NCBI GenBank assembly: GCA_947626685.1
Contig: CANQTD010000020.1
Coordinates: 1 to 34,790, forward strand
Source of the DNA: an uncultured Clostridia bacterium
GTDB taxonomy: Bacteria > Bacillota > Clostridia > Christensenellales > Borkfalkiaceae
Reading direction: 5' to 3'
Length of the DNA stretch: 34,790 nt
A program made the translations under genes and the position numbers. The notes beneath the pieces are model-generated. The model ran no database searches. It saw nothing but the letters and a program-made list of their open reading frames with translations, and was not told where the DNA came from. Positions within the stretch are counted from its first letter, which is position 1, and each line of letters begins with the position of its first letter. Positions 1 to 34,790 of the stretch are shown piece after piece.

Positions 1-99
1 GACAAGGACGTCGTTGCTTCCCGTGTGGACAGAGGTTACACCGATTTTTCAAAAGAGTACCAGCTAAAAGAAGCCGCAAAGGTCAATTACGACCTTTAA
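1..99 (+). CDS. 3' end of unknown gene, possibly a tyrosine integrase
   Basis: The first 32 codons form an open frame that ends with TAA at 97-99; the gene begins outside the window. The tail contains YTDFSKEYQLKEAAKVN, which loosely resembles the last helix of tyrosine recombinases (a catalytic-type Tyr followed by an E-A-A-K-rich helix). The position fits: the frame points at the 3' end of a tRNA gene about 130 bases away, the usual place for an integrase beside its attachment site, and three direct repeats that could be arm-type sites lie between. The identification is weak because too little protein is visible. An unrelated gene end is quite possible. Confidence 0.4.
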   Translation, partial: DKDVVASRVDRGYTDFSKEYQLKEAAKVNYDL

Positions 100-115
100 C
101 GACCGACAATAGGGC

Positions 116-150
116 GATTTACTCCCCGATCTACTCCCCAATTACTCCCC
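116..150. repeat. Three tandem copies of an 11-12 base unit (TACTCCCC core)
   Basis: The units GATTTACTCCCC (116-127), GATCTACTCCCC (128-139) and AATTACTCCCC (140-150) follow each other directly, about one helical turn apart. They lie between the possible integrase end and the tRNA. Regular spacing of about 12 bases suits a protein-binding array such as integrase arm sites. That function is inferred. Confidence 0.7.
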
Positions 151-185
151 AATCGCAAAAAATTGAAGGAGAAAGATATAAAAAT

Positions 186-224
186 ATGCACGATTTTGGC
201 GTTTTATGCGTCAAAATCGTGCAT
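186..224 (-). terminator. Rho-independent terminator of tRNA-Gln
   Basis: A 16-bp stem with one G-T pair (186-201 with 209-224) encloses the 7-base loop TTTTATG. Read on the minus strand it starts three bases after the tRNA CCA end and is followed by a T-rich tract (ATATTTTTATAT). The stem is nearly symmetrical and could also stop transcription coming from the left. Confidence 0.8.
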
Positions 225-227
225 AAA

Positions 228-302
228 TGGCTGGGGTAGCTGGATTCGAACCAACGAATGACGGAGTCAGAGTCCGTTGCCTTACCGCTTGGCGACACCC
301 CA
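228..302 (-). tRNA. tRNA-Gln (anticodon CUG)
   Basis: The reverse complement starts TGGGGTGTCGCC and ends TACCCCAGCCA, the bacterial tRNA-Gln pattern with an encoded CCA. The anticodon stem ACGGA/TCCGT frames the loop CTCTGAC, giving anticodon CTG. The T-arm carries GGTTCGAATCC. The gene has its own promoter upstream and a strong hairpin directly downstream, so it is probably transcribed alone. Its 3' end faces the possible integrase tail and may be an attachment site. Confidence 0.95.
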
Positions 303-321
303 AGATTCAAGGAACGATACT

Positions 322-350
322 ATTATAGCGAAGTTCGAGAAAATTATCAA
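322..350 (-). promoter_or_regulatory. Sigma-A promoter of tRNA-Gln
   Basis: On the minus strand TTGATA (345-350) is followed after 17 bases by TATAAT (322-327). This sits 20 bases before the tRNA 5' end. Confidence 0.85.
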
Positions 351-556
351 GCATTTTTCGGGCATTTCCGAAATTTTTTTATAAGACGTCCGCTTTCCCT
401 CCCGTCTTGCCGCCAAAAAGCACGTTTCCGCTCCCCCTTCCGCCGTCCGAAAAGCGGCGCCAAAGGGCGGAAAGTAGCGGTCCATGAGGCGTCAGCTTTC
501 CCCCATTTTGAAAGAACAGATGCAAAACGCGGCACCCATGTCCGAGGGCGGGCGGC

Positions 557-1096
557 TTATTTCTCGTACAGCTCCCGTTTCAGGATCCCGATATAGGGCA
601 GGTTGCGGTAGCGTTCGTCGTAGTCGAGCCCGTAGCCGATCACGAACTCGTTCTCAATATCGAAACAGTTGTAGTCGGGTTCGACGTCGTACTCCCTTCT
701 CCCCTCTTTGTTGAGCAGGGTGACGATGAGGACGGAGCGCGCGCCCCTCTCGAGGAGAAGCGCCTTCAGATTGGCGAGGGTGAAGCCGCTGTCGATGATA
801 TCCTCGACGATGATGACGTCCCGCCCGGCGACGTCGCTGTCGATGTCCTTTTTGATGCGGAGCTTGCCCGAGGAGACCGTGCCCGACCCATAGGAAGAGA
901 CCGCCATGAAATCGAGCTCGACGGGGCAGGTGAGCTCGCGGATGAAGTCCACATAGAAGATGACGCTGCCCTTCAGAATGCCGATCGCGAGGGGGCGTTT
1001 GTCCTGATAGCGGGCGTCCACCTCGTGTGCGACCTCCTTGACGCGGGCGCGGATCTGTTCGGGCGTCAGCATGATGCGTTCGCAATCGTTGTGCAT
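557..1096 (-). CDS. hpt: Hypoxanthine phosphoribosyltransferase
   Basis: The 179-residue protein has normal family length. It should convert hypoxanthine or guanine plus PRPP to IMP or GMP in cytosolic purine salvage. The PRPP-binding loop VIIVEDIIDSGFT is near residues 95-107, and the family motif LDFMAVSSYGSGT is near 62-74. GGAGG lies 10 bases before the ATG. It follows tilS after 29 bases, as in the widespread Firmicute tilS-hpt(-ftsH) operon, but ftsH does not follow here; a tRNA-Gln gene and an intergenic copy of the CGGACATGG motif do. No classical terminator is visible after its stop. Confidence 0.95.
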   Translation of the reverse strand: MHNDCERIMLTPEQIRARVKEVAHEVDARYQDKRPLAIGILKGSVIFYVDFIRELTCPVELDFMAVSSYGSGTVSSGKLRIKKDIDSDVAGRDVIIVEDIIDSGFTLANLKALLLERGARSVLIVTLLNKEGRREYDVEPDYNCFDIENEFVIGYGLDYDERYRNLPYIGILKRELYEK

Positions 1097-1125
1097 GGTC
1101 GTATTTCCTCCGTAAAAGTGTTCGG

Positions 1126-2433
1126 TCAGGTAAGAAAGCCCCGCCGCACCGTATTTTCCGTAACTTTGACGCTGTCTGCGATCTCCACGCCGACGACGGC
1201 GAGAACCTCGCTCCCCTTTGCGATGACGGGAAGTTTCTTCGAGAGACGCGCGGAAATTTTTCTGTCCGTCAGGAACTTTTTGAGGGTCTTTCTCGGGGCA
1301 TGGTATGGGGTAACGACGTCCCCCTCCCTTCTCGTGCGCACGACGCAGCCCTCGGGGAAGGCGTCTAAATCGACGGCGAGAACGCGCTTGGAGCCGCTCC
1401 CTTCAAGGTCGGAAGCCGCTCCCTCCCGCACGGAGAATACGGCGGGTTTGGTATAGAGGCCCTCCTGCGGTGCGAAGGGGATCTCGGGAGCCTCTTCTTG
1501 GAAGTCCCAACAAAAGACGATATATTTCCCCTCGCGGATGGCGATCCGCTGCCACGGGACATCGGAGACGGGGAGCATGACCCGCTTCCCGCTCTGCGCC
1601 GTTCTCAGTTTGGCGATCTCCCCGAGATTGGCGCGCGTGTAGCCATACTGCGCGGTCTGCCGCATACAGGAAAGACAGGCGCGGTTGAAGAGAATATCGG
1701 GAAGATCGACGGGCACCCACTCTTCATCCAGCATGCGGACGGTGGCGTCCTCGGCAAGCTGTTGCAGAAAGTCGTCCTCTTCGGCGGCGAGAGCGGCAAA
1801 TTCCACGAGGTGTTTCGCCGCGTTCCCGTGGATCCTTTCGAACGCGGGCAGAACGGTGTGGCGGATATAGTTGCGGGTGTAATTTTCGTCGCTGTTCGTC
1901 GAATCCTCGACATGGGGTAGGTTTTTTTCGGCTGCGTACGCCTCGATCTCGGCGCGCGTGCGGGTGAGAAGGGGGCGGACGATCCCGCCGTATTCGGTGA
2001 TCGCCTTCATGCCCGAGACGCCCGTGCCGCGGGCGAGACGGAAGAGGATGGTCTCCGCGACGTCGTCCGCATGGTGGGCGGTCGCCACGAGGTCGGCCTC
2101 GCCGTTTTCGAGAATGGAATGAAACGCCCCGTGCCGCACGCTCCGGGCGACGTTTTCCATGTTGCCGCCCTGCTCTTTCACGAGTTTCGGAACGTCCACC
2201 CGCCGAACGGTGAGCGGGACGCCCCACTCTTCGCACAGACGCTTGCAGAACGCCATGTCGCGCAGAGATTCTTCCCCGCGGATGCCGTGTTCGATATGGA
2301 TGGCGGAAAGCGTGATACCCATGTCCGCGGCTCGGCTCTTGAAAGCGTGCAGAAGGCAGACCGAATCGACGCCGCCCGAGAGCGCGACGCACACCCGCTT
2401 CCCTCTGTATTTTTCCGCGTCGATCAGTTCCAT
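1126..2433 (-). CDS. tilS: tRNA(Ile)-lysidine synthase TilS
   Basis: This 435-residue ATP-dependent enzyme should convert C34 of the tRNA-Ile with CAU anticodon to lysidine, so that it reads AUA codons. The P-loop SGGVDS (residues 19-24) and HADDVAETILFRL are typical, and the length allows the C-terminal substrate-binding domains. I start at the ATG at 2433 because the -10 box ends only seven bases upstream; a longer reading from 2469 would begin inside the promoter. The mRNA would then have almost no leader. A reverse copy of the CGGACATGG motif lies inside the gene (2319-2327). Confidence 0.93.
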   Translation of the reverse strand: MELIDAEKYRGKRVCVALSGGVDSVCLLHAFKSRAADMGITLSAIHIEHGIRGEESLRDMAFCKRLCEEWGVPLTVRRVDVPKLVKEQGGNMENVARSVRHGAFHSILENGEADLVATAHHADDVAETILFRLARGTGVSGMKAITEYGGIVRPLLTRTRAEIEAYAAEKNLPHVEDSTNSDENYTRNYIRHTVLPAFERIHGNAAKHLVEFAALAAEEDDFLQQLAEDATVRMLDEEWVPVDLPDILFNRACLSCMRQTAQYGYTRANLGEIAKLRTAQSGKRVMLPVSDVPWQRIAIREGKYIVFCWDFQEEAPEIPFAPQEGLYTKPAVFSVREGAASDLEGSGSKRVLAVDLDAFPEGCVVRTRREGDVVTPYHAPRKTLKKFLTDRKISARLSKKLPVIAKGSEVLAVVGVEIADSVKVTENTVRRGFLT

Positions 2434-2440
2434 CGAATCA

Positions 2441-2469
2441 AGTATATCATGTTTCCGCGCCGAAAGCAA
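2441..2469 (-). promoter_or_regulatory. Promoter of tilS-hpt
   Basis: Minus strand TTGCTT (2464-2469), 17 bases, TATACT (2441-2446). Expected transcription start is at or one base before the tilS ATG, which implies a leaderless or nearly leaderless message. Confidence 0.7.
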
Positions 2470-2526
2470 GCAACTACAATAAAATAAAAAAGAAGGCTGG
2501 GCGGCAAAAAATTTTATTTTGTTGAT

Positions 2527-2545
2527 TGAAAATCATTGACTTTCA
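2527..2545. promoter_or_regulatory. Candidate operator, 19-bp palindrome
   Basis: TGAAAATCATTGACTTTCA is symmetrical except at three positions (TGAAA-n-TCA-n-TGA-n-TTTCA). It overlaps the -35 box of the cassette promoter. A second palindrome, CATTCAATGAATG (2544-2556), fills the spacer. The TetR regulator encoded in the same cassette is the obvious candidate; a Fur-type protein is an alternative. Confidence 0.6.
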
Positions 2546-2565
2546 TTCAATGAATGTGGTAGAAT
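2536..2565 (+). promoter_or_regulatory. Promoter of the alcohol dehydrogenase cassette
   Basis: TTGACT (2536-2541), 18 bases, TAGAAT (2560-2565), located 28 bases before the ATG. Palindromes cover the -35 box and spacer, so repression by a bound protein is likely. Confidence 0.75.
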
Positions 2566-2593
2566 GAAACAAAAATCAAAAAGGAGACTGAAA

Positions 2594-3763
2594 ATGAACG
2601 ATTTTGTTTTTCAAAACACCACCAAAGTTTATTTCGGAAGAGATCAACTGAAATCTCTCGGTGCGGAACTCAAAAAGTACGGACAAAGAGTGCTTCTCGT
2701 CTACGGCGGCGGCTCGATCAAGAAAATCGGGCTTTATGAGAAGGTGCTGAAAGAAATAGCGGGCGCGGGATTGGAATGTTTTGAGCTTGCGGGCGTAGAG
2801 CCCAATCCGCGCCATACGACCGTCAACCGCGGCGCGGAAGTTTGCAAGCGGGAAAAGATCGACGTTCTGCTCGCCGTCGGCGGCGGTTCCACCATAGACT
2901 GCACGAAGGCGATAGCCGCGGCAACATATTACGACGGCGACGCTTGGGATCTGGTAAAAGGTACGGCTTCCGTCGTAAACGCATTGCCGATCGTCACCGT
3001 TCTCACGCTTGCGGCGACAGGCTCCGAAATGGATTGCGGCGGCGTGATCTCCAATATGCAGACGCATGAAAAACTTGCCATTCTCAGCCCGCTTCTGGAG
3101 CCCAAAGCGTCTTTTTTGAACCCCGAAACCACCTATTCGGTCAGCAAATTCCAGACGGCTTGCGGCAGCGTGGATATTCTTTCGCACGTCTTTGACAGTT
3201 ACTACTTCACCATGCAGCCCAAAATGGATTTCATCGACAAGGTAATGGTAGACCTCATTAAGACCGTCGTCAAATACGCTCCTGTCGCGCTCGAAACCCC
3301 CGATAACTACGAGGCCCGTGCGAATCTCATGTGGGCTTCTTCGTGGGCATTGAACGGATTTGTCGCCGCAGGTATCGATCAGGATGTCTCCTGCCATGTT
3401 ATGGAGCATGAACTCTCGGCGTTCTATGATATTACGCACGGTCTCGGGCTGGCGATCTTGACCCCCCGATGGCTCAAATATGTGTTGGATGAAAATACCG
3501 CCCCGCAAATCAAAAAATTCGGCGTGGATGTATTCGGAACAGACCCCTCTCTTTCGGACATGGATGGCGCAAACGCCGCGATCGACGCCCTTTCCTGCTT
3601 CTTCTTCCGCACGCTCGGACTCCAGAGTACGCTCACCGAAATCGGCATTGACGACAGCAATTTTTCCATTATGGCCGAAAAGGCCTGCGCGGGCGGGACG
3701 ATACGCGGATTCAAGCCGCTTACGCCCGAGGACGTGGAAGCGATTTTCAGAATGTGCCTATAA
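2594..3763 (+). CDS. Iron-containing alcohol dehydrogenase (butanol dehydrogenase type)
   Basis: This 389-residue cytosolic NAD(P)H-dependent enzyme most likely reduces an aldehyde to an alcohol; the substrate is unknown. The nucleotide-binding GGGSTIDCTKAIA and the metal-site region with an Asp in VDILSH and His residues in CHVMEHELSAFYDITHGLGLAILTPRW place it in the BdhA/YqhD group. The start at 2594 follows AAGGAGACTGAAA; an ATG at 2564 overlaps the -10 box and is unlikely. It is the first gene of a plus-strand cassette with an ECF S component and a TetR regulator, which suggests inducible handling of a small metabolite. Confidence 0.9.
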   Translation: MNDFVFQNTTKVYFGRDQLKSLGAELKKYGQRVLLVYGGGSIKKIGLYEKVLKEIAGAGLECFELAGVEPNPRHTTVNRGAEVCKREKIDVLLAVGGGSTIDCTKAIAAATYYDGDAWDLVKGTASVVNALPIVTVLTLAATGSEMDCGGVISNMQTHEKLAILSPLLEPKASFLNPETTYSVSKFQTACGSVDILSHVFDSYYFTMQPKMDFIDKVMVDLIKTVVKYAPVALETPDNYEARANLMWASSWALNGFVAAGIDQDVSCHVMEHELSAFYDITHGLGLAILTPRWLKYVLDENTAPQIKKFGVDVFGTDPSLSDMDGANAAIDALSCFFFRTLGLQSTLTEIGIDDSNFSIMAEKACAGGTIRGFKPLTPEDVEAIFRMCL

Positions 3764-3806
3764 CGCAACCGCCAAAATGTAAAATAAAAATCGGAGGTAA
3801 ATTACG

Positions 3807-4385
3807 ATGATCGAACAGGTTCTTACAAGACACAGCGTTGCTCTCCGCGTCAAGATCACGGTGAAAACGCTCATTTCGCTGGGAATGATCACGCTTGCGA
3901 TCCTTCTTCCGCAGCTTATCCACCTCGCCCTCGGCGCGCCCGGCGGCGTGCAGTGGCTGCCCATGTATCTGCCGGTCCTTCTCGGCGGGTGTCTGCTCGG
4001 CTGGAAATGGGGCTTGGGCGTGGGTATCCTCTCCCCCGTCATGAGTTTTGCGATCACTTCTCTCATCGGCGACCCCATGCCGGCAGCGGCACGCTTGCCC
4101 TACATGATCGTTGAACTTGCGGTCTTTGCGGCGGTTTCGGGGCTCTTTTCGCGCAGGATCGCCAAAAACGGTTGGATGGCGTTCCCCGCGGTACTCCTCG
4201 CGCAGGTCGCGGGCAGGCTCACGTTCCTCGCCGTCGCCGCCATTTTCCAGAGCGTCTCTCCCCTCTCGGCAAGCGTGGTTTGGTCGCAGATCCAGACGGG
4301 GCTTTTGGGCATGGTCTTGCAGGCCGTGATCGTACCCTTCGCCGTTATGGGGCTGCGGCTGCTTCTCATCAAAGACAAGGAATGA
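3807..4385 (+). CDS. ECF transporter S component (membrane protein)
   Basis: A 192-residue, very hydrophobic protein with about five to six membrane segments. The conserved stretches LPVLLGGCLLGWKWGLGVGILSPV and LPYMIVELAVFAAVSGL are typical of substrate-binding S components of energy-coupling-factor uptake systems. These bind a vitamin or similar compound and dock to a shared EcfAAT module, none of which is encoded here. GGAGG lies 11 bases before the ATG. It sits 43 bases after the dehydrogenase and six bases before the TetR gene, so one operon is likely. The ligand cannot be told from sequence. Confidence 0.8.
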   Translation: MIEQVLTRHSVALRVKITVKTLISLGMITLAILLPQLIHLALGAPGGVQWLPMYLPVLLGGCLLGWKWGLGVGILSPVMSFAITSLIGDPMPAAARLPYMIVELAVFAAVSGLFSRRIAKNGWMAFPAVLLAQVAGRLTFLAVAAIFQSVSPLSASVVWSQIQTGLLGMVLQAVIVPFAVMGLRLLLIKDKE

Positions 4386-4391
4386 CCGGAT

Positions 4392-5006
4392 ATGGCTGAA
4401 AAAATGACGAACAGAAAGATCGCTGCTTTGGAGACGAAGAGGAAACTTTTGGAGACGGCAAAGGTTCTTATCCGCGAAAAGGGACTCGTCAACACTTCGG
4501 TCGAAGAGATCACAAAGGCGTGCGGCGTTGCGAACGGTACCTTTTATACCTATTTCAAGCGCAAGGAGGACGTGGTATTTGCGATCAGCCACGATATGTT
4601 CCGTGAGATTTACGAAAAGGCGCAGAGCCACGACGGGCCGTTTATGGAGCGGCTGGCATTTTACATGGTCACTTTTTCGGGACATATCGAACGGGACGGG
4701 CTGAAACTCTGCCAAGATTGGGTGCGCAATACCGTAGACCCCGATCTCGTGGAGAACCCCTACGACAAGGGGAAACTGCGTATGGACAACGATTCCATGA
4801 AGGGCATGTTGCAAAAGGGCGTTGAGCGGGGCGAACTCAAAGAGGATACGCCGATCGGCGCGCTTTCGGACGCGCTTACGGACATTCTCTACGGCGAAAT
4901 GCTCTGCTGGGATATGTCGGGCGGAGCGTACAGTTTCGAGGAACGCACCAAAACGTTCTGCGCCCTGTTTCTGCCCGCCATGATGAAGCCGTACTTAAAA
5001 TCATGA
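4392..5006 (+). CDS. TetR family transcriptional regulator
   Basis: A 204-residue protein with an N-terminal helix-turn-helix in TetR form (residues about 13-60: AKVLIREKGLVNTSVEEITKACG, then GTFYTYFKRKEDVV). The C-terminal ligand-binding half is divergent. It is the last intact gene of the cassette and probably autoregulates it by binding the palindromes at the 2527-2556 promoter region. Its stop codon overlaps an ATG of the next, broken reading frame. Confidence 0.88.
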   Translation: MAEKMTNRKIAALETKRKLLETAKVLIREKGLVNTSVEEITKACGVANGTFYTYFKRKEDVVFAISHDMFREIYEKAQSHDGPFMERLAFYMVTFSGHIERDGLKLCQDWVRNTVDPDLVENPYDKGKLRMDNDSMKGMLQKGVERGELKEDTPIGALSDALTDILYGEMLCWDMSGGAYSFEERTKTFCALFLPAMMKPYLKS

Positions 5007-5023
5007 AAAAGGAGAAAACGACG

Positions 5024-5097
5024 ATGGGTGAGATCAAAAAATTGGGATTCGGGCTCATGCGTTTGCCGCAAAAAACCGAAAAAAGCATAAATAAGTT
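5024..5097 (+). pseudogene. Truncated aldo/keto reductase (first ~16 codons only)
   Basis: After the site AAAAAGGAG, the frame from ATG 5024 begins MGEIKKLGFGLMRLPQ, the standard N-terminus of clostridial aldo/keto reductases. Resemblance stops there. The following codons are low-complexity, lead into the terminator hairpin at 5098 and run antisense into the serpin gene, stopping at 5236. About 300 residues of the enzyme are missing. The gene was probably fourth in the cassette and lost to a deletion or rearrangement; an assembly join at this point is the other explanation. Confidence 0.6.
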
Positions 5098-5127
5098 AAA
5101 ACGGCGGGGAAAGGTCCCCGCCGTTTT
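5098..5127. terminator. Bidirectional terminator between cassette and serpin
   Basis: A perfect 13-bp stem (5098-5110 with 5115-5127) has loop AAGG, with T tracts on both strands. It can end both the plus-strand cassette and the minus-strand serpin transcript. Confidence 0.9.
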
Positions 5128-5183
5128 TGAGATCTGTGGGTCTGATGGGTGCGATGAGCCGACGGGACGGTCGGTCACGCCGG

Positions 5184-6482
5184 TCAGACGTTTCCGACGA
5201 CGCCCGAGAAGAGCGGGACGTCCTCGCTGTCCGTGAGAAGGAAGCCGAACGCCTTCGAGACGACAAAGTCCTCGTACACCGTCTCATACTCGTCGGGGCC
5301 CGCCGCGCCCGCGCCCGGAAGGACAAAAACGGCCGCGCCCTCGATGCCCCGTTTGTTGACGGTGAGCTTCGCCGCGTGGAGCGCTTCCCTGCACCAGATG
5401 TTCTCGGGGGTGAGCGGGGTGAAGTCGCAGCCCGTCTCGGCGAAGAGGGAGCGGACGCCCATTTCTTCGAGGGCCGCACGCACATTCCCGTTGAAGGAAG
5501 CGGAGAACTCGGGGAAGAGGCAGCGCGTGTAGTAGTGGATGAGGTTCACGTCGTCGTCGGCGTTGTAATCGTCCACGCCGTTGACCTCCGCGATCGTCTC
5601 GGGCGTGAAGATCTCCGCCGCGGTGTAGCCCTCTTTCGGGAGGAAAAATTTGAGCTTAAAGCCGTGCTCGGTCTGGGTGTAGAAATGGGTGAACGTCTCC
5701 CCTTCATACACCCTACCTCGGACATGGTCCCCCTCGAGGAGCTTGACCGTCTTGGTTTCGCCGCTGAGCGGCACAAATTCCACGGGCTCGGGGGAGAAAC
5801 TGAGGGCCTTGCCGAAGAGGTTCCATGTATCTTTGAGCCAAAGCGTGCTGACGAGGGCAAAGACGGTATCTGCGGGGAGTTGGAAGTTTTGGTTGATGAG
5901 CTTGTTCGTGTGCTGTTTGACGAAGTTCTGCACGGCGAGGTTGGCGTTCCCGTTGTCGTGCGCGAAATCGGCGGCGTACGAATACCCGTAGAACTTTTCC
6001 GCGACGAGATCGACGCACGCGCGGTTGAACTGCGTCCCCTCGTTCAGCCAGAGAGAGCCCGAGAGTTTTGCCTGCCCCATGCCGTCCGAGACGCGCGCCG
6101 AAACGGAGCGGTACAGATCGCCGAAATTGCTTTCCAACGCCCCATATGACGTTTTGAGCGCGGAGAGAAGTTCCTCTCTCGTCTCCCCTCCCGCGCACGC
6201 GGCCGCCATCGAGAGCGCCATGTACGCGGTGATGGGCGATACGGTGAAGTTCTCACCGCCCTCATAGCGGCTGTATGCCGCGGCGGAGAACTCGGCGGAG
6301 AACGCCCCTAACGAGGCGCGCAGCTCATCGAGGCCGTCTGCGGTGAGTTCTTCGTAAGAGAGCTTCTCGGCGGCCTTCGGAGCGGCGAGCTGCGTGGATC
6401 TGCCCGTTCCGCATGCGGAGAGGCTGGCGGCGCACAGCGACGCGGCGAGCACGAGGGACAAAACTGCGCTTGTTTTTTTCAT
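5184..6482 (-). CDS. Serpin, secreted lipoprotein protease inhibitor
   Basis: A 432-residue serine/cysteine protease inhibitor of the serpin family. A lipoprotein signal peptide ends in LSAC (Cys24), so it should be anchored outside the membrane. The fold is recognised by NFTVSPITAYMALSMAAACAGGETREELLSAL near the start and the C-terminal FVVSKAFGFLLTDSEDVPLFSGVV. The reactive-loop hinge reads NKRGIEGAAVFV, followed by a Gly/Ala/Pro-rich loop; small hinge residues suggest it can still insert. The likely role is protection of surface proteins against host or competitor proteases. It is a single gene with GGAGG before the ATG and its own terminator. Confidence 0.92.
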   Translation of the reverse strand: MKKTSAVLSLVLAASLCAASLSACGTGRSTQLAAPKAAEKLSYEELTADGLDELRASLGAFSAEFSAAAYSRYEGGENFTVSPITAYMALSMAAACAGGETREELLSALKTSYGALESNFGDLYRSVSARVSDGMGQAKLSGSLWLNEGTQFNRACVDLVAEKFYGYSYAADFAHDNGNANLAVQNFVKQHTNKLINQNFQLPADTVFALVSTLWLKDTWNLFGKALSFSPEPVEFVPLSGETKTVKLLEGDHVRGRVYEGETFTHFYTQTEHGFKLKFFLPKEGYTAAEIFTPETIAEVNGVDDYNADDDVNLIHYYTRCLFPEFSASFNGNVRAALEEMGVRSLFAETGCDFTPLTPENIWCREALHAAKLTVNKRGIEGAAVFVLPGAGAAGPDEYETVYEDFVVSKAFGFLLTDSEDVPLFSGVVGNV

Positions 6483-6694
6483 GGTTTACCTCCGTGTCAT
6501 CTTGTTTCGCTTATACAACGTTCGGGCGGGGGGATTTGTCCCGCCGTCATCAGAATTTTTTTGAAAAAGTTGGGCCGATGCAAGTTTGTCTGTATTGTAT
6601 CGCATGCGGCGGAAAAAAGCAAGCGTTATTTTGGGGACGCTTTTTGTATAGAACGGGGCGTGTGCGCGCAAAATAACGGCATGGAGGTAAGAAA

Positions 6695-6859
6695 ATGAGA
6701 AAGTTCAGATCGGGCGAAACCGTTCCCATGACCTGCCATTACAAGGCGTATGACAAGGACGGCAAGAGCCACGACGAAGAAAAGACCTATCTCGAAAAGG
6801 GCACGAAGTTCCCGCCCTTGCAGCACGAGGGCGGCTATTGGGTCATGGATCACGAGTGA
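6695..6859 (+). CDS. Small YjzC-like protein, 54 residues
   Basis: An ATG after ATGGAGGTAAGAAA opens a 54-residue frame, MRKFRSGETVPMTCHYKAYD and onwards, ending WVMDHE. The pattern F-x-x-G-E-x-x-P, a YDKDG turn, then YLEKGTKFPP and an aromatic end resembles the small YjzC family of Firmicutes, whose function is unknown. A good ribosome site and a strong terminator 13 bases after the stop support it as a real single gene. Family assignment is tentative. It is divergent from the serpin. Confidence 0.72.
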   Translation: MRKFRSGETVPMTCHYKAYDKDGKSHDEEKTYLEKGTKFPPLQHEGGYWVMDHE

Positions 6860-6872
6860 TCACGGCCGTCGG

Positions 6873-6899
6873 AGAGGGCGCACGTTCGCCCTCTTTTTT
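6873..6899 (+). terminator. Terminator of the small YjzC-like gene
   Basis: AGAGGGCG (6873-6880) pairs with CGCCCTCT (6887-6894) around CACGTT, followed by T6-G-T8. Confidence 0.9.
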
Positions 6900-6940
6900 G
6901 TTTTTTTTGGGGGGCGAGACGCGCCGCCCCCCCCTTGCTG

Positions 6941-7093
6941 TCCCCTCGAGGGGTGGGTGGCACCGAAGGTGACGGAAGGGGTGTTGCTTAATTGGAATGA
7001 CACCCCCTCACCGCCTGCGGCGGAGCTCCCCCTCAAGGGGGAGCCAAGATTGGGCGTGCGCGAGCTCCCCCCTCAAGGGGGAGGCGAGAGTTT
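6941..7093. repeat. Intergenic palindromic repeat element with duplicated end
   Basis: The left part (about 6941-6990, GAGGGGTGGGTGG to GGGGTGTTGC) is an imperfect inverted copy of the right part (about 7000-7046, ACACCCCCTCACCG to CTCAAGGGGGAGCC). A second copy of the tip, GAGCTCCCCCCTCAAGGGGG, lies at 7072-7091. Elements of this look are common between genes in gut Clostridia assemblies. No open frame is present. It fills most of the gap between two terminators. Confidence 0.6.
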
Positions 7094-7121
7094 GCCGTTC
7101 CCCGAGGGGGGAGAAAGCGAG

Positions 7122-7153
7122 AAAAATGCACTTCCCGAGGGAAGTGCATTTTT
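7122..7153. terminator. Terminator of the GH16/CBM gene
   Basis: A perfect 15-bp stem, AAAAATGCACTTCCC (7122-7136) and GGGAAGTGCATTTTT (7139-7153), is flanked by A and T runs, so it works on both strands. It lies 36 bases after the GH16 stop. Confidence 0.9.
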
Positions 7154-7189
7154 GAATGCCGTTCGGATCATGGTTCCGATAAGCGCGGT

Positions 7190-9679
7190 TTACTTCTTCT
7201 CGAAGAAGAAGCCGCTGACCGTGACGCTCGCGTCGTGATCATTCTCATCGCCGCCCATCGAGTCGACAAAGATGAGGATATTCTTGACCGCGCCCTGCTC
7301 CATCGTCTCGTCATAAGTGATGGTGAGGGTGACTTCTTCGCCCGCCGCAAGGGTGACTTTCGTGCCGCCCCACGCCGTGTCGGTGGAGAGGCCCGAGCCG
7401 CCCGTGCAGGTCGCAGACTTGTTCGTGGCGTCCGTGCCCTGAGCTTCGTTACTGCTGTCCGTGTTCACCCATGCTGTGCCCTGTACGTCCACGCGGACGG
7501 TGACGGCGGTATCCTTGTTGTTCTTGATCGTGACCGTGAAGGTGTTCTTGCCTGCCGCAAGAGCCGCGCAGTCGGCGGTCACGGGCTTATAGGTGTTGCC
7601 CTTGCCGGCGTAGCTGAGCGTCCACGATTTGTTGTCCTCCCCCGCGGACATGGTATAGCCCGAATTTGCCTCCATGTTGAACGTGAGCGCGACGGGATCG
7701 CCCGAAGGCGTGGGGGTGGGAGTGGGTTCTGCGGGCGTGTAGCTGCCCTCGCCCGAGAACGCCATCTCGGCAAGAAGCACGTCGCCGCTGTGCTTTGCGG
7801 TATCCTCGTTGATGCAGCTGTCGAAGTACATTTTGACATTCGTGGGCCCCATCGAGGTATCGTAGGTGACGGCGCAGACCGCAGTCGCGCCCGCCTCGAT
7901 CTCGAACTTGGATCCGCCCCATTCGAGGTCGGTCCAGACTTCCGTGCCGTCCTGCGTCGCGCTCAAATTGCAAGCGACGATATTGTGGTCGCCGTGCGCC
8001 GTTGCGCTCTCGATATCGACGCGGAAGGTGAGCTTCTCTGTGCCGTTGTTCGTCACTTTGACGGTGAACACATTCTTGGTGCGGGAAATCTCGGTCGCGT
8101 CCATCCAAAGGTTCTTATAGGTCGCGCCCGCAAGGTTTGCATAGACGACGCGGAGCGTATTCGCCGCTTCGTCGGAGATGACGACATAGTCCTCCGTATT
8201 GCCCGTGACAGCGAGCTTGGCACCGTTCACGGTGACGCCCTGATTGTTCGCTTCGGGAAGTTCGGGCGTTTCGCCGCCCTCGTCGCCCGTGTTGCCGAAT
8301 TTGAGCTCGGAGACGTGGAGGTTGCCCGCATGGGTCGCCGTGTCGTCCCACTTCGCGGTGTCAGGCATAAGCTGGATCCTGTCAACCGTGCCTGCGAATT
8401 TGATCACGCATTCTGCTTCCGCGCCTGCGGGGATAGTGAAGAAGGAACCGCCGTTTGCGAGGTTGGTCTCCACCGCCGCACCGTTCATCGTTGCGGAGAC
8501 GTTGACGTCTGAGCTCTTTGCATAGCCGCTTGCCGCATTCTCCGTGTCTTTTTCATTGTTGATGAGGCTGATACGGAGATACACCTCCGCCTCGCCGTTG
8601 TTCTTAATCTTGAAATGGGCGAGATCAGCATCCGCCGCGGCAGCGGGAGCGGGCATCTCGACGTTCATATAGGACGCGCCCTTCGCCGCCGTGTAGGTGA
8701 TGTCTGCAGACAATTTGTCCGCAGAGAGTGCGACGGTGAACGGATCGCTGTCCGCAAAGCCGAGTTCCTGTGCCTCGACCTTGCTCCAATCGAGCGTCTC
8801 CTCTGCGGGAGGCGTGTCGGGCTTGTCGGGATAGGGATCGCCCATCGGGGGATTCTCTTTCGCCGCGCTCGTCTTGATCCATTCGTAATCGGCGGTCTTG
8901 CCGTCGGGGCCCTTGAACTTGCCCATCCAGCCCTCGGCGTCCTTCGTGCCGCACCAATAGTTCATGAGCATTCTGCCCGCCGTCTTGGGGAACGCCTCGC
9001 CCTGCTTGACGTTCGCCTTGTCCACGCGGTAGACGGGATTTCCGTCCACGAACCATGTGATATGGCCCTCCGCCCAGCGGAAGCCGTATCTGTGGAATTC
9101 CTTGCTCGCGTCGAAGCCGAGATTGTACATGTGCTCGTGGCCGCCCACGCCGTTTGCGTAGTAGTTGAACTGCACCTTCGTGGGGCTCTGGCCGAGGAAC
9201 TCGATGTCGATCTCGTCCCACGGGTTCTCGACGCCTTCGGGGGTCTTGTCATACGGCCCCGTGCAGACGAAGAACGTGCTTGCGGTGCCGACCGTCGCGG
9301 CGGGCTTCATGCTGACTTCATAGTCGCCGAAGCCGTAGTAGTACGTCGTGCGCGCTTCGCCGGAGGTGTATTGGAACGTCGTCTCCTCTCCGTCGAGCCA
9401 GACTGTTCTTTCCTCCTCTTTCAGGCCGAGGTGCATCGCCCCGTCCGAGAAGGAGAGGTTGTCCTTCGTCCACACCGTGTTGAACACGCTGCCGTTCGAC
9501 CAGCCGTCCGAGGCGAACAGCACTTTTTCGTCGGGCTGACCCTCCGTGAAGTCCGCTACGATCTCGCCTTTGAGCGGCTCGTCGGTGAGCTTTTGGGTGG
9601 GACCGCCGCACGCCGAAACTGCCGCGGGCATGCAGAGCGCGAGCGACAGCGCGAGAGCGATCATTGATTTGCTTTTCAT
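7190..9679 (-). CDS. Lichenase-type GH16 lipoprotein with three C-terminal beta-sandwich modules
   Basis: An 829-residue secreted lipoprotein (lipobox VSAC, Cys24). Residues about 40-270 form a GH16 domain close to Bacillus lichenases: EIDIEFLG carries the catalytic Glu156 and Glu160, followed by TKVQFNYYANGVGGHE and ITWFVDG. It should cut mixed-linkage beta-1,3-1,4-glucan. Then come three modules (about 290-460, 468-635 and 655-829). The last two share a WGG-S/T-K and Asp/Asn-rich pattern and all three look like related binding domains; a PTPTPTP linker precedes the third. GGAGGAGG fixes the start at 9679. It follows another GH16 lipoprotein by 23 bases, forming a pair. A CGGACATGG copy lies inside (7645). 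Confidence 0.9.
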   Translation of the reverse strand: MKSKSMIALALSLALCMPAAVSACGGPTQKLTDEPLKGEIVADFTEGQPDEKVLFASDGWSNGSVFNTVWTKDNLSFSDGAMHLGLKEEERTVWLDGEETTFQYTSGEARTTYYYGFGDYEVSMKPAATVGTASTFFVCTGPYDKTPEGVENPWDEIDIEFLGQSPTKVQFNYYANGVGGHEHMYNLGFDASKEFHRYGFRWAEGHITWFVDGNPVYRVDKANVKQGEAFPKTAGRMLMNYWCGTKDAEGWMGKFKGPDGKTADYEWIKTSAAKENPPMGDPYPDKPDTPPAEETLDWSKVEAQELGFADSDPFTVALSADKLSADITYTAAKGASYMNVEMPAPAAAADADLAHFKIKNNGEAEVYLRISLINNEKDTENAASGYAKSSDVNVSATMNGAAVETNLANGGSFFTIPAGAEAECVIKFAGTVDRIQLMPDTAKWDDTATHAGNLHVSELKFGNTGDEGGETPELPEANNQGVTVNGAKLAVTGNTEDYVVISDEAANTLRVVYANLAGATYKNLWMDATEISRTKNVFTVKVTNNGTEKLTFRVDIESATAHGDHNIVACNLSATQDGTEVWTDLEWGGSKFEIEAGATAVCAVTYDTSMGPTNVKMYFDSCINEDTAKHSGDVLLAEMAFSGEGSYTPAEPTPTPTPSGDPVALTFNMEANSGYTMSAGEDNKSWTLSYAGKGNTYKPVTADCAALAAGKNTFTVTIKNNKDTAVTVRVDVQGTAWVNTDSSNEAQGTDATNKSATCTGGSGLSTDTAWGGTKVTLAAGEEVTLTITYDETMEQGAVKNILIFVDSMGGDENDHDASVTVSGFFFEKK

Positions 9680-9702
9680 GTTTTCCTCCTCCTTGATTTT
9701 AT

Positions 9703-10437
9703 TCAGCCCTCTGCGGGCGAAAATCCGATCCATCGGTAGCTTGCGCAAACGGGGAGTTTTGAACCTTCGAAATCCCCGCTCCAATCTTCAAGCCCCTTCG
9801 TTTTCCATATGTTCATCATGATCTTGGCGGGCGTGGTGGGGATGTCCTCCTCCGCGCGGTGCACCGCAACGCCGTCGACATAGAACGTGATGCTGTCTTT
9901 GAGCCATAAAAAGGCGTATTCGTGGAAGTCCTCCGCGCCGTCGAACCCGAGCTCATAGAGGAACTCGTGCCCGCCCTTTCCGCGCGTGTAGTAGTTGAAC
10001 TGCACCTTCGACGTGTCCTTGCCGAGGAACTCGACGTCGATCTCGTCCCACGGGGAGCCCGTGTAGGTAAAAAAGGAAGAGATGACGCCGCCGCACCTTG
10101 CCGCCTTCATGGAGACGGAATAGAACCCGTACGAATACGTCTGCCGCGAGCGGTATTCCGCGCCCGCATATCCCCCTTCCTGCGTGAGGAAGAGCTGCAT
10201 CGCGTCCCCGCCGAACACAACGTTCCCCTCCGAGAAGGTGCAGTCGAACACGCCGCCGTTCCCGCCCCGTCTCTTCTCGAAGAGCGCGCTTGCTCCCTCC
10301 GAAAAGACGGCGATCTTCTCCCCCTCCTGCGTAAAACGCGGCGGAAGGGAGAGCGTTCCCTGCGGGGCGCACGCACAGCACGCGCAGGCGCAGAGCGCGA
10401 GCGCGGCGAAAACGTGCAACAAGGTCTTTCTTCGCAT
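9703..10437 (-). CDS. Lichenase-type GH16 lipoprotein, single domain
   Basis: A 244-residue protein: a cysteine-rich signal peptide (several Cys at 16-23; which one is lipidated is unclear) and one GH16 domain. EIDVEFLGKDTSKVQFNYYT holds the catalytic Glu132 and Glu136, and KIMMNIWK and YRWIGF match the end of Bacillus lichenase. It is the minimal form of the next gene's catalytic domain and probably arose from the same ancestor. The start at 10437 is chosen for the signal peptide; the ribosome site (GAGAGGA) is weak, and an upstream start at 10479 would overlap the -10 box. A separate promoter lies just upstream. Confidence 0.88.
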   Translation of the reverse strand: MRRKTLLHVFAALALCACACCACAPQGTLSLPPRFTQEGEKIAVFSEGASALFEKRRGGNGGVFDCTFSEGNVVFGGDAMQLFLTQEGGYAGAEYRSRQTYSYGFYSVSMKAARCGGVISSFFTYTGSPWDEIDVEFLGKDTSKVQFNYYTRGKGGHEFLYELGFDGAEDFHEYAFLWLKDSITFYVDGVAVHRAEEDIPTTPAKIMMNIWKTKGLEDWSGDFEGSKLPVCASYRWIGFSPAEG

Positions 10438-10465
10438 GCTCTTCACGTCCGTCCTCTCTTTCCCT

Positions 10466-10495
10466 ATTCTAAAAAGCAAGAAACATTCCCGTCAA
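10466..10495 (-). promoter_or_regulatory. Promoter of the two GH16 genes
   Basis: Minus strand TTGACG (10490-10495), 18 bases, TAGAAT (10466-10471). The -35 box falls in the loop of the upstream terminator hairpin, so termination and initiation share the same bases. Confidence 0.65.
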
Positions 10496-10507
10496 GGAAC
10501 GTTTCTT
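10471..10507 (-). terminator. Terminator after the GT2 gene
   Basis: AAGAAACGTTCC (10496-10507) pairs with its partner at 10478-10489 over 12 bp with one G-T pair, then GCTTTTTAG. It lies 30 bases after the GT2 stop. Confidence 0.75.
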
Positions 10508-10536
10508 ATCCTGTCGTTTTTTTACGCCGATTGCAG

Positions 10537-11838
10537 TCAAGACGCCCGCTGCCGCTTCGGTTTCTCCTGCCTGCCGACGTGGGGAATGGGTTTCCACGTC
10601 AGATTCTTCGCGAAGAGGGATACGACGTCGAGAATGACGTTGAGCAGCAGGAAGAACGGCCAGAGGAGCAGGGCGGCGAGACGGCGGAAGAAGCCGACCT
10701 TCGGAATGCGCCTGCGCTCGAGGATCATGAGCAGTGCGCCCGTGAGCATGGTGACGGTGTAGGAGAACACGAACGCGCCCGCCGAGACGATGGCGTACAC
10801 GATCCACACCTTTGCGGGGTCGTAGCCGAACAGGGGCGAAAAGGCGAGGAGGATGACTTGCAGCGTCCAGAGCGCGACGCCGATCGCGCCCGAGGGCAGG
10901 ATGGAGACGGCGATGTCGTACTGCGAGAACTTATTGTCCTTCCCTCCCCTCTTCTTCGGGGTGAAGATCTCCCTGACGAGGCGCGTGAAGCGGGTGAAGA
11001 ACACGATCGTGTGTCCGCGCGCCCAGCGCAGTCTCTGCCTGAGCATGACGGGCACGGTGGTGGGCTGTTCGTCGAAAAATTCCGCCTCGTCGCAGTACAT
11101 GATCTTGTTGCCCTGCGCGATCTGGTCGGCGGTGAACTCCCAATCCTCGGTGAGGGTGACGTATTCCCAGCCGTCCTTCACATAGGCCGCGGGCATGACG
11201 TAGCCCGTGCCCGAGACGCGGGTGGAACAGCCGCAGAGCGTCCTGCCGCGCGCCTCGAAACGGCATGCGGCGAGGAAGAAGATCCCATAGAGGCAGGACA
11301 TGTAGTTGTCGCCGAAGTTGCTCGAATTGCGGTACGAAGTGACCGCGTACTTCCTGTCGTAGTAGAGGTACGCGTCGTTCATCTTCGAAAGGTAGCCGCA
11401 GGGCAGGATATTGTCTGCGTTGATGATGAAGAACCCGTCGAACGACTGCGTGCCGTAGTCCCTCTCGATGCACTTGAAGAGATAGCGGTAGGCAAAGCCG
11501 AGCACGCGCTCCTTGTCGTTGTCATAGACGTACACCGTCGCCCCGTGGGCGCGGGCGACTTCCGCCGTCCTGTCGGTGCAGTTGTGCGCCACGACGAAAA
11601 CCTGCAGCTTCTCATGGGGATAGCCGTTCTGCCAGATGCTGTCGAGCAGGGCGCCGATGACCTTTTCCTCATTGCGCGCGCTGATGATGATGCCGTAGCG
11701 GAGCTTTTCCTCCCGCTCGGGGAACCGCTTCCCCGCAAAGATCCCGATGAGCGAGAACACGCCGTAGTGGAACATGACGACGAGAAAGATGAACCACACC
11801 GCGCCGAACACGATGGATACGATTTCAAGATAACCCAT
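10537..11838 (-). CDS. Processive family 2 glycosyltransferase, membrane
   Basis: A 433-residue GT2 with one N-terminal membrane helix (about 6-35) and three or four C-terminal ones (about 310-410). The hallmarks of processive synthases are present: Asp in NADN (141-143), TED (230-232) and QRLRW (268-272). This class includes synthases of cellulose, poly-GlcNAc and bacterial mixed-linkage glucan. It is short and has no PilZ domain. It lies 44 bases after a sensor kinase gene and upstream of two lichenases. That context suggests a beta-glucan product, but the sugar cannot be read from sequence. AAGGAAGAG precedes the ATG. Confidence 0.88.
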   Translation of the reverse strand: MGYLEIVSIVFGAVWFIFLVVMFHYGVFSLIGIFAGKRFPEREEKLRYGIIISARNEEKVIGALLDSIWQNGYPHEKLQVFVVAHNCTDRTAEVARAHGATVYVYDNDKERVLGFAYRYLFKCIERDYGTQSFDGFFIINADNILPCGYLSKMNDAYLYYDRKYAVTSYRNSSNFGDNYMSCLYGIFFLAACRFEARGRTLCGCSTRVSGTGYVMPAAYVKDGWEYVTLTEDWEFTADQIAQGNKIMYCDEAEFFDEQPTTVPVMLRQRLRWARGHTIVFFTRFTRLVREIFTPKKRGGKDNKFSQYDIAVSILPSGAIGVALWTLQVILLAFSPLFGYDPAKVWIVYAIVSAGAFVFSYTVTMLTGALLMILERRRIPKVGFFRRLAALLLWPFFLLLNVILDVVSLFAKNLTWKPIPHVGRQEKPKRQRAS

Positions 11839-11882
11839 ATTCTCTTCCTTTGTTCTTCCCTGCGCGCAAAGGGGCGCGGGGC

Positions 11883-13247
11883 TTATTCGTTCTCCCGCCC
11901 GAAGCCGGAGAAGATGATATTGAGATGAAAGACGTCGCCCTTCGCGAATGCGGAGAGTTCGCCGCCGTATTTCCTCGCGATGAGCCGTATGCTCCGCATG
12001 CCGAACCCGTGGTAGTCCCTGTCCCCCTTCGTGGTGACGGGCAGGCCGTCCTCGAAGGCGAGCGGCCCGTCGAAGTAGTTCTCCTCCTGCACGAGAAGGA
12101 GCCCGTCCTTCGCTTTGACCACGATGTCGATGACCCGTCTCCCCTCGTCCTCGATGTCCTTGACGGCTTCGAGGGCGTTGTCGAGGAGATTGCCGAACAG
12201 ACAGTAGAGGTCCCCCTCTTCGATGAAGGAGAGCTTCCCGCCGTCGATCATGCAGGACAGCTCGATGCGGTTCTGCTCGCAGAACAGGCTCTTCTCGGTG
12301 AAGAGCACGTTGAGGAGAGGGCTGCCCGTCTCGATGCGGGAATCGTAGATGGAGACCGTCTCCGCGAGGTCCCCGAGGCGGGGCGCGCCCTGCGCCGACA
12401 GCATGTTGAGCTTATAGCGGATATCGTGGCACTTGACGTTGATGAGGTCGATGGTGTCCTTCGAGATGCGGTATTGCAGTTCGCTCTGGCGGATGGCATA
12501 TTTGAGGTGCTCCACCTCGCGGCTGAGTTCGCGGGCGACCACCGTCTTGGAGGCGAGCAAGAACGCGATGACGCAGCACACGGCGGAAAACGCGTTCCCC
12601 GTCTGCCGCAAAACGACGTAGACGGGCTCGTCGAAGCGGTTCTCCCTCCCCACGCTGAGGCGGGCGAAGTACACGTCCTCGAAGGAGCAGAGCAGTACGG
12701 TGATGCCGAGCACGACCACGGTGATCGCGAGCATGCGGGAATCGAGGTCGCAGGACTGCAATTTCTCCTCCATGCCGCGCACATACAGGAAGTACACCGC
12801 GGCGGCGCACACCGCAAAGAAGGAGTAGTAGACGAGACGGTACCACAGGTCGAAGAGGTTCCCCCACCCGTCGAAGAGGCGGAACGCCTCCCCGCCCGTC
12901 CAGAAGAGCAAAAACACTTTGTAGACGAGGTTCTGCGCGGCGTAGGCGAGCGTACAACAGAAGAGCACCTTGAAAAACTTCTCCGAAAAGCACCACACCG
13001 AGAACAGGATGACGGCCGCGAAGAGAACGAGGTAGACGAGCGTGCGCCCCCACACGGTCTCCCCGAAAGCGGTGTAGAACCACGCGACGGGCAGCCCGAG
13101 CGCAAAGAGCGCGGCAAGGGAGAGCGGGAGCTTCCACCAAAACCCGCGCGCCCGTTTGAGCTTACGGAAGAAGAGGAAGCAAAAGACGCAAAGTTCGAAG
13201 AGGAACTCCGCGATCACGATGCCATAGAGATAGAAAACCTCACCCAT
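11883..13247 (-). CDS. AgrC-like GHKL sensor histidine kinase
   Basis: A 454-residue protein with six or seven membrane helices in the first 235 residues, a coiled-coil stretch, the phosphoacceptor His274 in KCHDIRYKLN, the N box NLLDNALEAV (353-362) and the G box GFGMRSI. This is the HPK10 class, which includes peptide-pheromone sensors such as AgrC and PlnB. The start at 13247 follows GGAGGGCAAGG and overlaps the regulator's stop by eight bases, so translation is coupled. No peptide precursor or AgrB exporter is visible here, so the signal is unknown. Confidence 0.9.
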   Translation of the reverse strand: MGEVFYLYGIVIAEFLFELCVFCFLFFRKLKRARGFWWKLPLSLAALFALGLPVAWFYTAFGETVWGRTLVYLVLFAAVILFSVWCFSEKFFKVLFCCTLAYAAQNLVYKVFLLFWTGGEAFRLFDGWGNLFDLWYRLVYYSFFAVCAAAVYFLYVRGMEEKLQSCDLDSRMLAITVVVLGITVLLCSFEDVYFARLSVGRENRFDEPVYVVLRQTGNAFSAVCCVIAFLLASKTVVARELSREVEHLKYAIRQSELQYRISKDTIDLINVKCHDIRYKLNMLSAQGAPRLGDLAETVSIYDSRIETGSPLLNVLFTEKSLFCEQNRIELSCMIDGGKLSFIEEGDLYCLFGNLLDNALEAVKDIEDEGRRVIDIVVKAKDGLLLVQEENYFDGPLAFEDGLPVTTKGDRDYHGFGMRSIRLIARKYGGELSAFAKGDVFHLNIIFSGFGRENE

Positions 13248-13959
13248 CCTTGCCCTCCGCGCCCGCATACCAATCGGCGAGCTCCGCCAAAAAAGCGTTC
13301 CTGCGGGGACGGCTGACGGCGAGCGTGTCGCTCCCGACCTGCACGAGGGATCCCTTTACGCTCACGATGAATTTGGGGTTCACGAGGTAGCACTGGTTGC
13401 ACCGCAGAAAGCCGAACCGCTTCAAGTCGCTCTCCACCTTGTAGAGCGCGCCCGTGACCTCGATGACGTCGTCCACGAGGTGATAGCGGAGGCGGTGGCG
13501 CACGATCTCGACATACATCAGCCTGTCGGAGGAGACGCGGCACAGCCCGCCCGCCGTGTTCACCGTGAGCGACTGTTCGGCGTTCATCACATACACGTCG
13601 AGCGCCTTGCGGAATTTGAGCGCGAAATCGAAGTACTTGACGGGTTTGAGCAGGTAGGCGATCGCGTCCACCTCGTACCCTTTCTGCGCGTACTGCACCA
13701 GATTGGTGATGAAGATGAGGGAGACCGTCTTATCCACCGCCCGCAGGTCGGCTGCCGCGCTCATCCCGTCGCGGAAGGGCATCTGGATGTCCATGAACAC
13801 GACGGCGTAGAGCGGCTTGTAGGCGCCCAAAAACTCCACGGCGTCATGAAAGCGGGAGATGCGGAACTCCTGTCCCGCCGCTTTCCCGTATTCTTCGATA
13901 TAGCCCGTGAGCACCGCCGCGGCGGCGTCCTCGTCCTCGACGATCGCAATGTTTCTCAT
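13240..13959 (-). CDS. LytTR response regulator
   Basis: A 239-residue protein: receiver domain (about 1-120) with phospho-acceptor Asp57 in FMDIQMP, then a LytTR DNA-binding domain (about 130-235, ending in KGSLVQVGSDTLAVSRPRRNAFL). It pairs with the overlapping kinase gene as in AgrA/AgrC systems. The -10 box ends at 13975, directly before an upstream in-frame ATG (13974), so that ATG cannot be in the mRNA. The start must be 13959, with a leader of about ten bases made up almost wholly of the GGGGGAG site. It heads the operon regulator-kinase-GT2. Confidence 0.92.
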   Translation of the reverse strand: MRNIAIVEDEDAAAAVLTGYIEEYGKAAGQEFRISRFHDAVEFLGAYKPLYAVVFMDIQMPFRDGMSAAADLRAVDKTVSLIFITNLVQYAQKGYEVDAIAYLLKPVKYFDFALKFRKALDVYVMNAEQSLTVNTAGGLCRVSSDRLMYVEIVRHRLRYHLVDDVIEVTGALYKVESDLKRFGFLRCNQCYLVNPKFIVSVKGSLVQVGSDTLAVSRPRRNAFLAELADWYAGAEGKDG

Positions 13960-13974
13960 GGCTCCCCCGTCCAT

Positions 13975-14003
13975 ATTATAGACAATGGGTCGCCCGATGT
14001 CAA
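13975..14003 (-). promoter_or_regulatory. Consensus promoter of the regulator-kinase-GT2 operon
   Basis: Minus strand TTGACA (13998-14003), 17 bases, TATAAT (13975-13980): a perfect sigma-A match. Initiation would fall near 13968, leaving a leader of about ten bases. Confidence 0.92.
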
Positions 14004-14059
14004 GAGTTCGCCCGCCTTTTGGGAAGAAATTTATCTTTTAACCAGTTTTTTGGGGAATA

Positions 14060-14093
14060 GCGCGCCCGCCGCCTTGTGCGGGGACGGGCGCGC
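14060..14093. other. GC-rich hairpin after the GH3 gene
   Basis: GCGCGCCCG (14060-14068) pairs with CGGGCGCGC (14085-14093), with a smaller hairpin in the loop. On the minus strand, the direction of GH3, no T tract follows; T5 lies on the other side. It may protect the GH3 mRNA end or act as an imperfect terminator. Confidence 0.6.
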
Positions 14094-14099
14094 AGCTTT

Positions 14100-17000
14100 T
14101 TATGCGTTTTCCTGCGCCTTTTTCTTTTTCCCTCTCACAATGGCGCGGACCATGAAGTACGCCATCGTCGCGGCGCCCGCCGCGAGCACAGCCTCGACGA
14201 GCACGATATACCATACCCATGTCATGTTGTACGTCGCGCCCGCAGAGAGGTCGGCCGAGGCGGAAGGGTCGAAGGCGGTCTCGGCGTTCACCGTGTCGAC
14301 GATCGTCCAGAGGACGTCGTGCGCGACATGCTCGGCGATCTTATACCCCTCTTTCGTCCTGACGGAATCGAACACGGTGTCGGTCAGGCCGTTGGTGAGC
14401 CAGATATCGTTGCCCGCCCAGATCCCTCTGTACGGCGTCATGTAGCTCTCGTTGGAGTTCATCCAATCGGTCACGAGGGTGCCGCGGAAGCCCCACTCGC
14501 CTCGCACGATCTCGGTGGAGAGCCCGTAGTTCGCGCCCGACCACACCCTGCCGAGCCTGTTCATGCTCGTCATCATGGCGTTGCCGCCGCCCTGCTTGAT
14601 CATGATCTCGAAGGGGCGGAGGTAGATCTCGCGCAGGGTCTGCTCGGTGAGGAAGGTGAACAGCCCCTCGCGGCTGTACTCGCTGTCGTTGACGGCGAAG
14701 TGCTTCACATAGGCGTACACGCCGAGGTCTTTCGCGCCCTTGACCGTGCCCGCGCACATCATGCCCGAGAGGACGGCGTCCTCCGAATAATATTCGCCGT
14801 TCCTGCCGCCGAAGGGCGTGCGGTGGATATTGGCGCCCGGGGCGTACCATCCGCGCAGGCCGTTCATCGACTTGCGCTCCCTGCCGATGCTCTGCCCGAG
14901 ACGGTAAGCGAGATCGGGGCTCCATGTCTGCGCCAGCATGGTGCCGCTGGGGTACGCCATGAACTCGCAGGTGGTGCCGTTCCCGCCCGTGACGCGGGTG
15001 TTGAAGCCGAGCGGGCCGTCGAGGTCCACATATTGGGGCTTGCCGATGCTCTTGATCGCCGCCGTCTTGAAGTAGCCGTCGCTGATGAGCCCGACGAGCT
15101 CGTCGTTGGTGATATTGGCGATGAGCTGCGTCCACTTTTCGTCGTCGAAGTCGGTCACGCCGACCATATCCTGCAATTTGAGCCCGTTTGACTTTCTCTG
15201 CCGCTCTGCGCCGAGATAGCCCGCATATTCGAGCTGCGCCGCGGTGGGAGCCATCTGTTTCGCGACCGAAGCCGCCTCCTCCGTCCTGTTGCGCGCCGTC
15301 GTGATGCGCACGGGGTAGGTGCCCTTGAAATCGGCGCGGGAGAGATACTTCACGGGGGTCTCCTCGTGGCGGCCGTCGAGGTCGTTCTGGTCGATGACCT
15401 CGTCGTTGTCCTTGCCGTCCGCGTTGGTGAAGCGGTTGGCCACGGTGTTCCCCGTCTCGGGGTCGGCGTCGTAATTTGCCGCCCCCACCGTGTATTTGAG
15501 CTCGGCTTCCGAAACGGCGGCCTCGCTGCCGTCCGCAAGCGTCGTACCCATGTCGCCCGCCTCATGGCTGTTCTTCATGAGCTTGATGGCGTACTCGCCC
15601 GCGTCGAGTTCGTAGCCCGTGTGCCCGTTGCCGTTGTCGTCGTAGCAGTCGTAGGAGGCCATGTCCCTCACGCGTAGCTCGAACGTCACCGTCTCCGTCT
15701 CGCCCGGACGGATGACGCCCGTCTTGACGAAGGAGGCGAGATTCACCGCCGCCTTCTCGATGCCGCCCTCGATGTAGGGCGCGGTGTAGTAGAGCTGGAC
15801 GACGTCCGCCCCCGCAAAGCCGCCCTCCGCGGCGTTGTTCTTCACTTCCACTTCGATCTTTACGGTATCGTCCGCGCCGAGCGTGCCCTCCGTCTTGCTC
15901 TCCCCGTCCACCGTCACGCTCTTGACCGTCCACGTGAAATCGGTGTACGAGAGGCCGTAGCCGAAGGGGAACTGCACCACGGCGTCGTAGCCCGTTCCGT
16001 ACTTGTTCGTAACGTCCGCAAAGTACCCCTCGGCGTCCGCCGTCTCGAACCACTTATAGCCGACGTAGATGCTTTCGGAGTAGTCCACATAGGTGCTGTA
16101 ACGGTCGTCCTCGTTGCGGCAGTTCGCATAGACCGTGCCCGCGCCGAGCTCGCCCGCGCCCTTGTCGCCGTGATTGACCGCGGCGGGCGTCGTGCCCATG
16201 ATGTCGTAGGCGTAGGTGTCCGCCGTCCTGCCCGAGGGAGAGACCTGCACCCGCTCCGTTTTAACGTTGCCGTTTTCGTCCTTTTCATAGATCGGTGTCC
16301 CGTCCTTCTCGGACATGGGTACCCCGTTTTCGTCCAATGCGGGAACGGGAGCGTCCTTATAGCCGCGCAGAACGTTGATGAGCCCGCGCACGCCCGTAAG
16401 CCCCGTGATGCCCACGAGGAGCGCGCCGTCCACCCCTTCGTCCTCGATGAAGCCCGTCTCCATCGTGTTCGCCGTGTTGAGGACGACGATCACCTTGTCG
16501 CAGAGTTCGGCGGCGACGGCGATCATGTCCTCTTCCTCGGTGGAGAGTTGGAGATAGTGCCTGTCCGTCACGGTGATCTTCTCGTTGCTGCCCGCCTTCG
16601 CCTGTTTGACCTGTTTGAGTTCGAGGTCCTTGCTCTCGCTGCCCGTCCTGCCGATGACGACGAGCCCCACGTTTGAAAAGGCCGTGATGCTGTCCCGCAG
16701 GCTGAGATACTGCTCCTTGCTCGGCTCGCGGAGGACGAAGATCTCCTCGCTGCCGAAGGACACGCCCCCGCGGTATTCGAGATAATCCTGATTGCCGTAC
16801 GTCTTGCTGTGCGCGGTGTAGTAGTCGGCGTACAGCTTGTAGAGATCTTTGTTATAGGCGATGCCCGCCTCCTCGAGCGCGGGGAAGAGCTTGACCTTCG
16901 GAAGATCGGTATTGGCATAGCCCGAACCGAACGCCATCGTCATCCAATCGTAAGCCGCCCACCCGAACACGTTGATCTTTTCGAGCTCCTTTTCGGTGAG

Positions 17001-17258
17001 GGGCAGCGCGGGATTCCCCTCTTCGTCCTTCTCGTTTTTGAGGAGAACGGTGCCCTCCTCCACGATGTCCTCGCAGAGGGCCTCGCCCGCCGCAAGCACG
17101 GCCGCGTCCGTCTTTTGCGAGCGCCCATAGAGATAAAGGCTGATGTCCTCGCTGAACATGGAGGCCGCGATGATGAGCGCGACCATGATCGCGACGACCG
17201 CCGTGATGCTCGGCGTGAAGATCGCGATCGCTTTCTTTGCCGAAAGTCCCTTCTTCAT
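14100..17258 (-). CDS. Membrane-anchored GH3 beta-glucosidase-like enzyme with swapped domain order
   Basis: A 1052-residue protein. Membrane helices lie at about 11-33 and 1012-1036, both with Lys/Arg-rich cytosolic ends, so the enzyme body should sit outside, tethered twice. The alpha/beta C domain comes first (EEGTVLLKN, residue ~68), then a fibronectin-III-like part after FPFGYGLSYTDF, and the catalytic TIM barrel last (DGPLGFN, KHFAVNDSEYSRE, nucleophile Asp in LVTDWM). This inverted order is known from some rumen GH3 enzymes (Ruminococcus albus, Butyrivibrio). It probably releases glucose or another sugar from short beta-glucans. GGAGGAGG precedes the ATG. A CGGACATGG copy lies at 16310. 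Confidence 0.9.
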   Translation of the reverse strand: MKKGLSAKKAIAIFTPSITAVVAIMVALIIAASMFSEDISLYLYGRSQKTDAAVLAAGEALCEDIVEEGTVLLKNEKDEEGNPALPLTEKELEKINVFGWAAYDWMTMAFGSGYANTDLPKVKLFPALEEAGIAYNKDLYKLYADYYTAHSKTYGNQDYLEYRGGVSFGSEEIFVLREPSKEQYLSLRDSITAFSNVGLVVIGRTGSESKDLELKQVKQAKAGSNEKITVTDRHYLQLSTEEEDMIAVAAELCDKVIVVLNTANTMETGFIEDEGVDGALLVGITGLTGVRGLINVLRGYKDAPVPALDENGVPMSEKDGTPIYEKDENGNVKTERVQVSPSGRTADTYAYDIMGTTPAAVNHGDKGAGELGAGTVYANCRNEDDRYSTYVDYSESIYVGYKWFETADAEGYFADVTNKYGTGYDAVVQFPFGYGLSYTDFTWTVKSVTVDGESKTEGTLGADDTVKIEVEVKNNAAEGGFAGADVVQLYYTAPYIEGGIEKAAVNLASFVKTGVIRPGETETVTFELRVRDMASYDCYDDNGNGHTGYELDAGEYAIKLMKNSHEAGDMGTTLADGSEAAVSEAELKYTVGAANYDADPETGNTVANRFTNADGKDNDEVIDQNDLDGRHEETPVKYLSRADFKGTYPVRITTARNRTEEAASVAKQMAPTAAQLEYAGYLGAERQRKSNGLKLQDMVGVTDFDDEKWTQLIANITNDELVGLISDGYFKTAAIKSIGKPQYVDLDGPLGFNTRVTGGNGTTCEFMAYPSGTMLAQTWSPDLAYRLGQSIGRERKSMNGLRGWYAPGANIHRTPFGGRNGEYYSEDAVLSGMMCAGTVKGAKDLGVYAYVKHFAVNDSEYSREGLFTFLTEQTLREIYLRPFEIMIKQGGGNAMMTSMNRLGRVWSGANYGLSTEIVRGEWGFRGTLVTDWMNSNESYMTPYRGIWAGNDIWLTNGLTDTVFDSVRTKEGYKIAEHVAHDVLWTIVDTVNAETAFDPSASADLSAGATYNMTWVWYIVLVEAVLAAGAATMAYFMVRAIVRGKKKKAQENA

Positions 17259-17308
17259 TTTCTTTCCTCCTCCATCATTTTGCCGCAGATGCGGCGTTCC
17301 GTTTCCAC

Positions 17309-17335
17309 ATTATAAAAAGAAACGCGCCGAAACAA
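17309..17335 (-). promoter_or_regulatory. Possible promoter of GH3
   Basis: Minus strand TATAAT (17309-17314) is clear. The best -35, TTGTTT (17330-17335), is only 15 bases away and falls in the loop of the preceding terminator. Confidence 0.45.
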
Positions 17336-17343
17336 GACGCGTT
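17312..17343 (-). terminator. Terminator of the DUF2779 gene
   Basis: AACGCGTC (17336-17343) pairs with GGCGCGTT (17321-17328) around a 7-base loop, followed by TCTTTTTAT. It overlaps the GH3 promoter. Confidence 0.7.
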
Positions 17344-17383
17344 CCTCATTTTGCAGTTTTGTTACGCAAATTGTGCCTTCGGG

Positions 17384-18880
17384 CTACGAGACCCGTTTGA
17401 GCTCCTCGAACACTTTCACCAGCGCGAACGTGTCGAGTTCGCAGTACTTCAAGAGGTTGCGTTCCGCCTCTGCGCGCTCGTCCGCGGGCATGTCTTTGAG
17501 CTTGGGGAAGAGCTCCATCGCCTCGCTCCCGTTGTGCACCCCTTCCAGATTGTGATAGTTGAGGGCGGGGTCGTCGGGATAGAGCGCGGGAAGCACGCTC
17601 TTGATGGAAAAGGAGCCACCCATGTCGCGGTTGTAGTAGTACCCTTTCTGGAAGGGGTCGAGAAGATCCTTGATATTGTCCCTGATTTTGAGAAGATGAT
17701 CGCTCAGATCGGGGAACGCCTCGGCAAGCTCTTTGAGGCGCGAACACTCGAACGCTTTGTTGTAGGCGAGCACGCACACGTCCGCGGGAATGTCCGCGAC
17801 GAGCCGCTCCGCAAGCGCCCGTCTCGGGTCCTCTTCGCTGCGCCCCAAAAACTCTCTGTGCTCGGGCGCGGCGTCCGCTTCCCTCAGAATGTGCAAAGAA
17901 TACTGCACGGGGATCTGCTGGTACGGTTTTGTCCCGACATAGCGCGGGATCACGGGCTGCACCGTCTCGAAATCGAGGAAGTAGAGTGGGTAGGAGAGCG
18001 TCTGCAAAAAGGCGCCGATGCCCTCTTTGTCGACATGGGTGCCCTTTTCCGCGAGGGCGAACTCCACTTGGCGGCGGCGCAGGTCGTTGAGCCCGCTCCC
18101 GTCCCGCAGGACGTCCTCGTACGAACGGATCCCCCTCTCGTACAGGGCGAGCTTCTGCTTGTACCCCAAGCGGTAGAGGTGAAAGACGGACGGCGAGGGA
18201 AGGTCGCGGGTGCAATAGCCGAAAAAGGCGCAGGGGTAGGGGGTGTTGCACGCCTCCGAGATGCCGATCGCGGGCTCCGTCTTGGACGCCATCACCTTTT
18301 CCGCCTCTTTGAGGTCGCCCTCCACCGCCCCGATCTCCTTCTCCACGAGGGAGGTGACGTCGGTGACGTCGAAGAGCTTTTTCAGATCGAGCGTGCCGTC
18401 GAAAACGTATCCGCTGTTGATGGTGACGATATACACTCTGCCCACCTTCACGCCGCACTTTCCGAGCACATATTTTTGGTAGGCGGTGTCTGAAATGTAG
18501 ACATGGTGGTCGGGCGAAGTGCTGCTCTTGACTTCATAGATGTCGTAGCTTGCGCCGTTCTTTCTGAGGATGTCGACGGCGCAGTACAGCCCGTTGTAGT
18601 TGAAGGACGCCTCGCAGACCGTCTCGCGCCCCTCTTTGAGGCAGAAAGCGGTGTATCGCTCCATCGCTTTGAGGTCGGGCGTGCCGTCCTCGCGGAGGAT
18701 GGTGACTTCGACGTACTCGCCGAACAGCCCCATCGCGAGATCCCCCACTTCGTTGCCCGCCGCAAAACGCGCCTGCGTCTCGTCGTCCACGGCGTATTCC
18801 TCGGGCTTGTATTTTTTGAGCCACGGGATCTTGGGGCATTGTTTGAAATCGCAGTATTTCGACTTGCTGAAATAAAACAT
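17384..18880 (-). CDS. DUF2779 protein: Cas4-like nuclease fused to DEDD exonuclease fold
   Basis: A 498-residue protein with two nuclease-like halves. The N-terminal half has a PD-(D/E)XK core (Asp103, Glu116-Val-Lys118 in YEVKSS) framed by Cys15 and Cys211-x5-Cys217-x5-Cys223, the spacing of Cas4/AddB-type iron-sulfur clusters. The C-terminal half starts a DnaQ-like fold at FLDFET (Asp303, Glu305), with later acidic residues in LAYNKAFE and YCELDTFA. This matches the DUF2779 family, whose role is not established; DNA repair or defence is a guess. It is monocistronic, with GGGAG before the ATG and a motif copy (18893-18912) in its leader. No CRISPR array is nearby. Confidence 0.85.
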   Translation of the reverse strand: MFYFSKSKYCDFKQCPKIPWLKKYKPEEYAVDDETQARFAAGNEVGDLAMGLFGEYVEVTILREDGTPDLKAMERYTAFCLKEGRETVCEASFNYNGLYCAVDILRKNGASYDIYEVKSSTSPDHHVYISDTAYQKYVLGKCGVKVGRVYIVTINSGYVFDGTLDLKKLFDVTDVTSLVEKEIGAVEGDLKEAEKVMASKTEPAIGISEACNTPYPCAFFGYCTRDLPSPSVFHLYRLGYKQKLALYERGIRSYEDVLRDGSGLNDLRRRQVEFALAEKGTHVDKEGIGAFLQTLSYPLYFLDFETVQPVIPRYVGTKPYQQIPVQYSLHILREADAAPEHREFLGRSEEDPRRALAERLVADIPADVCVLAYNKAFECSRLKELAEAFPDLSDHLLKIRDNIKDLLDPFQKGYYYNRDMGGSFSIKSVLPALYPDDPALNYHNLEGVHNGSEAMELFPKLKDMPADERAEAERNLLKYCELDTFALVKVFEELKRVS

Positions 18881-18892
18881 AACGCTCTCCCT

Positions 18893-18912
18893 CGGACATG
18901 GTATGCCCGTTT
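18893..18912. repeat. CGGACATGG-motif copy, intergenic
   Basis: Position 18894-18913 reads GGACATGGTATGCCCGTTTT, preceded by C, and is identical over 21 bases to the copy inside recO at 22875-22895. It lies between the rplL terminator and the DUF2779 start codon. Confidence 0.85.
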
Positions 18913-18962
18913 TATGCGAAGGACGGCTTTTTCAGAAAGCGTCCCGATTTTTTTCGACGCGG

Positions 18963-18989
18963 AAAAAGCCGCACGCGCGGTGCGGCTTT
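18963..18989 (-). terminator. Terminator after rplL
   Basis: A 10-bp stem AAAGCCGCAC/GTGCGGCTTT (18965-18974 with 18980-18989) is followed on the minus strand by a short T run. It ends the ribosomal operon 14 bases after rplL. Confidence 0.85.
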
Positions 18990-19002
18990 CTGCCTTTTTG
19001 AC

Positions 19003-19374
19003 TTATTTGAGCTCTGCGGTCGCGCCGGCTTCCTTGAGCTTGGCGACAGCGGCTTCCGCGTCCGCCTTCGGGACCTGTTCCTTGATGACGCCGAGGCTCT
19101 CCACCGCCTTCTTCGCGTCGGCAAGCCCGAGACCCGTGAGTTCGCGGACGACCTTGATGACGCCGATCTTGTTCGCGCCGAAATCTTTGAGGACGACGTC
19201 GAATTCCGTCTTTTCCTCTTCCTGCGGAGCTGCTTCCGCACCGCCTGCCGCGGGACCCGCCACGACTGCCGCCGCCGCGGAAACGCCGAATTCCTCTTCG
19301 AGCGCCTTGACAAAGTCGTTGAGTTCGACGACCGTCATCGCCTTGACTTCTTCGATAAACTTCTGAACATCCAT
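19003..19374 (-). CDS. rplL: 50S ribosomal protein L7/L12
   Basis: A 123-residue stalk protein of normal length: dimerising N-terminal helix region (1-35), Ala/Gly-rich hinge (36-52), and C-terminal factor-binding domain ([34 protein letters not shown]). It recruits translation GTPases to the ribosome. It follows rplJ after 21 bases with GGAGG. Unusually, rpoB does not follow; a terminator does. Confidence 0.98.
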
Positions 19375-19395
19375 TTTGATTCCCTCCGAAATAAA

Positions 19396-19893
19396 TTATG
19401 ATTTTTTGTCTGCGATTGCCTTCAAAACAAACGCAAGGTTCGCGATGGGCGACTGCAAGCAGCCGAGCATCTTGGCGAGCAACACCTCTCTCGAAGGGAT
19501 TGCCGCGAGTTTCTTCACGCCTTCCGCGTCCACATATGCGCCGCCGACGTACGCGCTCTTCGGGACGACTTTGTTCGCGAGCGCGGGCGTATCCTTCACT
19601 GCCTTCGCGATGATCGAGCAGCCGCTCGTCTCATCGGGGCAGAAGATGAACGCCGTCGCGCCGTTGAGGTCTGCGTCGAATTCCGTCACGCCCAGCTCGT
19701 TGAACGCCTTACGGACGAGGGTGTTTTTGTACACTTTGTATTCGCACGACGCCTTGCGGAAGCTGTTGCGCAGGTCTGTGACTTCTTTGACCGTGAGCCT
19801 GTCGTAGCTCGTGAGCACGACAGACTTGGAGGAGGAGATCTTCTCTTTGATCTCTTCGACGATGACCTTCTTTGCCTCAAAATTTGCCGACAT
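19396..19893 (-). CDS. rplJ: 50S ribosomal protein L10
   Basis: A 165-residue protein that anchors the L7/L12 stalk and binds its own mRNA leader in many bacteria. SKSVVLTSYDRLTVKEVTDLRN and YKVYKNTLVRKAF are family signatures. The start at 19893 follows AGGAGGTAACC; an upstream in-frame ATG at 19947 lies in the structured leader. It is co-transcribed with rplL. Confidence 0.98.
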   Translation of the reverse strand: MSANFEAKKVIVEEIKEKISSSKSVVLTSYDRLTVKEVTDLRNSFRKASCEYKVYKNTLVRKAFNELGVTEFDADLNGATAFIFCPDETSGCSIIAKAVKDTPALANKVVPKSAYVGGAYVDAEGVKKLAAIPSREVLLAKMLGCLQSPIANLAFVLKAIADKKS

Positions 19894-20060
19894 GGTTACC
19901 TCCTGTAAGGCCTTGCGGCCCGATTTGCACGGGCATGCGCGGGGCAAGCCCGAAAAAAAGCTCCGTACGCAGACAGTACGGAGCGGCTCTTAAACGATCG
20001 TTAAGAAAGCGAACCTCGACGGGATATTGAGCGCAAATGCGCACCCGTTGTCTGCGGTCA
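19894..20060 (-). ncRNA. L10 (rplJL) leader with transcription attenuator
   Basis: About 165 untranslated bases separate the promoter from rplJ. They contain a 9-bp hairpin GCTCCGTAC/GTACGGAGC (19960-19968 with 19976-19984), followed on the minus strand by T7: a terminator inside the leader. Upstream lie further paired stretches where the L10-L12 complex binds in the known L10 leader family. Regulation by L10 attenuation is inferred from that family and this layout. Confidence 0.8.
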
Positions 20061-20065
20061 TATTT

Positions 20066-20095
20066 ACTTTACCACACTTTCGGCAGCCGTGTCAA
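20066..20095 (-). promoter_or_regulatory. Promoter of rplJL
   Basis: Minus strand TTGACA (20090-20095), 18 bases, TAAAGT (20066-20071), 32 bases after the rplA stop. rplJL therefore has its own promoter. Confidence 0.8.
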
Positions 20096-20127
20096 GCGTT
20101 TTTCGCCCGATGCGGAACCGTTTTTTG

Positions 20128-20817
20128 TCAAGCCTTCGAGTAGGCGATCTTGACGCCGGGGCCCATCGTAGAGGTGAGGGTCACGCTCTTGATGTACTGC
20201 CCTTTCGCAGCCGCGGGCTTTGCGCGGACGATCGCGTCCATGAGCGCGTTGAAGTTCTCCGTCAGCTTCTCGGGGCCGAAGCTCCTCTTGCCGATGGGGC
20301 AGTGGATGATCGCCGTCTTGTCAAGACGGTACTCGACCTTACCTGCTTTCACTTCCTGCACCGCGCGCGCGACGTCCATCGTCACCGTGCCGGACTTGGG
20401 GTTGGGCATGAGACCTTTCGGGCCGAGGATACGGCCGATACGTCCGACCACGCCCATCATGTCGGGAGTGGTGATCATGACGTCGAACCCAAACCAATTC
20501 TCCGTCTGGATCTTCTGGATCATCTCTTCCGCGCCGACGAAATCCGCGCCTGCTGCGGCGGCCTGATCCGCTCTCTCGCCCTTTGCGACGACGAGGACTT
20601 TCTTCGTCTTGCCCGTGCCGTGGGGGAGGACCAAAACGCCGCGGACCTGCTGGTCTGCCTGCCTCGGGTCGACGCCGAGACGGACGTGGAGCTCCACCGT
20701 TTCGTCGAACTTCGCCTTCGCATTGCCGAGAACGAGGTTCACCGCCTCGCCCGCTTCGTAAGCCTTCGTCTTGTCGTAGGACTTGAGGCTGTCCGCATAC
20801 TTCTTACCGTATTTCAT
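20128..20817 (-). CDS. rplA: 50S ribosomal protein L1
   Basis: A 229-residue 23S rRNA-binding stalk protein, normal length. [31 protein letters not shown] and the C-terminal [12 protein letters not shown] are signatures. It lies 13 bases after rplK. No clear terminator separates it from the rplJL promoter. Confidence 0.98.
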
Positions 20818-20830
20818 ATCCGCTGCCTCC

Positions 20831-21256
20831 TTACTCCTCGACGGTGATGCCCATACTGCGGGCCGTGCCCTTGATCATGCTCACCGCGCTCTCGAGCGTG
20901 GAGCAGTTGAGGTCGGGCATCTTGGTCTTTGCGATCTCTTCGACCTGCGCCTTCGTGAGCTTCCCGACCTTGACCTTGTTGGGGGTCGAGGACGCGGATT
21001 CGAGCCCGAGCGCCTTCTTGATGAGGACGGGTGCGGGCGGCGTCTTGAGGACGAACGTGAAGGAACGGTCGGCGTAGATCGTCATGACGACGGGAATGAT
21101 GAGCCCTTCCTGCGACGCCGTTCTCGCGTTGAATTCCTTCGTGAAGCCGGGAATGTTGACGCCGTGGGGACCGAGCGTCGAACCGACGGGCGGACCGGGG
21201 GTCGCTTTTCCGGCAGGCAGCTGCAATTTGACGATTGCGGTCACTTTCTTTGCCAT
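20831..21256 (-). CDS. rplK: 50S ribosomal protein L11
   Basis: A 141-residue protein of the GTPase-associated centre with the typical N-terminal [20 protein letters not shown] and C-terminal [20 protein letters not shown]. The ATG follows a TAGGAGAAAGCTACT site. Between nusG and this gene lie about 110 bases with two hairpins. Confidence 0.98.
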
Positions 21257-21287
21257 AGTAGCTTTCTCCTATATGTGGTTCATGCAA

Positions 21288-21348
21288 GCGCGGCATAAAA
21301 AAATTTACCGCGCTCTCCCACTTGATCGCCGCATACAAAACGCGGCGA
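21288..21348 (-). promoter_or_regulatory. Two hairpins between nusG and rplK
   Basis: TCGCCGC/GCGGCGA (21326-21332 with 21342-21348) is followed by GCGCGG/CCGCGC (21288-21293 with 21308-21313), the second with a T7 loop. This may be an L1/L11-type autoregulatory leader or an RNA-processing site. No -10/-35 pair is clear. Confidence 0.5.
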
Positions 21349-21367
21349 CACTTCCTGTTTTGAACGT

Positions 21368-21937
21368 TTACTCTTCGCTGCGGGGGATCTCCACGGCGTT
21401 TTCCTGTATCTTCGTCATCTGGACGTATTCGACCTCGACGTCCTGCTCGCGGCCGAACATGACGATGGCGACCTTCGCGCGCTGCGTCTCGTCGTTCTTT
21501 TCCTTGATCGTGCCGATAAAGCCCTCGAGGGGACCGTTGTCGATCGAGACCCTGTCGCCCACCTTGAAATCGGCGTCGACGACATAGTCCTCGAGACGCA
21601 TCTTGCGGATCTCCTCATCCTTCATGGGAATGGGGCGGCCCTGCGGCCCCACGAACCCCGTGACGCCTCTCGTGTTCGTGACGAGATACCACAGCTGGTT
21701 CGAGTAGATCATCTTGATGAAGACATAGGTGGGGAACAGCTTGCGCTCGACGACCTTTTTCTTGCCGTTCGCCTTCTCCTCGATCGTCTGCTCCGTGGGG
21801 ATCTTGACGTCGAAGATCTGGTCCTCCAAGCTGTTGTTCTCTATGAGCCGAAAGAGGCTCTCACGCACCAAAAGCTCGTACCCCGAGTAGGTGTGCAGGA
21901 TATACCACCTCGGTTCGGTATCGGTGATCGGCAGCAT
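21368..21937 (-). CDS. nusG: Transcription antitermination/pausing factor NusG
   Basis: A 189-residue protein with an NGN domain (WYILHTYSGYE, KLFPTYVFIKM, VTNTRGVTGFVG) and a C-terminal KOW domain (FKVGDRVSIDNGPLEGFIGTI, residues about 130-152). It binds RNA polymerase and links it to Rho or ribosomes. It starts three bases after the secE stop. Confidence 0.97.
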   Translation of the reverse strand: MLPITDTEPRWYILHTYSGYELLVRESLFRLIENNSLEDQIFDVKIPTEQTIEEKANGKKKVVERKLFPTYVFIKMIYSNQLWYLVTNTRGVTGFVGPQGRPIPMKDEEIRKMRLEDYVVDADFKVGDRVSIDNGPLEGFIGTIKEKNDETQRAKVAIVMFGREQDVEVEYVQMTKIQENAVEIPRSEE

Positions 21938-21940
21938 TCA

Positions 21941-22213
21941 TCAACCTCCCAATCCCGTGAGGAATTCGAGGAGATAGGTGAAACCGATGTTGATCCCCGT
22001 CATTACGACAAGGAAAATCGCCACGATCGCAAGCACGACGCCCGTCGCTTTGAGCGCCTTCGGGATCGTGGGCCATGTCACGCGCTTGAGCTCGGAGAAG
22101 GTCTCCTTGATCTTCTTCCATGCGCGAACAAAGAAATTCGGCTTCTTGGCCTTGTCTTTCTTGGCGGGCTTTTTGCCTTCTTTCTTTTCGATTTCCTGTT
22201 CTTTCTTTGCCAT
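21941..22213 (-). CDS. secE: Preprotein translocase subunit SecE
   Basis: A 90-residue protein: a Lys-rich N-terminal tail, the amphipathic ELKRVTWPTIPKALKAT motif and one membrane helix (about 60-82), the minimal Firmicute form. It stabilises SecY. It follows rpmG after 21 bases. Confidence 0.96.
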   Translation of the reverse strand: MAKKEQEIEKKEGKKPAKKDKAKKPNFFVRAWKKIKETFSELKRVTWPTIPKALKATGVVLAIVAIFLVVMTGINIGFTYLLEFLTGLGG

Positions 22214-22234
22214 GATACTTTCTCCGGATGCGCG

Positions 22235-22399
22235 TTACTTGGATTCCTTGTGGACAGTGTGCTTCTTGCAGGTAGGGCAGTACTTCTTGATTTCGAGACG
22301 ATCGGGATCGTTGCGCTTGTTCTTGAAGCTGTCGTAGTTGCGGTTCTTGCACTCCGTACACTCAAAGGTAACTTTCATTCGCATTGATTTGACGGCCAT
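22235..22399 (-). CDS. rpmG: 50S ribosomal protein L33
   Basis: A 54-residue zinc-binding form with CTEC and CPTC pairs and the usual [22 protein letters not shown] end. I choose the ATG at 22399 because GGAG lies 10 bases upstream; the classical N-terminus MRMKV starts five codons later without a ribosome site. It is the first gene of the rpmG-secE-nusG unit. Confidence 0.93.
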
Positions 22400-22417
22400 T
22401 TTGAGCAGACTCCATAC

Positions 22418-22446
22418 AAAAAAATTACACCCCTCAGGTGCGTAAT
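22418..22446 (-). terminator. Attenuator-like terminator in the rpmG leader
   Basis: ATTACGCACC (22437-22446) pairs, with one bulged base, with GGTGTAAT (22424-22431), followed by a T7 run. It begins only four bases after the -10 box and ends before the rpmG ribosome site, so it forms the very start of the mRNA. Confidence 0.65.
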
Positions 22447-22449
22447 TCA

Positions 22450-22478
22450 AGTCTACCATAGAAAAATCCCCTTGTCAA
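22450..22478 (-). promoter_or_regulatory. Promoter of rpmG-secE-nusG
   Basis: Minus strand TTGACA (22473-22478), 17 bases, TAGACT (22450-22455). Confidence 0.88.
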
Positions 22479-22560
22479 CCGATTTTGAAGGGAATTTTGC
22501 GATTTTTTTCACGAAATGCGCCCGCACGCCGGAATTTGAACGGAATGCGCGCGCGTTACG

Positions 22561-23268
22561 TCAGAGGGAGAGAAATTCTTCGAGGGCGGAGAGCTCCGTC
22601 TCGGTGTGGTAGAGAACGTACGCCTTCATGAGGCGGAGGGCGCGCCTTACGCCGTCCTCCCCGTCCTCCGCGTCCCCTTTCAGAACGGCGCGGATCGCGT
22701 CGTACGTCACCGCGCTCACGGGAACGCCGTCCCCGCAGCCCGCGCAGCGGAAGGACCCGCTCGCCATGTCGAAACGGCGGCGTCCCTCCATCTCCCTGCC
22801 GCAGACGGTGCACCTCTCCGCCGAAACGGGATATCCCGCAAGGCGCAAGGTGCGCAAAAGAAAGCGTAAGACCGCGGACATGGTATGCCCGTTTTCCGTC
22901 TCGATGGCGGAGAGCGTCTCCACCGCGCCGACGAGGAGCTCCCCGCACGGCATGCCCTCCGCCGAGAACGCGTCGCACGTCTGGAGCACCGCCGCGCCCG
23001 CGTAATATTTTTTCAGATCGAGCCTCAGCCCGAAGAATCCCTCGTGCAGAGAGGCCTGCGTGACGGTGTATCTGCCGCCCTTTTCCGCGAACACGTACTC
23101 CGAAAAACAAAAAGGCTGCGACGCGAAATTCAGCTTCGCGCCCGCCTTCCGCACCCCTTTCATGCCCGCGCCGATCTTGCCGCGCTCCGCAGTGAGCAGG
23201 GTCACCATTCTGTCGTATTCGCCGTAATCCGCCGCCCGCAAAACGAGCGCGTCCGCCTTGTAATCCAT
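22561..23268 (-). CDS. recO: DNA repair protein RecO
   Basis: A 235-residue RecFOR-pathway mediator that loads RecA on SSB-coated DNA. The N-terminal OB fold starts DALVLRAADYGEYDRMVTLLT; a zinc site CTVCGRE...CAGC follows near 150-175. It is the last gene of the era operon. Inside it, 22875-22895 carries the best copy of the CGGACATGG motif, encoding ENGHTMS on this strand without disturbing the RecO alignment. Confidence 0.94.
   Translation of the reverse strand: MDYKADALVLRAADYGEYDRMVTLLTAERGKIGAGMKGVRKAGAKLNFASQPFCFSEYVFAEKGGRYTVTQASLHEGFFGLRLDLKKYYAGAAVLQTCDAFSAEGMPCGELLVGAVETLSAIETENGHTMSAVLRFLLRTLRLAGYPVSAERCTVCGREMEGRRRFDMASGSFRCAGCGDGVPVSAVTYDAIRAVLKGDAEDGEDGVRRALRLMKAYVLYHTETELSALEEFLSL
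22875..22895. repeat. CGGACATGG-motif copy inside recO
   Basis: C followed by GGACATGGTATGCCCGTTTT. It is identical over 21 bases to 18893-18913, and the next seven bases (CCGTCTC) are shared with the copy at 32200. Confidence 0.85.
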
Positions 23269-23299
23269 GTCTGCGCCCTCCGTGTTGCGGCGCGCGAAG

Positions 23300-23407
23300 T
23301 CATTTCAGCCGCTTGTACAGCATGTAATAACTGAAATTCCCCGTCTCTTCGAAGAGTTTCCACGCGATCTGCTTCGCGTCTTTTTGCTTGCTTTCATCCT
23401 TTTCCAT
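23300..23407 (-). CDS. yqzL: YqzL-like small protein, 35 residues
   Basis: A 35-codon frame between era and recO encodes MEKDESKQKDAKQIAWKLFE, then ETGNFSYYMLYKRLK. The W-K-x-F-x-x-T-G-N-x-x-x-Y-x-L-Y-K pattern and the position between era and recO match YqzL of Bacillus, whose function is unknown. The ribosome site (GGGGG) is very close to the ATG, so the exact start is uncertain. It is easily missed because of its size. Confidence 0.8.
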   Translation of the reverse strand: MEKDESKQKDAKQIAWKLFEETGNFSYYMLYKRLK

Positions 23408-23417
23408 GCCCCCAGTA

Positions 23418-23442
23418 TGCGGACATGGGGCGGCTTTTATGC
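23418..23442. repeat. CGGACATGG-motif copy between era and yqzL
   Basis: CGGACATGG at 23420-23428 is followed by GGCGGCTTTTATGCG, which resembles the right flank of the copy at 18893 (CGTTTTATGCG). Confidence 0.6.
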
Positions 23443-23453
23443 GCGGACGGGCG

Positions 23454-24344
23454 TCACAGGTCGTCCTGACGGTAGCCGAATTCCTTCATGAGGGAACGCT
23501 TGTCGCGCCAGTCCTCTTTGACCTTGACGTACACCGTGAGAAAGACTTTCGCGCCGAGCAGTTTCTCCATGTCCTTGCGGGCGAAGGAAGCGACCTCTTT
23601 GAGCGCGCGACCCTGCTTGCCGATGAGGATCGCCTTGTGGTTCTTCTTCTCGCAGACGATGTCGAGGCCGATCTCATAGACCCCGCTCTCCCCTTTCTTG
23701 AAGGTGTTGACGACGACCGCCACGCCGTGCGGGATCTCCTTTTCGTACTTCAAGAGGATCTTCTCGCGCATGAGCTCGGCGACCATGAATTTATCGCTCT
23801 TGTCGGAGACGATATCGTCGGGGAAGAGCGGCCCGCCCTCGGGGAGCATGTCTGCGATCGCCTGTTCCAATTTTTTGAGATTCATGCCCTTTCTCGCGGA
23901 CACGGGGTACACGTCCGCGGTCACGCCCGCTTCGAAGAGCGTCTTGACGTCCGCGGGAATGTTCTCCTTCGGCATAATGTCGATCTTCGTGTAGGCGATG
24001 AGCGCGGGCACCCCGAGCGAGGTGTATTTCTTCATGAGGGCGACGTCGTCCTCTTTGAGCCCCGCGTGCCCGTCGTGCACGAACAGAATGGCGTCGACGT
24101 CGCGCGAGGCGGTCTCCGTCGTTTTCATCATGAGTTCGGTGAGCGCGTTGCGCTGTTTGTAGATGCCGGGCGTGTCCACGAACACGATCTGGAAGTTCTC
24201 CTTTGTGGAGACGCCGAGGATGCGGTCCCGCGTGGTCTGCGGCTTGGGCGAGACGATGGCGACCTTTTCGCCGACGAGGACGTTGACGAGGGTGGATTTC
24301 CCCGCATTCGCTTTTCCGATGACGGCGACCGTTCCGCTTCTCAT
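23454..24344 (-). CDS. era: GTPase Era
   Basis: A 296-residue essential GTPase for 16S rRNA maturation. G1 GKANAGKST (residues 9-17), the switch TTRDRILG, G3 DTPG, G4 TKID, and a C-terminal KH domain with KAILIGKQGRALKEV. Its ATG overlaps the ybeY stop by four bases, so translation is coupled. The usual Bacillus neighbours dgkA and cdd are absent. Confidence 0.97.
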   Translation of the reverse strand: MRSGTVAVIGKANAGKSTLVNVLVGEKVAIVSPKPQTTRDRILGVSTKENFQIVFVDTPGIYKQRNALTELMMKTTETASRDVDAILFVHDGHAGLKEDDVALMKKYTSLGVPALIAYTKIDIMPKENIPADVKTLFEAGVTADVYPVSARKGMNLKKLEQAIADMLPEGGPLFPDDIVSDKSDKFMVAELMREKILLKYEKEIPHGVAVVVNTFKKGESGVYEIGLDIVCEKKNHKAILIGKQGRALKEVASFARKDMEKLLGAKVFLTVYVKVKEDWRDKRSLMKEFGYRQDDL

Positions 24345-24841
24345 ACTCCCCTCCCGAGCCCGAGTTTTGCCATGACGTTTTCCTCCTCCCGCCTCATTGC
24401 GGCGCGCTCCTCCGCGGCCTCATGGTCGTAGCCGAGGCAGTGCAGCACGCCGTGCACCGCGAGATAGCCGATCTCGCGCGCGAGGGAATGTCCGTATTCC
24501 TCCGCCTGTTCCGCCGCGCGCTTTTCGCAGATGACGACGCTCCCGAGAAGCATCCTCCCCGACGGCGCGCCCTCTTCCCCGATGAACTCGACGCACTCGC
24601 CGTGTTCCTCCGAAGAGATCGCCTCCCCGGGCGAAAGTTCCATCGCGGGGAAGCTCAAAACGTCGGTCACGCGGTCCACCCCGCGCTCCCGCGCATTCAG
24701 GCTGCGGATCTCCTCCTCGGAGACGAACAAGAGCTCGACAACGAGGGGCATGTCCGAAACAGCCTCTCCGGAAAGTGCATTTTGCAGATTTTCGCGCGCC
24801 TCTTCGTCAAGGCTCTCGCATTCGACGATAAACTCAGCCAT
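24341..24841 (-). CDS. ybeY: Endoribonuclease YbeY
   Basis: A 166-residue zinc-dependent RNase for 16S rRNA 3' maturation and ribosome quality control. The metal motif HGVLHCLGYDHE (H-x3-H-x5-H) is intact near residues 131-142. The start at 24841 follows GAGGAAAAACCCA and overlaps the upstream gene's stop by eight bases. Confidence 0.95.
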   Translation of the reverse strand: MAEFIVECESLDEEARENLQNALSGEAVSDMPLVVELLFVSEEEIRSLNARERGVDRVTDVLSFPAMELSPGEAISSEEHGECVEFIGEEGAPSGRMLLGSVVICEKRAAEQAEEYGHSLAREIGYLAVHGVLHCLGYDHEAAEERAAMRREEENVMAKLGLGRGV

Positions 24842-26342
24842 TGGGTTTTTCCTCATCGGGATTGACGGCTTTCCTGTCGCGGTTGAATTGGATATTGGGG
24901 TACTGCACGCGGTGGTGATGGACGCCCGAAAGCGCCTCGACGAGGGTGAGCCGCACGACGGAGAGCTCCTTCATCGTGATGTCGCATTCGTCGAACTGCC
25001 CGAGGTCCATGCGCTCCTCGATGACGCTGCGGCAGATCTTTTCAACCTGTTCGGGGGAACGGTCCGCCATCGCGCGCACGGCCGCTTCCACCGCGTCGGA
25101 GATCATGATGATCGCCGCGATGCGCGTCTGGGGAAGAGGCCCGAAATAGGAGAAATCGCGCAGATCCGCGTCGCCCGAATAGCGCACCGCCTTATCGTAG
25201 AAATACTTGATGGGCAGGGTGCCGTGGTGCTCGAGCGCGACGCGCGCGATCTCTTTGGGCAGATGGTTCGCGATGAGGAGATCGTAGCCGTTTTTGGTGT
25301 GCGAACGGATGATGTCCGCCGAAAGTTCGGGGGTGATCTCGTCGTGCAGGTTGTAATCGGTCTGGTTCTCGGTGAAGCCCTCGGGCTCTTTGAGCTTGCC
25401 CACGTCGTGGTAATAGGCCGCCGCCCTCGCGAGCTCGGCGTTCTCCCCGATCGCGACGGCGCACGATTCCGCGAGCTGCGCGACGATGAGCGAATGGTTG
25501 AACGTGCCCGGGGCCTCCTTTTTGAGGCGCACGAGAAGCGCGGCGTCCGTACTCGTCAGTTCCCTGAGGCGGAAAACGGTGAGGCGGTTGAACGCCCGTT
25601 CGAAGAGGGGCAGCAGCGCGAGCGCGAGCACGCCCGAGAGAATGCAGGCGAGGATGCGGAACCCCACGGCGGAAACGTAGTCGATCCAATCTTTGGTCAC
25701 CTCGGGAAGATTGAAGAGGAGGACGAGGATGACGGTGGGCACCGCGGTGTACACGCCCGTGAGGAGCAGGCTTCCGCGCGTCTTTGCGCTCCCCGCAAAG
25801 AACACGGCGAACGTCCCCGAGAGGAAGGTGATCAGAAAGGACGAGAAGAGCTGCGTCGTGAGCCCCGAGGCCGTGATCCCCGAGGCCGTGAGGGTGTTCG
25901 TGCACAGGTCGATCACGAAGAGCAGGAGCCCGAAGATGAAGTTCAGAAAGATCGCCTGCCTGCGGTTCAAAAGAAAGATCGCGAGGATCGCAAACATGGC
26001 GACGGGGCGGGAATAGTAGTGGATGAACCGCCCGAAAATGTAGCAGATGACCGTGGACGCAAAGAGCAGCGTAAAGATGAGGAAGATATTCTTGATCTTG
26101 AGAAGGGTCTCGAAATCCTCGAACAGATAGTAGAAGTACACGAGCGCGAAGAGGAAGAACACGCTCACGAGCAGAGACAGCGACTCCGAGGAGTGCTGCG
26201 CGAGATAGCCGTACCAATTCGCGGGGTCGTTGACGACCGTCATCAGAAAGATGAGGAGGATCATGGCGGCATAGCAGCCGAAGAAGGCGGCTACGCTGTA
26301 ACCGAGCTTGCGTCCGACCTTCGTGCTCTTTTTCTCTTTCAT
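24834..26342 (-). CDS. PgpH-like 7TM-HD protein (c-di-AMP phosphodiesterase type), lacking the extracellular domain
   Basis: A 502-residue membrane protein: one N-terminal helix (15-37), only about 30 outside residues, then about seven membrane helices (to ~255) and an HD phosphohydrolase domain (HSLIVAQLAESC, AAYYHDVGKLKEPEGF, HHGTLPIKYFY). The position between phoH and ybeY is that of Bacillus pgpH/yqfF, which degrades cyclic di-AMP. The family is usually about 700 residues with a large 7TMR-HDED sensor after helix 1; that is missing here. The catalytic HD residues are intact. It overlaps phoH by four bases. Confidence 0.9.
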   Translation of the reverse strand: MKEKKSTKVGRKLGYSVAAFFGCYAAMILLIFLMTVVNDPANWYGYLAQHSSESLSLLVSVFFLFALVYFYYLFEDFETLLKIKNIFLIFTLLFASTVICYIFGRFIHYYSRPVAMFAILAIFLLNRRQAIFLNFIFGLLLFVIDLCTNTLTASGITASGLTTQLFSSFLITFLSGTFAVFFAGSAKTRGSLLLTGVYTAVPTVILVLLFNLPEVTKDWIDYVSAVGFRILACILSGVLALALLPLFERAFNRLTVFRLRELTSTDAALLVRLKKEAPGTFNHSLIVAQLAESCAVAIGENAELARAAAYYHDVGKLKEPEGFTENQTDYNLHDEITPELSADIIRSHTKNGYDLLIANHLPKEIARVALEHHGTLPIKYFYDKAVRYSGDADLRDFSYFGPLPQTRIAAIIMISDAVEAAVRAMADRSPEQVEKICRSVIEERMDLGQFDECDITMKELSVVRLTLVEALSGVHHHRVQYPNIQFNRDRKAVNPDEEKPNG

Positions 26343-27310
26343 GGATTCCCTCCTTTTCTTCGCTTGTTCTCTTCCCGCTCATACGCACGCACGATGCGCG
26401 TGACCAGCGGGTGTCTCACGACGTCTTTTTCGGTGAGGCGGCACACGGCGACGTCCTCCACGCCGTCGAGGATGCGGACGGCTTGTCTCAGGCCGCTCGT
26501 CTTGCCCGCGGGAAGATCGGTCTGCGTGAGATCCCCCGTGACGACCATCTTGCTCCCCTCCCCGAGACGGGTCAAAAACATTTTCATCTGCTCGCAGGTC
26601 GCATTCTGCGCCTCGTCGAGAATGACAAAGGCGTCGGAGAGCGTCCTGCCGCGCATGTATGCGAGCGGCGCGACTTCGATCGCCCCCTTCTCCATCAAAC
26701 GCTGGTACGTCTCGAAGCCGAACATCTCCTGCAAGGCGTCGTACAGCGGGCGCAGGTAAGGGTCGACCTTCGTCTGCAAGTCGCCGGGCAAAAAGCCCAA
26801 CTTTTCCCCCGCTTCCACGGCGGGACGGGTGAGAATGATCTTTTCGGCTTCTTTCCCCTTGTATGCGGCGACGGCGAGACAGACGGCGAGGTACGTCTTG
26901 CCCGTTCCCGCAGGGCCGACGCCGAACGTCACGGTGTTTTGGCGCACCGCGTTGACGTATTCCTTCTGCCCGACCGTCTTGCACTTGACGGGCTTTCCGC
27001 GCGAGGAGACGGCGACGACGTCGTGCATGATCCCCTCGATATCGCGGGCATGTCCCTCCCGCGCGAGCTCGATGCAGTATAAAAGACGGGTCTTGTCGAT
27101 CTCTTCGCCCGCTTCGACGGTGGCGAGGAGGCTCTTAATGACCTCCGCGCCGATATACGCCGCCTCGGTTTCCCCCTCGAGGACGACGTTCGTTCCGTCC
27201 AGCCGTGCGATGAGGCCGAGCTCCCGCGCGATCGTATTGAGGTTTTCGTCAAAGACGCCGATGACCTGCGTGAGGCGATCGAGCGTCCCCGTATCGACCG
27301 TAACTTGCAA
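26339..27310 (-). CDS. phoH: PhoH family ATPase
   Basis: A 323-residue cytosolic ATPase/RNA-helicase-like protein: Walker A GPAGTGKTYLA, Walker B VILDEAQN, sensor TGDLTQTDLP. It is often linked to YbeY and RNA metabolism. The start is a TTG at 27310 placed four bases after AGGAGGAAAT; upstream in-frame GTG/ATG starts lie inside yqfD. Eight bases separate it from yqfD. Confidence 0.92.
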   Translation of the reverse strand: MQVTVDTGTLDRLTQVIGVFDENLNTIARELGLIARLDGTNVVLEGETEAAYIGAEVIKSLLATVEAGEEIDKTRLLYCIELAREGHARDIEGIMHDVVAVSSRGKPVKCKTVGQKEYVNAVRQNTVTFGVGPAGTGKTYLAVCLAVAAYKGKEAEKIILTRPAVEAGEKLGFLPGDLQTKVDPYLRPLYDALQEMFGFETYQRLMEKGAIEVAPLAYMRGRTLSDAFVILDEAQNATCEQMKMFLTRLGEGSKMVVTGDLTQTDLPAGKTSGLRQAVRILDGVEDVAVCRLTEKDVVRHPLVTRIVRAYEREENKRRKGGNP

Positions 27311-27318
27311 ATTTCCTC

Positions 27319-28188
27319 CTAACCGAGATTGCACGAAGCCGTGGCGCGCGCAATGCCTTCCACGAGCCAACCACGCTCCGTTTGCTCGGTATGTATCTCG
27401 ACAGCCTCGCCGAAGTCAAGCACCGCCTGCGCGACGGCGCCCTCTTCGGAGAGCGCGTATTCCTTCGAAAATTCCCTTCTCACCGTGACCGACCCGATCA
27501 CGGCGGCGGGGAACATTTCTTCCCCGCGCACGGTATAATCCGCGATGACGACGTCGCCCGCACGGACTTCGTCCCCCACCCCGACGAGGGGGGTGCCGCG
27601 GATGACGATGAGCTCTTCCACAATGCCCTCCGCAGGAGACGTGAGGGGCATGCCCGCGATCGGGGCGACGCTTTCGGCACATTGCACCTCCACGGTGAGG
27701 ACGCCGCCCTCCCGTTTGAAGGCGCAGAATTCGACGTTCGGAAGGGAGAGCACGCGCGCGGCGCACCCGCCCGTATCCCGCGGCATCGCGGAGAAGAAGC
27801 GGACCCCCTCTTCACGGAGGATGGCGGTCACTTCCCGCTCATAGTATGCGCCGTTTCCCGTCACTTCCACCTTCAACACCCGCGTTTGGGCAAAGAGCGC
27901 GGCCGCGGAAAAGAGGAGAACGCCCGCGATGAGCCCGGAGGCCGAAAGAGCCTTCCGCGCAAGCCCTGCGGCCCCGCGGTATCTGACGTTTTCTATATTA
28001 TAGCATGAACCTTGTAAAATTGCAAAGGCTTTTTTCAAATCTTTGGCGCGGATATGCACTTCTACTGCGTTTTTTTCGGCTTCCCGCGCCCCGAGCACGG
28101 GGATCCCCGCACGCACAAGTTTCTCGGGGGCTTTCGCCGCCGTCAGACTCCGCACCGTAAAAGAGACGCCCGAAAGCGAAGATCTCAT
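27319..28188 (-). CDS. yqfD: Sporulation protein YqfD
   Basis: A 289-residue protein with one membrane helix near 80-100 and an extracellular region with LVGVGDEVRAGDVVI and the C-terminal WLVEGIARATASCNLG. It is shorter than the roughly 400 residues of Bacillus YqfD. In Bacillus yqfCD belongs to the mother-cell sigma-E regulon. It starts one base after the yqfC stop, with GGGAGGGG as site. Confidence 0.85.
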   Translation of the reverse strand: MRSSLSGVSFTVRSLTAAKAPEKLVRAGIPVLGAREAEKNAVEVHIRAKDLKKAFAILQGSCYNIENVRYRGAAGLARKALSASGLIAGVLLFSAAALFAQTRVLKVEVTGNGAYYEREVTAILREEGVRFFSAMPRDTGGCAARVLSLPNVEFCAFKREGGVLTVEVQCAESVAPIAGMPLTSPAEGIVEELIVIRGTPLVGVGDEVRAGDVVIADYTVRGEEMFPAAVIGSVTVRREFSKEYALSEEGAVAQAVLDFGEAVEIHTEQTERGWLVEGIARATASCNLG

Positions 28189-28189
28189 C

Positions 28190-28444
28190 TCACCCCTCCC
28201 CCTTCACGAGGGAAATGCTGCCGCGCACCTCGACGTCCCCCGCGAAATATTTTCCGAGCGCGAGATTTTCCCCCTCGATCTCGACCGCGCCCCGCTTCCC
28301 GCGGAGCACGATCCGCGTGGCGGAGAATTCGGCGACGCGCTTCACATTGAAAAAATAGCCCCCGCCGCCGTCCGTGACGGTGTAGGACACGCGCGACGGG
28401 TCCTCCCCGCCCAAAATCCTGAAGATCTCCGCTGCAAACCTCAT
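28190..28444 (-). CDS. yqfC: YabP/YqfC family sporulation protein
   Basis: An 84-residue protein. VTDGGGGYFFNVKRVAEFSATRIVLRGKRGAVEIEGENLALGKY is the YabP/YqfC fold. I start at ATG 28444, just below the CATACAAT box; longer readings start inside or above the promoter. It is the first gene of the operon running to recO. Confidence 0.85.
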   Translation of the reverse strand: MRFAAEIFRILGGEDPSRVSYTVTDGGGGYFFNVKRVAEFSATRIVLRGKRGAVEIEGENLALGKYFAGDVEVRGSISLVKGEG

Positions 28445-28450
28445 CCCCCT

Positions 28451-28458
28451 ATTGTATG
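28451..28458 (-). promoter_or_regulatory. Candidate sigma-E -10 element of yqfC
   Basis: The minus strand carries CATACAAT, a perfect match to the sigma-E -10 consensus, six bases before the yqfC ATG. The -35 region (GGAATGA, about 15 bases upstream) is a poor match. Sigma-E control is known for Bacillus yqfCD. Confidence 0.5.
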
Positions 28459-28505
28459 CACCCGCACCCCGTCTCATTCCCCTCATGGGGTAGGGCTCCT
28501 CTCTA

Positions 28506-28577
28506 TGTCATTTCAAGCGGAGCATAGCGAAGTCGAGAAATCTCATTCTCATAATAAGGTGGAGATCCCTCGGCTTT
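28506..28577. repeat. Dispersed intergenic repeat of the GTCATTTC-AAGCGGAGC type
   Basis: TGTCATTTCAAGCGGAGC, then GAAGTCGAGAAATCTC, and an incomplete inverted partner GAGATCCCTCGGC. Sequences of this form occur between genes in many gut bacteria. No coding frame is evident. It lies between the yqfC promoter region and the fibre operon's terminator. Confidence 0.55.
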
Positions 28578-28620
28578 CTTTTTTGGGGGCGAGGGCGGGA
28601 AATGGGGCTGAAAGAAAGAC

Positions 28621-28644
28621 AGCCGAGGGCGATTGCCCTCGGCT
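28621..28644 (-). terminator. Terminator of the SipW/TasA operon
   Basis: A perfect 10-bp stem AGCCGAGGGC/GCCCTCGGCT with loop GATT, followed on the minus strand by the T-rich GTCTTTCTTTC. It lies 63 bases after the last gene. Confidence 0.75.
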
Positions 28645-28707
28645 GCTTTTGGGTTCAGTTACTCATTTTGGGTCAGTTTTGAAACCTCAAATCATCGCAA
28701 AATGGGT

Positions 28708-30846
28708 TTATTCAACGTCATAGTCGAACTTAATGCCCGCCTTATTGTATCTGTTGATGAAGCTTTCAAAATAAGTTGCATGTCCCGATATGTGCTCGTC
28801 CGTGAGATCATAGATGTAACTTTGGTGGATTGTTCCATCTTCAGCTTCTCCCGTTTGCTTGTCCGCCAACAGAGAATAGCTTCGAGTGTCTTTCGTCTGC
28901 TCGATATTGCTGAAATAAATCTTTACATCCTTCCCGACCTTGATTGTGGTTGGATCTTCTTCCAATTGCATAGCGTGAGTTGCGGTATTGTCCTGTTGCG
29001 AATCGTCATAATACGTTATCCCGTCAGTACTGTATTGGGTAATTTGCTTGCCCTTGCGGGACGCCGCGAACAGGAAGCATGTTTCAGCACCGGACGTGCT
29101 TTCATGTGCAGCATTGTCGAGGTTAATTCTTGTTTCGCCGCGGAACGTAATCTCAGCGTCGTTCTGTACGCCTCTGTGCTTACCGACATGGTCGCAGCCA
29201 CTTACTGACTCTTCGTAATAATAAGAGCAAACGGTCTGCGCGACAAATGCCTGCCCAAGCTCGGGGGAAATCGTCAGCTCACTATCCACAACATCAATGT
29301 TTCCGCCGCCGATGCAGGAGAGCAACACCATATTTGTGTATCCCGTATCAGACTCTACCCTGTCATAAGCAAGCTGGTTGACAGCTTCACCGGTAAGGCT
29401 GAGATTAGCGCCATTGATGTTGATTGCGCCGTTTTTATAGGTCTGGAATGCGGCAACAAATGTTGCATGCGTGATGCTGTTGTACATATCTTTGAAGTTA
29501 TAGGTGCCGCCGTTGATGTTGAGTGTGCTTTCTTCCTCGCCGCCGCCGACAATGAAAGACGTCACAGCGCCTTCGCTCTCTACGGTCGCCCCATTAAGAT
29601 TTACTGCGCCGCCGTTGGTAATATAGAAGCCCTTGCCGAAGCCGTTCTCGCCATAGCCATCATTTTTTTCTCTACCATTGATGGTGAGATCGGCACCTTC
29701 CGTGAAGTTGATCTCGCCGCCATCGACGCAAATGCCGATGTCGCCCGCCTTGTTGTTCACCTCAACGTCCACATCTTCGAAGTTGAGCGTTCCCTCGACC
29801 TTCATGGTGTACTTCTGCTCTTCAGTGGTGTATCTGCTGTAATCGCGGTCGCCGGTATCGTTCCCGCTGTTTGCATTGGTATTGACGGTAAATTTGTTAT
29901 CCGAACCTACGGCGGAATCCTTTACCGTGAGGGTGGAGCCTTCGGAGACGACAAGATCTTCGCTGCTCGTTCCGTCGTCCTTGTTGACGCCGAAGGCGTG
30001 ACCGAACAGGTCGACGTTGACTTCTTTATTGTCATCGATCTGTAAGCCATCTTTCGGCAACGTTAAGTCCTCGGCAAGCACGAGCGTATCGCCGTCCGCC
30101 GCGTCATTGAGCGCATCATTCAGATTATCCGCGGACACGAGGAATACATCTTCCTTGGATTCGTCGTGACCGTTGGACTGTACGGCGTACACACCGATCG
30201 CGATCATGCAGCTCTGACCCTGCAACGAAGTTTCGCTTTCTGTCGGGAATTCGATGGACACCTTGATGTCATCGATGGCTCCCCTGGGCTGTACAGTTTG
30301 GGACCATTCGGAGACTGCCGTCGAACGGTCGGAGCTGATGTTCTCCATATTCTCCACAGCCATATCACTTTTATCCTTGACAGTGATATTGAGTGCGTGG
30401 AAGAGCGAAGTGTCCTTACCTTCCGTATTGACTTCCCCGTCCTCCTTTGTTGCGCCGCCGCCCACGAACGTGACGACGGTACGGTACTTGATGGCGATCG
30501 AGCTCTCGTTTGTTGTGGTGATGGTGAACTTCACGCAGTCGCCGGGAGTGATATTGCTCAGCGCGAGCTTGCCATCTGCATAGCTTGCCGTGCCTTTGTT
30601 GGTGAACGTGTAAACGTTATCGTCGACGGTAGCGTTTACCCTTTCGTAATCGTCCTCGCCATTCCAGTCGAGGGAATACGCTTCGGTGATCTGTGCCGTT
30701 GCTTGAAGATCTACCTTGCCCGCCGTAATTGCGACGTTCGTTTTGTTTTCATTCGTAAAGAGTGCGAACGTGGAGCCTGCGATGAGCGATGCGCAAAGGG
30801 TAATCGACAATGCAGAACTCAAAATGGCTTTTGCTGTCTTGTTCAT
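28708..30846 (-). CDS. TasA-like secreted protein fused to a predicted beta-helix
   Basis: A 712-residue protein. The SipW-type signal (ALSITLCASLIAGSTFALFT) and the following NVAITAGKVDLQA and LSNITPGDCVKFTITTTNES, then SSIAIKYRTVV, match the head of TasA/CalY fibre proteins (to about residue 215). From DNLNDALNDAADGDTLVLAEDLTL the remainder is Asn/Gly/Asp-rich with regular short strands (LNINGGTYNF, AININGANLSL), as in right-handed beta-helix adhesins. It is probably a surface fibre or matrix adhesin processed by the SipW-type peptidase upstream. The start at 30846 follows AGGAG by eight bases. The fusion is unusual; the fold of the second part is inferred. Confidence 0.82.
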   Translation of the reverse strand: MNKTAKAILSSALSITLCASLIAGSTFALFTNENKTNVAITAGKVDLQATAQITEAYSLDWNGEDDYERVNATVDDNVYTFTNKGTASYADGKLALSNITPGDCVKFTITTTNESSIAIKYRTVVTFVGGGATKEDGEVNTEGKDTSLFHALNITVKDKSDMAVENMENISSDRSTAVSEWSQTVQPRGAIDDIKVSIEFPTESETSLQGQSCMIAIGVYAVQSNGHDESKEDVFLVSADNLNDALNDAADGDTLVLAEDLTLPKDGLQIDDNKEVNVDLFGHAFGVNKDDGTSSEDLVVSEGSTLTVKDSAVGSDNKFTVNTNANSGNDTGDRDYSRYTTEEQKYTMKVEGTLNFEDVDVEVNNKAGDIGICVDGGEINFTEGADLTINGREKNDGYGENGFGKGFYITNGGAVNLNGATVESEGAVTSFIVGGGEEESTLNINGGTYNFKDMYNSITHATFVAAFQTYKNGAININGANLSLTGEAVNQLAYDRVESDTGYTNMVLLSCIGGGNIDVVDSELTISPELGQAFVAQTVCSYYYEESVSGCDHVGKHRGVQNDAEITFRGETRINLDNAAHESTSGAETCFLFAASRKGKQITQYSTDGITYYDDSQQDNTATHAMQLEEDPTTIKVGKDVKIYFSNIEQTKDTRSYSLLADKQTGEAEDGTIHQSYIYDLTDEHISGHATYFESFINRYNKAGIKFDYDVE

Positions 30847-30913
30847 TTTCATTTCTCCTTTTATAAGATTTTTTTGGATTTTGAATTAAGGTTGCGCCTT
30901 ACGGCGCGAGATG

Positions 30914-31552
30914 TCATGCGGCAGGGGTGACGGTCGCGTCTTGGATCGCGTGGACGATCAGGTCAAACGTCACTTCCTGTCCCTGCGCGTCGTTATTGGT
31001 ATCGAGGTCCTGAAACTCTACGGTCACGGAGAAATTTGCGGAAGATTTGACTTCGACGATGCCGACGCCGTCCTCCTCGCTGCCGAGGGTGAGCCCGTCT
31101 TTGAGCGACTTGCTCACCTCTTTCACGGGCACGTCTTTGGACGCCACCGTGACGAGGAGCTGTTCCGCGAGCTCGTTGGCCGTACCTTCGAGTTTGATCT
31201 CGATCCAATAAGAAATCGCGACAGAGCCGCTATTCGTGAGGACCATGTCCGCGGTGAAGCTGCAATCGGGCGCGATCTTGACGCCTTCTTCGATGCCGAA
31301 GAGGTTCTCCTTCGTCGCGTTGGTGAAGTCCTTGTCGCCCTCGTCGGTCGTACGGGTGAGATGGCCGTTTTCGCCCAAAGAGACGGTGACGAGCTTATCC
31401 CTGACCAGCGTGACGGAAAGGTTCCCCGCGACGAGATGGTTTTCGACGCCCACCTGCGTGCTGAACAGGGCGTAAGTGCCCGTGACAAGCAGCGCGAGAC
31501 AGACGGCGATCGTCATGAACGCGAGAAGCAGCTTCTTGGATGCCTTTGTCAT
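30914..31552 (-). CDS. TasA/CalY-like SipW-dependent secreted protein
   Basis: A 212-residue protein with a signal ending GTYALFSTQVGVENHLVAGNLSVTL, the SipW-substrate pattern, and a camelysin-like beta-sandwich with FTADMVLTNSGSVAISYWIEIKLEG. It probably assembles with, or nucleates, the larger protein encoded 67 bases downstream. AGGAGG precedes the ATG. Metalloprotease activity as once proposed for camelysin cannot be claimed. A reverse CGGACATGG copy lies at 31243. Confidence 0.82.
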   Translation of the reverse strand: MTKASKKLLLAFMTIAVCLALLVTGTYALFSTQVGVENHLVAGNLSVTLVRDKLVTVSLGENGHLTRTTDEGDKDFTNATKENLFGIEEGVKIAPDCSFTADMVLTNSGSVAISYWIEIKLEGTANELAEQLLVTVASKDVPVKEVSKSLKDGLTLGSEEDGVGIVEVKSSANFSVTVEFQDLDTNNDAQGQEVTFDLIVHAIQDATVTPAA

Positions 31553-31598
31553 TGTTTACCTCCTTATTTTTATTTTCGGGTGAACCCGCGATTTGCGC

Positions 31599-31865
31599 TT
31601 AACGGCGGTTCGCGCCGTTGCCGGGCGGCGCAGTGGGCACGACCGCAACGGGCGGGGGACCCGCGACAGGCGGCACGGTCGCCACGACTGCGGCGGGGGC
31701 TGAGGGGAACACGGGCGCGGGATAGACGACCCGTACCCCGTACGGGACCGCAACGGGCGGCCGCATCCCCGGCGGTGCGAAAGGCATCCGCGGCTGAGGC
31801 GCAGGCTCGGCGGGCGCGTCTTGCATTTCCGCTTCTTCCGCTCGTTTCGCTTCCTGCGCTTTCAT
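31599..31865 (-). CDS. Small proline-rich protein, 88 residues
   Basis: The ATG overlaps the preceding gene's stop as ATGA. The first 20 residues are a charged helix (MKAQEAKRAEEAEMQDAPAE). The rest is Pro/Ala/Val-rich (PPVAVPYGVRVVYPAPVFP) with no membrane segment. The charged helix continues the one at the end of the 56-residue protein in another frame, so the two may be halves of one protein (membrane helix, coil, Pro-rich tail) joined by a frameshift, or coupled genes. No homologue recognised. Confidence 0.6.
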   Translation of the reverse strand: MKAQEAKRAEEAEMQDAPAEPAPQPRMPFAPPGMRPPVAVPYGVRVVYPAPVFPSAPAAVVATVPPVAGPPPVAVVPTAPPGNGANRR

Positions 31866-32032
31866 TGCTTCCTCGCTTTCTTCGCTTCTTCCGCTTCCTG
31901 CTCGGCCTTTTCCCGCGCTTTCCGCTCCTTCCTGTCGAGCGAGGTGACGATCAGATCGTATATCACCGCCGCAACGGTGATGAGACAGACCGCCGCCACG
32001 ACCCACAAAAAGATGATGATGGCAAGCCTCAT
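31862..32032 (-). CDS. Small membrane protein, 56 residues
   Basis: It starts MRLAIIIFLWVVAAVCLITV: one membrane helix (about 3-28), then a highly charged helix (LDRKERKAREKAEQEAEEAK) facing the cytosol. GGAGGAATAAGG precedes the ATG, which lies three bases after the sipW stop. Its TGA overlaps the next ATG. The place in the operon suggests a partner of the SipW peptidase or fibre proteins. Function unknown. Confidence 0.7.
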   Translation of the reverse strand: MRLAIIIFLWVVAAVCLITVAAVIYDLIVTSLDRKERKAREKAEQEAEEAKKARKQ

Positions 32033-32035
32033 TCC

Positions 32036-32974
32036 TTATTCCTCCTTTTGAATTTCGATCACGGGGAGTTCCCCGTCGGATCCTGTTTCCAGTGCGGACG
32101 GCCCGCTTTCGGGCTCCGCGCTCTCTTGCGGCGTACTCTCGGGCTCCGCATTTTCTGTCAAGATTTCCTGTCCTGACGGCGTTTCCTGCGCCTCTTCCTC
32201 GGACATGGTATCGCCGTTTTCCGTCTCCTGCTGTTCTGTTTTCTGCTGTTCGAGATCGGAAAGACGCTTCTTTAACAGTTCGATCTCGCTGCTCTTCTCG
32301 GCTTCCCGCGCCTCGATCTTCTTCCGCTTCTCTTCCCCCAAAACGCTCACGATCCGCACGATCTGAGCCACGATGATGATCGCCGCGGGCACGATCACCA
32401 CCAACGCCATCCCGATCGGCTGCTGCATGATCCACACCGCGTATCCGAGCACCACGCTCACATACACCACTTTGCCGAGCACATAGTCGGGGCTCGATTC
32501 GTCGTTTGTGTAAATGACCTGCTCCCCCTCCGTGTTGTCTCCGCGCAGCGTGATCTTGTATCCTTCTTCTTGCGGCTCGATGGCGATGATGCGGTGCGTG
32601 ATCGTCTCCTGCCGCCCCGCAACCACATAGCGGAAGGTCAATACGTCGCCTGTTTCCAGCTTTTCGTACCAGGCTTCGGCGGCTTCTTCCTCCTCCGGGA
32701 CTTTCTCCGTCACGATCAGGCTCTTGACGGGGATATCTTTGATGCGGAACCCGCTCGTGTCGGTGTTTTCGTTCTTTTCCATCGACCCCAAAAGGACGAT
32801 CCGCATTTCGTAGCCGAATACCTCTACCGCACCGTCCTTGCCGCGCTTTGCAAAGATCGTATATACGACCGCCGCAATACACAGCGCGATGAACAGATAC
32901 AAAAGAACGTTCCCGATCGCGCCGAATACCTTTTTTACGCTCGCTTTGCCGCCCTTTTTCTCTTTGCCGCCCAT
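32036..32974 (-). CDS. sipW: SipW-type (ER-type) signal peptidase I
   Basis: A 312-residue membrane protease. An N-terminal membrane helix (about 18-40) is followed by catalytic Ser64 in LLGSMEKN, His127 in ETITHRIIAI (His rather than Lys marks the ER/SipW class), the acidic RGDNTEG (Asp146), and a second membrane helix (about 185-208). A long Glu/Gln-rich cytosolic tail of about 100 residues is unusual. It should cleave the TasA/CalY-type precursors encoded downstream, as SipW does in Bacillus. The tail holds a motif copy at 32200-32220 encoding ENGDTMS. Confidence 0.92.
   Translation of the reverse strand: MGGKEKKGGKASVKKVFGAIGNVLLYLFIALCIAAVVYTIFAKRGKDGAVEVFGYEMRIVLLGSMEKNENTDTSGFRIKDIPVKSLIVTEKVPEEEEAAEAWYEKLETGDVLTFRYVVAGRQETITHRIIAIEPQEEGYKITLRGDNTEGEQVIYTNDESSPDYVLGKVVYVSVVLGYAVWIMQQPIGMALVVIVPAAIIIVAQIVRIVSVLGEEKRKKIEAREAEKSSEIELLKKRLSDLEQQKTEQQETENGDTMSEEEAQETPSGQEILTENAEPESTPQESAEPESGPSALETGSDGELPVIEIQKEE
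32200..32220. repeat. CGGACATGG-motif copy inside sipW
   Basis: It differs from the recO copy by two transposed bases (TATCGCC for TATGCCC) and shares the next seven bases, CCGTCTC. Confidence 0.8.
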
Positions 32975-32975
32975 T

Positions 32976-33464
32976 TCATTTCCTTTCCGCCGTCAGGAGC
33001 AGAGCGAAATCCGCACTCTCCCGCTGCGCTTCGTTCCCGACGTCGAGCGGCATCGTGTACCGCACCGTGAACAGGAACGGTTCATCCTCTTTGAGCTCCA
33101 CTTCGAACTTCAGCTCCGTGCCGCCGTGCAGTTCCGCCATCGCGGCTTCTTTCGTCACTTCCCCGCAACGAATGCCGACGTCTAAATACTTCCACAAGTC
33201 CCCTTCCCCCGCGCTCTCATACGAAAACGTTACGACAAACTCTCCCGCTTCCGCACAGTGCACCGTGACCGTGTATTCCCGCGTTTCGCCCGGGACGAAG
33301 TTCTCCGCCGTGAACGACAGCGTCTCCGTCGTCACACCGTCTGCCGTAAGCTCTACGTCCCGTATGAACGTCTCGTTCGCCCGCAGCCCCCAAACCAGGA
33401 ACGCGATCCCCGTCCCCGTCAGAACTGCCAACGCCATGATCAGAACCAGATAGACCTTTTTCAT
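32976..33464 (-). CDS. Camelysin-like membrane-anchored protein
   Basis: A 162-residue protein: one N-terminal membrane helix (MKKVYLVLIMALAVLTGTGI) and an extracellular beta-rich domain with FTAENFVPGETREYTVTVHC, the layout of camelysin/TapA-like partners of fibre proteins. First gene of the operon, one base before sipW. No clear ribosome site is seen; a GTG two codons earlier (33470) is an alternative start. A stem-loop lies just upstream in the leader. Confidence 0.72.
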   Translation of the reverse strand: MKKVYLVLIMALAVLTGTGIAFLVWGLRANETFIRDVELTADGVTTETLSFTAENFVPGETREYTVTVHCAEAGEFVVTFSYESAGEGDLWKYLDVGIRCGEVTKEAAMAELHGGTELKFEVELKEDEPFLFTVRYTMPLDVGNEAQRESADFALLLTAERK

Positions 33465-33477
33465 TTCCACACCATTC

Positions 33478-33530
33478 GAGCGGAATTTTTTACGAATATT
33501 TCTCCCGCTCTTTGTCTAAATAATGTAGAC
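33478..33530 (-). promoter_or_regulatory. Leader hairpin and inverted repeat upstream of the fibre operon
   Basis: GAGCGG (33478-33483) pairs with CCGCTC (33505-33510) close to the first start codon. Next to it GTCTA and TAGAC (33514-33518, 33526-33530) form a 17-base inverted repeat. A weak minus-strand promoter, TTGTTA-17 bases-TTAGAC, would place its -10 on the repeat, so a regulator binding here could control the operon. Confidence 0.45.
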
Positions 33531-33549
33531 TTTTTCTAACAACTTTCTC

Positions 33550-33578
33550 TTGACAGAAAACCGCCCGAATGCTATAAT
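33550..33578 (+). promoter_or_regulatory. Perfect consensus sigma-A promoter
   Basis: TTGACA (33550-33555), 17 bases, TATAAT (33573-33578). It points toward the serine recombinase, but a terminator follows within 50 bases. Confidence 0.92.
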
Positions 33579-33594
33579 ATTTTCAAAAAAAGGC

Positions 33595-33632
33595 AGAGAT
33601 TTTCCATGTGTTAGGGAATCTCTACTTTTTTT
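33595..33632 (+). terminator. Terminator or attenuator about 10 bases after the promoter start
   Basis: AGAGATTTTC (33595-33604) pairs with GGGAATCTCT (33614-33623), including two G-T pairs, followed by ACT7. Transcripts from the 33550 promoter would end as RNAs of about 48 bases. Confidence 0.75.
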
Positions 33633-33745
33633 ATACTGTTATAATTTTTGTGTGTTTTTTGACCCCATGTCATCGTTATGGCATACCTGTCCCCCCAAAA
33701 AATGCTATCCTTTTTACATATCTCTCACGAAAAGGAGCTTTGAGC

Positions 33746-34372
33746 ATGAATAAGACCTATGCTTATGCACGCGTATCCGCGCAGGATCAAAACGTTGCAC
33801 GCCAGATCGACGCTTTCCGCGCCGTCGGCATCCGCGAACCCTTCATCTTTGTCGATAAAAAAAGCGGCAAAGACTTCGACCGCGAAAACTATAAAAAATT
33901 GCTAAAAAAATTAAAAGAGGGCGATACCCTCTTCATCAAATCCATCGACCGCTTGGGACGAAACTATTCCGCCATCCTTGACGAATGGACGCGCATCACT
34001 CACAAGATCGGCGCCGACATCGTTGTTCTCGACATGCCCCTCCTCGACACAAGAGCCAAAGCCGACGACCTCATCGGAAAACTCATCTCCGATATCGTCT
34101 TGCAGATCTTATCCTTCGTCGCCGAAAACGAGCGCACCAATATCCGCGAACGTCAACGGGAAGGCATCAACTCTGCCAAACTCCGCGGCGTGAAGTTTGG
34201 CCGCCCCAACACCGAGTATTCGCCCGACTTCATCCGCACCTGCCAAAAGTATTTTGACGGAGCCATCTCCCTCCGCGATACCCTTCTGAGCCTCAATCTC
34301 ACGCGCTGTAACTTCTACTACCACTCCAACCGCCTCAAAAAATTGGGAGCCATCTCCTCCCCCAAAAAATGA
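33746..34372 (+). CDS. Small serine recombinase (resolvase/invertase)
   Basis: A 208-residue protein: catalytic Ser10 in YARVSAQDQN, active-site Arg in IKSIDRLGRN, the long E helix ENERTNIRERQREG and a C-terminal helix-turn-helix (about 170-205). The size fits Hin/Gin invertases and Tn3-type resolvases. The start follows AAAGGAGCTTTGAGC. It faces away from the fibre operon, with a strong promoter and terminator in the shared 280-base gap. It may belong to a mobile element together with the large recombinase downstream. Confidence 0.92.
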   Translation: MNKTYAYARVSAQDQNVARQIDAFRAVGIREPFIFVDKKSGKDFDRENYKKLLKKLKEGDTLFIKSIDRLGRNYSAILDEWTRITHKIGADIVVLDMPLLDTRAKADDLIGKLISDIVLQILSFVAENERTNIRERQREGINSAKLRGVKFGRPNTEYSPDFIRTCQKYFDGAISLRDTLLSLNLTRCNFYYHSNRLKKLGAISSPKK

Positions 34373-34422
34373 TACCCCCGCCGAATCCTTACTTGCCTTG
34401 CAGAAAGAGCCTGCACTCAGGG

Positions 34423-34790
34423 CTACGCGGAGTTTTTTATGCCATCGAACCTCATCATCAAACAAACAAGGTCCCCAAAAAATTGCGGAGTAGGATTTTG
34501 GGGAAAGCAGCCGCAGGCATAAAAGCAAAAGAGGTTGCCCAAAAGCAACCTCTTTGCTAAATGTGCCTTACGGCGACGTGGTGACCCCGCCACTGTAAAA
34601 GGCGAACTGTTGACGTCTTCAAAAGTGACGGTTTTGGACTGTCCCTTGCAGTTAAAAGTGATGATGAAGTGCTCGTCATAGAGGTAAATCGAATTGACAA
34701 AGCTGTCTATGATCCGCTGTTTTCCCTCTTTCGTATTCAGATCCAATTTGCGGTAGTTGCAAAGCGCGTGCAGAATCTGATCTTTGGAAA
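34423..34790 (-). CDS. C-terminal end of a large serine recombinase (partial)
   Basis: The frame enters from the right edge. NYRKLDLNTKEGKQRIIDSF followed by VNSIYLYDEHFIITFNCKGQ and KTVTFEDVNSS is the conserved tail of large serine recombinases of clostridial mobile elements; catalytic parts lie outside the window. After AGSPRRR the frame runs about 45 further codons, through a terminator-like hairpin, to a stop at 34423. This last stretch looks like read-through rather than an original end. Confidence 0.8.
   Translation of the reverse strand, partial: SKDQILHALCNYRKLDLNTKEGKQRIIDSFVNSIYLYDEHFIITFNCKGQSKTVTFEDVNSSPFTVAGSPRRRKAHLAKRLLLGNLFCFYACGCFPQNPTPQFFGDLVCLMMRFDGIKNSA
34528..34555. terminator. 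Bidirectional terminator between the two recombinases
   Basis: AAAGAGGTTGC (34528-34538) pairs with GCAACCTCTTT (34545-34555), an 11-bp stem with loop CCAAAA. It is symmetrical, so it can serve both converging genes. Confidence 0.75.

Follow-up and report, generated by a model that had tools for sequence, protein, structure and literature searches.

What is a nine-base sequence doing 11 times in 34.8 kb of a gut Clostridia chromosome, inside and between genes that appear unrelated? To our knowledge, only a few groups have dispersed recognition sequences of comparable scale (uptake sequences, HIP1, KOPS/Chi and nucleoid-protein sites), and the motif described here shares only part of the definition of each of these classes. 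We analysed the window, a stretch of 34,790 nucleotides, in which dinucleotide shuffles yield the nonamer 0.25 times on average and at most twice. The preliminary description had put the random expectation at about 0.3, in line with these shuffles, and all 11 of its positions and strands proved exact on recount. The 11-mer GGACATGGTAT was again counted four times, and the sequences bear out that the copies at 18893 and 22875 are identical over 21 bases, with two differences in the copy at 32200.

A GTTTT block said to follow several copies is real and forms part of a longer motif. Under a weight matrix trained on 95 fetched copies, all from outside the window, the flanks of 11/11 copies exceed the 95th percentile of scores at random positions in the window. 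The full motif, with the nonamer as its core, is bipartite, non-palindromic and ~30 bp long, about C[TG]CGGACATGGTAnnSnCSTWTKnSGTC, in which the core is followed by two weaker downstream elements about one helical turn apart. Searching the window with the matrix added nine weaker sites to the exact copies, giving a total of 20, where the nulls of the genome scan predict about 0.3-0.4 chance matches per 34.8 kb. The sites are as follows.

516..547, minus strand: motif copy, intergenic after hpt; exact core 536-544; matrix score 27.6; footprint 32 bp.
2299..2330, minus strand: motif copy in tilS; exact core 2319-2327; score 25.9; same codons in relative G034.
3552..3583, plus strand: motif copy in the iron alcohol dehydrogenase gene; core 3555-3563; score 21.3.
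5716..5747, plus strand: motif copy antisense in the serpin gene; core 5719-5727; score 20.9.
6198..6229, minus strand: weaker matrix site in the serpin gene; score 16.6.
7642..7673, plus strand: motif copy antisense in the GH16 gene; core 7645-7653; score 26.2.
11185..11216, minus strand: weaker matrix site in CDS 10537-11838; score 15.2.
14271..14302, minus strand: weaker matrix site in the GH3 gene; score 15.4.
14739..14770, minus strand: matrix site in the GH3 gene; score 21.3.
16307..16338, plus strand: motif copy antisense in the GH3 gene; core 16310-16318; score 28.8.
17600..17631, minus strand: weaker matrix site in the DUF2779 gene; score 15.7.
18890..18921, plus strand: motif copy, intergenic upstream of the DUF2779 gene; core 18893-18901; score 29.1.
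19884..19915, plus strand: matrix site spanning the start of CDS 19396-19893; score 22.1.
22872..22903, plus strand: motif copy antisense in recO; core 22875-22883; score 34.5.
23417..23448, plus strand: motif copy, intergenic after era; core 23420-23428; score 17.2.
23894..23925, plus strand: matrix site in the era-like GTPase gene; score 23.9.
24728..24759, minus strand: matrix site in CDS 24341-24841; score 17.8.
27628..27659, minus strand: weaker matrix site in CDS 27319-28155; score 14.2.
31223..31254, minus strand: motif copy in the camelysin-like (Peptidase_M73) gene; core 31243-31251; score 19.2.
32197..32228, plus strand: motif copy antisense in CDS 32036-32974 (no Pfam match); core 32200-32208; score 35.2, the window's best.

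Our gene calls also leave the copies at 536, 18893 and 23420 outside genes, as first described. Pfam matches fit the names hpt (phosphoribosyltransferase), TilS, iron alcohol dehydrogenase, serpin, GH16, GH3, DUF2779 and RecO, as well as an Era-like GTPase with a KH domain and Peptidase_M73/camelysin; the name sipW, given to 32036-32974, is unconfirmed, this frame having no Pfam match. The core within recO lies in the same place in L061, whose RecO is 75% identical, and is absent from the 12 other recO loci compared (L062-L073).

The nonamer stands far above both a reversed control and a codon-shuffled background. The window's genome (G000, 1.78 Mb, 98% complete) contains 307 copies, whereas the reversed control occurs 8 times, and a matrix scan of 790 kb of it returned 211 sites against 7-9 in the null. 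Called genes hold 39 nonamers in sense and 50 in antisense, above all 30 synonymous-codon shuffles, which gave 13.0 and 12.5 with maxima of 21 and 19. These results reject chance and codon usage, and local paralogy is likewise rejected as the source of the copies. Among relatives, the 11-mer CGGACATGGTA is present within the genus (3-143 copies in 8 members) and absent or rare in the rest of the order (0-4 in 211 other genomes). The bare nonamer exceeds its reversed control 2- to 4-fold in some other families (89 vs 20 in G149, 104 vs 34 in G112); CGGACATGGTA is not raised in either genome (1 and 0 copies), and we therefore do not count their families as carriers. The motif is thus confined to one genus of uncultured gut Clostridia. 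Viral contigs gave 0 exact matches to a strict extended pattern, which weaker copies would escape, and we set a viral origin aside.

Within this genome the motif is independent of genes and non-polar, and shows no intergenic preference. The 211 matrix sites divide into 99 sense, 90 antisense and 22 intergenic (sense vs antisense, P 0.56). A strand bias relative to origin and terminus had been suggested as a check; gauged with local gene direction as a proxy for replication direction, no bias appeared (80 sites against 98, P 0.20). Only 3/9 close site pairs are in opposite orientation, which speaks against terminator hairpins.

Copies inside genes were mostly gained in place through ungapped substitution, and they come with amino-acid changes. 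Aligned with motif-free or nearly free relatives, 20/23 strong genic sites are ungapped (gaps in 3/23, 13%, control 7%), as are 29/36 when compared with G049/G086 (gaps in 7/36, 19%, control 6%). Identity at the sites falls below that of the rest of the gene in both comparisons (0.58 vs 0.70, P 6e-4; 0.60 vs 0.68, P 9e-4). Motif-rich relatives show partial turnover: of 26 strong sites without gaps, 12 have identities of 81% or more and the other 14 of 72% or less. At some orthologous positions the motif is retained, as in mnmG, where the same codons are occupied in 13/35 genomes.

The copies are packed unevenly along the chromosome. Across 35 full 20-kb windows the variance/mean ratio is 4.6 (P 9e-18), and three contigs picked out after inspecting the data (C1, C2 and C8) hold 14/307 exact copies in 332 kb, a density of 4.2 per 100 kb compared with 20.2 in the rest of the genome; C3, C5 and C6 are mixed in density. 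In shared genes, the density of matrix sites is 46.8 per 100 kb on rich contigs and 4.8 on poor ones. Because this ~10-fold gap persists in shared genes, gene conservation does not explain the packing. Long stretches as seen on contigs therefore differ ~5-fold by exact core and 10-fold by matrix in shared genes. Neither gene number nor coding fraction correlates with motif density; the density increases with G+C (rho 0.48, P 0.004), yet C1 is G+C-rich and motif-poor. Copy-rich DNA makes up most of what was examined and includes the ParB contig (C16) and the dnaA contig (C29), which carry 3 and 2 copies, respectively, of the sub-pattern TCGGACATGGT. GC skew was weak on the long contigs or kept a single sign, and did not place origin or terminus; the stretches scanned held no convincing dif-like site, and only G070 C1 among them held parS-like sites (16-mer, at most 2 mismatches).

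In related species, most stretches that were compared show a similar partition into rich and poor. Exact copies number 0-2 in six 20-kb stretches of G009, G034 and G059 that have C1/C2 orthologues, whereas stretches orthologous to C7 (in G009) and C20 (in G034, two genes) hold 8 and 6. Two G009 stretches that share one or two orthologues with C20 and C6 break the rich pattern (C10a, 1 copy; C9a, 0), and in G049 the counterpart of a poor G000 stretch is, in part, not poor. In the nearly motif-free G019, many genes with motif-rich G000/G009 orthologues line one 338-kb contig.

This pattern points to a candidate DNA-reading protein, and not to chance or a jumping repeat. The reading we lean towards, at not quite even confidence, is that the motif is the putative site of a sequence-specific DNA-binding protein and marks large parts of this genus's chromosome. 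A reader protein would bind the sites, and the resulting marking would most plausibly serve nucleoid organisation, segregation or division control. Such an arrangement would be comparable to that of Noc- or SlmA-binding sites, which cover the greater part of the chromosome and are lacking in a single region. A single protein may read the motif, regional packing may be the function itself and not a side effect, and the poor stretches may together make up one domain. In its fullest form this reading is plausible rather than probable: a dense, non-palindromic, non-polar code of several hundred sites with a putative reader, which would mark chromosome parts and alter core proteins such as MnmG. 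Were it a true chromosome-region code, it would be far denser than those known to us from model bacteria.

Known marker systems agree with this reading in part. Two papers describe Noc- and SlmA-binding sites as sequence-specific chromosomal sites (PMC4726725) and matS/MatP as macrodomain-specific DNA sites (PMC3116907). Like the former, the motif occupies much of the chromosome but becomes scarce over a large part, as judged on contigs. Against the marker reading, the motif is unlike known markers in being non-palindromic and having hundreds of sites; Noc, SlmA and MatP sites are palindromic and number in the tens. The matS sites are also confined to one domain, the Ter macrodomain, whereas here the copy-rich part is the majority, ParB and dnaA contigs included. 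Noc is a ParB paralogue, and G000 has no Noc-like one; 23/24 genomes encode one ParB and G072 two, leaving no useful difference in copy number for a gene association. Of the candidates listed in the preliminary description, a chromosome-organising site is now the better supported, because the regional pattern is strong and largely shared; DNA uptake fits the anatomy and not the gene content found in G000, a polar signal is unsupported, and chance, codon usage, paralogy and, for most genic copies, a spreading repeat have fallen away.

The main rival of the chromosome-marker reading, unlikely though a serious contender, is a DUS/USS-like uptake signal, served by a transformation route that lacks a type IV pilus or has recently been lost, leaving the motif behind. 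If true, Clostridia lacking a recognisable pilus would take up DNA in a sequence-specific manner. PMC2346458 reports hundreds to thousands of USS/DUS copies with no general orientation bias. The present motif resembles these sequences of Pasteurellaceae and Neisseriaceae in its genome-wide excess on both strands equally, its non-palindromic form, its hundreds of copies within genes, with amino-acid changes, and its restriction to one taxon. USS have a ~9-bp core with spaced weaker flanks, and here too a core precedes two weaker elements roughly one helical turn apart. Gain by substitution with partial turnover also fits. ComEC occurs in 86/91 genus genomes (51/51 good ones), and G009 encodes DprA, ComM-type and ComEC proteins; being near-universal, ComEC is uninformative for gene association.

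The pilus side of the machinery argues against uptake. Profile searches of G000 found neither the pilus/T2SS membrane protein PF00482, despite 98% completeness, nor a PF00437 match above cut-off. PF00482 is present in 25/91 genomes but in only 2/12 of those with at least 200 copies, and genomes that have it carry fewer copies (median 20 vs 61.5; P 7e-5, uncorrected for kinship or completeness). ComEA was not recognised with TIGR00426 in 91 genomes or PF12836 in 27: TIGR00426 and strong PF12836 matches fall mostly in ~700-aa frames, presumably Tex-like, and most of the weak second matches to PF12836 lie in frames of 400-500 aa, so we did not count them as ComEA. The 10-fold desert in shared genes is likewise unexpected of uptake-driven spread, which would cover the whole core genome, and inverted pairs are not in excess.

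It is improbable that a mutational or repair/methylation drive, and not selection for binding, raised the motif as in HIP1. PMC4390886 describes HIP1 as very abundant in most, not all, genomes of its cyanobacterial group, a likeness in abundance and lineage variability, and as an 8-bp palindrome linked to methyltransferases. Here the core is not palindromic, the motif extends in two parts over ~30 bp, and G000 contains long motif-poor stretches. A polar recombination or translocation signal of the Chi or KOPS kind is more doubtful still. Such signals are likewise short and dispersed, and the present motif lies both within and between genes; KOPS and Chi are polar relative to replication, whereas our motif lacks strand bias relative to local gene direction or host gene, which leaves this reading unsupported, and its bipartite extension resembles neither. 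A small mobile repeat (MITE/REP-like) inserting copies is barely credible: some copies are intergenic, many share a ~30-bp consensus and gaps at strong sites somewhat exceed the control, but ungapped alignment to homologues without the motif rejects insertion for most genic copies, lowered local identity is what replacement in place would leave, and opposite-facing pairs and intergenic sites are few.

Motif-rich and motif-poor species lie side by side in this large uncultured genus, so its tree can serve to trace gain and loss, and association to look for the reader protein. G012, which has 11 copies yet groups with rich species in a DnaA tree, is a candidate natural loss. Comparing k-mers in ~91-100 kb each of G012, G019, G070 and G005 revealed no replacement motif, or dialect, of equal prominence. 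Other repeats dominated the k-mer searches of these four genomes.

The preliminary description had placed 11 copies of the nonamer CGGACATGG in the window, and all 11 lie at the positions it gave, compared with 0.25 in shuffled sequence. The excess it suspected extends across the window's own genome, G000 (GCA_947626685.1; 1,782,516 bases in 52 contigs, of which the window is C20), where 307 copies (171 + 136) stand against 8 for the reversed pattern. Within the 790 kb fetched from this genome (about 44%), CGGACATGG occurs 106 times and CGGACATGGTAT 29 times, where third-order Markov estimates give 5.9 and about 0.05. When words with 25 or more occurrences in this sequence are ranked by ratio, motif strings head the lists. 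The motif signal is real and strong.

Column conservation reaches well past the nonamer core, on either flank.

Conserved motif columns
-1: C
0: T or G
1-9: CGGACATGG
10: T/G
11: weak A
14: C/G
16: C
17: C/G
18-20: T/A-rich block
21: G/T
23: C/G
24: G
25-26: TC

A weight matrix of 32 columns, built in 5 iterations, recovered 211 sites in the 790 kb of G000, whereas simulated sequence gave 7 (matched) to 9 (training), and was used unchanged on other genomes. For the window itself, we trained a matrix on the 95 copies outside it, which avoids circularity; the flanks of all 11 window copies scored higher than 95% of random window positions (P = 9.5e-9). The 211 sites show INDEPENDENCE of genes and strand, with 99 sense, 90 antisense and 22 intergenic; the fetched DNA is ~14% intergenic. 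Taking the direction of most local genes as reference, 80 sites agree and 98 disagree (P = 0.20).

Matrix sites in other genomes (sites, sequence searched, null)
G009: 118, 393 kb, 4
G059: 37, 100 kb, 1
G034: 26, 100 kb, 2
G049: 26, 180 kb, 0
G086: 14, 100 kb, 0
G005: 5, 100 kb, 0
G012: 4, 100 kb, 2
G070: 1, 100 kb, 0
G019: 7, 409 kb, 0

Across 91 genomes of the genus, counts of exact copies, uncorrected for completeness, were at least 100 in 20, at least 50 in 44 and at most 20 in 25. The 11-mer CGGACATGGTA occurs 143, 127, 112, 67, 55, 27, 6 and 3 times in eight sampled genus members, whereas the remaining 211 of 219 order genomes have 0-4, among them seven genomes of two sister genera with 0-2. 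In some families outside the genus, the bare nonamer is modestly more frequent than its reversed pattern (for example, 89 versus 20 in G149), with no rise in the 11-mer. A DnaA tree covering 39 genomes places most of the richest species in one group of 16 with weak basal support (87/27). Motif-poor G012 is nested inside it, within a group of 11 whose support is better (98/96), and an intermediate group of seven is placed elsewhere. A RecO query gave 13 named relatives, which are MAGs from uncultured Clostridia or Firmicutes; several carry the label 'Lapin'.

The best and clearest example of how copies arise is mnmG, which adjoins dnaA. At 4 of 39 loci the site was not seen; of the 35 genomes left, 13 carry ACC CAT GTC CGC GA in a single position, which codes for T-H-V-R-(E/D), and 22 have different residues with spacing unchanged. 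All 13 carriers belong to the rich group of 16, whose other three members either miss the copy (G012 and G030) or were outside coverage (G059). The G049 lineage has 126 exact copies and no mnmG site, and part of its stretch orthologous to motif-poor contig C2 is not poor; its motif set is possibly an independent build-up.

We systematically aligned G000 sites scoring at least 18 with their counterparts. For the four relatives with no or almost no motif (G005, G012, G019 and G070), 23 sites align with a gap in 3 (control gap rate 7%), and ungapped-site identity is 0.58 versus 0.70 for the genes that hold them (P = 6e-4). With G049 and G086, 36 align with a gap in 7 (control 6%), at identities of 0.60 versus 0.68 (P = 9e-4). 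In the comparison with rich relatives (G009, G034 and G059), 28 align with a gap in 2 (control 4%), and mean site identity (0.72; range 0.44 to 1.00) equals the control (0.73), with values of at least 0.81 in 12 of 26 sites, 0.72 in three and at most 0.69 in 11. G009 keeps 9 of 30 aligned sites at the same position (score at least 14.05). Most genic copies were thus substituted in place, some being kept and others turning over.

Copies are packed regionally, with 0 to 14 sites per 20 kb over 35 windows (variance/mean 4.6, P = 9e-18). Contigs C1, C2 and C8 (332 kb) hold only 14 of the 307 exact copies; they were grouped after looking, so the P value (4e-13) is descriptive only. In shared genes, site density is 46.8 per 100 kb for rich contigs (68 sites over 145 kb) and 4.8 for poor ones (6 over 125 kb); genes with no counterpart found among the fetched relatives give 40.5 versus 7.2. 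Spacing is Poisson-like in C4, C20 and C7 (CV 0.99) and uneven in C5 (CV 2.36). Six stretches orthologous to C1 or C2 are poor, with 0 and 1 copies per 20 kb in G009, 0 and 1 in G034, and 0 and 2 in G059, while stretches orthologous to C7 (8 in G009), C20 (two genes; 6 in G034) and C4 (three orthologues; 6 in G059) are richer. These comparisons lend regional packing cross-species support. Contrary to this pattern, G009 stretches with one C20 orthologue or two C6 orthologues have 1 and 0 copies, and two observations are at odds with a strict domain: part of a stretch poor in G000 carries copies in G049, and the picture is mixed for C3, C5 and C6. Copies are present on both the ParB contig (C16) and the dnaA contig (C29). 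In G070, parS-like sites lie at ~4.7 kb of C1 (L056), near ParB/ParA and about 170 kb from dnaA (C1:175 kb), so there dnaA may sit apart from the ParB/parS region.

We tentatively favour the motif as a candidate protein-binding marker of chromosome regions. A pilus-independent uptake signal ranks lower and appears rather unlikely. ComEC (86 of 91 genus genomes; 51 of 51 good ones) is kept genus-wide although most genomes lack the pilus/T2SS membrane protein PF00482 (found in 25 of 91, G000 not among them) and no ComEA was recognised (searched with TIGR00426 in 91 genomes and with PF12836 in 27). G009 encodes DprA, a ComM-type protein and ComEC, and of the 12 genomes holding 200 copies or more, two (G025 and G059) have PF00482. 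The pilus motor search (PF00437) gave full-strength matches in 8 of 26 genomes, G000 not among them, and marginal ones, at the cut-off, in two more. None of the literature matches listed, from a search whose scope excluded bioRxiv and most subscription journals, described an uptake-type motif or anything similar for Clostridia. The region-marker and uptake readings alike require a reader protein, and this analysis found none.

Two further features lie towards the window's ends.

228-302, minus strand: tRNA-Gln (anticodon ctg)
33746-34372: serine resolvase-type N-terminal domain, at the contig end

The top-ranking near matches between the first 25 kb of the window and a plasmid collection are due to this tRNA. 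The fetched G000 contigs (C1-C8 and C20) hold a second, separate repeat family, which looks palindromic and includes strings such as GGGGGAGCTGTC (36 copies) and CCCCTCGAGGGG (30). Another family surrounds AGCGTCATTCTGAG and CCCTGTAAGG at five G059 loci (L041-L045), and G012 has GACGTCATTTCGA-like repeats.
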